This document shows, piece after piece, positions 1-39,728 of a stretch of 39,728 nucleotides of DNA. This stretch comes from Lachnospiraceae bacterium (GTDB lineage Bacteria; Bacillota; Clostridia; Lachnospirales; Lachnospiraceae), in the NCBI GenBank assembly GCA_017514845.1, contig JAFWIM010000073.1, positions 1 to 39,728 on the forward strand. The letters run 5' to 3'. How positions within the stretch are numbered: position 1 is the stretch's first letter; each line of letters starts with the position of its first letter. The notes beneath the pieces were generated by a model, which was not told where the DNA came from, ran no database searches, and was given only the letters and a program-made list of their open reading frames with translations. Position numbers and translations under genes: made by a program.

Positions 1-434
1 AGGAAATTCAGCATGAACGGCATGATAAGAAAATAAGCAAATGCCACACCCGCCGCAAAACAGATAAGCCCGAATATCATCGCGAGAGAAAAATAAAAAC
101 GCTCCCGCTTTGTAAGGCCGGGACTGCAGAATGCATATGTCTCATATCCGACTGTCGGCGCCGCGACTACCAGTCCGCCGATGAAGGCAATCGTAAAATA
201 TGACATGAGCAGCTCCTGCGGCGCTATGTAAACGAATGTGTAATTGCATTTTGTTCCCAGCTCGGTGAGCAGTGTCACGAGCCTGGGCGCAAATGCGAGG
301 CATACAGCGAAACCGGCAGCGAACAATACGATGCAGATGATGATTCTGTTCCGCATCTCCCGGAGATGTCCGGTGAGGGACATGCTCCCTCCGTTGTCCG
401 TTCGCTCCGCCTCTTTATTGGTTTCCGTCGCCAT
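1..434 (-). CDS. tatC: Twin-arginine translocase subunit TatC (partial, C-terminus beyond window)
   Basis: TatC is the polytopic membrane receptor of the Tat system. It binds the twin-arginine signal peptide of folded exported proteins and recruits TatA. The reading frame starts with ATG at 434 and runs off the window edge after about 144 codons; the family is usually 230-260 residues, so about the N-terminal 60% is present. After a charged N-terminus comes the family hallmark SLTGHLREMRNRI, then a first membrane segment (IIICIVLFAAGFAVCLAF), a periplasmic loop with APQELLMSYF, and two further hydrophobic segments. The start lies inside the end of the small tatA gene (stop at 415-417), an overlap of about 20 bases that suggests translational coupling. 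Identification is firm; the missing C-terminus cannot be judged. Confidence 0.93.
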   Translation of the reverse strand, partial: MATETNKEAERTDNGGSMSLTGHLREMRNRIIICIVLFAAGFAVCLAFAPRLVTLLTELGTKCNYTFVYIAPQELLMSYFTIAFIGGLVVAAPTVGYETYAFCSPGLTKRERFYFSLAMIFGLICFAAGVAFAYFLIMPFMLNF

Positions 435-585
435 CGCTCTTAGATTCCTCGTCTTCTGCCATTCCGTCCCGGAATCCCTTCACACTCTTCCCGAACATTT
501 TTGTCAGTTTCGGGATCTGTGTCGGGCCGAAAATGATGATGACAATGACCAGAACGATCAATAATTCCTGCGGTCCGATTCGCAT
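415..585 (-). CDS. tatA: Small TatA-type translocase subunit (56 aa)
   Basis: A 56-residue Tat pore-forming subunit. The protein begins MRIGPQELLIVLVIVIIIF. This is one N-terminal membrane helix, followed by the hinge FGPTQIPKL and an amphipathic helix (TKMFGKSVKGFRDGM), and it ends in a short acidic tail. This is the complete TatA architecture in minimal form. A strong ribosome site (GGAGGAG) lies just upstream of the ATG at 585. The 3' end overlaps the tatC start, and a longer TatA-like gene lies 41 bases upstream, so the order is tatA-like, tatA, tatC in one operon. In two-component Gram-positive Tat systems TatA also covers the TatB role; which of the two paralogues does so here cannot be told from sequence. 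Confidence 0.9.
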   Translation of the reverse strand: MRIGPQELLIVLVIVIIIFGPTQIPKLTKMFGKSVKGFRDGMAEDEESKSDGDGNQ

Positions 586-626
586 AGGTCTCCTCCTCTC
601 AGATGTCTCCGTTTATTGTGTCAATG

Positions 627-1046
627 TTAATCTGCAAATATATCATCCGGCAGTTCGTCCGCCGGACCTTCATCCGCAGATTCCTCCCCGGTTTCATTGG
701 CAGCCGAAACTGCCGTATCTTTATCAGCATCAGTCCCGTCAGCCGCTTTATCCGGCTTTTTGGCTTTTCCTATATTGTTCAGGGAATCGCTGGTCTCTTT
801 AAAATTATTCCTCACGTCCCTGTCGAGCTGTTCAAAAGGTTCCATCGCTTCCCGGATCGGCTTCTGTGCTTCCTCAAGAGGTTCAACAACACTCTCCCTG
901 ATATCTTTCGTCATATCATCCGTCGCTTTGCGGAACTCTCTCAGCCCGGCACCGAGTCTTTTCGCGTAAAACGGAAGTTTGTCGGGACCAATCACAATCA
1001 GAGCGACAATAAAAATTACTATGATCTCGGTAAATCCGATTTTCAT
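627..1046 (-). CDS. TatA/TatB-family protein with long acidic tail (139 aa)
   Basis: Second Tat pore-family protein and first gene of the tat operon. Residues 5-21 (FTEIIVIFIVALIVIGP) form the membrane helix, GPDKLP is the conserved hinge, and residues 26-60 form an amphipathic, charged helix (YAKRLGAGLREFRKATDDM). From about residue 65 the protein is hydrophilic, then strongly acidic (ESADEGPADELPDD). At 139 residues it is nearer TatB length than its 56-residue neighbour, so it may take the TatB role, but sequence alone does not settle TatA versus TatB. The ribosome site CAGGAG precedes the ATG at 1046. A near-consensus promoter lies about 80-100 bases upstream. Confidence 0.85.
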   Translation of the reverse strand: MKIGFTEIIVIFIVALIVIGPDKLPFYAKRLGAGLREFRKATDDMTKDIRESVVEPLEEAQKPIREAMEPFEQLDRDVRNNFKETSDSLNNIGKAKKPDKAADGTDADKDTAVSAANETGEESADEGPADELPDDIFAD

Positions 1047-1124
1047 GTTCGTAAAACTCCTGTGCGCAAGTCTTAAAAAAACAGACAGTCTGCCATAATT
1101 AGTTTACATATTTACCTATTTGTC

Positions 1125-1154
1125 ATTATAGTTTTTTGAAGAATAACGTGTCAA
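1125..1154 (-). promoter_or_regulatory. Sigma-A promoter of the tat operon
   Basis: On the minus strand TTGACA (1149-1154) and TATAAT (1125-1130) are separated by 18 bases, a full consensus match in both hexamers. It drives the tatA-like, tatA, tatC operon with a leader of about 70 bases. That leader carries a short CAGA/TCTG inverted repeat followed by seven T (about 1074-1093), too weak to call a terminator. Confidence 0.85.
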
Positions 1155-1251
1155 GGTGGTTTACGCCCCTTAACACCGTGAACGCTCCATGTTTGCCAAA
1201 AAATGCAAGTATCGAAATATCGATATCAGACAAGTAAGTCCACTCTTTACC

Positions 1252-1491
1252 TCAGGATTTACCATCCACCCCGGCTGTCTCTTCTGCAGGATTCTCCGCC
1301 TCAGCTGTCTCTTCTGCAGGATTCTCCGCCTCGACTGTCTCTTTCTCCGGCAGTTCCTCCCTGAGCGCGGCATCTACCGCAAGAATACCTGCGGCTTTCT
1401 TCTTCGTCCGCTCTATAGCGATCCCTGTAATGATGCCCGCGGCAAGAGTTACCGGGAAGAGGAGTATTTGAACTTTATTCTTAATTCCCAT
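1252..1491 (-). CDS. Small single-span membrane protein with acidic tandem-repeat tail (79 aa)
   Basis: I do not recognise a family. From the start at 1491 the protein begins MGIKNKVQILLFPVTLAAG: a short basic N-terminus, one hydrophobic segment (about residues 8-26) and a TKKK stop-transfer cluster. A soluble acidic tail follows, containing EAENPAEETA twice in tandem. The start at 1491 is preferred because GGGAG sits 7 bases upstream. A GTG at 1557 overlapping the deoC stop would add 22 residues, and an ATG lies two codons upstream at 1497. It follows deoC closely and is probably the last gene of that unit. The tail resembles low-complexity expansion and no function is assigned. It might be misannotated noise, but the ribosome site and membrane topology argue for a real gene. 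Confidence 0.55.
   Translation of the reverse strand: MGIKNKVQILLFPVTLAAGIITGIAIERTKKKAAGILAVDAALREELPEKETVEAENPAEETAEAENPAEETAGVDGKS
1273..1332. repeat. 30-bp tandem duplication inside the small membrane-protein gene
   Basis: Two adjacent 30-base copies (1273-1302 and 1303-1332) differ at one position, and a third degenerate copy begins at 1333. The period is a multiple of three, so the duplication is in frame and yields the doubled EAENPAEETA in the protein tail. Confidence 0.85.
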
Positions 1492-1553
1492 CTTCATTCT
1501 CCCGTCTTTCGCTTGGCAGTGCAGGAGGCGAGCCGCCTCCGAAATTTTCCTTA

Positions 1554-2249
1554 TCACATATTACCGTTCTCAGCCTCGAACTCCGCCAGGATCTTCGGCC
1601 CGGCACTGGTCCCGATGCGCTCGGCACCGGCCTCTATCATGGCTCTTGTGTCTGCCCATGTACGGATTCCGCCTGCGGCCTTGACCTTCACCGCATCTCC
1701 TACGACCGATTTCATGAGCGCCACGTCTTCCACTGTCGCGCCTCCTGTGCCAAAGCCTGTCGAGGTCTTGATGAAATCCGGCCTGACTTTTTTGGCTGCC
1801 TCAGCGGCCGCGCGGATCTCATCCTTTGTGAGATAACAGTTCTCAAATATAACTTTAGAGAGAACTCCGTGCTTTCTGCAGATATCCACGATGACCTGCA
1901 TCTCTTTTTCTATGTAGGCAAGATCCCCCATGCGAAGTCTTCCTATATTCAGAACATAGTCGATCTCATCCGCCCCGTTCTTTATGGCATCCTCGCACTC
2001 AAATGCCTTGCCCTCAATCGTCATCTGGCCGAGCGGAAAAGAGACCGTCGCGCCGACGTGTACGCCGCTGCCGGCCAGGAGCTCATGGCAGTGTCTGACC
2101 TGGACGCCATTGATCGCTATCATCGCGAATCTGTTCGTCCTCGCCTCGTCGCACAGCTTTTCGAGATCCGCGTCAGTCGCGTACGCCTTCAGATTTGTAT
2201 GGTCGATCATTCCCGCAAGCATTTCCTTTGTGATATTCTTTGTATCCAT
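1554..2249 (-). CDS. deoC: Deoxyribose-phosphate aldolase
   Basis: DeoC cleaves 2-deoxyribose-5-phosphate to glyceraldehyde-3-phosphate and acetaldehyde in deoxynucleoside catabolism. Numbering from the ATG at 2249 (231 residues), the Schiff-base lysine is K161 in the signature [10 protein letters not shown]. The other catalytic residues are D97 (DYVLNIG) and K190 ([10 protein letters not shown]). The C-terminal phosphate-binding Gly/Ser segment (ERIGTSAG) is present. The start at 2249 is chosen over 2261 because GGAGG sits 5 bases upstream of it. The gene lies 87 bases downstream of an unrecognised 466-residue gene and is followed by the small membrane protein. No other deo genes are in the window. 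A GGAGGCG/CGCCTCC inverted repeat (1523-1540) lies just after the stop. The identification is firm. Confidence 0.95.
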
Positions 2250-2336
2250 ATGCACCTCCATATTCTTAACACTAAACTTCCGTCTCCCAGTCTTCGGCAG
2301 GTCAAAATTAAGAATTTTATCCTTCGCAGTACTTCA

Positions 2337-3737
2337 TCAATACCCGAAAATATCCTGCAGATCATCTCCGTACATGGCTGACAGTTCCGGATCATTCTCT
2401 ATATACTGAATGAGCGCTTCGCGGCTTGTTGCCTTTCGATAGGCAGCCAGCAGCTCTTCCTTCCCGCATCCCCGGTACCAGATCTCCGCTATCCCGAAAA
2501 GTCCGGCGTCCCACATATCCAGCACGGCATTATTGAAGTTGATCCATTTCGGCATCTCTCCAAGATGGCTCTCGATCTGCATGCAGATCGATCTCTGGGA
2601 ATGAATCCAGTTAGGGCCGTTGTCGGTAAAATCGATCATCAATGTGTGGGCAAGATTGTTCTGGGCAGCCATCACACGAGCCCATGAATTTGTGATTCTG
2701 GTGAGATGGTAAGCGATCATCTGATCTCCGCCGCAGTGAAGTCTCACCTCGTCCGTCCCGGTGAGTTCCCAGAGTTTTCTCATGCTCGCAAGAGCCGCCT
2801 TCGCTTTCGTGCGCACCAGATTCCAGTCGTAAATACAGAACTCCATGCCCGCAACACCTCTCGCCCGGTCCATCTTCGCGCATTTGAGAGCGGCAAGTTC
2901 GTTGCGGTATCTGTCGATCACCTCCAGTGCTGCCCTGCGCTCTCTCCTGAACGAGGCGAGGTCGGCAAATGTATCCGCCAGCGTTCTCTCGTCAATCGGT
3001 TCTAACGCAAACGGTGTCAGCCAGTCGATCATTTTCTTCATGGCCAGCGACTTTGTGAGGAGCCATGAGCTCTCGATATCTCTCAGCTGTCTCTCCAGGT
3101 TTTCCGCGTCCAGTTCCAGAAACTCAGGTCTCCACTTCCTGAGGATTTTCCAGCCGTGCTCTGCCGCGAGTTCGGCATTTGTACCCGCCATAAGAAAACT
3201 GTTGAGACTTGTCTCCAGGCTGCCCGTCTGTGCCCAGCCCGGCGGGAAAAGATACCAGTTGCCGAGCTCATGAGCAATCGCCGCGTGATTTGCGTACTCC
3301 TCCCGAGTCTTTTTCCCGCTTTTTATCTGCGGGACGACTTTGAGAAAAGCAGTGTCCGCATCGTTCAGTTTTTCCAGTGCCCGTCTGAGAGCCGCCGCCT
3401 CCTTCTCGGCAGAAGCCGCCACCCGCGCGTTCCACTCGCGGCAGTTCACATAGCGGAGCGGATGCATGCGGTAGATGCCCTCGACATTAATTTTTCCGAC
3501 TTTGCTCTCATCCATCCCCGCATATATTTCCTCGGCGGCTGCCGCAAAGCGGCTAATCAGGGCCTCCTGTTCGCTTCTCTTCTCCTCGGTAAGCATGTCC
3601 GGACCCAGAGCGATCTGTCTCACGATATCCGGTGCAGTCTTACTGTCTGCATACTCCCGGATAAGTTCTCCCAGACTTATTTCACCCGGCTTCGTCGGCG
3701 CGTCCATATTCAGCTTTTCTTCCTGATCGAAAGCCAT
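2337..3737 (-). CDS. Unrecognised 466-aa soluble protein; C-terminus resembles part of a large SF1 helicase
   Basis: No confident family. The protein is helical, charged and Trp-rich, without signal peptide, membrane segment, P-loop or obvious metal site. Heptad-like charged helices occur around residues 100-135 and 215-330. The last 100 residues (WINFNNAVLDMWDAGLFG, then a G-x2-EELLAAYRKA-like stretch and a final D-PELS motif) remind me of the helical segment between helicase motifs in very large DUF4011/DUF3320-type helicases. That is pattern memory only, and no helicase motif is present. The start at 3737 is preferred over 3755 because GGAGG lies 5 bases upstream. The gene has its own weak promoter and precedes deoC by 87 bases. 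It could be a lineage-specific protein or the stand-alone remnant of a larger one. Confidence 0.6.
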   Translation of the reverse strand: MAFDQEEKLNMDAPTKPGEISLGELIREYADSKTAPDIVRQIALGPDMLTEEKRSEQEALISRFAAAAEEIYAGMDESKVGKINVEGIYRMHPLRYVNCREWNARVAASAEKEAAALRRALEKLNDADTAFLKVVPQIKSGKKTREEYANHAAIAHELGNWYLFPPGWAQTGSLETSLNSFLMAGTNAELAAEHGWKILRKWRPEFLELDAENLERQLRDIESSWLLTKSLAMKKMIDWLTPFALEPIDERTLADTFADLASFRRERRAALEVIDRYRNELAALKCAKMDRARGVAGMEFCIYDWNLVRTKAKAALASMRKLWELTGTDEVRLHCGGDQMIAYHLTRITNSWARVMAAQNNLAHTLMIDFTDNGPNWIHSQRSICMQIESHLGEMPKWINFNNAVLDMWDAGLFGIAEIWYRGCGKEELLAAYRKATSREALIQYIENDPELSAMYGDDLQDIFGY

Positions 3738-3776
3738 ACGTTCCTCCATGCTCATACACGAAATTCATGCCTCGTT

Positions 3777-3804
3777 TCTATAATTGTACAGTATTTTCGA
3801 GCAA
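3777..3804 (-). promoter_or_regulatory. Possible promoter of the 466-aa gene
   Basis: On the minus strand TTGCTC (3799-3804) and TATAGA (3777-3782) are 16 bases apart, about 40 bases before the start codon. The -35 hexamer touches the end of the upstream terminator. A TACAAT overlapping the spacer is an alternative -10. Confidence 0.4.
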
Positions 3805-3832
3805 AACAAAAGACCGTCTGACAGAACGGTCT
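3803..3832 (-). terminator. Rho-independent terminator after the tadZ-like gene
   Basis: Arms AGACCGT (3811-3817) and ACGGTCT (3826-3832) pair. On the minus strand they are followed by TTTTGTTTT. The hairpin begins one base past the stop codon, ending the two-gene tad-like unit. Confidence 0.85.
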
Positions 3833-3833
3833 C

Positions 3834-4847
3834 TCATGTAATATCTTTTTTGATTAATTCGCGGGCTGTCTCACCCAGCTCGGTCCACACAAGCTGCTCA
3901 ACATACCGGTCCCGGCTTCCGGGCAGATCCGCAGGAGTAAGGACGAGCCTTCTGATCCTCGACTTGACAGCCGCCGAGTCCCAAAGCTCGAGCCAGTCAT
4001 CGAAAGCCTGTATCTTGGCTTTGGCAAATGCATTCTCCTTCGTCGGCATATAAATCACGTCGCACTCGGAGAGGAACTCCCTGAGCATCCCGAGACCGTC
4101 GCCGATATCCAGTATGATGACTTCATAGCTGGACTTTTCAATCAGGGCATTTAAAAGCTCGTGCCATTCCGCCGCTCTCACATTCCGCAGATCTTCAGGC
4201 GAATGGGCCGGCGGAATATAGTCCAGCTTTCCGGTCTTCTGAATGATCTGTGACAGTTTGAGAATAATGCTCTCGTCCTCCTGGCGCAGATAATAAATCA
4301 CATCCGAAATGTTCCTCTCATACTTATCCCTGAACAGTCCCTCAAAACCGGCAAATTCCTCAAAACTCATATATAGAACAGCTCTGTCTCTGCTGGCGAT
4401 CTGCCCAAGCGTAAGGGCCAGAGAAGTCTTCAGACATCCCGCAACAGGGGAGTACACGCCGATGATCCTGCATTTCGGCTTCAGGAATTTCTCCCCAGGA
4501 TCCTTGATGCTCCTCCTCTCACCGTAGGCTGCCAGGACTTCCCTTACAACGTTCATGGATGACTGATATTTATATACTCTCGGATACCGATCCTTGGTTT
4601 TCCGCTGTGTCTCCTCGGTGAGGATCACCGTCTCCGCGATATCCCAGTTCTCGACCTCACTGCACATGGCCTTCTCTGAAATGAGAAGAATCTCCACGAC
4701 ATGGTCACTCAGATAATCTCTCAGCTGATCTGTATTAGTAAACGCGTGTATCTCGAACGGTATATTTCCTCGCCGGTTCACATGCTCCGTAAAGTGTACG
4801 GCGTAGGATGCCTCAAGATCGCAGATTGCCAATATCTTCTTTTTCAC
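3834..4847 (-). CDS. TadZ/CpaE-like MinD/ParA-family ATPase
   Basis: Probably the ATPase that positions a Flp/Tad pilus machine at the membrane or pole. Residues 1-125 look like an atypical response-receiver-type domain (MKKKILAICDLEASY; LLISEKAMCSEVE). Residues 128-330 form a MinD/ParA-like P-loop domain. The nucleotide loop reads YSPVAGCLKTS: the catalytic-end lysine and threonine are present, but the 'signature' lysine of the deviant Walker A (KGGxGKT) is replaced by valine. A Walker B-like strand, YEVIILDIGDG, follows. Translation starts at GTG (4847), with AAAGGAG 7 bases upstream. The gene follows a prepilin peptidase by 31 bases, which supports the Tad assignment. No pilin, TadA, TadB or TadC gene is within the window. 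An alternative is a MinD-like protein of another membrane system. Confidence 0.75.
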   Translation of the reverse strand: MKKKILAICDLEASYAVHFTEHVNRRGNIPFEIHAFTNTDQLRDYLSDHVVEILLISEKAMCSEVENWDIAETVILTEETQRKTKDRYPRVYKYQSSMNVVREVLAAYGERRSIKDPGEKFLKPKCRIIGVYSPVAGCLKTSLALTLGQIASRDRAVLYMSFEEFAGFEGLFRDKYERNISDVIYYLRQEDESIILKLSQIIQKTGKLDYIPPAHSPEDLRNVRAAEWHELLNALIEKSSYEVIILDIGDGLGMLREFLSECDVIYMPTKENAFAKAKIQAFDDWLELWDSAAVKSRIRRLVLTPADLPGSRDRYVEQLVWTELGETARELIKKDIT

Positions 4848-4878
4848 TTAACGCTCCTTTCTTCCGCGGCACATTCTC

Positions 4879-5388
4879 CTATTTTCCGGTCAGTGCCAGG
4901 ACGAGGACAGCCGCAAATACAGCTGTCGTAAAATGAAAATTCTCAGCATTCTTCCCTTCTCTCCGATAGGGTTTCCTCACGCCGGTGCGAATAAAGTCCT
5001 TCACATACGATGCCAGGCAGGCAAGGCGTGACTTGAATCCGGTCCTGCGCCACATGATGAACGCGGAGATGACACCGCCGCAGATGACCGACCACAGCAT
5101 GATCCTCAAATTTCGCGGAAAGCCGGCGACAGAGCCCAGAGCCATGAGAAGCTTTACGTCCCCGGCGCCGATCATCCGAAACAGGAACAGGGCGTAGGAC
5201 AGAACGAACGGCGGGACAATGCCTCCGAGGAAAGCCAGTATGCCCATCGGTCCGAAGATGAAGAGCTGATAGGCAAGACCGACAGCCAGCTCCGCCATTA
5301 TAAGATAATTCGGGATCCTGTCCGTTTTAAGGTCGAACAGCATGGCAAAAAAAGAGTACAGCAATAAAAGACATATGGCAATCGACAT
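4879..5388 (-). CDS. Prepilin peptidase, type IV leader peptidase family A24 (TadV/CpaA-like)
   Basis: A short (169-residue) membrane aspartyl protease that removes the leader peptide of type IV/Flp pilins. The two catalytic aspartates are visible. D19 lies in the FDLKTDRIPN motif after the first membrane segment, and D77 lies in RMIGAGDVKLL, the GxGD motif. About five hydrophobic segments are present (residues 4-19, 28-46, 47-70, 92-110, 151-167). It lacks the N-terminal methyltransferase and zinc domain of long TFPP enzymes, as is usual for the Tad type. The ATG at 5388 has GGAGG 9 bases upstream. A promoter inside a palindrome lies about 70 bases upstream, so it heads a two-gene transcript with the tadZ-like gene. 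Confidence 0.88.
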   Translation of the reverse strand: MSIAICLLLLYSFFAMLFDLKTDRIPNYLIMAELAVGLAYQLFIFGPMGILAFLGGIVPPFVLSYALFLFRMIGAGDVKLLMALGSVAGFPRNLRIMLWSVICGGVISAFIMWRRTGFKSRLACLASYVKDFIRTGVRKPYRREGKNAENFHFTTAVFAAVLVLALTGK

Positions 5389-5454
5389 ACATCTGTACCT
5401 CCATTCAATGCGTTCAGGGAATTTCGGAGACGGAACCGGCTCCTTGGGAAAGTA

Positions 5455-5504
5455 TAGTCAGTATACCAGTTCGCATCCTCCCGGACAATCCGGAATACTG
5501 ACTA
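5455..5504 (-). promoter_or_regulatory. Promoter with a flanking 10-bp inverted repeat (possible operator) upstream of the prepilin peptidase
   Basis: On the minus strand TTGTCC (5483-5488) and TATACT (5460-5465) are separated by 17 bases. A perfect 10-base inverted repeat, TAGTCAGTAT at 5455-5464 and its complement at 5495-5504, overlaps the -10 on one side and lies just upstream of the -35 on the other. That arrangement suits a dimeric repressor or a looping regulator; the regulator is unknown. Confidence 0.55.
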
Positions 5505-5572
5505 AACCGTAACTGGATTTTTCGTTGGATTTTTCAGGTCTGACCTGCGAGCTTCGGCGCAGGGGCGGGCAT

Positions 5573-5644
5573 AAAAAGACCGCCCCGAAAGCTCATCGCG
5601 GCGGCCTCCTGAGGCTCACTGCCGCATATAGCTTCCGGGGCGGT
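5573..5644 (-). terminator. Terminator after the 83-aa gene
   Basis: Arms ACCGCCCCGAAAGCT (5579-5593) and AGCTTCCGGGGCGGT (5630-5644) pair with one mismatch around a loop of about 36 bases. The arms are followed on the minus strand by TCTTTTT. It starts just beyond the stop codon of the 83-residue gene. Confidence 0.8.
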
Positions 5645-5650
5645 GCCCAT

Positions 5651-5902
5651 TTAGTTTTCTTTCATCAGTGATTTCACAAGATCAGTGCCGGAATCGTTCA
5701 GGGTCACGTACTCCGCGATCCGAAGGCCCTTGCTGACCTCATTTACATATCCCGGCGGAAGTCCCGACTTCTTTATAAATCTGTGCAGATCAGGAACTTC
5801 CTTTCTGATCTGATCGGCGAAATAAATCGTGAACAGGTTCACATTACGCACTTTCACCGATCTTTCAGAGTTCTGATAGACTCTTCTGAGCTTGACATCC
5901 AC
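5651..5902 (-). CDS. Hypothetical protein (83 aa)
   Basis: No family recognised. The product is small, soluble and basic at the N-terminus (MDVKLRRVYQNSERSVKV). The middle is helical with aromatic residues (NLFTIYFADQIRKEVPDL) and the C-terminus is charged (SLMKEN). There is no membrane segment, cysteine motif or clear helix-turn-helix. Translation probably starts at GTG (5902), with GGAGGG about 10 bases upstream. An ATG overlapping the same position is in another frame. The gene is monocistronic, with its own strong terminator and the AGCS symporter gene upstream. The ribosome site and terminator make a real gene likely. It could be a short regulator, but nothing visible proves that. Confidence 0.6.
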   Translation of the reverse strand: MDVKLRRVYQNSERSVKVRNVNLFTIYFADQIRKEVPDLHRFIKKSGLPPGYVNEVSKGLRIAEYVTLNDSGTDLVKSLMKEN

Positions 5903-6009
5903 TTTTTCTTACCCTCCGTTTTAATTGGTTACACCGTAGTGCTCTGACACTATACACCAGAATCGGAGGATAATCTGCTAAAAAAGTAAGATAGTGAAAC
6001 TTTTGAGCG

Positions 6010-6035
6010 GAAAAGTCCAAATTAAATGGATTTTC
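6010..6035 (-). terminator. Probable terminator after the AGCS symporter
   Basis: Arms GAAAA-GTCCA (6010-6019) and TGGA-TTTTC (6027-6035) form a 9-10 bp A/T-rich stem with one mismatch about 20 bases past the symporter stop. The U-tract is partly inside the stem, so strength is uncertain. Confidence 0.45.
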
Positions 6036-6052
6036 GGTATTCCAAAAGCAGC

Positions 6053-7453
6053 TTACATTTTGCCCTGGTAGTCCACCATATCTATGTACAGCGGGCCGAT
6101 CAGGAGAATCATACAGATTGCGTTCGGAACGATCATGAGAGCGTTCAGGATATCAGCGATATCCCAGGCGACCTCAAATGCGGAAATGCAGCCCACAAAT
6201 GCGATCACCGAGAACAGAATTCTGTATGCCATTGCTGCGCTGGTGCTGCGTGTAAGATATTCCAGAGCCTTCTCGCCGTAATACTCCCAGCCAAGGATCG
6301 TGGAGAAAGCGAACAGCGCAAGAGCGATGGCGACGAGCCATGCGCCGGGAGCACCGAGTGTCGACTCGAACGCGCGGATCGTGAGCGGAGCGCCCTGAAG
6401 GACAGTCTGACCATCGACAACAACCTCTTCCATGACACCGGATGTCAGGATAGAGAGACCTGTCATTGTACATACAACGAATGTATCCCAGAATGTACCT
6501 GTCTCGCTGATGTAGGCCTGCTTGATGTAATCATCGGATGTGGCAGCTGCAGCTGTGATAGCCGCGGAACCCATACCGGCTTCGTTTGAGAAACAGCCAC
6601 GGGCAACACCCTTGCTCATAGCCTGGCCCATGGAAGCAACTACAGTGCCTGCCGCACCGCCGCCGACTGCTGCCGGTGAGAACGCCATGCGGAACATTGT
6701 GACAAATGCGCCCGGAACAGCTGTGATGTGCATAACAACGATGATCAGAGCGCCGCAGAAATAGAAGATCGCCATGAACGGAACGATAATAGAAGCCACA
6801 TTGGAAATCGACTTCAGACCACCGACAACGATTGCCAGAGTCGCAAGTCCGACGATGATACCGACGACCCACATCGGGATACCGGCGATCGTCTGCATTG
6901 CGGAGGCAATGGAATTGCCCTGGGTCAGATTACCGATACCAAACGATGCAATGACAGCGAAGAAGGCAAATGCAATCGCCAGACCGCGACCGAATCCCTT
7001 GTACTTGTCGCCGTAGACCATCGGGATACCGCGCTCCATGGAAACCATAGGTCCGCCGAGCATCTCGCCCTTTTCATTCTTCACACGGTAGCGTACAGCC
7101 ATCGCGCACTCCGTGAATTTTGATGTGAGACCGAATGCAGCTGAAATCCACATCCATACCAGCGCGCCCGGGCCGCCTACCGCAAGGGCGGATGCGACAC
7201 CCGCGATATTGCCGGTACCGATTGTAGCCGCAAGAGCGGTGCAGAGTGCAGCGAACGGAGAGACATCTCCTTCACCGGACGTCTGACGAGCCTCTTTGGA
7301 CAATGTATTTGCGATTGCATGGCCGAGATTGCGCCAACAGAGGAAATTTGTACGGATCGTGAGGTAGATGCCCGTGCCGACCAGAATGATCAGCATGATC
7401 GGTCCCCATACGACACCGTCGATTGCCTCAAGAACAGAAATAAAACCTTCCAT
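6053..7453 (-). CDS. Alanine/glycine:cation symporter family protein (AGCS)
   Basis: A polytopic membrane carrier that takes up alanine or glycine with Na+ or H+. Numbering from 7453 (466 residues), family signatures are clear. GTGNIAG lies at residues 79-85 and GGPGALVWMW at 93-102; further on come LGGPMVSMERG, FSNEAGMGSAAITAAAA and the late TILGWEYYGEKALEY segment. About ten or eleven hydrophobic segments are spread through the chain. The start at 7453 is favoured over 7507 because AGGAGGAGAGGAG lies directly before it and MEGFISVLEAIDGVVWG matches the usual N-terminus. The gene is monocistronic. Its promoter is followed within 15 bases by a strong terminator hairpin, so expression may depend on readthrough. 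Substrate and coupling ion cannot be read from sequence. Confidence 0.93.
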   Translation of the reverse strand: MEGFISVLEAIDGVVWGPIMLIILVGTGIYLTIRTNFLCWRNLGHAIANTLSKEARQTSGEGDVSPFAALCTALAATIGTGNIAGVASALAVGGPGALVWMWISAAFGLTSKFTECAMAVRYRVKNEKGEMLGGPMVSMERGIPMVYGDKYKGFGRGLAIAFAFFAVIASFGIGNLTQGNSIASAMQTIAGIPMWVVGIIVGLATLAIVVGGLKSISNVASIIVPFMAIFYFCGALIIVVMHITAVPGAFVTMFRMAFSPAAVGGGAAGTVVASMGQAMSKGVARGCFSNEAGMGSAAITAAAATSDDYIKQAYISETGTFWDTFVVCTMTGLSILTSGVMEEVVVDGQTVLQGAPLTIRAFESTLGAPGAWLVAIALALFAFSTILGWEYYGEKALEYLTRSTSAAMAYRILFSVIAFVGCISAFEVAWDIADILNALMIVPNAICMILLIGPLYIDMVDYQGKM

Positions 7454-7543
7454 CTTTCTTCTCCTCTCCTCCTGAAGATTTTTAACGGCAGTGACAGGCC
7501 AGATCAATTTAGGCGAATATTGCGCTAAAGTGCCTGTCCCATT

Positions 7544-7578
7544 AAAAAACCGACAAGCTTTCTGTCAGAACTTGCCGG
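7544..7578 (-). terminator. Intrinsic terminator (attenuator-like) in the AGCS leader
   Basis: Minus-strand arms CCGGCAAG (7571-7578) and CTTGTCGG (7550-7557) pair over 8 bp with one G-T, and the loop contains TTCT/AGAA which extends the stem. Six T follow. It lies between the AGCS promoter and the AGCS start, about 100 bases before the ribosome site. Confidence 0.8.
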
Positions 7579-7598
7579 CTCCGTTGCCTGATTTGTCA

Positions 7599-7627
7599 AT
7601 AATACCCTAAATCGATAGGAATTGCAA
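7599..7627 (-). promoter_or_regulatory. Promoter upstream of the AGCS symporter and its attenuator
   Basis: On the minus strand TTGCAA (7622-7627) and TATTAT (7599-7604) are 17 bases apart. The predicted start, near 7592, is only about 14 bases before the terminator hairpin. Default transcripts would therefore be about 50 nt. Confidence 0.75.
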
Positions 7628-7664
7628 CCACTTTAACCATCTTTTACTTTAAAGCGTTAAATTC

Positions 7665-7863
7665 CCGGTTGCCGCTCGAACAGGCTGCCCCTGAATTCCA
7701 GGGTCCGGCGCAAGCATCATCTTCATCGAAAAGCGCAGATCCTGCCCTCCGAGCCTAACAATGCTGCGCATTGTTGGTCTCTCAGTCGGACCTGCAATGC
7801 TTTTCTCACGAAGATGGATGCTTTGCTCCGGAATTGAAGTATTATAGCAGCCTGCCTGAACCG
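7665..7863 (-). mobile_element. Palindromic MITE-like element, copy 1
   Basis: About 199 bp. In the orientation used for the family it lies on the minus strand. The right outer repeat GCAGCCTGCCTGAACCG (7847-7863) is intact and the left one (7665-7687) is degenerate. The conserved arms are at 7716-7743 (containing CATCTTCATCGAAAAGCGC) and 7787-7816 (containing GCTTTTCTCACGAAGATG). The tip carries AACAATGCTGCGCATTGTT. It lies between the J-domain gene's terminator and the AGCS promoter. ORFs crossing it are artefacts. Confidence 0.75.
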
Positions 7864-7867
7864 ATAT

Positions 7868-7894
7868 AAAAAAGACCAGCCCAAGTGACCGGTC
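7868..7894 (-). terminator. Terminator after the J-domain gene
   Basis: On the minus strand GACCGGTC (7887-7894), loop ACTTG and GGCTGGTC (7874-7881) form an 8-bp stem with two G-T pairs, followed by TTTTTT. Confidence 0.8.
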
Positions 7895-7913
7895 CAACAG
7901 ACATACTCATTAA

Positions 7914-8648
7914 TCAGAAGAAGAAAAATCCCCCGCGGCCGCCCATGCAGCAGTTGCAGAGCATATTGGCCAGACACAGATAGTAGCACATCTGCTGCTG
8001 GCTGACATTGTTCATACCGCCGAAACCGTAGTAGCGGTTCTGATTCTGATACCAGGTACCGCTGTTGGTCATCTGGTTGACCAGCATAGAGTACATCTGG
8101 TTATCCGGCTCCATGTCCGCCGCCCGCTTCGCGTAATCGAGGGCCGTGACATTGTTGCCTATACCGCGGCTCGCGATGGCTGCGTAATAGTACCAGCGGG
8201 CTCTTCTGTTGATCTCCGGCACGCCGTTCAGAGCGTTCAGTGCCTCACGGAAGTAGCCGTTGTTAATGTAGTTGCGGGCTGCTCTCTCCTCATTGGTCTC
8301 CGCGCTGTCCTGCGCTCTCTGCTGGTCGGAGTACTGCTGCCACTGATTGAAGTACTCGTTGAAGGCTCCCGCGCTGCCGTAATTTGCATAACTCTGATAA
8401 CCCGGGCCTCCGCTCTGCTGATAGCTCTGGCTCTGAGGCTGTCCGTATCCGCTTGTCCCGCGCTCACGGGCGTCAAGGATTTGGCGATAGGATTCCTGCA
8501 CTTCCTTGAACCTTGCCTCTGCGTACTCCGTATTATCCGGGTTCTGATCCGGGTGCCATTTTTTACTTTTCTCTCTATATGCCTTTTTGAGCTCGGCATC
8601 CGTACAGCCGGGATCTACGCCCAGCACCTTATATGGGTCGGCTATCAT
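7914..8648 (-). CDS. J-domain protein with Q/G/Y-rich linker, helical repeats and Cys/aromatic tail
   Basis: A 244-residue DnaJ-domain co-chaperone, expected to stimulate an Hsp70 ATPase. Residues 3-65 form the J domain (DPYKVLGVDPGCTDAELKK), with the essential HPD at 32-34. Residues 66-115 are rich in Gln, Gly, Tyr and Ser (GYGQPQSQSYQQSGGPGYQS). Residues 118-200 look like tetratricopeptide-type helices (NNGYFREALNALNGV; ALDYAKRAADMEPDN). The last 25 residues are Cys- and aromatic-rich (CYYLCLANMLCNCC, then GGRGGFFFF), which could bind membrane or metal. There is no DnaJ zinc domain, so it is not the general DnaJ. The ATG overlaps the stop of the upstream DUF5685 gene (ATGA), indicating translational coupling and probably a shared job. 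The client is unknown. Confidence 0.85.
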   Translation of the reverse strand: MIADPYKVLGVDPGCTDAELKKAYREKSKKWHPDQNPDNTEYAEARFKEVQESYRQILDARERGTSGYGQPQSQSYQQSGGPGYQSYANYGSAGAFNEYFNQWQQYSDQQRAQDSAETNEERAARNYINNGYFREALNALNGVPEINRRARWYYYAAIASRGIGNNVTALDYAKRAADMEPDNQMYSMLVNQMTNSGTWYQNQNRYYGFGGMNNVSQQQMCYYLCLANMLCNCCMGGRGGFFFF

Positions 8649-9487
8649 TTCTGTTCCTCACTTTTCTTCTCGCGCTTTTCCCTGACTTCCTCATATTTCT
8701 GCCAGACACCTGAATAGATAATGTTCCGGAGAATATCGACATCCTGGACGATCGGAAGCCGTTCAAATGACTTTGCGCACTCGGAGATCATCATCATGAG
8801 AGTGTTCTCCACAAGGGCATCGAAATCCTTTCTGTCCTTGCTCGGCTGCCAGGGATTGTATGCCCCTTTCTTCAGATCCTTTTCCAGATCCTCAAAGGCA
8901 TCGAGCAAATAGATGAACTTGCCGAGATAAAAGCCCAGCCTCCGCAGCTCATCCGACCACACGCTATCCTCATAGACCAGCAGCTCGGCCAGCATATTGC
9001 CTGTGAACCCCGCCACTTTATCCAGATTATACTCGCGCCGCTCCTCCGTCTGAGCGAGGCTCCTTGTGGCTTCCTCGAAGACTTTTGCCTGACGGGGGTA
9101 TGCGTTGGCAGCTCTCTCGAATTTTTTCTTCTCTTTCCTGACAAAAACTCTGCCGATCATGCTTCCGTCATCGTTCACATCATCCAGCATTTTATAGTAG
9201 GTCAGGAGGAGCGTCATGTCCGCGCAGTAGTCCGTGATCTCGTTCATCAGCATATCCTGCTTTCTGACCGGATGGACCATGCAGCGGTGCCGCTCGCTTT
9301 TCAGCGGCAGCTCCATGTAAGCGTTGAGCAATATGTCGACAAAAGTCATATCGTATGTCAGTTCAAGCTTCCCTGATATGCCGTATTTTTTCTCAAGGAC
9401 TCTGCAGAGACCGCAGTAAAAGCTGCGGTATCGGTTGTAATCTTTGAGCTTCAGTTCGTCCTGATTGACCATAACGTATCCGAACAT
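8645..9487 (-). CDS. DUF5685 family protein (280 aa)
   Basis: The N-terminus, MFGYVMVNQDELKLKDYNRY followed by RSFYCGLCRV, matches what I know of DUF5685, a family without assigned function. The chain is all-helical. Two Asp clusters stand out: LDDVNDD at 101-107 and DAFEDLEKDLKKGAYNP at 196-212. The second resembles the EDxxxGRxYLP motif of squalene/phytoene synthases, and the spacing of about 95 residues is also similar, so a class I isoprenoid-synthase-like fold is possible (inference). Cys25 and Cys28 (YCGLC) with Cys70 and Cys88 could bind metal. GGAGG precedes the ATG at 9487. It is the first gene of a pair with the coupled J-domain gene. No isoprenoid genes are adjacent. Confidence 0.8.
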   Translation of the reverse strand: MFGYVMVNQDELKLKDYNRYRSFYCGLCRVLEKKYGISGKLELTYDMTFVDILLNAYMELPLKSERHRCMVHPVRKQDMLMNEITDYCADMTLLLTYYKMLDDVNDDGSMIGRVFVRKEKKKFERAANAYPRQAKVFEEATRSLAQTEERREYNLDKVAGFTGNMLAELLVYEDSVWSDELRRLGFYLGKFIYLLDAFEDLEKDLKKGAYNPWQPSKDRKDFDALVENTLMMMISECAKSFERLPIVQDVDILRNIIYSGVWQKYEEVREKREKKSEEQK

Positions 9488-9528
9488 GCTGTACCTCCGG
9501 CAAATGTCATAGAATTGATATTCCCATT

Positions 9529-9586
9529 AAAACAAACGAGGCACGACTTGAATGGTGCTTCTTCTGCCCATTATTCAAGCCCTGCC
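9529..9586 (-). terminator. Terminator after the zinc-ribbon membrane gene
   Basis: Imperfect arms 9540-9555 (GGCACGACTTGAATGG) and 9568-9586 pair with small bulges. On the minus strand TTTGTTTT follows. It separates the zinc-ribbon gene from the DUF5685 gene. Confidence 0.65.
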
Positions 9587-9617
9587 TGATTTTGCCTGTT
9601 ATATGCCGTACAGTTTT

Positions 9618-10046
9618 TCAGGTCTTGCCCGTGAACTGTCTGCCGCACTTCCTGCAGGTAATTTTGATGTGTCCCTTCCCTCTCGGCACGCGGAGCTGCT
9701 GTCCGCATTCGGGGCACTTGAAATACTTGTAATCTTTGCGTTCGGACTGCTGTTTCTTCTTGATCCTGAAAAATTTCCTGATGGCCGCAGTCTTCTCGAG
9801 GTACCAGCGGTTCTCGGCGGATCGCTTCGCATAATTCTTTGACAGGATCCGGAACCACGTGTAAATGAAGATGATCCATGTAAAAATGTTCAGAACAGTT
9901 CCGGCGATGCCGCCCCTCAGGAACATCGAGATGACAATGATCACAAGCAGGGCATATACAAGGAACATGCCGAACGCGTCGGTGCCGTAGCGCCCGATCA
10001 TAAAATTGCGGAAACGGTCACCGAGCCTTCGAAAAAAATTATCCAT
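9618..10046 (-). CDS. Two-span membrane protein with C-terminal zinc ribbon (142 aa)
   Basis: Function unknown. Numbering from the ATG at 10046, residues 25-43 and 49-66 are hydrophobic membrane segments, each end bordered by basic residues. Residues 70-105 form a strongly basic cytoplasmic linker (RIKKKQQSERK). Residues 111-134 form a four-cysteine zinc ribbon: CPEC at 111-114 and CRKC at 131-134. The start is set at 10046 because TTGGAG lies about 8 bases upstream. The longer frame to 10088 has no ribosome site and would start inside the leader hairpin. Similar short membrane zinc-ribbon proteins are common in Clostridia. The gene is monocistronic, with promoter and terminator. Confidence 0.8.
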   Translation of the reverse strand: MDNFFRRLGDRFRNFMIGRYGTDAFGMFLVYALLVIIVISMFLRGGIAGTVLNIFTWIIFIYTWFRILSKNYAKRSAENRWYLEKTAAIRKFFRIKKKQQSERKDYKYFKCPECGQQLRVPRGKGHIKITCRKCGRQFTGKT

Positions 10047-10094
10047 TTTTAATACTCCAATTCGTATTATTGCGGGCGGAACCCGCATAAAGCC

Positions 10095-10123
10095 ATGATA
10101 ATACGTAAAAAACGCATTGGCAA
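10095..10123 (-). promoter_or_regulatory. Promoter of the zinc-ribbon membrane gene
   Basis: On the minus strand TTGCCA (10118-10123) and TATCAT (10095-10100) are 17 bases apart. A small GCGGG/CCCGC hairpin lies in the leader (10072-10086). Confidence 0.65.
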
Positions 10124-10195
10124 GGAATAGAATTGGATTTATAAAACTTTAATAAAGACAAGTTTAATAAAGTTGAAAAATAATAAAAAAAGTGC

Positions 10196-10224
10196 TTGCA
10201 TTTTTCTCAGCACTCGCATATAAT
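10196..10224 (+). promoter_or_regulatory. Promoter of tRNA-Lys
   Basis: TTGCAT (10196-10201) and TATAAT (10219-10224) are separated by 17 bases. An A/T-rich stretch (10140-10190), typical of an UP element, lies upstream. The mature tRNA begins about 35 bases after the -10. Confidence 0.85.
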
Positions 10225-10258
10225 AACACTTGCGTCAAGGAAAGACACAAAAATAAAT

Positions 10259-10331
10259 GCGCTTCTAGCTCAGTTGGTAGAGCACCTGACTCTTAATCAG
10301 GGTGTCCGGGGTTCGAGTCCCCGGAGGCGCA
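10259..10331 (+). tRNA. tRNA-Lys (anticodon CUU)
   Basis: A 73-base cloverleaf. The acceptor arms GCGCTTC (10259-10265) and GAGGCGC (10324-10330) pair fully, with one G-T. The D arm is GCTCAGTTGGTAGAGC. The anticodon stem CCTGA/TCAGG encloses loop CTCTTAA, giving anticodon CUU, which reads AAG. The T arm is CGGGG-TTCGAGT-CCCCG, and the discriminator is A73. No CCA is encoded. Confidence 0.97.
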
Positions 10332-10340
10332 GGCTCAGAG

Positions 10341-10371
10341 AAAACGGAAGACTTTCGGTCTTCCGTTTTTT
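10341..10371 (+). terminator. Terminator of tRNA-Lys
   Basis: AAAACGGAAGAC (10341-10352) pairs with GTCTTCCGTTTT across a 5-base loop, ending in six T. It begins ten bases after the tRNA. Confidence 0.92.
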
Positions 10372-10411
10372 GTTATTCGAACCCGGCTGATCATGCAGCG
10401 CTCGCACTGAA

Positions 10412-10445
10412 CTTTTTCATGCGTCCGAACAGGCAGCATGAAAAG
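10412..10445. repeat. Inverted repeat between tRNA-Lys and trx
   Basis: CTTTTTCATGC (10412-10422) and GCATGAAAAG (10436-10445) are complementary over ten bases around a 13-base loop. There is no U-tract on either strand, and the role is not evident. Confidence 0.6.
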
Positions 10446-10460
10446 CGGAGTCGAGCAGAC

Positions 10461-10509
10461 GAAACGGGCTGTTGCATCAGACGTTGTCTCGTCTTAATGC
10501 CACAGCCCG
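10461..10509 (-). terminator. Long-hairpin terminator after trx
   Basis: Arms CGGGCTGTTGCATCAGACG (10465-10483) and its near-complement (10490-10509) pair with two small mismatches. On the minus strand TTTCGTC follows. It is one of several terminators here that share a GGGCTG...GCA stem. Confidence 0.7.
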
Positions 10510-10530
10510 CTTATTTTACAATACTATACC

Positions 10531-10851
10531 TCAGCCGATCACTTTCTGGATCAGCGCCTGGAACTGATTCGGTGCCATACCGCCGATCGCATTCTCAACG
10601 ACCTCGCCGTTCCTGAAGAACAGGAAGTTCGGGATGGACATGACCTTATACTGCATGACTGCGTCGCCGTCCTCATCCACGTTCAGCTTGCAGAATTTCA
10701 TTTTGCCGTCAAAGAGCTCCGCCATCTTGTCCACGACCGGGCTCATCATCTTGCACGGGCCGCACCAGTCTGCATAGCAGTCCAGAAGGACCGGCAACTC
10801 AGATTTCAGAACTTCGTTCTCAAATGTATCGGATGTAACTTTTACTACCAT
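10531..10851 (-). CDS. trxA: Thioredoxin
   Basis: A 106-residue single-domain thioredoxin that reduces protein disulfides in the cytoplasm, itself reduced by thioredoxin reductase (trxB lies about 7 kb away, at 17595). The active site WCGPC is at residues 29-33, and the cis-proline is P74 in VMSIPNFLFF. The pre-active-site segment PVLLDCYADWCGPCK has Cys25 where many thioredoxins have Phe or Ala, and an extra Cys54 is present. The ATG at 10851 is chosen because AAAGGAGG sits 7 bases upstream. The longer frame to 10938 starts inside the untranslated leader. The gene is monocistronic, with its own promoter and a long-stem terminator. Confidence 0.96.
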   Translation of the reverse strand: MVVKVTSDTFENEVLKSELPVLLDCYADWCGPCKMMSPVVDKMAELFDGKMKFCKLNVDEDGDAVMQYKVMSIPNFLFFRNGEVVENAIGGMAPNQFQALIQKVIG

Positions 10852-10940
10852 ACTATACCTCCTTTGTTTACGCCGTCCGGAAAGCACGCGGTCTGCGGTG
10901 CGTTCGCGGGGCTTTGATGGTCTACACTTGTGATACATTT

Positions 10941-10969
10941 ACTATAACACAAAATTTAAGTTTTGGCAA
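10941..10969 (-). promoter_or_regulatory. Promoter of trx
   Basis: On the minus strand TTGCCA (10964-10969) and TATAGT (10941-10946) are 17 bases apart. The leader is about 80 bases long. Confidence 0.8.
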
Positions 10970-11051
10970 TTATATTTTGTCACATTTAATTTTATTCTTC
11001 CATTCTTTTGGGCGCCGGTCTCGCGGTCTTCCGAAAGACCGATAGCCTATC

Positions 11052-11795
11052 TCACAGCTTTGTTTCTTCCTCCGCCTCCGCCGTAGGTTTCTTATACACA
11101 GCGATGAGTTTATTGATCTTATTTCCGAGCAGAGAAAACTTTCTCTCATACTCGGTCATAATATTGTCCACACCCATAACTTCATCGCGGTGAAGGTCAT
11201 ATGTCACGGCGCGCAGCTCCCAGTTCGGCGCCTCATTGAACTCCTCCACGGAAAAATCGAACAGTGCCCGGTTGTCCGTCTTGAATTCCAGGACACCCCC
11301 GTCGATCAGAAATTTCTCATACAGCGCAAGAAATTCATGGGAGGTAAGTCGGCGCTTTGAGTGTCTGGCTTTCGGCCACGGGTCGGAGAAGTTGAGGTAA
11401 ATGCCTGCTACTTCGTTTTCGGCAAACACCTCCGGCAGTCCTCTCGCATCCATGCGCAGAAAATGCAGATTCTCCGGAGGCGTGAACTCCGCGGGATCCG
11501 TCTCCTGCTCCATCGCCTCGATCGACCTGGAAGCCGGGTCCATGGCCGGTCTCCCCTCCATCTTCTGGCAGGCTCTCATGAGCACGCTCTCATACATCTC
11601 TACGCCGATGTATTCATTTTCTGGGTGCCTTGCGGCGAGCTCCATCAGGAACCGTCCCTTGCCGGTCCCGATTTCGACATACAGCGGTCCTCCGGAAAAG
11701 GCACTCCACCTACCCTTCCGCTCCGCCGGGTTCTTAATTACATACGGGCTTTTTGCCACTATTTCTTTTGCTTCCGGTATATTTCTTAATCTCAT
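11052..11795 (-). CDS. trmB: tRNA (guanine-N7-)-methyltransferase
   Basis: TrmB methylates G46 in the variable loop of tRNAs using S-adenosylmethionine. The family N-terminus MRLRNIPEAKEIV fixes the start at 11795 (247 residues). The SAM-binding motif is VEIGTGKG (40-47), followed by YIGVEMYES. The catalytic and RNA-binding segment is NFSDPWPKARHSKRRL (135-150). The protein is longer than the roughly 213 residues of the B. subtilis enzyme, because a charged insertion lies at about 80-108 between the SAM-binding and catalytic motifs. There is no convincing ribosome site. The promoter -10 ends six bases before the ATG, so the mRNA is predicted to be leaderless. A CGGTCTT/AAGACCG hairpin (11024-11041) follows the stop but lacks a U-tract. 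Confidence 0.95.
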   Translation of the reverse strand: MRLRNIPEAKEIVAKSPYVIKNPAERKGRWSAFSGGPLYVEIGTGKGRFLMELAARHPENEYIGVEMYESVLMRACQKMEGRPAMDPASRSIEAMEQETDPAEFTPPENLHFLRMDARGLPEVFAENEVAGIYLNFSDPWPKARHSKRRLTSHEFLALYEKFLIDGGVLEFKTDNRALFDFSVEEFNEAPNWELRAVTYDLHRDEVMGVDNIMTEYERKFSLLGNKINKLIAVYKKPTAEAEEETKL

Positions 11796-11801
11796 GCAGT
11801 C

Positions 11802-11830
11802 ATTATACACCACTTGCTCGCAATTGTCAG
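11802..11830 (-). promoter_or_regulatory. Promoter of trmB (predicted leaderless transcript)
   Basis: On the minus strand CTGACA (11825-11830) and TATAAT (11802-11807) are 17 bases apart. With usual spacing the first transcribed base falls at 11795, the A of the ATG. Confidence 0.8.
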
Positions 11831-11843
11831 GGCAGTTCTTATC

Positions 11844-11958
11844 ATGTAAACGGGGCTGCCGCATCAGGGAGCGTTCTCATTGTACACAGCAGATGCCCTT
11901 TGCAAATGCATGCTGTTCGAAGTGAGAACGCCGTCCGATGTGACAGCCCCGCTTTACA
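11844..11958 (-). terminator. 115-bp long hairpin between galE and trmB
   Basis: A nested inverted repeat. ATGTAAA-CGGGGCTG (11844-11858) pairs with CAGCCCCG-C-TTTACAT (11943-11958). Inside it AGCGTTCTCA (11870-11879) pairs with TGAGAACGC (11922-11930), and near the tip ACAGCA/TGCTGT pair. It begins two bases past the galE stop and ends 14 bases before the trmB -35. A terminator role for galE is likely, but the U-tract is weak. It may instead be a small repeated element. Confidence 0.6.
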
Positions 11959-11960
11959 TT

Positions 11961-12977
11961 TTAGTCTTCGTAACCGTTCGGATTATGGCTCTGCCAGTTC
12001 CATGCGTCAGTGCACATATCTTCCAGATTCTTCTCAGCGACCCAGCCGAGAACCTCGCGGGCTTTCGTCGGGTCCGAATAGCAGGTAGCGACATCGCCCG
12101 GACGTCTCGGATCGATAACGTACGGAAGATCCTTGCCGCAGGCCTTTGAGAAGGCTCTGATAATGTCGAGTACGCTGTAGCCGTTGCCGGTGCCGAGATT
12201 GAAGATCTGGACACCCGGAAGCGTCTCCATTCCCTTTATCGCAGCGACGTGGCCCTTGGCCAGATCAACTACGTGGATGTAGTCACGGACGCCGGTGCCG
12301 TCCGGTGTGTCATAGTCATTGCCGAAGACATGGACTTTTTCAAGTTTGCCTGTCGCGACCTGGGCTACATACGGAAGCAGGTTGTTCGGGATGCCCTTCG
12401 GGTCCTCGCCGATGCGTCCGCTGGCGTGAGCGCCGATCGGGTTGAAGTAGCGGAGCAGCATGACCTGCCACTCGTTGTCGCTTCTCCAGATGTCTGTCAG
12501 AATGCGCTCCTGCATTGCCTTGGTCTCGCCGTACGGATTCGTGCGCTCGCCCATCGGGCACTCCTCGGTGATCGGAATAAAGGCGGGATCGCCGTAGACT
12601 GTCGCGGATGATGAGAAGACGATCTTCTTCACGCCGTGATTTCTCATAACATCGCAGAGGACCAGGGTGGATTCGATATTATTGTGATAGTACTCGATCG
12701 GCTTTCTCGTGGATTCTCCGACGGCCTTGTAGCCTGCGAAGTGGATGACCGCGTCGATATCCTCATGATCGAACAGCTCATTCATCGCCCGCTTGTCCGT
12801 CACGTCGACCTCATAGAATGCCGGGCGTTTTCCCGCCAGCTCCTCGATACGGTCAACAACGAGCGCCTTCGAATTATACAGGTTGTCAGCGATGACAACG
12901 TCATAGCCCGCGTTAATAAGCTCAATACATGTGTGGCTTCCGATAAAGCCTGTTCCGCCTGTTACAAGAATTCTCAT
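11961..12977 (-). CDS. galE: UDP-glucose 4-epimerase
   Basis: GalE interconverts UDP-galactose and UDP-glucose, the last step of the Leloir pathway. It also supplies UDP-galactose for surface polysaccharides. At 338 residues it is full length. The NAD-binding motif GGTGFIGSH is at 7-15. The catalytic triad of the extended short-chain dehydrogenase family is S124 (FSSSATVYG), Y149 and K153 (NPYGETKAM). The substrate-domain motifs LRYFNPIGAH and PDGTGVRDYIHV are present. GGGAGGAAATG-type ribosome sequence precedes the ATG at 12977. It starts 23 bases after the galT stop and ends the galK-galT-galE operon, followed by the 115-bp hairpin. Confidence 0.97.
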   Translation of the reverse strand: MRILVTGGTGFIGSHTCIELINAGYDVVIADNLYNSKALVVDRIEELAGKRPAFYEVDVTDKRAMNELFDHEDIDAVIHFAGYKAVGESTRKPIEYYHNNIESTLVLCDVMRNHGVKKIVFSSSATVYGDPAFIPITEECPMGERTNPYGETKAMQERILTDIWRSDNEWQVMLLRYFNPIGAHASGRIGEDPKGIPNNLLPYVAQVATGKLEKVHVFGNDYDTPDGTGVRDYIHVVDLAKGHVAAIKGMETLPGVQIFNLGTGNGYSVLDIIRAFSKACGKDLPYVIDPRRPGDVATCYSDPTKAREVLGWVAEKNLEDMCTDAWNWQSHNPNGYED

Positions 12978-13000
12978 ATGTCATTTCCTCCCTTGTATTA

Positions 13001-14527
13001 TCACAGTGTGCCAAGGAACCGCAGGAATGCCGCATGGCCTTCCTCGGTCCACTTATAGACGCCGGCGTCCTCGAGGACTCCTGTAAATACGTGACCGATC
13101 TCCGTGCGGAGGATCTCCGTCACATTCTCTGCATTAATATCTCCGTATTTCGGAAGGATGGTCTCCCTCACCCAGTCAGCATGCTTTTCAAGGACTTCGT
13201 CCGCCGCGACACAGGCCGCAATCTCCTCATCGGACATGCCTTCCGCCCTCTTTTCTGCCAGCAGCGTTCCGAGCGCGCTCATCTCCGCTTTCAGGCGGGA
13301 CGGCAGTACAGCGAGACCCATGACCTCGATGAGGCCGATGTTCTCTTTCTTGATGTGGTGATACTCCGGTCTCGGATGGTAGACGCCGAGCGGCCGCTCT
13401 GCCGTCGTGATGTTGTTCCTCAGCGTGAGGTCGAGCTCATACTTGCCGTCAGCGATTCTCGCGATCGGTGTGATCGTATTGTGGGGCACACCGTCCGTGT
13501 ACGCATAGACATATGCGTCCTCGTCCGTATATTCTCTCCATGCCTCGAGCACGTGATCCGCGAGCTCCACGAGTCTTTCGATCTTCTCGCCGCGAATGCG
13601 GAAAACGGACAGCGGCCACTTGACGATGCCGCTCTCAATATCCTCAAATCCCGGCACGGTGAACGGGATCTCTATGCCGGCTTTGGCCATTGCAAATGTA
13701 TAATGGCCGCCCTGGAAATGGTCATGGGCCAGGATCGATCCACCGACGATCGGCAGGTCCGCGTTGGAGCCCAGGAAATAATGCGGGAACTGGCGCACGA
13801 AATCGAACAGCTTGCAGAAGGCCGCATGGTTGATCGCCATCGGCGTATGCTCGAAGTTGAACGCTATGCAGTGTTCATTGTAATAGCCGTACGGGCTGTA
13901 CTGAAGACCCCATTTCGTATCGTTGATCGTGATCGGAATGATGCGGTGATTCTCGCGGGCCGGGTGCGTCAGAGTTCCGGCATACCCCTCGTTCTGCGCG
14001 CAGAGGAGGCATTTCGGATAGTTCGACGACTTTGCCTTTCCGGCCGCAGCGATCGCCTTGGGGTCCTTCTCCGGCTTGGCGAGATTGATCGTGATATCAA
14101 TGTCACCGTACTCGGTGGCCACCTTCCAGCGAAGGTCCTTCTTGGCCCTGTAGCGGCGGATATAATCCGTGTCCTGGCTGAACTTGTAGAACCAGTCTGT
14201 CGCCTCCTTCGGCGACTTCTCATATAAACTCCAGAATGTCTGCTGTACCTGGGCAGGCCGCGGTGTCAGGCAATTCATGAGTCTTGTGTCAAAAAGGTCC
14301 CTCGACGCGATGCCGTCCTCGATTATGCCGCGCCGAACCGCCTCGTCCAGAAGTTCTGCCAGAGTGCTCTCAAGATCAACATTCGCAAATGTCTCATCTG
14401 TCTCCTCATAGTATTCCTCATGGAAACAGTCGAGAAGGAGATTGGTTGCGTAGTAGACTTCATTTTCCGGAAGAAGCCCTGATTCCAGACCGTATGTTAT
14501 AAGTTTTTTAATTGATGTACTGAGCAT
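13001..14527 (-). CDS. galT: UDP-glucose--hexose-1-phosphate uridylyltransferase, class II
   Basis: GalT transfers UMP from UDP-glucose to galactose-1-phosphate. The sequence (508 residues from 14527) is the long Firmicute type rather than the roughly 350-residue E. coli type. The active-site HxHxQ reads LAHDHFQGG, with H268 and H270; the second is the expected nucleophile. A CLLC pair at 173-176 precedes the substrate region (TLTHPARENHRIIPI). ATG at 14527 gives the typical N-terminus MLSTSIKKLITYGLE and has AGGCAGG just upstream. Longer starts, to 14647, lack a ribosome site. It lies 180 bases after galK, with a perfect palindrome in the gap, and 23 bases before galE. Confidence 0.95.
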   Translation of the reverse strand: MLSTSIKKLITYGLESGLLPENEVYYATNLLLDCFHEEYYEETDETFANVDLESTLAELLDEAVRRGIIEDGIASRDLFDTRLMNCLTPRPAQVQQTFWSLYEKSPKEATDWFYKFSQDTDYIRRYRAKKDLRWKVATEYGDIDITINLAKPEKDPKAIAAAGKAKSSNYPKCLLCAQNEGYAGTLTHPARENHRIIPITINDTKWGLQYSPYGYYNEHCIAFNFEHTPMAINHAAFCKLFDFVRQFPHYFLGSNADLPIVGGSILAHDHFQGGHYTFAMAKAGIEIPFTVPGFEDIESGIVKWPLSVFRIRGEKIERLVELADHVLEAWREYTDEDAYVYAYTDGVPHNTITPIARIADGKYELDLTLRNNITTAERPLGVYHPRPEYHHIKKENIGLIEVMGLAVLPSRLKAEMSALGTLLAEKRAEGMSDEEIAACVAADEVLEKHADWVRETILPKYGDINAENVTEILRTEIGHVFTGVLEDAGVYKWTEEGHAAFLRFLGTL

Positions 14528-14670
14528 ATGCCTGCCTTCTTTCTCCTTGGTCATGCAAATAACTTTTCGCGTGAATATCAGCCGGCTCGTGCCGGCTGCG
14601 CCTTCGGACCCATGGCAGACGCGCATGCGCCAGCCTGCCATAATCATCCTTTCACTGTATATAATATAAT

Positions 14671-14694
14671 AAAGGTGGTATCTGTACCACCTTT
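14671..14694. promoter_or_regulatory. 24-bp perfect palindrome between galK and galT
   Basis: AAAGGTGGTA (14671-14680) and TACCACCTTT (14685-14694) are exact complements around TCTG. On the minus strand it is followed by an A/T stretch (ATTATATTATATA). It could be an operator or an internal weak terminator that lowers galT-galE expression. A second small hairpin, AGCCGGC-ACGA-GCCGGCT, follows at 14580-14598. Confidence 0.6.
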
Positions 14695-14707
14695 AAATCG
14701 TGCAACT

Positions 14708-15883
14708 TTATGGCAAAATCGCTCGCGCTCCCTCCGCCGGCCACGCCCCGTAAAAATCAACGGACAGACCGGTTTTTTTCTTGTACTCCCGGCTGATCGT
14801 CTCCATGAATGACGGGATAGCGGATTCCCTTACAATGTTGACTGTCGAGCCGCCGAGACCGCTGCCGATCATCCGGCTCCCGATGACCCCGTCAATACTC
14901 ATAGCGGTGTCGACCAGATAATCAATCTCCTCGCAGGTCACCTCGTAGTCATCCCGCAGCGAGAGATGGGACGCGTACATGTACTGACCGAATTTCGCGA
15001 TATTGTGGGCCCGCAGCGCGGAGACAGCCTGTATCGTCCGCTGGTTCTCGTAGACGACATGCCTCGTGCGCTTAACGAGGAGGTCATCCATCAGGATGTC
15101 CTTAAATGTCTCGAACTTGTCGATCGAGAGATCGCACAGGTAATTGATATGGACGTTCTGCTTGAGCTTCTTCAGCGCCCTCGCGCATTCCGCTCTCCTC
15201 GCGGCGTGCATATTCCGATCCGGGACATGCTCGATCTGGCTGTAGACAATGACCAGCTTGGCATCGCCCAGCTTGAACGGCGGATACTCATAGCGCATAG
15301 TTTTAGCGTCGAAATAGATCGCATGGCCCTCTATGCCCATCATGCACGCAAAGTGATCCATAATACTGCTGTAGTAGCCTATATAATCGCTCTCGGCGAA
15401 CTGCCCCATCTTGGCAATGTCCACATTCGTGACATCCGTGAGCTGGTACATGTCACGCAGCATGACACCGGCGAGCGACTCGAGAGCAGCGGAGGAGGCC
15501 AGAGCCGCCCCGAACGGAATATCTCCGCCGACGACCAGGTCGAAACCGCAGTCAATAGGCTGTCCGTTTTCCCTGAACGCCCAGATCATCGCCTTTATAT
15601 AAGATCCCCAGTTCTCGCGAACGAGAGGTCTCAGATCGTAGATCGTGTCCTCCACGATCCCCTGATCATCAAAATTGATCGAGAACATGCGGATCTTGTG
15701 ATCCTCACGGAGCCTGATCGCGCCGTAGATCCCAAGAGTAATGGCACAGGGGAAACAATGTCCTCCGTTGTAGTCCGTGTGCTGCCCGATCAGAGATAGA
15801 CGCGCGGGGGCAAAGAACGTGCCGATATCCCCTTCACTGCCGAAGAGGTCGTAAAATACATCCAAAACTTCTGCTATTGTCAT
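14708..15883 (-). CDS. galK: Galactokinase
   Basis: GalK phosphorylates galactose at C1, the entry step of the Leloir pathway. It is a GHMP-family kinase of 391 residues. The galactokinase signature appears as ARLSLIGQHTDYNGG (27-41), with Gln where nearly all galactokinases have Glu (GEHTDY). The sugar-contacting His-Thr-Asp-Tyr is intact. The ATP-binding GHMP motif is PFGAALASSAALE (123-135). The catalytic Asp is D176 in SSIMDHFACMMG. The C-terminal GSGLGGSTVNIV loop is present. GAGGAAT precedes the ATG at 15883, and a promoter with flanking inverted repeats lies just upstream. It heads the galK-galT-galE operon; no galR or galM is nearby. Confidence 0.95.
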   Translation of the reverse strand: MTIAEVLDVFYDLFGSEGDIGTFFAPARLSLIGQHTDYNGGHCFPCAITLGIYGAIRLREDHKIRMFSINFDDQGIVEDTIYDLRPLVRENWGSYIKAMIWAFRENGQPIDCGFDLVVGGDIPFGAALASSAALESLAGVMLRDMYQLTDVTNVDIAKMGQFAESDYIGYYSSIMDHFACMMGIEGHAIYFDAKTMRYEYPPFKLGDAKLVIVYSQIEHVPDRNMHAARRAECARALKKLKQNVHINYLCDLSIDKFETFKDILMDDLLVKRTRHVVYENQRTIQAVSALRAHNIAKFGQYMYASHLSLRDDYEVTCEEIDYLVDTAMSIDGVIGSRMIGSGLGGSTVNIVRESAIPSFMETISREYKKKTGLSVDFYGAWPAEGARAILP

Positions 15884-15900
15884 CTGATTATTCCTCGCAT

Positions 15901-15952
15901 GTGTACTACAAATGTAATTTTATTCTCAGAAGAAATCATTTGCAATGTACAC
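15901..15952 (-). promoter_or_regulatory. galK promoter with an imperfect inverted repeat (possible gal operator)
   Basis: On the minus strand TTGCAA (15940-15945) and TAAAAT (15917-15922) are 17 bases apart. GTGTACTACAAATG (15901-15914), just downstream of the -10, and CATTTGCAATGTACAC (15937-15952), covering the -35, form an imperfect inverted repeat sharing GTGTAC and CAAATG. This suits repressor binding across the promoter; the regulator is not in the window. Confidence 0.6.
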
Positions 15953-16181
15953 AATGACGAAAAAACAGCCAATAATTTTGACAATTATTTTAGTGAGCCG
16001 CCGCGTTGCCGCCAAAGAGCAGCCTCATCGCGCATTAAGGTCCCTCCATAGGACACTCCCGCGCATGCCTGCGGGATCCGCGTGACAGGCAGTTCACATA
16101 AAGTTTTGTACAGCCCAAATCTCAAAAAACTTAAATTTCGGCACTTTGCCGAATTTTTGCCCCTTATTTTACTGCGCTAAA

Positions 16182-16394
16182 GTTGACGTTGAAATTATCG
16201 GCGAGGGGCTTATCCACAGGCAAATTATCCACAAAATCCATGATATACCAAGTTAATCACAAAATTATCCACATTATCCACCATTTTTGTGGTGATTTCT
16301 TACGTCAACCGCGCCTTGTCAAGCAGAACATTTATTTTGTGGATTTTTCCGAGTGACATAATGCGTTACCCGGAATATCGCACATTACGTCAAC
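16182..16394. promoter_or_regulatory. DnaA-box cluster in a gene-free 612-bp region
   Basis: Three perfect TTATCCACA boxes (16210-16218, 16225-16233, 16265-16273), one TTATCCACC (16274-16282) and one TTAATCACA (16253-16261) all face the same way. The inverted near-box TGTGGATTT is at 16338-16346. Three copies of an ACGTCAAC motif surround them: 16182-16189 inverted, 16302-16309 and 16387-16394. The neighbouring DNA is A/T-rich. The rest of 15953-16440 shows no gene. No dnaA, dnaN, gidA or rpmH gene is nearby, and gene direction does not flip here. Confidence 0.75.
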
Positions 16395-16443
16395 ATCCTG
16401 TGTGTATGAAAGATACGCATACATCCGTCCCCGCGCCGCAATG

Positions 16444-16470
16444 AAAAAGGGCTGCCCAAAACGGCAGCCC
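16444..16470 (-). terminator. Terminator after the TM2-domain gene
   Basis: GGGCTGCC (16449-16456) and GGCAGCCC (16463-16470) form an 8-bp perfect stem. On the minus strand TTTTT follows. Confidence 0.9.
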
Positions 16471-16495
16471 CGATGCGCTCATTGCATTGTCTCGT

Positions 16496-17257
16496 TTATC
16501 TTTTAAGCGGTCTTCCGTCCCCGTCCGTGCTGATGCTTCCCGTGAGGATCAGAATGAATTCCACGAACGCCCAGATTCCCGCGGCAAGACCGGAGATTCC
16601 GAGCGTAAGGATCGACAAAAGACACATGGTCAGCTGGATAATGGCCTTTTTCTTGTATCCCAGATAGAAATTGTGGGCACCGAAGCCCCCCAGGAAAAAC
16701 GCGAGCAGAGCGGCAGCAATGTAGCTCTTGTCACTGTACTGCGTCCCATAGGCGTCATACACATTCGGCACCTGCTTCTGGGCGTAACCGTACTGAGGCT
16801 GTTCGTAGAACGGCTGGTTGGTATACTGCTGTGGCTGCACCGGCTGACCGTTCGCGTTCTGCTCACGGAACTTATCGCTGTCCACATGGTCTCTCCAGTC
16901 TGTCGAGGTCTTCTTGTACTCTTCTGCTTTTGAAGGACTGTCGAGCTCTGCCTGTGCTGCCCGGATGGTATCGTCGCTGTATCCGTAGTCCGGGACGTCC
17001 TGCTTCTTAGAAGTTGCGGCCTCCCAGCCGGCGAATCCCAGATCCTTTGCGGTGTTGTAACCGAAACTCCCTGATTTCAGACTGTCCGCGGAGACATCCT
17101 TTGCCGGTTCTTCCTCAGGCAGGTACGCAAATGCGGAATTTCCCTGCTCCAGCTCCTTTTTATACTGATTCTGAATCTTTATACTGACCGCTGCTCCGCA
17201 TTCCGGGCAAAATTTTCCGCCGCCTGTGAGGAGTGCGCCGCAATTTTCACAATACAT
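16496..17257 (-). CDS. Zinc-ribbon and TM2-domain membrane protein (253 aa)
   Basis: Exact role unknown. Residues 3-20 form a zinc ribbon (CENC at 3-6, CPEC at 17-20). Residues 30-175 are hydrophilic and low in complexity, ending in a Gln/Tyr/Pro-rich stretch (QPVQPQQYTNQPFYEQPQYG). Residues 178-245 form a TM2 domain: KSYIAAALLAFFLGGFGAHN, then FYLGYKKK and a second hydrophobic span (LLSILTLGISGLAAGIWAF). TM2 proteins are small membrane proteins with two spans joined by a short turn, of unsettled function in bacteria. ACGGAGGT precedes the ATG at 17257. The gene is monocistronic, ends at a clean terminator, and is divergent from trxB. Confidence 0.85.
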   Translation of the reverse strand: MYCENCGALLTGGGKFCPECGAAVSIKIQNQYKKELEQGNSAFAYLPEEEPAKDVSADSLKSGSFGYNTAKDLGFAGWEAATSKKQDVPDYGYSDDTIRAAQAELDSPSKAEEYKKTSTDWRDHVDSDKFREQNANGQPVQPQQYTNQPFYEQPQYGYAQKQVPNVYDAYGTQYSDKSYIAAALLAFFLGGFGAHNFYLGYKKKAIIQLTMCLLSILTLGISGLAAGIWAFVEFILILTGSISTDGDGRPLKR

Positions 17258-17335
17258 ACGTTACCTCCGTGTTTATAAACATGTGACTACCACACCCGAT
17301 AGAGATCTCTCTGTGGGGCTTAGATAACCACATAC

Positions 17336-17363
17336 ATATTATCATAAAAAAAAGGTAAGTCAG
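17336..17363 (-). promoter_or_regulatory. Possible promoter of the TM2-domain gene
   Basis: On the minus strand CTGACT (17358-17363) and TAATAT (17336-17341) are 16 bases apart. An AGAGATCTCT palindrome lies in the leader (17302-17311). The 337-bp gap to trxB otherwise holds only A/T-rich DNA and the trxB promoter. Confidence 0.4.
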
Positions 17364-17477
17364 TCAGTTTTCAGTATTTTTTATCAGACCTTAATGAAAA
17401 ATTCATTTTTCTTTAATGCCTGCCGGTTCACAGGTGGAATGTATTTTTATAAAATTATATTTTATAAAACATTTCTC

Positions 17478-17506
17478 TTTCAACTTCGAACCGTTCATGT
17501 TAGAAT
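17478..17506 (+). promoter_or_regulatory. Possible promoter of trxB
   Basis: TTTCAA (17478-17483) and TAGAAT (17501-17506) are 17 bases apart, with a strongly A/T-rich stretch upstream. The -35 is weak. The leader is about 80 bases and ends with AAAGGAGG before the ATG. Confidence 0.45.
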
Positions 17507-17594
17507 ATCAGTAAAGAAGCAAGGAACGATATCGGCTTAACGCCGCAATTCAGAGCTGACCTGAAAATAACAGTTTTTAATAAAGGAGGTACAC

Positions 17595-18506
17595 ATGTAC
17601 GATTTAATCATCATCGGATCCGGCCCCGCCGGTCTTTCTGCAGCCATCTACGCGACCCGCGCGAGGCTCGACTTCATCATCATCGAGCAGAACTTCATGG
17701 GCGGCGGCCAGGTCGTCAACACTTATGAAATTGACAATTATCCGGGTCTCCCCGGCATCAGCGGACCGGACCTTTCTATGAAGATGCAGGAGCATGCGCA
17801 GAACCTCGGCGCCGAGTTCGTGACGGAGACTGTCACAGAGCTCGATCTTGACGGGGACGTAAAAAAAGTCACCACGGATATGGGGACATATGAAGCCCGG
17901 ACAGTCATCCTCGCAATGGGAGCTGAGCACAGAAAGCTCGGCACTCCCGGCGAAGACACATTTGCCGGCATGGGCGTATCCTACTGCGCGACCTGCGACG
18001 GCGCTTTCTACAGAAAGAAGGACACAGCCGTCATCGGCGGAGGCGATGTCGCGGTCGAGGACGCGATCTTCCTCGCGCGCCTCTGCAACAAGGTCTATGT
18101 GGTACACAGACGCGATGAGCTCCGCGCAGCCAAAATCCTTCAGGACCGCCTGTTTGCCATGCCCAACGTCGAGATGGTCTGGGACAGCACGCTGAAATCC
18201 ATTGACGGCGAAGGTCAGGTCAGAAGCATTGTGACCGTCGACAAAAAGGACGGCTCCGAGCGCACGATCCCGGTGGACGGTGTGTTCATCGCTGTCGGTA
18301 TCCAGCCGATCAGTCATCTCGTCTCCGGCAAGCTGGAGCTCGATCAGGGCGGCTATGTCATCGCTGACGAGACCGGTGCCACGTCGGTCCCGGGCGTATT
18401 CGTCGCCGGCGACCTCAGAAAAAAGCAGCTGCGTCAGATTATCACCGCGTGCGCTGACGGCGCCAATGCCGTCACAAGTGTCCAGGATTACCTGATAAAG
18501 CACTGA
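17595..18506 (+). CDS. trxB: Thioredoxin-disulfide reductase
   Basis: TrxB is an FAD enzyme passing electrons from NADPH to thioredoxin. At 303 residues it is the usual low-molecular-weight form. The FAD-binding Rossmann motif is IIGSGPAGLSAAIY (6-19). The redox-active disulfide is CATC (131-134). The NADPH motif is VIGGGDVAVEDA (146-157). The C-terminal FAD motif is GVFVAGDLRKKQLRQI. The ribosome site AAAGGAGGTACAC directly precedes the ATG at 17595. It is monocistronic on the plus strand and convergent with the ATPase operon, with a palindromic element between them. The large minus-strand ORF opposite it is a shadow. Its partner thioredoxin is encoded at 10531-10851. Confidence 0.97.
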   Translation: MYDLIIIGSGPAGLSAAIYATRARLDFIIIEQNFMGGGQVVNTYEIDNYPGLPGISGPDLSMKMQEHAQNLGAEFVTETVTELDLDGDVKKVTTDMGTYEARTVILAMGAEHRKLGTPGEDTFAGMGVSYCATCDGAFYRKKDTAVIGGGDVAVEDAIFLARLCNKVYVVHRRDELRAAKILQDRLFAMPNVEMVWDSTLKSIDGEGQVRSIVTVDKKDGSERTIPVDGVFIAVGIQPISHLVSGKLELDQGGYVIADETGATSVPGVFVAGDLRKKQLRQIITACADGANAVTSVQDYLIKH

Positions 18507-18522
18507 TTATAAGACAGTGTCA

Positions 18523-18725
18523 GGTAACAGTTCAGGCAGGCAGTTAATATAGTTCGTTAACGGCTCAAAGCATCCATCTTCGTGAGAAAAACATTGCAGG
18601 TCCTTCTCTGCGAGCTTAGCAATGCATATGCATTGCTAAGCTCGCAGAGAAGGACCTGCGTTTTTCGATGAAGATGATGTTTGCGACGTACCTCAGCCCC
18701 TGGACAGCCTGCCTGAACTGTTACC
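18523..18725 (+). mobile_element. Palindromic MITE-like element, copy 2 (best-preserved; with target-site duplication)
   Basis: A 203-bp element with perfect 19-bp terminal inverted repeats, GGTAACAGTTCAGGCAGGC (18523-18541) and its complement (18707-18725). It is flanked on both sides by the direct repeat GTGTCA (18517-18522 and 18726-18731). The centre is a 64-bp perfect palindrome (18596-18659), preceded by CATCTTCGTGAGAAAAACATT and followed by GTTTTTCGATGAAGATG. No coding sequence is present. It lies just past the trxB stop. Confidence 0.85.
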
Positions 18726-18751
18726 GTGTCAGACATCCCTGAAAAATATGT

Positions 18752-18793
18752 AAAAACCCCCGGACAGGAACGTATGTGAACCTGTCCGGGGGT
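18752..18793 (-). terminator. Terminator of the V/A-ATPase operon
   Basis: ACCCCCGGACAGG (18756-18768) and CCTGTCCGGGGGT (18781-18793) form a 13-bp perfect stem. TTTTTA follows on the minus strand. It may also stop plus-strand readthrough from trxB. Confidence 0.92.
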
Positions 18794-18802
18794 ATCTTTG
18801 TC

Positions 18803-19432
18803 TCAACGGCTTTTTCTCTGTTTCTGTTTTTTGATGACCTTGAGACGCGTGAACTCCTCGCGCTCCTTCTCCTCCAGGGCCGCCCCGATCGTCTTCGAGA
18901 GTTCCTCATAGTGGGGGATCGTGATATTCTTCAGCGCGTTGGCCCGCTTCTGCGTCTTCTGAATGTTGGCTGCCAGCCGGTAAGCCGCCGTCTCCACCTG
19001 GGCAAGCCTCACGGTCAGATCCTTGACGCGGGCAAATGCGGCCCTCGCCTCGTCCAGCGAATCGCGCGTCCTGAAGAACGCGTATGCCGGTCTCAGGTTC
19101 TGCTCCGCGTCATAGCGGACCAGAGGGATCTCCGTGCCCATGACACTTCGCGTCTTGACCTCGATCGACATGTCGACCGGCAGCGTCTCGGCGATCGTCT
19201 GCACGTTCTCTATCCCCATCTGCATATTGGCCTTCTGAAGCGATGCGTAGGCTTTGCGGTAGGTCTCATTGATGACCTCCTGGATCTCTCTGGCCTCCTC
19301 CGTGTAGGCAGTCAGCTCCCGTATCAGGATATTTCTCTTTTTATCCATAAGGTCATATCCCTGTCTGGCAAGCTTCAGGGAATTCCTCGCCCGCATCAGA
19401 TTTCCTTTTGTCGGGACCTCATTCGGATCCAT
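18803..19432 (-). CDS. ntpD: V/A-type ATPase subunit D (central stalk)
   Basis: Subunit D is the long coiled-coil rotor shaft that turns inside the A3B3 head. The 209-residue chain starts MDPNEVPTKGNLMRARNSL, the usual 'PTK' N-terminus, followed by helix LKLARQGYDLMDKKRNILI. It ends in a second long basic helix (ALKNITIPHYEELSKTIGAA and a KKQKQRKSR tail). The two helices form the antiparallel shaft. GATGGAGGGC precedes the ATG at 19432. It is the last gene of the operon, 96 bases after subunit B. The 96-base gap has no clear structure. Confidence 0.96.
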   Translation of the reverse strand: MDPNEVPTKGNLMRARNSLKLARQGYDLMDKKRNILIRELTAYTEEAREIQEVINETYRKAYASLQKANMQMGIENVQTIAETLPVDMSIEVKTRSVMGTEIPLVRYDAEQNLRPAYAFFRTRDSLDEARAAFARVKDLTVRLAQVETAAYRLAANIQKTQKRANALKNITIPHYEELSKTIGAALEEKEREEFTRLKVIKKQKQRKSR

Positions 19433-19528
19433 ACTCTGCCCTCCATCTTAAATCACTGTCATTCTTCCCAATGCCCGGTCCGTCGGCGTATGCACCGCTA
19501 TCCCCGGACCGACGCCGATGCGCCGGCA

Positions 19529-20908
19529 TCACTTCATTTCCCTGTAATACTTGTCCAGAATTGCCGAGTCGACACGGTCGAGCTCCGACTTCGGGAGTAT
19601 ACCGAGAAGTTTCCAGCCGATATCCAGCGAATCGCAGACCTGACGGTCCTCATAATGACCCTGACCGACAAACTCCCGCTCAAAGGCCTCGCCGAACTTC
19701 AGGTATTTCTTATCAATGTCAGACAGCTCATCCTCGCCGATGACGGACGCAAGTGACCTGGCGTCTGTGACTCTGGCGTAGGATGAGAACAGCTGATTTG
19801 CGACCGCCTGGTGATCCTCGCGGGTGTACTTTGCACCGATGCCGTCCTTCATGAGTCGCGACAGCGACGGCAGGACGGAGATCGGCGGATAGATTCCCTG
19901 ACCGTTCAGATTCCTGTCGAGAACGATCTGGCCTTCCGTGATGTAGCCGGTGAGGTCGGGAATCGGATGCGTGATATCATCGTTCGGCATGGTCAGGATC
20001 GGGATCTGTGTGACAGAGCCCTCCTGTCCGGCTACGATCCCGGCTCTCTCATACATGGCCGCAAGGTCGGAATACAGGTAGCCCGGATAGCCCTTGCGGG
20101 ATGGAATCTCACCCTTGGACGAAGAGACCTCGCGCAGCGCTTCACAGTAGGAAGTCATATCCGTCATGATGACCAGGATATGCATGTGCTTCTCATATGC
20201 CAGGTACTCCGCTGCCGTCAGCGCGACACGCGGGGTGATAATGCGCTCGACGACGGGATCATTTGCAAGATTGAGGAACATGGTGACGTGATCAGACACG
20301 CCGCTCTCCTCAAATGTCCTCCGGAAATACTCAGCCACGTCGTATTTTACGCCCATGGCGGCAAATATGACACCGAATTTCTCGTTGCTGTCCCCGCCGA
20401 GGTTGGACTGCAGGACCAGCTGGGCTGCGAGCTCATTGTGCGGCAGTCCGTTGCCGGAGAAAATCGGCAGCTTCTGACCGCGGATCAGGGTCGTCAGCGT
20501 GTCGATCGCGGAAATTCCCGTGTTGATATAATTTCGCGGATATTCGCGGCGGCAGGGATTGAGCGGCATGCCGTTCACGTCGACCCGCATCTTCGCGGCA
20601 ATCGGTCCCAGACCGTCGATCGGGCGGCCGATACCGTCAAAGGTCCTGCCCAGGATATCCTCGGACAGAGCAATCTCCATCGGGTGACCGGTGAGAACTG
20701 TCCGCGTATTGCGAAGGGACATGCCGTCCGTGCCCTCAAATACCTGGATGACGGCTCTGTCCTCATAGCACTCGATAATTCGACCTATGCGCCTTGTGCC
20801 GTCCTCTATCCGAAACTCTACGATCTCATCGTAGGCGGCTCCCCGAAGGCCTTCCAGAACGACCAGGGGACCGTTAATTTCACTCAGACCAAGATATTCA
20901 ATTGACAT
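19529..20908 (-). CDS. ntpB: V/A-type ATPase subunit B (non-catalytic head)
   Basis: Subunit B alternates with A in the hexameric head and carries the non-catalytic nucleotide site. At 459 residues it is standard length. The beta-barrel start is [20 protein letters not shown]. The degenerate P-loop region is [18 protein letters not shown]. The family motifs [20 protein letters not shown]-like (here beginning [16 protein letters not shown]) and [18 protein letters not shown] are present. The arginine-finger stretch near the end of the head domain ([16 protein letters not shown]) is intact. GGGGGGAT precedes the ATG at 20908. It begins 11 bases after the subunit A stop, indicating coupled translation. 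The long plus-strand ORF opposite is a codon-bias shadow. Confidence 0.97.
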
Positions 20909-20919
20909 ATGATCCCCCC

Positions 20920-22692
20920 TTACGCGTTACGCTCGAGCACGTTCTGATAGAACTCGTCGATTTTCTTTTTATATTCGTCAAAAAGATCGAGACGGCTGTT
21001 GGGCACGTCGTACTTGATGGCGATGACTTTTTCAAATATGTTATCCTGCCGAAGGACAGACATCGGATGGCCCTCGGCGACCAGCCGTCTCGCAGTGTCA
21101 TAGAGATACAGGATCGTCTCCATCATCCTGAACTGCTTGATGAGAGGAACATTCTGATCCTCGGAGTGGAAAGCATTCTGCTGAAGGAAGCCGAGGCGAA
21201 TGACCCTGGCGATCTCCAGTGTCAGCTTCTGGTCGTCCGGAAGGACATCGGAGCCGATGAGCTTGACCGTCTCCATGAGCTTATCTTCCGCATTGAGCAG
21301 CGCGACGATGCGGGTCCGGTACTCATTGAACTTCGGATCCACATTGGTCTTATACCAGGCGGAAAAGTCCATACCGTACTCACTGTAGCTTTCCATCCAG
21401 TTGATGGCCGGATAGTGGCGGGCATACGCCAGGGCTTTATCGAGACCCCAGAAGCATCGCACGAACCTCTTGGTGTTCATCGTGACAGGCTCGGAGAAAT
21501 CTCCGCCCTGCGGAGAGACCGCGCCGATGATAGATACGGATCCGACAGCGCCCGAGAGAGTGGTCATCTCCCCTGCCCGCTCATAGAATGCGGCAAGGCG
21601 GGAGGCCAGATACGCCGGGAAACCTTCCTCCGCGGGCATCTCCTCCATGCGGCCCGACAGCTCACGGAGAGCTTCCGCCCAGCGGGACGTGGAGTCGGCC
21701 ATGATTGCAACGTCGTAGCCCATGTCGCGGTAGTACTCAGCCAGAGTGACGCCCGTGTAGATGGAAGCCTCGCGGGCAGCGACCGGCATGTTGGACGTGT
21801 TCGCGATCAGCGTCGTGCGGGCCATGAGCTTGTTGCCGGTCTTCGGATCCTCCAGCTTGGAGAAATCCTCGAGGACCTCCGTCATCTCGTTGCCGCGCTC
21901 GCCGCAGCCGATGTAAATGATGACGTTGGCATCCGAAAATTTCGCGATCGAGTGCTGCGTCATCGTCTTTCCGGTCCCGAAGCCTCCCGGGATCGCTGCT
22001 GTGCCGCCCCGGGCGATCGGAAAGACCGTATCGAGGACTCTCTGCCCGGTGACCAGCGGATGGCTTGCAGGAAGCCTTTTGGCCGCAGGCCTTGGAACGC
22101 GGATCGGCCATTTCTGAGCCAGAGTGAGTTCCCGCGTCGTGTGGTCCGGCAGCTCGACGGTCACGATCGGATCATTGACAGTGTATCTGCCGTCCGGCAT
22201 GACTTTCCGGACAGTCGCCTCCGCAATGAGCGGTGACATCATTGACCTGTGAACGATAGACGGGGTCTCGGGGCACTCAGCGATCACGGCACCGCCGCGT
22301 ATGACGTCGCCTTCCCTGACCTTCATTGTCACATCCCACAATTTTTCCGAATCCAGCGAGTCGACAGCGACGCCTCTCGCTATGTACTTGCCCGAAGCTT
22401 TCGCAATCGCTTCGAGCGGGCGCTCGATGCCGTCAAAAATGTTGTTGAGGATGCCCGGGCCCAGTGTTATGGACATGGCGTCTCCCGTCCCGTAGACGAT
22501 CTCACCGGGCTTTATTCCGCCGGTCTCCTCATAGACCTGGATGGTGGTGATATCATTTGCAAGAGAGATCACTTCACCGACAAGTCGGTCCTCGCCGACA
22601 TAGACCATCTCCGCCATCTTGAACCCGACAGCGTTCTTAAGGTAAATGACAGGCCCGTTTATGCCGTAGATCACACCTGTTTTTTCTGCCAT
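20920..22692 (-). CDS. ntpA: V/A-type ATPase catalytic subunit A
   Basis: Subunit A hydrolyses or synthesises ATP in the V1/A1 head. At 590 residues it is full length. It contains the beta-barrel ([15 protein letters not shown]) and the bulge domain unique to A subunits (about 110-195: [20 protein letters not shown]). The Walker A motif is GGFGTGKT (236-243), the catalytic glutamate region is [11 protein letters not shown], and the Walker B region is [17 protein letters not shown]. The start codon shares one base with the subunit E stop (TGATG), so translation is coupled. Whether the complex works as an ATPase or a synthase cannot be read from this subunit. Confidence 0.98.
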
Positions 22693-23273
22693 CAGTCACC
22701 ACCTCCGACCCATACATAGCCTTCTTCGGCATCCGCGGTCAGCGTTTTGAAGGAATTATCCATGAGGACATGGCGATTCCCGATAAACGCGCGCACGCCG
22801 CCGTCAAAACTCTCCTCCGAGATGACCGGCCTTATCCCGGTCTCATTTTCGATGAGCTCCGCATACTTCTCATCCGCGGGATCTAAATAGACCACCGCCG
22901 CGTCGCCCTCCGCGAACTCTTTGACCTCGGAGACCTTGCGGACGAGATACTCCGCATACTCAGGCTGCTCCCGGAAAGCTTCCAGTTTTTCTCTGACCAG
23001 AGTGAACATCGTCATCCTGATCTCATCCTGAATTTTCGCCATCTTCTGGCGGATCTCCTGCTGGCGCTCGGAAAACTCGCGGTTGGTATCCCGCACGATC
23101 GCGGCAGTCTCCTCCTTCAGCGCCTCACGGTCCCTCTGCTGCCGCTGCGCGACATGCTCGTTATAGAGAGCGTCCAAAGACTGCTGATACTCTCTGAGCA
23201 GAGCTTTGCCTTCAGCCCGGGCTTCTTCCGTCGCCTGCTCAAAGAGGGCATCTAATTTTTCATCTATTGTCAT
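22692..23273 (-). CDS. ntpE: V/A-type ATPase subunit E (peripheral stalk)
   Basis: Subunit E is the peripheral-stalk stator protein. The 193-residue chain has a long charged N-terminal helix with alternating Glu/Arg/Gln (about 1-100), which would pair with the G/H-type subunit. A compact C-terminal alpha/beta domain follows (VYLDPADEKYAELIE; GGVRAFIGNRHVLMDNSFKT), typical of E subunits. Its ATG overlaps the subunit F stop (ATGA) and its stop overlaps the subunit A start (TGATG), so F, E and A form a tightly coupled block. Identification rests on position plus the helix/globule layout and the GG..I-x-N-R-H-V-L-M-DNS motif. Confidence 0.93.
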   Translation of the reverse strand: MTIDEKLDALFEQATEEARAEGKALLREYQQSLDALYNEHVAQRQQRDREALKEETAAIVRDTNREFSERQQEIRQKMAKIQDEIRMTMFTLVREKLEAFREQPEYAEYLVRKVSEVKEFAEGDAAVVYLDPADEKYAELIENETGIRPVISEESFDGGVRAFIGNRHVLMDNSFKTLTADAEEGYVWVGGGD

Positions 23274-23578
23274 AATTTTAACCCTATCGCTTCATTGACA
23301 TACGCGGTGATGAAGTCGCTGCGGCGGCCGCTACCGTGACGGTCCGGCACATCGATAATGATCGGCATTTTTGTTGCCAGCTTTACGCTGTTCACATAGT
23401 CCGGAAAATCTCTGCCGAATTTCTCGGTCAGCAGGATGATACCGATCTCCTTATCCGCCAGAGCTTCATCGAAAGCCCGCATGAGTTCATCTTTTCTGTG
23501 CACGACGACGCCGGGGATACCCGCAAGACGCATGCCTGTCAGTGTATCCACATTGTCGCTGATCAAAAACATTTTCAT
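23270..23578 (-). CDS. ntpG: V/A-type ATPase subunit F (central stalk; NtpG type)
   Basis: Subunit F binds the D shaft and modulates rotation. The 102-residue chain has the typical start MKMFLISDNVDTLTGMRLAG, followed by a Rossmann-like alternation of strands and helices (IGIILLTEKFGRDF; MPIIIDVPDRHG). It ends in a flexible helix (SDFITAYVNEAIGLKL). The ATG at 23578 has GGAG 5 bases upstream; a second ATG two codons later is less well placed. It lies 66 bases after the K subunit and overlaps subunit E by the ATGA arrangement. The Enterococcus name for this subunit is NtpG. Confidence 0.93.
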   Translation of the reverse strand: MKMFLISDNVDTLTGMRLAGIPGVVVHRKDELMRAFDEALADKEIGIILLTEKFGRDFPDYVNSVKLATKMPIIIDVPDRHGSGRRSDFITAYVNEAIGLKL

Positions 23579-23644
23579 ATAAACTCCGTATCAGTTCCCC
23601 TGAGCGGGAACATTCACTGATCCACTGTCAAAGCGGATCCTCTC

Positions 23645-24088
23645 TCAACCGAGCTGACCGATGATCATGAACGAAATAATAAGACCGTAGAGACATACAC
23701 CTTCCGCCAGACCTACATAAATAAGAGATTTACCGAGAATACTCTGATCCTCGCTGATCGCGCCCAGAGCTGCCGACGCCGCGCTCGCGACCGCGATGCC
23801 GCCGCCGAGGCAGGAGATGCCTGTTGAGAGCGCTGCCGCTATATAGCCGAGGCCTTCCTTAAGCCCTGAGCCGGCTGCCGCCTGCGCTTCGTCTGCAAAT
23901 GTCGGAGCCGCACCGGCAAACAGCGCGACCGTTGCGATGATGAGCAGGCCGAAGAATGTGAACAGGTTGATCGCGAGGGCCGACTTGAATCTGCCCTTTG
24001 TCCTCTCTCCCTTAAGGAAAACGAGTCCCGGGATGAAAATGCTGAGTATGAGTGCTGCGCATAATGCGATCTGAATTGCAAGTGTCAT
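23645..24088 (-). CDS. ntpK: V/A-type ATPase subunit K (c-ring proteolipid, two hairpins)
   Basis: The proteolipid forms the rotating membrane ring. The 147-residue chain has four membrane helices (about 2-25, 36-60, 76-104 and 117-143), i.e. a duplicated hairpin as in Enterococcus NtpK. Only the fourth helix has the ion-binding carboxylate, E129 in YVGLAEGVCLYGLIISF. The equivalent point in helix 2 (LFTFFGLLIIATVAL) has none, so each protomer carries one ion site. I do not see the Gln/Thr neighbours typical of Na+-type rings, which weakly favours H+. TTAGGAGGTC precedes the ATG at 24088; the frame to 24199 extends into repeat DNA and is not used. Upstream, the 300-bp gap to subunit I is filled by palindromic repeats. 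Confidence 0.95.
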   Translation of the reverse strand: MTLAIQIALCAALILSIFIPGLVFLKGERTKGRFKSALAINLFTFFGLLIIATVALFAGAAPTFADEAQAAAGSGLKEGLGYIAAALSTGISCLGGGIAVASAASAALGAISEDQSILGKSLIYVGLAEGVCLYGLIISFMIIGQLG

Positions 24089-24124
24089 GATATGACCTCC
24101 TAATATTATTTTAATTTTATACAT

Positions 24125-24175
24125 GCGCTTTTCGATGAAGATGATGTTTGCGCCGGTATGTTGAGCTTCGCCGCA
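24125..24175 (+). repeat. Right-half fragment of the palindromic element (copy 3)
   Basis: CGCTTTTCGATGAAGATGAT and the following outer segment (GCGCCGGTATGTTGAGCTTCGCC) match the right half of copy 4 at 24313-24360. The left half and tip are missing. The fragment abuts copy 4 directly and ends 36 bases before the ntpK start on the other strand. Confidence 0.75.
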
Positions 24176-24375
24176 GCAGTTCAGACCGGCTGCATTCACA
24201 GTTCGTTATCCGGCAGTGAGCATCCATCTTCGTGAGAAAAGCATTGCGGGTCCGACCGAGAGATCGCGCAACGGCGGCTTACCGCCTGCGCAAGCTCGCA
24301 GGGAAGGACCTGCGCTTTTCGATGAAGATGATGCTTACGCCGGTATATGGAGTTTCGCTGCAGCCCGTCTGAAAC
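24176..24375 (+). mobile_element. Palindromic MITE-like element, copy 4, inside the ATPase operon
   Basis: About 200 bp. The left end GCAGTTCAGACCGGCTG (24176-24192) and the right end CAGCCCGTCTGAAAC (24361-24375) are imperfect inverted repeats. The inner arms GAGAAAAGCATTGCGGGTCC (24233-24252) and GGACCTGCGCTTTTC (24306-24320) pair. The tip differs from copy 2: it holds GGCGG-CTTA-CCGCC (24273-24286). It lies between subunit I and subunit K genes. Confidence 0.8.
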
Positions 24376-24388
24376 GAAGCTGAGTTAA

Positions 24389-26332
24389 TTATCCTTCGGT
24401 CTTCCCCTTCATCCGGAGAGACGCGACGAACGGCTTCCCGTCGCCCCGGTAGTAGCGTGAGAAGAGCTCATAGAACTCGAGACGGAGCACCTGGATACCG
24501 ACGATCAGACCTTCGATTCCCATGACGAACAGGTTGCCCAGAACAACGACGACCCAGTTCGGACTTCCGCCGTTCTCCGCTCCCGCCAGCATGAGCACGA
24601 CGCTCATCATTGCCGCATGACTGACGGCGAAAGCGCCGATACGCACGAAGGACAGGGTGTTGGAGAAATAGGACAGGCAGACTTCGAACATCTCGAAGAA
24701 GCCCTGGACCAGGAACATGACAATTCCGCCCTCGATCTTCGGTCCTTTTTCCTTCTGTATGATCTTAGTGAGCGGCTCCTTGAAGAACATGGCAAGAGCC
24801 GACAGGGCGATCAGAACTCCGAAGAGAGAAGCTGCCGGGACCGTATGTCCGCTGAACACAAGAATGATCATGACAACGATCAGCCCGTAGAAAACAATTC
24901 CTGCAAATGAATTCGTTCCGAACCATGTCTCCTCGGCATTCTTCTGCTTTGAGTAATTCATGATGTGCAGAACCATCGTGACCAGCGTGAGGAACATGCC
25001 GAAGACGATTGCGCACACAAGGATCGTGTTGATCGAACCGACACCCGGCAGAGTGATCATTTCCTCGCGCGGTCTGAGCCAGAGTGCGGGGATGACGTCC
25101 TCAAATCCGAAAATACTTCCGAACATAAATCCGAAAATCGTAGAAAAGATTCCGGCCATCGAAATGATGCCGGCAAGGTCGCTGTGCTTCTTCTTATACA
25201 GAAGGAAGCCTCCGATCATGAGGCAGAGTCCCTGACCGACGTCGCCGTACATGATGCCGAAAATAAATGAATACGTAAGCGCAACCAAAATGGTTGGGTC
25301 GAACTCATTGTAATTCGGCAGACCGTACATTTTGACATACATTTCATATGGTCTGAAAAACGCCGGATTCTTGAGCTTTGTCGGCGGCTCCACGCTCACC
25401 TTCTTCTCATCTTCCTGGACAAGGCAGACTACCCTGGGATCATTTGCGATGTCATTTCGAAATTTCTCCACGTCGTCCGCGTCCATCCACCCGCACAGGA
25501 TGTAGAAGGTATCCTTCTTCGACTCGGTACAGGCCGCCATGCGACGCACATCAAAGTTCGAGGACAGATCACGGAGCTTCTTCTCGGCAGCCAGAAGGCT
25601 TCGTCCCTCTTTGGCAAGGAGGTCTGCCATCTCGCTCTCGACATCATGAAGTTCCTTCTCTTTTTCGGCTGCCTGCTCGCTCAGGATCCGGTAGGCTGCC
25701 TGCGGAGTTCCGCTGTAGTCATCCGGTATGAACAGTCTCTCAAAGTGCATCGAGGCGTACGTTGCATCCACTTTGTGAGATTCTTCCTTGGAGACAAAGT
25801 ACACGCCGTATACATACGTCTCATCCTCACCGGAGACAAGGAAAATCGCGCCCGTGTTCTCATCCACATAAGTCCTGAACTTCTCGAAGTATTCTTTCGG
25901 CAGCTTGCCGAATCGGTATGAGATAAAATGGAAGTCCAGAATTTCCTTCAGATCGTACTCTAGTCCCTGATAGGGCTCGATCTTCTTCATCGACTCGCGC
26001 AGCTTCAAAAGCTCCGCGTCAAGCTCGCTCTTTTTCTCCCGTAGCCCGGTTAGGCGGCCGTCCACTTCCCCGATGAGATCGATTGCGTCTGTCAGCGGGA
26101 TTTCAGGTCCCGCAGCTGTATCCGGCGGGAGCAGCTCAGTGTAAATGCCCGCTGTCGCAAGAATATCCTTATACGGATTTTTCTGTACATAGGGCACAAG
26201 ATGCTGTTCCTCTCCGAGCGCTGTCAGCGCGTTCTCCAGATGGATCTCATATTTGGAAAGATATTTATTGACCATACGGTCAATATCCGCCTTCGGACCC
26301 GAGAGACTGACGAATTTCATTTTCGCTATCAT
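24389..26332 (-). CDS. ntpI: V/A-type ATPase subunit I (membrane stator, a-subunit)
   Basis: Subunit I provides the two half-channels for the coupling ion. At 647 residues it has an N-terminal cytoplasmic half (1-330) with two coiled-coil arms (RLTGLREKKSELDAELLKLR; QAAEKEKELHDVESEMADLL). A C-terminal half with about seven membrane helices follows. The family motif FGIMYGDVGQG is present, and the essential arginine is R564 in LSFVRIGAFAVSHAAMM. GGAGGG precedes the ATG at 26332. It starts 16 bases after subunit C. Its stop is followed by 300 bp of palindromic repeat DNA before ntpK, unusual for an otherwise compact operon. Confidence 0.97.
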   Translation of the reverse strand: MIAKMKFVSLSGPKADIDRMVNKYLSKYEIHLENALTALGEEQHLVPYVQKNPYKDILATAGIYTELLPPDTAAGPEIPLTDAIDLIGEVDGRLTGLREKKSELDAELLKLRESMKKIEPYQGLEYDLKEILDFHFISYRFGKLPKEYFEKFRTYVDENTGAIFLVSGEDETYVYGVYFVSKEESHKVDATYASMHFERLFIPDDYSGTPQAAYRILSEQAAEKEKELHDVESEMADLLAKEGRSLLAAEKKLRDLSSNFDVRRMAACTESKKDTFYILCGWMDADDVEKFRNDIANDPRVVCLVQEDEKKVSVEPPTKLKNPAFFRPYEMYVKMYGLPNYNEFDPTILVALTYSFIFGIMYGDVGQGLCLMIGGFLLYKKKHSDLAGIISMAGIFSTIFGFMFGSIFGFEDVIPALWLRPREEMITLPGVGSINTILVCAIVFGMFLTLVTMVLHIMNYSKQKNAEETWFGTNSFAGIVFYGLIVVMIILVFSGHTVPAASLFGVLIALSALAMFFKEPLTKIIQKEKGPKIEGGIVMFLVQGFFEMFEVCLSYFSNTLSFVRIGAFAVSHAAMMSVVLMLAGAENGGSPNWVVVVLGNLFVMGIEGLIVGIQVLRLEFYELFSRYYRGDGKPFVASLRMKGKTEG

Positions 26333-26348
26333 ATTTTCCCTCCGGTCT

Positions 26349-27389
26349 TTACACTGCGTTTATATATTTAAAAGCCTCATCGGGATCGATGCCGTAGCGG
26401 ACACACTCGACCGCCGCAACAAGTTTCTCTCCCTCGTGCTCCTTAAGATAAAGGTATCGGTACAGCGTCGCCGCTGAATACGGATGTCTTTTGGCCTCCT
26501 GGCGCAGCACGTCCCTGAGCACGTATCCGTACATATCCTCCAGATTGTCCGGCGCAAGATCCTCATACTGCTTCCCGTAGAAAGTCCGGTCAAGGGCCGC
26601 CGCGAACTGATCTTCATTCTCCGCCGTGGCCATAGCCCTTATGTCCTCCTGTCTGAGTCTGTAGAGCACCGGGATGATAAGTGTGTAGATCTCTGCCTCC
26701 GGCATCTCATAATACTGCTTGGCCCGCCTGATGAACCATATATTCAGCATATCGAAGCGGCTCCCGTAAATGCGGCTGATCGCCTTCACATCGTCCCCCG
26801 AGACGATTCTCTCCCGGTCTTTCCAGATCGTGCTGAAATGATACATGTCGAGGGCGGTCTCATAGTCAAAGCTTTCTGCTCTGCCGCTCATGTGCACTTT
26901 CATGAGCACGGGATAATACTCGGTATTCTGCAGAGTCCGAAGAGCCATGTCCAGGGATGTACACTCGTGCAGAGCCTCCACATCGAGGCTCAAAAACTTT
27001 TTAAAAAAATCTTTGTGCCAGAGGATCTCGTCCCCGGGAGCTCTGCCGGCGATCGCGTATTTCAGACACTTCTTCAAAAGTCTGATTTCATACCTTCTCG
27101 CGTACTTTTTCAGGAACTTTTCCTGTTCCGGATTCGCAAAGTTATATATTTTCGCGAAGTCGCGGTAGACAATGCCTCCGAAGACCGCTTCCAGCGCTTC
27201 CCTGTGTATGTCACTCTCGTTGATGTTGCTGAAAGCTTCCGCGTAAGCCGGATTTTTCTTCAGGTAGGACTCGACCGCGGCGACATCAGGCATGGACAGG
27301 ATCTCACGGAAATCGTCATCGGTGAGCAGATTCTTCTGCATGGCCCGGATCTTTGTGACAACTCCGCTGTATTCCAGCAAACTGTTCAT
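26349..27389 (-). CDS. ntpC: V/A-type ATPase subunit C (ring-to-shaft coupling)
   Basis: Subunit C (the d subunit of the eukaryotic V-ATPase) sits on the proteolipid ring and docks the central shaft. The 346-residue all-helical protein shows the threefold repeated helical plan of the family. Its motifs include LLEYSGVVTKIRAMQKNLLT near the start, DFREILSMPDVAAVESYLK, and a C-terminal YRYLYLKEHEGEKLVAAVE with the usual late KEHE-x-L motif. The ATG at 27389 overlaps the upstream stop (ATGA) and has AAGGAG nearby. It precedes subunit I by 16 bases. Confidence 0.94.
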   Translation of the reverse strand: MNSLLEYSGVVTKIRAMQKNLLTDDDFREILSMPDVAAVESYLKKNPAYAEAFSNINESDIHREALEAVFGGIVYRDFAKIYNFANPEQEKFLKKYARRYEIRLLKKCLKYAIAGRAPGDEILWHKDFFKKFLSLDVEALHECTSLDMALRTLQNTEYYPVLMKVHMSGRAESFDYETALDMYHFSTIWKDRERIVSGDDVKAISRIYGSRFDMLNIWFIRRAKQYYEMPEAEIYTLIIPVLYRLRQEDIRAMATAENEDQFAAALDRTFYGKQYEDLAPDNLEDMYGYVLRDVLRQEAKRHPYSAATLYRYLYLKEHEGEKLVAAVECVRYGIDPDEAFKYINAV

Positions 27390-27703
27390 TTCAGGATCTC
27401 CTTAACAATTTCATCCGCGTCCTTTTTCATCTGGGACGCAAATTCCTCATCAAGCATCCGAAGAGCCCTGCTCATATCAGCTTCCATCCTGTTCGTATTT
27501 TCGCTGTGTTCCCTCACCAGTCTCGCTCTCACGGCACTGAGTCTCTCTGAAAGCTCGGCGTCGGAATCCGCGTCAAACGCGGCCATCTTTGCCTCAAGTT
27601 CCTGCCTCCGCTTTTCCTTCTCCGCTTTGGCTTCGTCATAAATAGACTGTGCGTCCTTCTCTATCCTGACCAGGCGTTCAATAATCGTTTTATCATTATC
27701 CAT
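27386..27703 (-). CDS. ntpF: V/A-type ATPase peripheral-stalk coiled-coil subunit (G/H type; NtpF)
   Basis: The first gene of the ATPase operon. The 105-residue protein is almost entirely one charged coiled coil (EKDAQSIYDEAKAEKEKRRQ; LSERLSAVRARLVREHSENT), as expected for the stator helix that partners subunit E. The start at 27703 is chosen because GGAGGTG lies about 8 bases upstream; the frame to 27757 has no such site. Its stop overlaps the subunit C start. Assignment rests on the coiled coil plus position, since this subunit has weak sequence conservation. Confidence 0.88.
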   Translation of the reverse strand: MDNDKTIIERLVRIEKDAQSIYDEAKAEKEKRRQELEAKMAAFDADSDAELSERLSAVRARLVREHSENTNRMEADMSRALRMLDEEFASQMKKDADEIVKEILK

Positions 27704-27749
27704 CGGATCACCTCCCATTCCGGTCCGGTCCTTTTTTGAGACGGATATG

Positions 27750-27800
27750 CCTCCCAAATGGCGGCTATCACTCTCAGCTATATTAAAAGTAGTCTCTTTT
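27750..27800 (-). promoter_or_regulatory. Possible promoter of the V/A-ATPase operon
   Basis: On the minus strand, CTGACA at about 27800 is followed after 17-18 A/T-rich bases by ATATAGC (about 27776-27782), which gives an acceptable -10. Spacing is not ideal and other choices exist. This is the only place upstream of the operon, after the prsA terminator, where a promoter could sit. Confidence 0.4.
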
Positions 27801-27821
27801 TGTCAGAATTGCAATACACAA

Positions 27822-27862
27822 TAAAAAAGACAGTCGCCACATTTTGCAGCAGCGGCTGTCTT
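27822..27862 (-). terminator. Terminator after the PrsA-like gene
   Basis: GACAGTCGC (27829-27837) and GCGGCTGTC (27852-27860) pair with one G-T around a 14-base loop, followed on the minus strand by TTTTTTATT. Confidence 0.88.
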
Positions 27863-27873
27863 CCAATTTTTTC

Positions 27874-29181
27874 TTAATTAGCTGTGCTCATATCGGGTGC
27901 AACGGATGCGTCTGCTGCGCCGTCTGCGACAGATTCATCTGCCGGAACAGATTCTTCTGCTGTCTCTGCGGGAACGGATTCCTCTTCTGCCGGAGCAGAA
28001 GTCTCCGCATCCTCAGCAGCCGCAGCGACAGAGCTGTCCGCCGGAAGCACATCCTTGCCGAACGTTACCGGGCTCATATCGCTGATGATGAGTGTCGCGA
28101 GGACTGCCTCATCGACTGTGATTGTCGCAGAGTCTTTCCACTCTGTATAGAGTGTGTCATAAGCCTCCTGCTTGCGGGCTGTGACTTTCTCTTTCTTGAT
28201 TTCTTCCGTTGCAGCCTCATCATAAGCGGCGTCAAATCTGACAACGAACCAAGCCGTTCCGTCGGAAGACTCGACAACATGGTCGACCAATGTGCCGTCA
28301 GCAAGACCTGCGACTGCCTCAACGATTGCCATATCGAGGACGGTATCCTCAGTATTGTGTGTCGTGAACTGGCCGGTCTGGGCGTAAAAATCCGCATTGA
28401 CCTCATTTGCAATCGTGGTCATATCGGCTTCCGCGACATTTCCGGATGCCTGAACGGCCGCGAGAACGGCCTCTGCCTGGCTGAGCTTTTCTGCATTTGC
28501 AGCTTCCACCTGAGCTGTGACATCAACGCTGTCCGCCACTGAAGAATCAGCGAGAGATGACTCGTCGGAATTCTCGTCCGCAAAGTCATCCTCCGTCGCC
28601 TTGTCGATCTTGACATAGGTGACGCCGGACTGCTGGGCTTCCTCATCGGATACCTCAGTGTCGACATCCGCTGCCATGGGCTCCAGCATCTTGCTCTTGA
28701 TGAGCTGAAGCTCAAGAAGCTCGATCACGTTCTCCTTGGAAGCGCCGATCGCTGCGCGGACATCCTCGGAATTCTCATCGATATAGGCCTGTGCGACCTT
28801 GTCGATCTGCTCCTCTTCCTCAGCTGTCAGAGTAACACCGTACTCCTCTGCGTGCTGACGAAGGAGGACCATCTCCTCGATCGAATCGAGAGCATAGCCC
28901 TTGAGAGTCTCACCGTATGTCTCACCGGACGACTCGTCCATGACCATATCAAAGATCTCGGCTGCGCCGAAATATGATGTGTACATTGCGTACATTTGAG
29001 CCTGCTGATACTTTGCCAAAAAACTGAGTGTACCGAGCGGGACCTCATCATCATTGATCGTCACGACGGTCTTCGTTCCATCGATCTGCGCTGTGTCCGC
29101 AGTGCTGCCGCAGCCGGCAAGAAGGCTGCCCGCAATGATAACGGAAAGGCCCGCTGCCGCAAGTTTCTTAAATAATTTCAT
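27874..29181 (-). CDS. PrsA/SurA-like foldase lipoprotein (parvulin type)
   Basis: A 435-residue exported lipoprotein expected to help secreted proteins fold outside the membrane. The signal peptide MKLFKKLAAAGLSVIIAGS ends in the lipobox LLAGC, with the lipid-bearing Cys24. Residues 40-190 form a SurA/PrsA N-terminal helical chaperone domain (VTINDDEVPLGTLSFLAKYQ). Residues 195-345 resemble a parvulin domain (VTYVKIDKATEDDFADE; AVAGLADGTLVDHVVESSDG; TAWFVVRFDAAYDE) with an acidic Ser/Asp-rich insertion. Residues 375-435 are a low-complexity Ala/Glu/Ser/Pro tail (EESVPAETAEESVPADES). The start at 29181 has GGAGG 9 bases upstream. It follows mfd by 49 bases, so pth, mfd and prsA form one block. 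Confidence 0.88.
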   Translation of the reverse strand: MKLFKKLAAAGLSVIIAGSLLAGCGSTADTAQIDGTKTVVTINDDEVPLGTLSFLAKYQQAQMYAMYTSYFGAAEIFDMVMDESSGETYGETLKGYALDSIEEMVLLRQHAEEYGVTLTAEEEEQIDKVAQAYIDENSEDVRAAIGASKENVIELLELQLIKSKMLEPMAADVDTEVSDEEAQQSGVTYVKIDKATEDDFADENSDESSLADSSVADSVDVTAQVEAANAEKLSQAEAVLAAVQASGNVAEADMTTIANEVNADFYAQTGQFTTHNTEDTVLDMAIVEAVAGLADGTLVDHVVESSDGTAWFVVRFDAAYDEAATEEIKKEKVTARKQEAYDTLYTEWKDSATITVDEAVLATLIISDMSPVTFGKDVLPADSSVAAAAEDAETSAPAEEESVPAETAEESVPADESVADGAADASVAPDMSTAN

Positions 29182-29230
29182 AATAAATAACCTCCATGCT
29201 TCGGAAAGTTCCAATGCTCTTCGCAAAAAG

Positions 29231-32200
29231 TCATTGCTCATTATAACCACTTTGAGCGGTTCGGGCAAGTTCTCTGGTAAATCTTTTCAAATTTGCGATC
29301 ATCTGTCTTGTTCCCCGCTCGCCGTTATAGACGAACACAGTGCCGGTCGGGTAGTTCCGGACACCGAACATGCCGCCGAACGAGCCTATGATCCTTGGCA
29401 CCTCCGCCCGGTCAAATGTCGGCTCGGCCAGCACTGAGAGTGTAATCTCCCTCGGCCGCTCCTTGATCTCCGTAATAGAGGCGGCATGGGCGCTGGCTTT
29501 CAGGTCCGCAATCGCCAGCAGATTCTGGACAGGCAGCGGCAGATTGCCGAAGCGGTCCATGAGCTCATCGGACATGTCCTCGTAGTCGCGCTCATTTTCA
29601 ATGGCCGCAATCTTCTTATAAAAATCAAGCTTCGTGAACTCGTTCGGAATATAAGTGTCCGGGATGAACGCGTCCATCACAACGTCGACGACCGTCTCAA
29701 ACTCCTCCCTGGCAGGGATGCCCTTGGCCTCTCTCACCGCCTCCGACAGCAGCTTGCAGTAAAGGTCATATCCGACCAGATCCATGTGCCCGTGCTGCTC
29801 GCTGCCGAGCAGGTTGCCGGCCCCGCGGATCTCCAGGTCACGCATTGCGATCTTGAAGCCCGAACCGAGTTCAGTGAACTCCCGGATGGCTGCCAGACGC
29901 TTCTCAGCGACTTCCTTGAGCTGCTTATCTCTTCGGTACATGAGGAAAGCGTACGCTGTCCTTGCCGAGCGGCCGACGCGTCCTCTCAGCTGATAGAGCT
30001 GGGACAGACCCATGCGGTCCGCGTCGTGGATGATCATGGTGTTAGCGTTGGAGATATCGAGTCCGGTCTCAATGATCGTCGTCGTGACCAGCACGTCGAT
30101 CTCGCCGTTGATGAAATCCACCATGATGTCCTCGAGTTCCCTCTTGTTCATCTGGCCGTCTGCAAATGCGACCGCCGCCTCCGGCACCAGATTCTGTATT
30201 CTCATTGCCATGTCCGCTATATCACGGACGCGGTTGTAGACGTAATAGACCTGCCCGTTCCTTGCCAGTTCCCTGCAAATAGCCTCTCTGACCATCTCCG
30301 GGTCATACTCCATAACGTAGGTCTGGATCGGCACACGGTCCTGAGGAGGTTCCTCCAGGATCGACATGTCGCGTATACCGACAAGGCTCATATGAAGAGT
30401 CCTCGGGATCGGGGTGGCTGTGAGGGTAAGGACGTCGACATCTTTCCTGAGGCTCTTGATCTTTTCCTTGTGGGTGACGCCGAAGCGCTGCTCCTCATCG
30501 ATAATGAGAAGCCCGAGATCCTTGAAAGCTACGTCCTTGGAGAGCAGACGATGGGTTCCGATCACTATATCGACCAGGCCTTTTTTGAGATCCCTCAGCG
30601 ATGCCTTGATCTCGGCTGAGGACCTGAACCGGCACAGAAGATCGATGCGGACCGGAAAATCCTTCATGCGCTGCATAAAAGTCTTGTAGTGCTGCTGGGC
30701 AAGGATCGTCGTCGGCACGAGATAGGCAACCTGCTTGCCGTCCTGGACAGCTTTAAAGGCAGCGCGAAGGGCGATCTCCGTCTTGCCGTAGCCGACGTCA
30801 CCGCAGATCAGACGGTCCATGATCTTGTGGCTCTCCATGTCCCTCTTGGTGTCCTCGATCGCCGTGAGCTGATCCTCCGTCTCCTCGAACGGGAAGAGTT
30901 CCTCGAACTCCTTCTGCCACTCCGTATCTTCGCTGTAGACAAAACCGTTCGCATTTTCCCTGGCGGCATAGAGATCGACCAGCTCCCTTGCGATATTTTT
31001 GACCGAGCTCTTAACTTTTGCTCTGGTCTTCTCCCAGTCCTGACCGTTCAGCCGGTTCAGCTTGGGAGCCTTGCCCTCAGAGCTCGAATACTTCTGCAGA
31101 ACATCCAGCTGGGTGGCCAGAATATACAGGTTTCCGTCCCGGTACTCCAGCTTGATATAGTCTTTTAAGACGTCGTCAACCTTGACCTGCTCTATTCCCT
31201 TGTAGATGCAGAGGCCCCGGTTCTCGTGGACGACATAGTCTCCGACATGGAGCTCGGCGAAGCTCGCGATCTTTTCGCCGGTGTATCTGGTCCTCTTCTT
31301 TTTCTTTTTCTGGCGAGCTCCGAATATATCTCCCTCTGATATGATTGCAAATTTTATCAGCGGATACTCAAAGCCTCTCCGCACATGACCGTACTCGACA
31401 GCAATCTGTCCCGGCTTAAGTTCCAGATCACCGTTGTCCGTGTAGAAAGCAGGCACATCGAGAGAGCCAAGATCCTGGGCAAGACGTTTAGCCCTCGTGT
31501 GGGAGCCGGAGAGAACGACGATTCGATACCCTTTCTTCTTATATTTGAGGAGATCCCCCGAAAGCATCTCAAAGCTGCCGTTGTAGGAGCCCATTCCCTG
31601 GACAGTGGCGCCAAAGCTCGCTCTGATATCCCAAGCCCCCCTGCCGAGCTCGAGCATAGAAAGAGCTACGCAGCACCGGTTGTTCAGAGAGGCGATCACT
31701 TCGTCCGCGCTTTTGATCTCCGGGATCTGATCTCCCTTTTTATAATTGCCCTGAGCGATCCGGTTCTTAACACTCTCGCGGAATTCTGTCTCCACCGCCC
31801 CGGCGGCGTCCGCGATGTGCGTGGGTTCGTCGATGAAGATGGCGGCTGCATTTGCACCTTTCTCCGCTTTGGGAATCCAGTCCATAAAAGTTCCGAGACG
31901 ACCGATGTGATCGTTGGCGGGGTAGATCAGGATATGCCTAAGCTCCTCGATCGACCGCTGTGATTCAGCATCGAAAGATCTGATCGAGTCGATTTCATCG
32001 CCGAAGAGCTCGATTCTGAACGGATGCTCCTCCGTGAGAGACCAGATGTCCACGATATCTCCTCTCACGGCAAAATGCCCGGGGAGGGTCACCTCGGCAC
32101 ACCTCTCATAACCGTTCTCTACCAGGGTCTCCTTGATCCAGTCAAGGTCTGTCTCATCTTCCAGATCGAAGGAAATGCAGGCGTCAAGGAACGACTCTCT

Positions 32201-32584
32201 GGTCGATACCTGATCCATGAGGGCCGCGACAGGCAGCACGACAACTGTCCTGTCCGCCTCGGCAATAGAGCGAAAGACCCGCATGCGCTGCATATCGAGA
32301 AAGTTGCTCGCGATGTCTGCCTGGTAAAAAAGAAGGTCCTTTGCGGGGTACAGCAGTGCATCCGGCTCGAAGAAACGCAGATCCTCGTGGGCTGCTTTGG
32401 CGGTGAGGTCATTTTCCGTGATCACGACCACCAGCTTTGCTCCGTCCGATAGACCGTGCACCATATGCGATTTCTGGGCATCAATACAGCCGGTCAGGGC
32501 ATAGATTCCCTGGCTTTTCCGCATCCGATCCCGTATTTCCGAAAATTCGGCCAGCTCTGTGAGCGGCTTAATGAATGTCTGCAT
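29231..32584 (-). CDS. mfd: Transcription-repair coupling factor Mfd
   Basis: Mfd removes RNA polymerase stalled at DNA damage and recruits UvrA. Numbering from 32584 (1117 residues), it has the UvrB-like N-terminal module (GCIDAQKSHMVHGLSDGAKL; VLPVAALMDQVSTRESF). The RNA-polymerase interaction domain follows at about 460-520 (LHVGDYVVHENRGLCIYKGI). The SF2 translocase comes next, with GDVGYGKT ending at K601, DEEQ at 696-699 and the SQLYQLRGRVGRSART motif. The C-terminal UvrA-interaction regulatory domain is last. ATG at 32584 has GAGGAA about 9 bases upstream; the ATG at 32602 has none. Palindromic element copy 5 begins just beyond the start. Confidence 0.98.
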   Translation of the reverse strand: MQTFIKPLTELAEFSEIRDRMRKSQGIYALTGCIDAQKSHMVHGLSDGAKLVVVITENDLTAKAAHEDLRFFEPDALLYPAKDLLFYQADIASNFLDMQRMRVFRSIAEADRTVVVLPVAALMDQVSTRESFLDACISFDLEDETDLDWIKETLVENGYERCAEVTLPGHFAVRGDIVDIWSLTEEHPFRIELFGDEIDSIRSFDAESQRSIEELRHILIYPANDHIGRLGTFMDWIPKAEKGANAAAIFIDEPTHIADAAGAVETEFRESVKNRIAQGNYKKGDQIPEIKSADEVIASLNNRCCVALSMLELGRGAWDIRASFGATVQGMGSYNGSFEMLSGDLLKYKKKGYRIVVLSGSHTRAKRLAQDLGSLDVPAFYTDNGDLELKPGQIAVEYGHVRRGFEYPLIKFAIISEGDIFGARQKKKKKRTRYTGEKIASFAELHVGDYVVHENRGLCIYKGIEQVKVDDVLKDYIKLEYRDGNLYILATQLDVLQKYSSSEGKAPKLNRLNGQDWEKTRAKVKSSVKNIARELVDLYAARENANGFVYSEDTEWQKEFEELFPFEETEDQLTAIEDTKRDMESHKIMDRLICGDVGYGKTEIALRAAFKAVQDGKQVAYLVPTTILAQQHYKTFMQRMKDFPVRIDLLCRFRSSAEIKASLRDLKKGLVDIVIGTHRLLSKDVAFKDLGLLIIDEEQRFGVTHKEKIKSLRKDVDVLTLTATPIPRTLHMSLVGIRDMSILEEPPQDRVPIQTYVMEYDPEMVREAICRELARNGQVYYVYNRVRDIADMAMRIQNLVPEAAVAFADGQMNKRELEDIMVDFINGEIDVLVTTTIIETGLDISNANTMIIHDADRMGLSQLYQLRGRVGRSARTAYAFLMYRRDKQLKEVAEKRLAAIREFTELGSGFKIAMRDLEIRGAGNLLGSEQHGHMDLVGYDLYCKLLSEAVREAKGIPAREEFETVVDVVMDAFIPDTYIPNEFTKLDFYKKIAAIENERDYEDMSDELMDRFGNLPLPVQNLLAIADLKASAHAASITEIKERPREITLSVLAEPTFDRAEVPRIIGSFGGMFGVRNYPTGTVFVYNGERGTRQMIANLKRFTRELARTAQSGYNEQ

Positions 32585-32606
32585 ATATCTGTTCCTCGTC
32601 ATTTCT

Positions 32607-32803
32607 GCAGTTCAGACAGGCTGTAACGAAGTTTCATGAACCGGCGCAAACATCATCTTCATCGAAAAGCGCAGGTCCTTCTCTGCGAGCTTAGCAATGC
32701 ATATGCATTGCTGATCTCTCGGTCGGACCTGCAATGCTTTTCTCACGAAGATGAATGCTTTGCTGCCGGTAAACGATCTTTAAGAACAGCTTGTCTGAAC
32801 TGC
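32607..32803 (-). mobile_element. Palindromic MITE-like element, copy 5, between pth and mfd
   Basis: About 197 bp, in minus orientation. Outer repeats GCAGTTCAGACAGGCTGT (32607-32624) and ACAGCTTGTCTGAACTGC (32786-32803) are inverted with one extra base. Inner arms lie at 32652-32679 and 32724-32752. The tip contains GCAATGCATATGCATTGC (32693-32710), flanked by one half of each tip type. It ends about 20 bases before the mfd ATG. Confidence 0.8.
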
Positions 32804-32964
32804 TGCTCAACTCCGTATCCAACACAAACATCACCCTCATTGAAAAATGAAGATTCTTGCTGAACTGCTGCACAGCTCCGTATCCAGCGCAAACATCACC
32901 CTCATTGAAAAATGAAGATTCCTTGCTGCCGGTAATCAAAAGCGATCGCAGTCTGGCTGAACTG
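32802..32964. repeat. Two tandem, tip-deleted derivatives of the palindromic element
   Basis: Two direct copies of about 62 bp (32805-32865 and 32867-32928) share CTCCGTATCCA and then a short hairpin, TCATTGAAAAATGA. The arms correspond to the conserved CATCTTCATCGAAAA and TTTTCTCACGAAGATG of the full element, with the central tip lost. The second copy is followed by TTGCTGCCGGTAA and CTGGCTGAACTG, matching the outer part of copy 5. Confidence 0.7.
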
Positions 32965-32990
32965 TATGAATGCGTCACAATCCGAGCACG

Positions 32991-33560
32991 TCAGGCCTTG
33001 ACATTGTAGACGTTCATGGCCTTGTCGATCCCGTCGGTGCAGATCGCGGCGACAGCGTCCGCCGCCCTGACGATCGCGTCGTCAACGAGCGCCCGGTCAT
33101 CCATCGTGAACCTTGAAAGTACCCAGTCCGCCAGCTCCCAGCCCTCAGGCTTGCTGCCGGTGCCGACCCTGATCCTGATGAACTTCTGAGTTCCCAGGCA
33201 CTGGACAATGTGCCGCAGTCCGTTCTGACCGCCGGCCGATCCCTGCTTGCGTATCCTGAGCCTGCCGGGTTCAAGGTCTACATCATCGCTGATCACAATG
33301 AGTTCGCTCTCCGGATCGATCTTGTAAAAATCGACCAGCTCCCGGACCGCTGTTCCGCTGAGATTCATATAGGTGAGCGGCTTGGCGAGAACGACCTTCT
33401 TTGTTCCGATCATGCCTGTGCCGTACACAGAGTGGAACTTGCTGCCGCTGCAGGGGATATTGTTCTTATATACAAGGCGGTCGATGACATCGAAGCCCAT
33501 GTTGTGGCGGGTGCCTTCATATTTTTTACCGGGGTTGCCCAGTCCGACTATTATATACAT
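32991..33560 (-). CDS. pth: Peptidyl-tRNA hydrolase
   Basis: Pth releases tRNA from peptidyl-tRNA that drops off the ribosome. From the ATG at 33560 the protein has 189 residues and starts MYIIVGLGNPGKKYEGTRHN. Catalytic His19 lies in TRHNMGFDVID, and Asn9 in GLGNPG contacts substrate. Further motifs are LAKPLTYMNLSG, ISDDVDLEPGRLRIRKQGSA and GGQNGLRHI. AAGGAG sits just upstream of 33560; the frame to 33575 is less likely. It is the first gene of a pth, mfd, prsA-like block, although 406 bp of repeat DNA separates it from mfd. It is divergent from the P-type ATPase. Confidence 0.97.
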   Translation of the reverse strand: MYIIVGLGNPGKKYEGTRHNMGFDVIDRLVYKNNIPCSGSKFHSVYGTGMIGTKKVVLAKPLTYMNLSGTAVRELVDFYKIDPESELIVISDDVDLEPGRLRIRKQGSAGGQNGLRHIVQCLGTQKFIRIRVGTGSKPEGWELADWVLSRFTMDDRALVDDAIVRAADAVAAICTDGIDKAMNVYNVKA

Positions 33561-33626
33561 ATTGATCTCCTTCACGGGTTTTATCGCGCACGTATTGCCG
33601 CGCTCCAGGTTGACCGCGGTTTTTCA

Positions 33627-33654
33627 ATTATACCAGATAGGCGCGCGATTGCAA
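33627..33654 (-). promoter_or_regulatory. Promoter of pth
   Basis: On the minus strand TTGCAA (33649-33654) and TATAAT (33627-33632) are 16 bases apart. Confidence 0.8.
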
Positions 33655-33743
33655 GTATGTCGTTTTATAACAGAATACAGGGTTTTTTCTTTTGCTGTTG
33701 CCAAGGCTGCTGTTGCCAAGGTATCACACGCCCTCTACCGAAC

Positions 33744-33772
33744 TTGCGTTTTGTGCTGTTAACAGTTATAAT
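33744..33772 (+). promoter_or_regulatory. Promoter of the P-type ATPase
   Basis: TTGCGT (33744-33749) and TATAAT (33767-33772) are 17 bases apart, with TGTTAACA in the spacer. Just upstream GCTGTTGCCAAGG occurs twice (33694-33706 and 33709-33721). The leader, about 95 bases, contains a CAGTGA/TCACTG inverted repeat (33811-33842) but no riboswitch that I recognise. Confidence 0.75.
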
Positions 33773-33872
33773 CAAGTATATATGTCAATTTATCAATTAT
33801 CATATAAAAAACAGTGAGAGCCCTCTGATAAGTTTTCACTGCGACACACTTTACAAAGGAGATTTCATCTCT

Positions 33873-36800
33873 ATGTCACTTACTGATAAAGAAACACATC
33901 AAAAAGATGAGGTCCTGTTCTCCGGGTCCATGCGTCACCGCAAGCTTCCTCGCGCCCGCAGGCGCAAGAAGCGGGCACCTGAAATAACAGCCCCGCCAGT
34001 CGGAATGATCGATCCCCTGACCGGGGAGATCACAGTACCGGATGAAGCGGACGATCTTTCGGAAGCGAATATCTCAAGCCCTGACGAAGTGATCTATCCC
34101 ACGACCGATAACGACACTGTTCGGGAAGCTGTGATCAATCCTCTGGCGAACGACAGCACTGTCCGGGAAGACATTATTGATTCCGCGGCGGAAGATATGA
34201 TCATCCCCGATGATTCGCAGGACTATGACTCGTCGGATGACCTGCTGTGGACCGATCTTGATGACGCAGATACAGATGAAGATAACGAGTCTGATGACGA
34301 AGTCGACGTCCCTGACTTTTCAGCAGGCACAGACATCGAAGACACCTACCGTCATGACATTACGGACGCCGAGGAGCAGGCTGATGAGGAGTCTTCCGGC
34401 AGATTCTCTCTGTCAAACATATTCAGGAAAACACGCTCCGATAAAAAGAGGAAAAAGAAACCTCAGAACCGCCGAAAAGCAGCCCCCTCTAAGGGCAAAA
34501 GAAGCAGCTCTAAAGAGGAAACATCCATCGAGGATGAGGATGACGATCTCGCAGACGACATGAGCGAAGATTCCGACTACGATGACGATTTGGTGGATGA
34601 CGCAAGCAAGGATTCTGACTACGACAGTGATCAGACTAATGACGAAAGTGAAGCAGAGGACGACGAAACCGAAGAGACGGAAGAACCCGAAGTCGTACAC
34701 AACCCGGTCATACGCTATGACCCCGATCTCACCTATGGTCTGACGGCTGAGGAGGTCTCCGACCGAGAGGCGGAGGGACTCATCAACGTGACAGTCCGCA
34801 AGGGCCAGAAGACGGTCCGGCAGATCGTACTCTCCCACACGCTGACCTACTTCAACTTGCTGAATATCCTTCTCGGCATTCTTGTCGCGACGACCGGTCA
34901 GTGGAAGAACATGCTCTTCCTCGGCATCATAATAGGAAACTCCGCAATTGGAATCTTCCAGGAATTGAAAGTCAAGTCGCTCATCGACAACCTGACGGTG
35001 ATCACGGCGGCAAGGGTGACCGCGATTCGCGACGGCAGCGAAGAAGAGATGCCGGTCGACAACATCGTGGTCGATGATGTCATAAAACTCGGCCCCGGCG
35101 ATCAGGTCGTCACTGACGGGCGAGTCTTCGACTGCCGCGGGCTCGAAGTCAACGAGTCAATGCTGACGGGCGAGTCACGGGCCGTCAAAAAGCGGGACGG
35201 CGATCAGGTCCTGTCCGGCAGCTTCATCATAGCCGGCACCGCGCTGCAGCGCGTCGACAAGGTCGGCAACGAGAGCTACGCTTCCCAGCTGGTCGCGAAA
35301 GCATCCCACAAGAAGCGCGCGAGCTCCGAGATGCAGCGCACGATCGGCAGGATCATCAAGGTCGTCTCCGTAATCATTATCCCGGTAGGCCTTCTGCTCT
35401 ACCGCAGTCAGATGATCGCGAACGGCGGGGTATTTGCAAATGCAATCATCCGCACCGTCTCCGGCATCATCGGCATGATTCCTGAAGGTCTTGTCCTGCT
35501 GACCTCCGTCTCATTCATCATCGGCGTCGGACGTCTTGCCAACAAAAAGGCCCTCGTCCAGGAGATGCCGTCCATAGAGTCACTTGCCAGGGCAAATATC
35601 ATTTGCACCGACAAGACCGGAACCATCACGACCGGAGAGCTGCGCGTGAACGAGGTCCTGCCCATGGGCCGCGTCACCCGCGATCAGGTCATGGACATCA
35701 TGGCCCACATAAACAGCGCCTTCACCGACACAAATGTCACGCAGGACGCACTGAACGCGGCATTCGGCCAGTCAAAGGGCTGGGCTGCGCGGGGCATCAT
35801 CCCGTTCTCGTCCGAACGAAAATTCAGAGCTGTGTCTTTCGACGAACACGGTGATTATGTACTTGGCGCTCCGGAATTCATCGTACCGAACAACAAGGCT
35901 GCCCTCGACGTCGTGGACACCTACTCGCAGCAGGGTTACCGTGTACTCCTTCTGGGCCGGTCCAAAGGCATAGATACGGAGACCGGAGACAAGGGAACCG
36001 TAACACCGATCGCGGCCATCATCATATCGGACGTGATCAAGGAGGACGCGAAGGAGACATTTGCATACTTCGCGAAGTCTGGCGTTGCCATCAAGGTCCT
36101 GTCCGGCGACAACCCGCTGACAGTCTCCAGTGTTGCCAAGAAAGCCGGTATCGCCGGTGCCGAAAAATATGTAGACGCCACAAAGCTCCCCGAGGATCCC
36201 ACTGCCTTCCAGCAGGCTGTCATGAAATACAGCGTCTTCGGGCGCGTCAAGCCGGAGCAGAAGCAGGCCTTCATCAAGGCGTGGCAGGCAGCCGGCATGA
36301 CCGTCGCCATGGTCGGAGACGGCGTCAACGACGTTCTTGCGATCAAGGACGCCGACTGTGGCATCGCGATGGCATCCGGTTCAGAGGCAGCAAAACAGGC
36401 AGCACATATCGTGCTTATGGATTCCGACTTTTCATCGATGAAGGATATTGTGAAGGAAGGAAAGACGATCATCGCCAACATCGAGAGGGTCAGCTCCCTC
36501 TACCTGACAAAGACGATCTACTCCTGCCTGCTCTCGGTCATCTTCATACTCCTTCGGACACCGTACCCGTTCACTACGCTGCAGATGGGACTCATCAATC
36601 TCTGCGGTATCGGAATGCCGAGCTTCCTGCTCACGCTCGAGCAGCAGGAAGATGTGACCACAAGCGGCTTCCTGAAGCATGTCCTTCAGACGGCTCTTCC
36701 GGCCGCGCTCACCATGGTGACATCTATGCTGATCGTGCAGATCCTGAACGCGATGTTCCCATGGACGACCGATATCTTCTCGACCTTCAATCTGATGCTC

Positions 36801-37100
36801 GGAGGGCTCGTGTCCATGCTCGTCGTTGCCAGCGTCTGCTGGCCGCTTGCCCCTTACCGCAAGTTCGTGCTTGCTGTAAGCTCCGTCGTGTTCCTCGGAG
36901 CAGTCATCCTGCTCCCGAACTTTTACGACATGCACTCGATCTTCATGTGGTGGTCGCTGCTCCTTCTGCCATTATCCATCCTGGTCGCGATCATGATTTC
37001 CGTGTACTCGATGCTCACGCAGAAGGCTATCATAAGGCTTGGCAGGATGAAGCAGGAAATGGACGCAAGGCGTAAGCGCTACGATCCGGATATTTATTAA
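33873..37100 (+). CDS. CtpE-like cation-transporting P-type ATPase with long acidic N-terminal extension
   Basis: A 1075-residue P-type ion pump. The catalytic core begins near residue 290. It has the actuator motif LTGES (TGES 432-435), the M4 motif IPEGLVLLTSVSF (P537), the phosphorylated D580 in CTDKTGTITTGE, and the hinge GDGVND (815-820). About ten membrane helices are present. The M4 region and the QEMPSIESLAR stretch before DKTGT resemble mycobacterial CtpE, a calcium transporter, so Ca2+ is the best guess. Residues 1-285 are an added cytoplasmic region. They contain a basic cluster (HRKLPRARRRKKRAP), then acidic Asp/Glu/Ser tracts broken by a second basic block (SDKKRKKKPQNRRKAAPSKG). 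No membrane or metal-binding domain is visible there. The start at 33873 follows AAAGGAG by about 11 bases; the upstream frame is untranslated leader. Confidence 0.9.
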   Translation: MSLTDKETHQKDEVLFSGSMRHRKLPRARRRKKRAPEITAPPVGMIDPLTGEITVPDEADDLSEANISSPDEVIYPTTDNDTVREAVINPLANDSTVREDIIDSAAEDMIIPDDSQDYDSSDDLLWTDLDDADTDEDNESDDEVDVPDFSAGTDIEDTYRHDITDAEEQADEESSGRFSLSNIFRKTRSDKKRKKKPQNRRKAAPSKGKRSSSKEETSIEDEDDDLADDMSEDSDYDDDLVDDASKDSDYDSDQTNDESEAEDDETEETEEPEVVHNPVIRYDPDLTYGLTAEEVSDREAEGLINVTVRKGQKTVRQIVLSHTLTYFNLLNILLGILVATTGQWKNMLFLGIIIGNSAIGIFQELKVKSLIDNLTVITAARVTAIRDGSEEEMPVDNIVVDDVIKLGPGDQVVTDGRVFDCRGLEVNESMLTGESRAVKKRDGDQVLSGSFIIAGTALQRVDKVGNESYASQLVAKASHKKRASSEMQRTIGRIIKVVSVIIIPVGLLLYRSQMIANGGVFANAIIRTVSGIIGMIPEGLVLLTSVSFIIGVGRLANKKALVQEMPSIESLARANIICTDKTGTITTGELRVNEVLPMGRVTRDQVMDIMAHINSAFTDTNVTQDALNAAFGQSKGWAARGIIPFSSERKFRAVSFDEHGDYVLGAPEFIVPNNKAALDVVDTYSQQGYRVLLLGRSKGIDTETGDKGTVTPIAAIIISDVIKEDAKETFAYFAKSGVAIKVLSGDNPLTVSSVAKKAGIAGAEKYVDATKLPEDPTAFQQAVMKYSVFGRVKPEQKQAFIKAWQAAGMTVAMVGDGVNDVLAIKDADCGIAMASGSEAAKQAAHIVLMDSDFSSMKDIVKEGKTIIANIERVSSLYLTKTIYSCLLSVIFILLRTPYPFTTLQMGLINLCGIGMPSFLLTLEQQEDVTTSGFLKHVLQTALPAALTMVTSMLIVQILNAMFPWTTDIFSTFNLMLGGLVSMLVVASVCWPLAPYRKFVLAVSSVVFLGAVILLPNFYDMHSIFMWWSLLLLPLSILVAIMISVYSMLTQKAIIRLGRMKQEMDARRKRYDPDIY

Positions 37101-37139
37101 GAGAATACTAATTCTTACACAACGAATCCACTTATTAAA

Positions 37140-37172
37140 GGGGCTGCCGCACTGAACTGCGGCAGCCCCTTA
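37140..37172 (+). terminator. Terminator of the P-type ATPase
   Basis: GGGGCTGCCGCA (37140-37151) and TGCGGCAGCCCC (37158-37169) form a 12-bp perfect stem with a 6-base loop, followed by TTAT. The U-tract is short but the stem is very stable. Confidence 0.8.
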
Positions 37173-37196
37173 TCTAAATCGATTTGACAGTCTCAT

Positions 37197-37565
37197 TTCT
37201 TTCGGCTCCAGGGCAAAGGCAACTAAATTGGCTCATTTCAGGCCTTTCTGCTGCCTTTGTGAGATGTGTCTTCTTTCGGCTCCAGGGCAAAGGCAGCTAA
37301 ATTGGCTCATTTCAGGCCTTTCTGCTGCCTTTGTGAGATGTGTCTTCTTTCGGCTTCAGGGCAAAGGCAGCTAAATTGGCTCATTTCAGGGATTTTTGCT
37401 GCCTTTGTGAGAGGTGTAATCTTTAGGCTTTAGGGCAAAGGCAGCTAGATTGACCCATTTCAGGGATTTCTGCTGCCTTTGAACAAATCAATTTTTTCGG
37501 TTCAATGGCAAAGGCAGCTAGATTGCCTCATTTCAAGGCTTTCTGCTGCCTTTGAACAAATTTAC
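37197..37565. repeat. Five tandem 74-bp hairpin-forming repeats
   Basis: Units start at 37197, 37271, 37345, 37419 and 37492. Each contains GCAAAGGCAGC, a 26-base loop with an almost invariant CATTTCA core, and GCTGCCTTTG, so each can form a 10-bp stem; unit 1 has one mismatch. Units 1 and 2 are nearly identical, unit 3 has diverged slightly, and units 4 and 5 have diverged further. 74 is not a multiple of three and no ORF spans the array. The loops are repeated too, so this is not a CRISPR. It fills the space between the convergent P-type ATPase and glgB genes; 37566-37651 shows nothing clear. Confidence 0.9.
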
Positions 37566-37651
37566 ACACAAAGTAAAGCCGGCTACGAGACAGATTCATA
37601 ATACAGGCAGAAATGCCACCCTGCTCATCAAAAAGAGAGGGGTCATACCTG

Positions 37652-39454
37652 TCATTTCACTTCAAATAGTATCGAGCCGAACGGCGCAAGCTCAATCTCT
37701 ACCCCGGTCACGGAATCCGCCCTGAGAAGCGCGGCCTCCGCCGGCAGCTCCTTCGTCTGACCGCCGAAGCGCTCCCAGTCCGTATTTAAGATTGGCATGA
37801 GATCTCCGGACTTCTCCGGGTGCAGCCAGTAAGTCTGTTTTTGGTTCGAGAAGTTAAAGATCGCTATGACATTCTTCTTCAGCGTCTTATCGTAGCGCTC
37901 GATTCCGAACAGGTTTCTGCCGTTGTCATTGATCGTGACCCACCTAAAGCCCTTAGGGTCGTAATCCATCTCATAGAGCGCGGGATACTCGCAATAAATC
38001 CTTCCGAGCTCGGCAAAATAATGCTGAAAAGCGTCGTGGTTCGGATATTTCAAAAGGAAATAATCGGGTTCCTTGGTCTCATCCCACTCGCGGAACATCG
38101 CGATCTCATTGCCCATGAAATTCAGCTTCTTGCCCGGATGTATCATCATATAGAGATACAGGGATCTGCACTGCGGGAACTTCATCTCGTAGTCACCGAA
38201 GATCTTGTCGATGATCGTCTTCTTACCGTGGACGACCTCGTCATGGGAAAGCGGAAGCAAATGCCGCTCGTTGTAGAAATAGAACATTGAGAAGGTAAGC
38301 TTCTCCGGCACATTCTTCCTCTCGTCCGACTGCTTCATAAAATAGTCAAGAGTGTCATTCATCCAGCCAAGGTCCCACTTGTAATCGAATCCGAGACCGC
38401 CCAACCAGGTCGGCTTCGTCCCGCCCGGATAGGATGTGGAATCCTCCGCAATCAGCATAGCTGTCGGATGAAGTCTGTGAAGGCCCTCATTCAGCTGCTT
38501 CAGGAAATCGACGGATGTCTCGTTCACACCGCGCTTCTCGTCTCCCATCCAGTAGATAACGCGGCTTATGGCATCCATGCGCAGACCGTCGAAATGGTAC
38601 TCGGCCAGCCAGTAATTGGCCGCGGACATCATGAAGCTCATGACTTCCCTTCGGGCATAGATAAAATTGCGTGTTCCCCACTCACTGTCAGAGACGTCGC
38701 TTGCCGGGTACTCGTAGAGCTCGGTGCCGTCGTATTCTTTGAGGGCGTAGTAGTCATTTGCAAAATGCGCCGGGACAAAATCGACAATAGCGCCGATGCC
38801 CGCGTTGTGCAGCCTGTCGACCAGCTTTTTCAGCTGCGCTGCTGTGCCATAGCGGGATGTTGGCGCGAAAAATCCGGTCTGCTGATATCCCCAGCTCCCG
38901 TCAAACGGATGCTCGGCCAGCGGCATGAATTCAACATGCGTAAAGTGGTACTTCTTCAGATATGCAATCAGATCATCCGCGATTTCATCATACTTGTACC
39001 AGCCGTTCGGGTCAGCGTCATTGCGCTTCCAGGAACCCAGATGCAGCTCATATATATTCAGAGGCTTATCGTAATTGAGAGTTCTCTCCTTCATCCACTT
39101 CTCGTCAGAGAAATAGTACTCGTCAAGATTCCTTATGATTGATGCGAAATTCGGGCGCAGCTCCATTCCGAAGCCGTACGGGTCGCAGTGCTCGATGCGG
39201 CCGAGCTTGCTGTAAACCGCGTATTTATACATCTGCCCGACCTTAGCCTCCGGAATCGTGATTTCAAAAAAGCCTTTTCTCTCTCTGTCTGACATAAAAG
39301 TGTCTGTCCAGCCGTTGAACTCGCCGAGTACTGCTACCTTGTCGGCATTGAGTGCAAATGTCCTGAAGGTCACTCCGCCGTCCTTCTCAGGGTGCGCGCC
39401 GAGATACTTGTATACGTCGAATGCCTTACCGTCATAAAACTTCTGAAAATCCAT
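37652..39454 (-). CDS. glgB: 1,4-alpha-glucan branching enzyme
   Basis: GlgB makes the alpha-1,6 branches of glycogen. From the ATG at 39454 it has 600 residues. Residues 20-110 form the CBM48-type N-terminal domain (VAVLGEFNGWTDTFM). The GH13 barrel follows, with HVEFMPLAEHPFDGSWGYQ, nucleophile D294 (DGLRMDAISR), acid/base E337 (LIAEDSTSYP) and D405 (PLSHDEVVHGK). A C-terminal beta domain is last. This start has GGAGAGG just upstream; the in-frame TTG at 39472 is unlikely. It is monocistronic here, and no other glg gene is in the window. The promoter and a further palindromic element lie upstream. Confidence 0.97.
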   Translation of the reverse strand: MDFQKFYDGKAFDVYKYLGAHPEKDGGVTFRTFALNADKVAVLGEFNGWTDTFMSDRERKGFFEITIPEAKVGQMYKYAVYSKLGRIEHCDPYGFGMELRPNFASIIRNLDEYYFSDEKWMKERTLNYDKPLNIYELHLGSWKRNDADPNGWYKYDEIADDLIAYLKKYHFTHVEFMPLAEHPFDGSWGYQQTGFFAPTSRYGTAAQLKKLVDRLHNAGIGAIVDFVPAHFANDYYALKEYDGTELYEYPASDVSDSEWGTRNFIYARREVMSFMMSAANYWLAEYHFDGLRMDAISRVIYWMGDEKRGVNETSVDFLKQLNEGLHRLHPTAMLIAEDSTSYPGGTKPTWLGGLGFDYKWDLGWMNDTLDYFMKQSDERKNVPEKLTFSMFYFYNERHLLPLSHDEVVHGKKTIIDKIFGDYEMKFPQCRSLYLYMMIHPGKKLNFMGNEIAMFREWDETKEPDYFLLKYPNHDAFQHYFAELGRIYCEYPALYEMDYDPKGFRWVTINDNGRNLFGIERYDKTLKKNVIAIFNFSNQKQTYWLHPEKSGDLMPILNTDWERFGGQTKELPAEAALLRADSVTGVEIELAPFGSILFEVK

Positions 39455-39502
39455 ATTTTTCCTCTCCCGCAACTGTCCTTCAGTGAAATTTCCTTTTACT
39501 AC

Positions 39503-39530
39503 TTTATAGTAAATTAACGCATTTTGTCGA
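39503..39530 (-). promoter_or_regulatory. Promoter of glgB
   Basis: On the minus strand TCGACA (39525-39530) and TATAAA (39503-39508) are 16 bases apart, giving a leader of about 40 bases. Confidence 0.7.
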
Positions 39531-39571
39531 TAGACACTTCCTCACTTTTGTATGTCTTTAACTCGCTGCAG

Positions 39572-39728
39572 GGTAACAGTTCAGACAGGCTGTTCTTACA
39601 CCCCGGTTCCGGCAGCAAAGCATTCATCTTCGTGAGAAAAACATTGTCGGTCCGACTGAGAGATCGCGAAGGCGGCTTGACGCCTGCGCAAGCTCGCAGG
39701 GAAGGACCGACGTTTTTCGATGAAGATG
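39572..39728 (+). mobile_element. Palindromic MITE-like element, copy 6 (cut by window end)
   Basis: Starts with GGTAACAGTTCAGACAGGC (39572-39590), one base different from the copy 2 end. Arms GAGAAAAACATTGTCGGTCC (39634-39653) and GGACCGACGTTTTTC (39705-39719) pair, with AGGCG/CGCCT in the tip as in copy 4. The right end is beyond the window. Confidence 0.8.

What the first reader, a model, noticed from the sequence alone, without database searches (positions are those of the whole stretch)
7665..39728. Family of about 200-bp palindromic elements with compensatory stem changes
Five full or near-full copies and several fragments occur in 40 kb (copies 1-6 at 7665, 18523, 24125, 24176, 32607 and 39572). 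All share the inner arms ATCTTC-GTGA-GAAAA...GGTCC and GGACC...TTTTC-GAT-GAAGAT. Differences are matched across the stem. Copies 2 and 6 have A (left) with T (right) where copies 1, 4 and 5 have G with C, next to a 3-base ATT bulge. Copy 6 has GTCGGTCC/GGACCGAC where copy 2 has GCAGGTCC/GGACCTGC. Two tip types occur (GCATATGC-centred, and GGCGG/CCGCC-like). Paired change implies selection for, or templated maintenance of, the hairpin, at RNA or single-strand DNA level. I know of no named family with these ends.
Basis: partly seen in the sequence, partly recalled or inferred. Interest (0 to 1): 0.82.

Follow-up and report, generated by a model that had tools for sequence, protein, structure and literature searches.

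The report
Hairpin jumping elements with conserved core
The window carries copies of a family of about 200-base non-coding jumping DNA pieces that fold into long hairpins, sit mostly just behind genes in a few related gut bacteria, and keep their inner hairpin unusually constant while the rest drifts.

Summary
The window belongs to an unnamed Lachnospiraceae MAG (G000) with at least 113 places that match the core. Two close species carry many copies and five more of the genus carry diverged ones; no other sampled genus matched (filtered searches). Matched changes across the stem far exceed shuffled controls.

Termini are GTAAC...GTTAC and the 8 bases outside both ends match in exact register (14 of 150 copies at 7/8 or better, 0.15 expected): an 8-bp target-site duplication, so a MITE family. 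Copy 2 is absent at its site in both close species. The transposase is not identified.

At orthologous sites the inner core changes 1.9% against 10.8% in flanking DNA, while the terminal repeats average the flank rate. So the core is constrained after insertion, or homogenised. Most copies lie just behind stop codons, in either orientation; G.U pairs show no transcribed-strand bias. A minority carry at their tip a module resembling the orphan Rfam RNA Clostridiales-1, below its curated cut-off.

The parts
7668..7867 (-). Copy 1, full element; present in G025, internally deleted in G003 with its outer arms kept
18516..18523 (.). Left target-site copy AGTGTCAG of copy 2
18524..18724 (+). Copy 2, full element, GTAAC...GTTAC; absent at the same site in G025 and G003
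18596..18659 (+). Apical 64-nt perfect palindrome of copy 2, right-arm sequence on both arms
   Evidence: (I16)
18725..18732 (.). Right target-site copy CGTGTCAG of copy 2 (7 of 8 identical)
24121..24171 (+). Copy 3, right-half fragment directly before copy 4
24173..24380 (+). Copy 4, full element between two V-type ATP synthase genes; orthologues in G025 (L279) and G003 (L280)
32604..32806 (-). Copy 5, full element; orthologue in G025 (L058)
32795..32921 (-). Two tandem partial copies beside copy 5
   Evidence: D10
39573..39728 (+). Copy 6, cut by the end of the contig

Best explanation
The repeats are a family of non-autonomous DNA transposons (MITEs). Shown: ends GTAAC...GTTAC with an 8-bp target-site duplication; a body that is one long imperfect hairpin; at least 113 core places in this genome; presence and absence between close species; placement mostly just behind stop codons in either orientation. 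Inferred: a DDE-type transposase that cuts with an 8-bp stagger moved them in trans; this enzyme is not identified. Paired changes arise because whole hairpins are copied or exchanged, because one arm is occasionally re-templated from the other, and because selection removes unpaired changes in the inner core. The inner core (ATCTTC, a 4x3 loop, GAAAA, an ATT bulge, and GGTCC with its partner) probably still does something after insertion. The likeliest role is structural, in the 3' part of the transcript (protection or processing) or as a folded DNA site. That last step is a guess.
For: 8-bp duplication: mean identity 0.397 against 0.252 shuffled, z 11.3 at length 8 (next best 5.3 at 7 and 4.2 at 9); 14 of 150 at 7/8 or better against 0.15; best at zero shift. 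Termini sharply bounded. Copy 2 absent in both close species. Copy number. Covariation. At 23 of 24 orthologous pairs: core 24 of 1241 changed, flank 1147 of 10576, terminal repeats 96 of 897; in the 14 pairs with the same tip, core 7 of 756 against flank 593 of 6423, p 3e-21. 93 of 117 copies between co-directional genes lie nearer the upstream stop; median 28 against 136 bases. A 4x3 loop in G020 relatives whose stem letters differ (L038, L045, read by eye).
Against: No autonomous copy with these ends was found in the loci read. Most copies no longer show a clear duplication. No RNA-strand signal (54 sense against 51 antisense). Homogenisation by recombination could mimic constraint, although the same-tip pairs argue against it. 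Change in the terminal repeats is uneven: none at 7 of 23 pairs, up to 15 of 40 at others, so at some sites the whole element is conserved. Several pairs share one G000 or relative copy. Copies were found by similarity to the core, so loop retention (197 of 205) is inflated.
Confidence: 0.85

Rival explanations
1. REPIN-like palindromes moved as single-stranded hairpins by a Y1 (RAYT or IS200/IS605-like) transposase.
For: Two full-length Y1 matches and six partial ones in the genome; hairpins with paired changes, as reported for REPINs (PMC3116915, passages).
Against: An 8-bp target duplication is not expected from single-strand Y1 transposition (recalled). None of the eight Y1 loci read shows the core or terminal pattern.
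Confidence: 0.05
2. A host structured RNA element (not a transposon) under RNA-level selection, multiplied by ordinary duplication.
For: Inner core constrained at orthologous sites, matched changes, 4x3 loop in diverged relatives, position between stop codon and terminator for copy 2.
Against: Target duplications and sharp ends; both orientations about equal (53 and 64 between co-directional genes); no excess of G.U on the transcribed strand.
Confidence: 0.05
3. The same transposon family, but without any function: paired changes and the constant core come only from recombination and template switching between copies and arms. (It shares the transposon part of the best explanation, so the odds overlap.)
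For: Arm-copied tips (3 of 205 by pattern); orthologous sites with swapped variants, 9 of 23 pairs with more than 2 tip differences; one site (L169/L223) with both outer arms changed while tip, nearly all of the core and nearly all of the flank stayed.
Against: In 14 same-tip pairs the core is still ten times slower than the flank; arm copying is rare and would erase the asymmetric loops.
Confidence: 0.3

Closest known systems
QMITE2 of Coxiella burnetii (PMC5896051, abstract and passages; PMC10969869, passages)
   Same: 150-190 bp MITE, full-length hairpin of about -113 kcal/mol, direct repeats of 7-11 nt, mainly in 3' untranslated and intergenic regions, about 50 copies.
   Different: Different host, unrelated sequence as far as seen; repeat length varies there, 8 here; no orthologue-based constraint map or paired-change analysis was in the passages I saw.
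REPINs (PMC3116915, passages)
   Same: Mobile hairpin doublets with compensatory changes, seen as selected replicating units.
   Different: Shorter, and no 8-bp duplication (recalled).
IS66 family (PMC11946415, passages)
   Same: 8-bp direct repeats; inverted repeats beginning GTAA.
   Different: Published start is GTAAGCG, here GTAACAG; no IS66 transposase match in G000 or G025.
ERIC, Correia/NEMIS (PMC10969869 and PMC2267715, passages)
   Same: Intergenic palindromic repeats found in transcripts; Correia transcripts are cut by RNase III.
   Different: Different sequences and target duplications (recalled); no cleavage tested here.
Clostridiales-1 RNA, RF01699 (PMC2864571, table passage)
   Same: Apical module of a minority of copies matches the whole model at 34.5-38 bits.
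   Different: Below the curated cut-off of 48 bits; two of the four loci gave no match; the ordinary elements lack the module.

Membership tests
MITE | Many short copies too small for a transposase gene | tested here: met
   Copy 2 is 201 bp; 113 places in G000
MITE | Terminal inverted repeats | tested here: met
   GTAACAGTTCAGACAGGCTG on both ends
MITE | Target-site duplication of fixed length | tested here: met
   8 bp, z 11.3, peak at zero shift
MITE | Autonomous partner sharing the ends | tested here: inconclusive
   Of 92 exact terminal words in seven relatives, 30 loci and 20 regions were read; none is an autonomous copy. One IS1634-type transposase lies beside a copy in G025, its own end shares only GACAGTTCAGA
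IS66-derived | 8-bp duplication and GTAA start | tested here: met
   but the published start GTAAGCG agrees only for GTAA
IS66-derived | IS66 transposase in the genome | tested here: not met
   0 matches in G000 and G025; one weak match in G003 at a place that scores far higher as IS256 type
REPIN / RAYT palindrome | No long target duplication; association with a Y1 transposase gene | tested here: not met
   8-bp duplication; no core or end pattern in the eight Y1 loci read
Clostridiales-1 RNA (tip module only) | Score above the Rfam gathering cut-off | tested here: not met
   34.5-38.0 bits against 48 in 7 of 7 loci; 2 of 4
Known Rfam family (element core) | A match above the family cut-off | tested here: not met
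   Window: only a tRNA; 8 loci at E up to 1: two hits far below cut-off

The most novel reading that the evidence does not exclude
The inner hairpin is a working structural module recognised by shape (4x3 loop, ATT bulge, GACYGAGA/GCAGGGRA loop). It is kept by host selection after insertion at around a hundred gene ends while the transposon ends decay, so a transposon family has been turned into a genome-wide set of 3'-end hairpins. Its variable tip is a slot that takes up other structured RNAs, including a Clostridiales-1-like domain, and spreads them.
Probability: 0.25. Interest if true: 0.75.

Novelty: new variant of a known kind. Interest (0 to 1): 0.52.

Why it matters
MITEs are normally expected to decay evenly after insertion (recalled). 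Here the ends on average decay at the flank rate and the middle does not. That separates what the transposase needs from what is kept afterwards, and makes the question 'what do bacterial 3'-end hairpin repeats do?' testable at around a hundred sites in one genome. The tip module also suggests how an orphan RNA family might be dispersed.

Tried and rejected
Transposase search: IS66 (PF03050) absent in G000 and G025; IS256 (PF00872) one per genome, with no matching end pair in those loci; Y1 loci without copies. Not tested for want of searches: ISL3, IS1595, IS6, IS4 and others as whole-genome searches. A solo end lies 1.4 kb from the IS256 gene in G000 contig C6, but no partner end was found in that 4.1-kb locus. 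Ten reading frames beside seven unpaired ends were scanned with Pfam: nine are ordinary genes, one is a 551-aa IS1634-family transposase (G025, L326:3318-4970). It lies between two copies of an element's right end, but these belong to an identical 99-base stretch on both sides of the IS (2989-3087 and 5259-5357), so the second end looks like a duplicate made when the IS came in (IS1634 is recalled to make long direct repeats). Just inside that IS, TTTTTGACAGTTCAGAAGG resembles our end GTGACAGTTCAGACAGG over 11 bases. I record it as a lead, not as the partner.

Elsewhere: no match in plasmids or phages for copy 2, none in IMG/VR for an exact end pattern; none for the tip module or the Clostridiales-1 consensus in plasmids. 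A 16-mer scan of IMG/VR gave 10 contigs that I did not study.

Kink-turn reading of the 4x3 loop: considered by eye, not tested, not claimed.

Insertion into hairpin loops in general: 16 of 153 sites lie in the GGGACGG palindrome, 0 of 3637 control points, but some of the 16 are orthologous pairs and several share junctions, so they may be a few events that spread; other sites show no stem across the site (2.39 against 2.40).

One search returned no paper; nothing to the point. One search timed out and was redone with BLAST. One search used badly chosen edges and was not used. In one search the printed partner lengths are wrong (a slip in my script); I used its sequences and core positions only.
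Full report
OBSERVATION. The repeats are there. Written out and folded with short flanks, copies 1, 2, 4 and 5 each give one long imperfect hairpin of -88 to -131 kcal/mol. The 24125 place is a right-half fragment directly before copy 4, and copy 6 is cut by the contig end.

COPIES. The window is contig C224 of an unnamed 3.18-Mb MAG in 259 contigs, 83% complete. A covariance model R1 was built from 30 of the cores then at hand. It lists 129 rows in this genome; 16 are the same place on the other strand, leaving 113 places, a lower bound because 150 of 1866 candidates were scored. The terminal word AGTTCAGACAGGCTGT with up to 2 mismatches has 185 hits against 1 for the reversed control. Among 99 genomes, 8 have matches, own included, all of the same genus (42 genomes of it, own included). 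Five (G005, G011, G020, G033, G035) have 1 to 7 weaker rows, in copies with a longer tip. Among 397 genomes of the family, from 334 genera, only the own genome matched (stricter filters, 9 candidates scored per genome in the rows shown). One hit sits in a MAG labelled Victivallales; its DNA aligns with G000 at 77.5% over 1183 bases (L272/L124), so it is probably mis-binned.

ENDS AND TARGET DUPLICATION. Aligning 169 copies on AGTTC, base composition is skewed for exactly five bases outside it (GTAAC) and flat beyond, on both sides. For 150 copies from three species, the bases directly outside GTAAC...GTTAC were compared left with right. At length 8 the mean identity is 0.397 against 0.252 for shuffled partners (z 11.3; 5.3 at 7 and 4.2 at 9); 14 copies match at 7 or 8 of 8 against 0.15 expected, and the maximum is at zero shift. 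Some copies are orthologous pairs and so not independent. Perfect examples are CACGACAG (L181), GGGCAGAG (L206) and CTTTTATC (L265). Copy 2 has AGTGTCAG/CGTGTCAG.

EMPTY SITES. The window part sent is syntenic with G025 C3 and G003 C346/C316/C318. At copy 2 both species lack the element: the stop codon of the pyridine-nucleotide oxidoreductase gene is followed almost at once by the terminator. Copy 1 is present in G025; in G003 the inner part is deleted and the outer arms remain. Copy 4 has orthologues in both. So many sites are shared between species, with gains and losses since. I built no species tree.

PAIRED CHANGES. With consensus arms as reference, deviations on the left arm matched by the complementary deviation on the right are 119 of 173 in the inner stem (shuffled 23.0, sd 4.6) and 111 of 277 in the outer stem (36.9, sd 5.4) in G000; 42 of 141 (4.5) and 96 of 228 (31.7) in G025 and G003. 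Copies scorable were 113 and 92 of 115, and 90 and 71 of 94 (totals). Shuffling ignores relatedness. At orthologous sites (27 of 29 pairs; two dropped by the script for length difference or duplication), 66 of 2143 base pairs changed on both sides against 11.6 expected if independent; 49 of the 66 keep pairing and 17 do not. Under random double change about 4 in 9 would keep pairing (own reckoning), so the excess is there but modest.

WHERE PAIRED CHANGES COME FROM. Copy 2 has a 32-bp perfect apical palindrome made of the right-arm sequence; L132 (the place of L029) has the left-arm sequence on the right. These look like arm-to-arm templating, but by pattern only 3 of 205 copies show it; the 33 T-type copies may be an older case. 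At several orthologous sites the two species carry different hairpin variants (L027/L052, L155/L060, L073/L047, L017/L245), so paired variants are also exchanged whole. At L169/L223 the flank differs at 6 of 480, tip 0 of 50, core 1 of 54, but the outer arms differ at 9 of 37 and are still paired.

CONSTRAINT. In 23 of 24 orthologous pairs (three copies are used in two pairs; the two pairs of window copy 4 were not included) the core changed at 24 of 1241 positions (1.9%), the tip at 107 of 1230, the middle at 244 of 1773, the terminal repeats at 96 of 897 (10.7%) and the flank at 1147 of 10576 (10.8%). In the 14 pairs whose tips differ by at most 2, which excludes swaps, the core changed at 7 of 756 and the flank at 593 of 6423 (p 3e-21), the terminal repeats at 43 of 537 (p 0.39 against flank) and the middle at 82 of 1080. 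Against a simple story: the terminal repeats show no change at 7 of 23 pairs and 5 to 15 changes at many others, so change there comes in bursts. An earlier split (20 of 24 pairs) gave core stem 1.6%, 4x3 loop 4.3%, ATT bulge 3.3%, inner stem 3.1%. Relatives in G020 have different stem letters but a 4-by-3 loop in the same place, and the diverged copies keep, with a few changes, a GACYGAGA / GCAGGGRA-like inner loop (read by eye). In the three main genomes the 4x3 loop is kept in 197 of 205 copies and the ATT bulge in 186, but copies were found with a pattern over this very region, so these two counts are inflated. T-type copies lack the inner asymmetry and are still numerous, so that part seems dispensable for movement.

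POSITION AND STRAND. With a simple codon-score gene caller, 80 of 115 G000 copies and 70 of 94 from G025 and G003 could be placed (the rest lie near locus ends). None of these was called inside a gene. 117 lie between co-directional genes (53 and 64 in the two orientations), 20 between convergent and 13 between divergent genes; 93 of the 117 lie nearer the upstream stop (median 28 bases) than the downstream start (median 136). If the transcribed RNA were selected, one-sided changes should favour G.U on the sense strand: 54 sense, 51 antisense. In all contexts together the element's own plus strand has more G.T than A.C (114 against 71, p 0.002), but related copies share these, so I do not build on it.

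TIPS AND NESTING. Sixteen of 153 sites lie between the arms of a second palindrome, GGGACGGTTCTTTTCRCGTG, and 0 of 3637 control points do. At least one has its own target copy in the loop (CGGATTTT, L165), but several share junctions or are orthologues, so independent events are fewer. Short elements of about 63-89 bp with the same ends exist. A roughly 110-base module has 16, 12 and 6 matches in G000, G025 and G003 and none in five others. Of 17 distinct module sequences in fetched loci, 13 lie between both core arms and both ends, one is partly so, and three (L177, L349, L203) stand outside any element. It matches Rfam Clostridiales-1 over the whole model at 34.5-38.0 bits in 7 of 7 loci (cut-off 48; E down to 2.8e-5), while in an earlier of 4 loci matched. 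Clostridiales-1 is listed in print as a probable RNA that is not cis-regulatory (PMC2864571, table passage). L349 and L177 sit among partial repeats of what I read as a tRNA 3' end.

MECHANISM. Shown: a transposon-like family with a fixed 8-bp duplication, hairpin body, paired change, slow core, 3'-end placement. Inferred: movement in trans by a DDE transposase. IS66 fits the duplication and GTAA (PMC11946415, passages) but is absent from G000 and G025. An IS1634-type element beside a G025 copy shares 11 bases with our ends near its own end; a lead only. Guess: the core works in the transcript or as folded DNA.

COMPARISON. QMITE2 and REPINs show that hairpin MITEs in 3' ends and compensatory change in mobile palindromes are already in print. 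What the word searches (open-access library; listings and passages seen) did not show is this family, or a MITE core slower than its own ends. I rate it a new variant of a known kind.

Noticed in passing
window 37197-37561: Five tandem copies of a 73-74 bp unit between a cation-ATPase-like gene and a glucan branching enzyme gene.
   Followed up: no
G000 C66:3357-3404 and other places: A REP-like 48-bp palindrome GGGACGGTTCTTTTCRCGTG (51 half hits, 0 control) that in part of its places encloses the 200-bp element.
   Followed up: partly
L182:212-316, L235, L336, L181, L185, L191, L329; free-standing in L349, L177, L203: A module resembling the orphan Rfam RNA Clostridiales-1, below cut-off, mostly at element tips; in L177 it lies about 1 kb from a partial Y1 transposase match.
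   Followed up: partly
L326:2780-5400 (G025 C20): An IS1634-family transposase gene flanked by an identical 99-base stretch that includes an element's right end; near the IS end stands GACAGTTCAGA, 11 bases of our terminal repeat.
   Followed up: partly
window 24173-24380: Copy 4 lies between V-type ATP synthase genes, 8 bases behind the subunit I gene, apparently inside the operon.
   Followed up: partly
L272: A contig labelled Victivallales (RGIG6713) carries the element and aligns with G000 DNA; probably a binning error.
   Followed up: partly
L031, L102, L318, window 24121-24380 and 32604-32921: Elements occur as tandem pairs or triplets with their flank, and the array length differs between species.
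   Followed up: partly
L140 (G000 C257:21723): An element whose tip holds another long palindrome, shared with G025 (L221).
   Followed up: no
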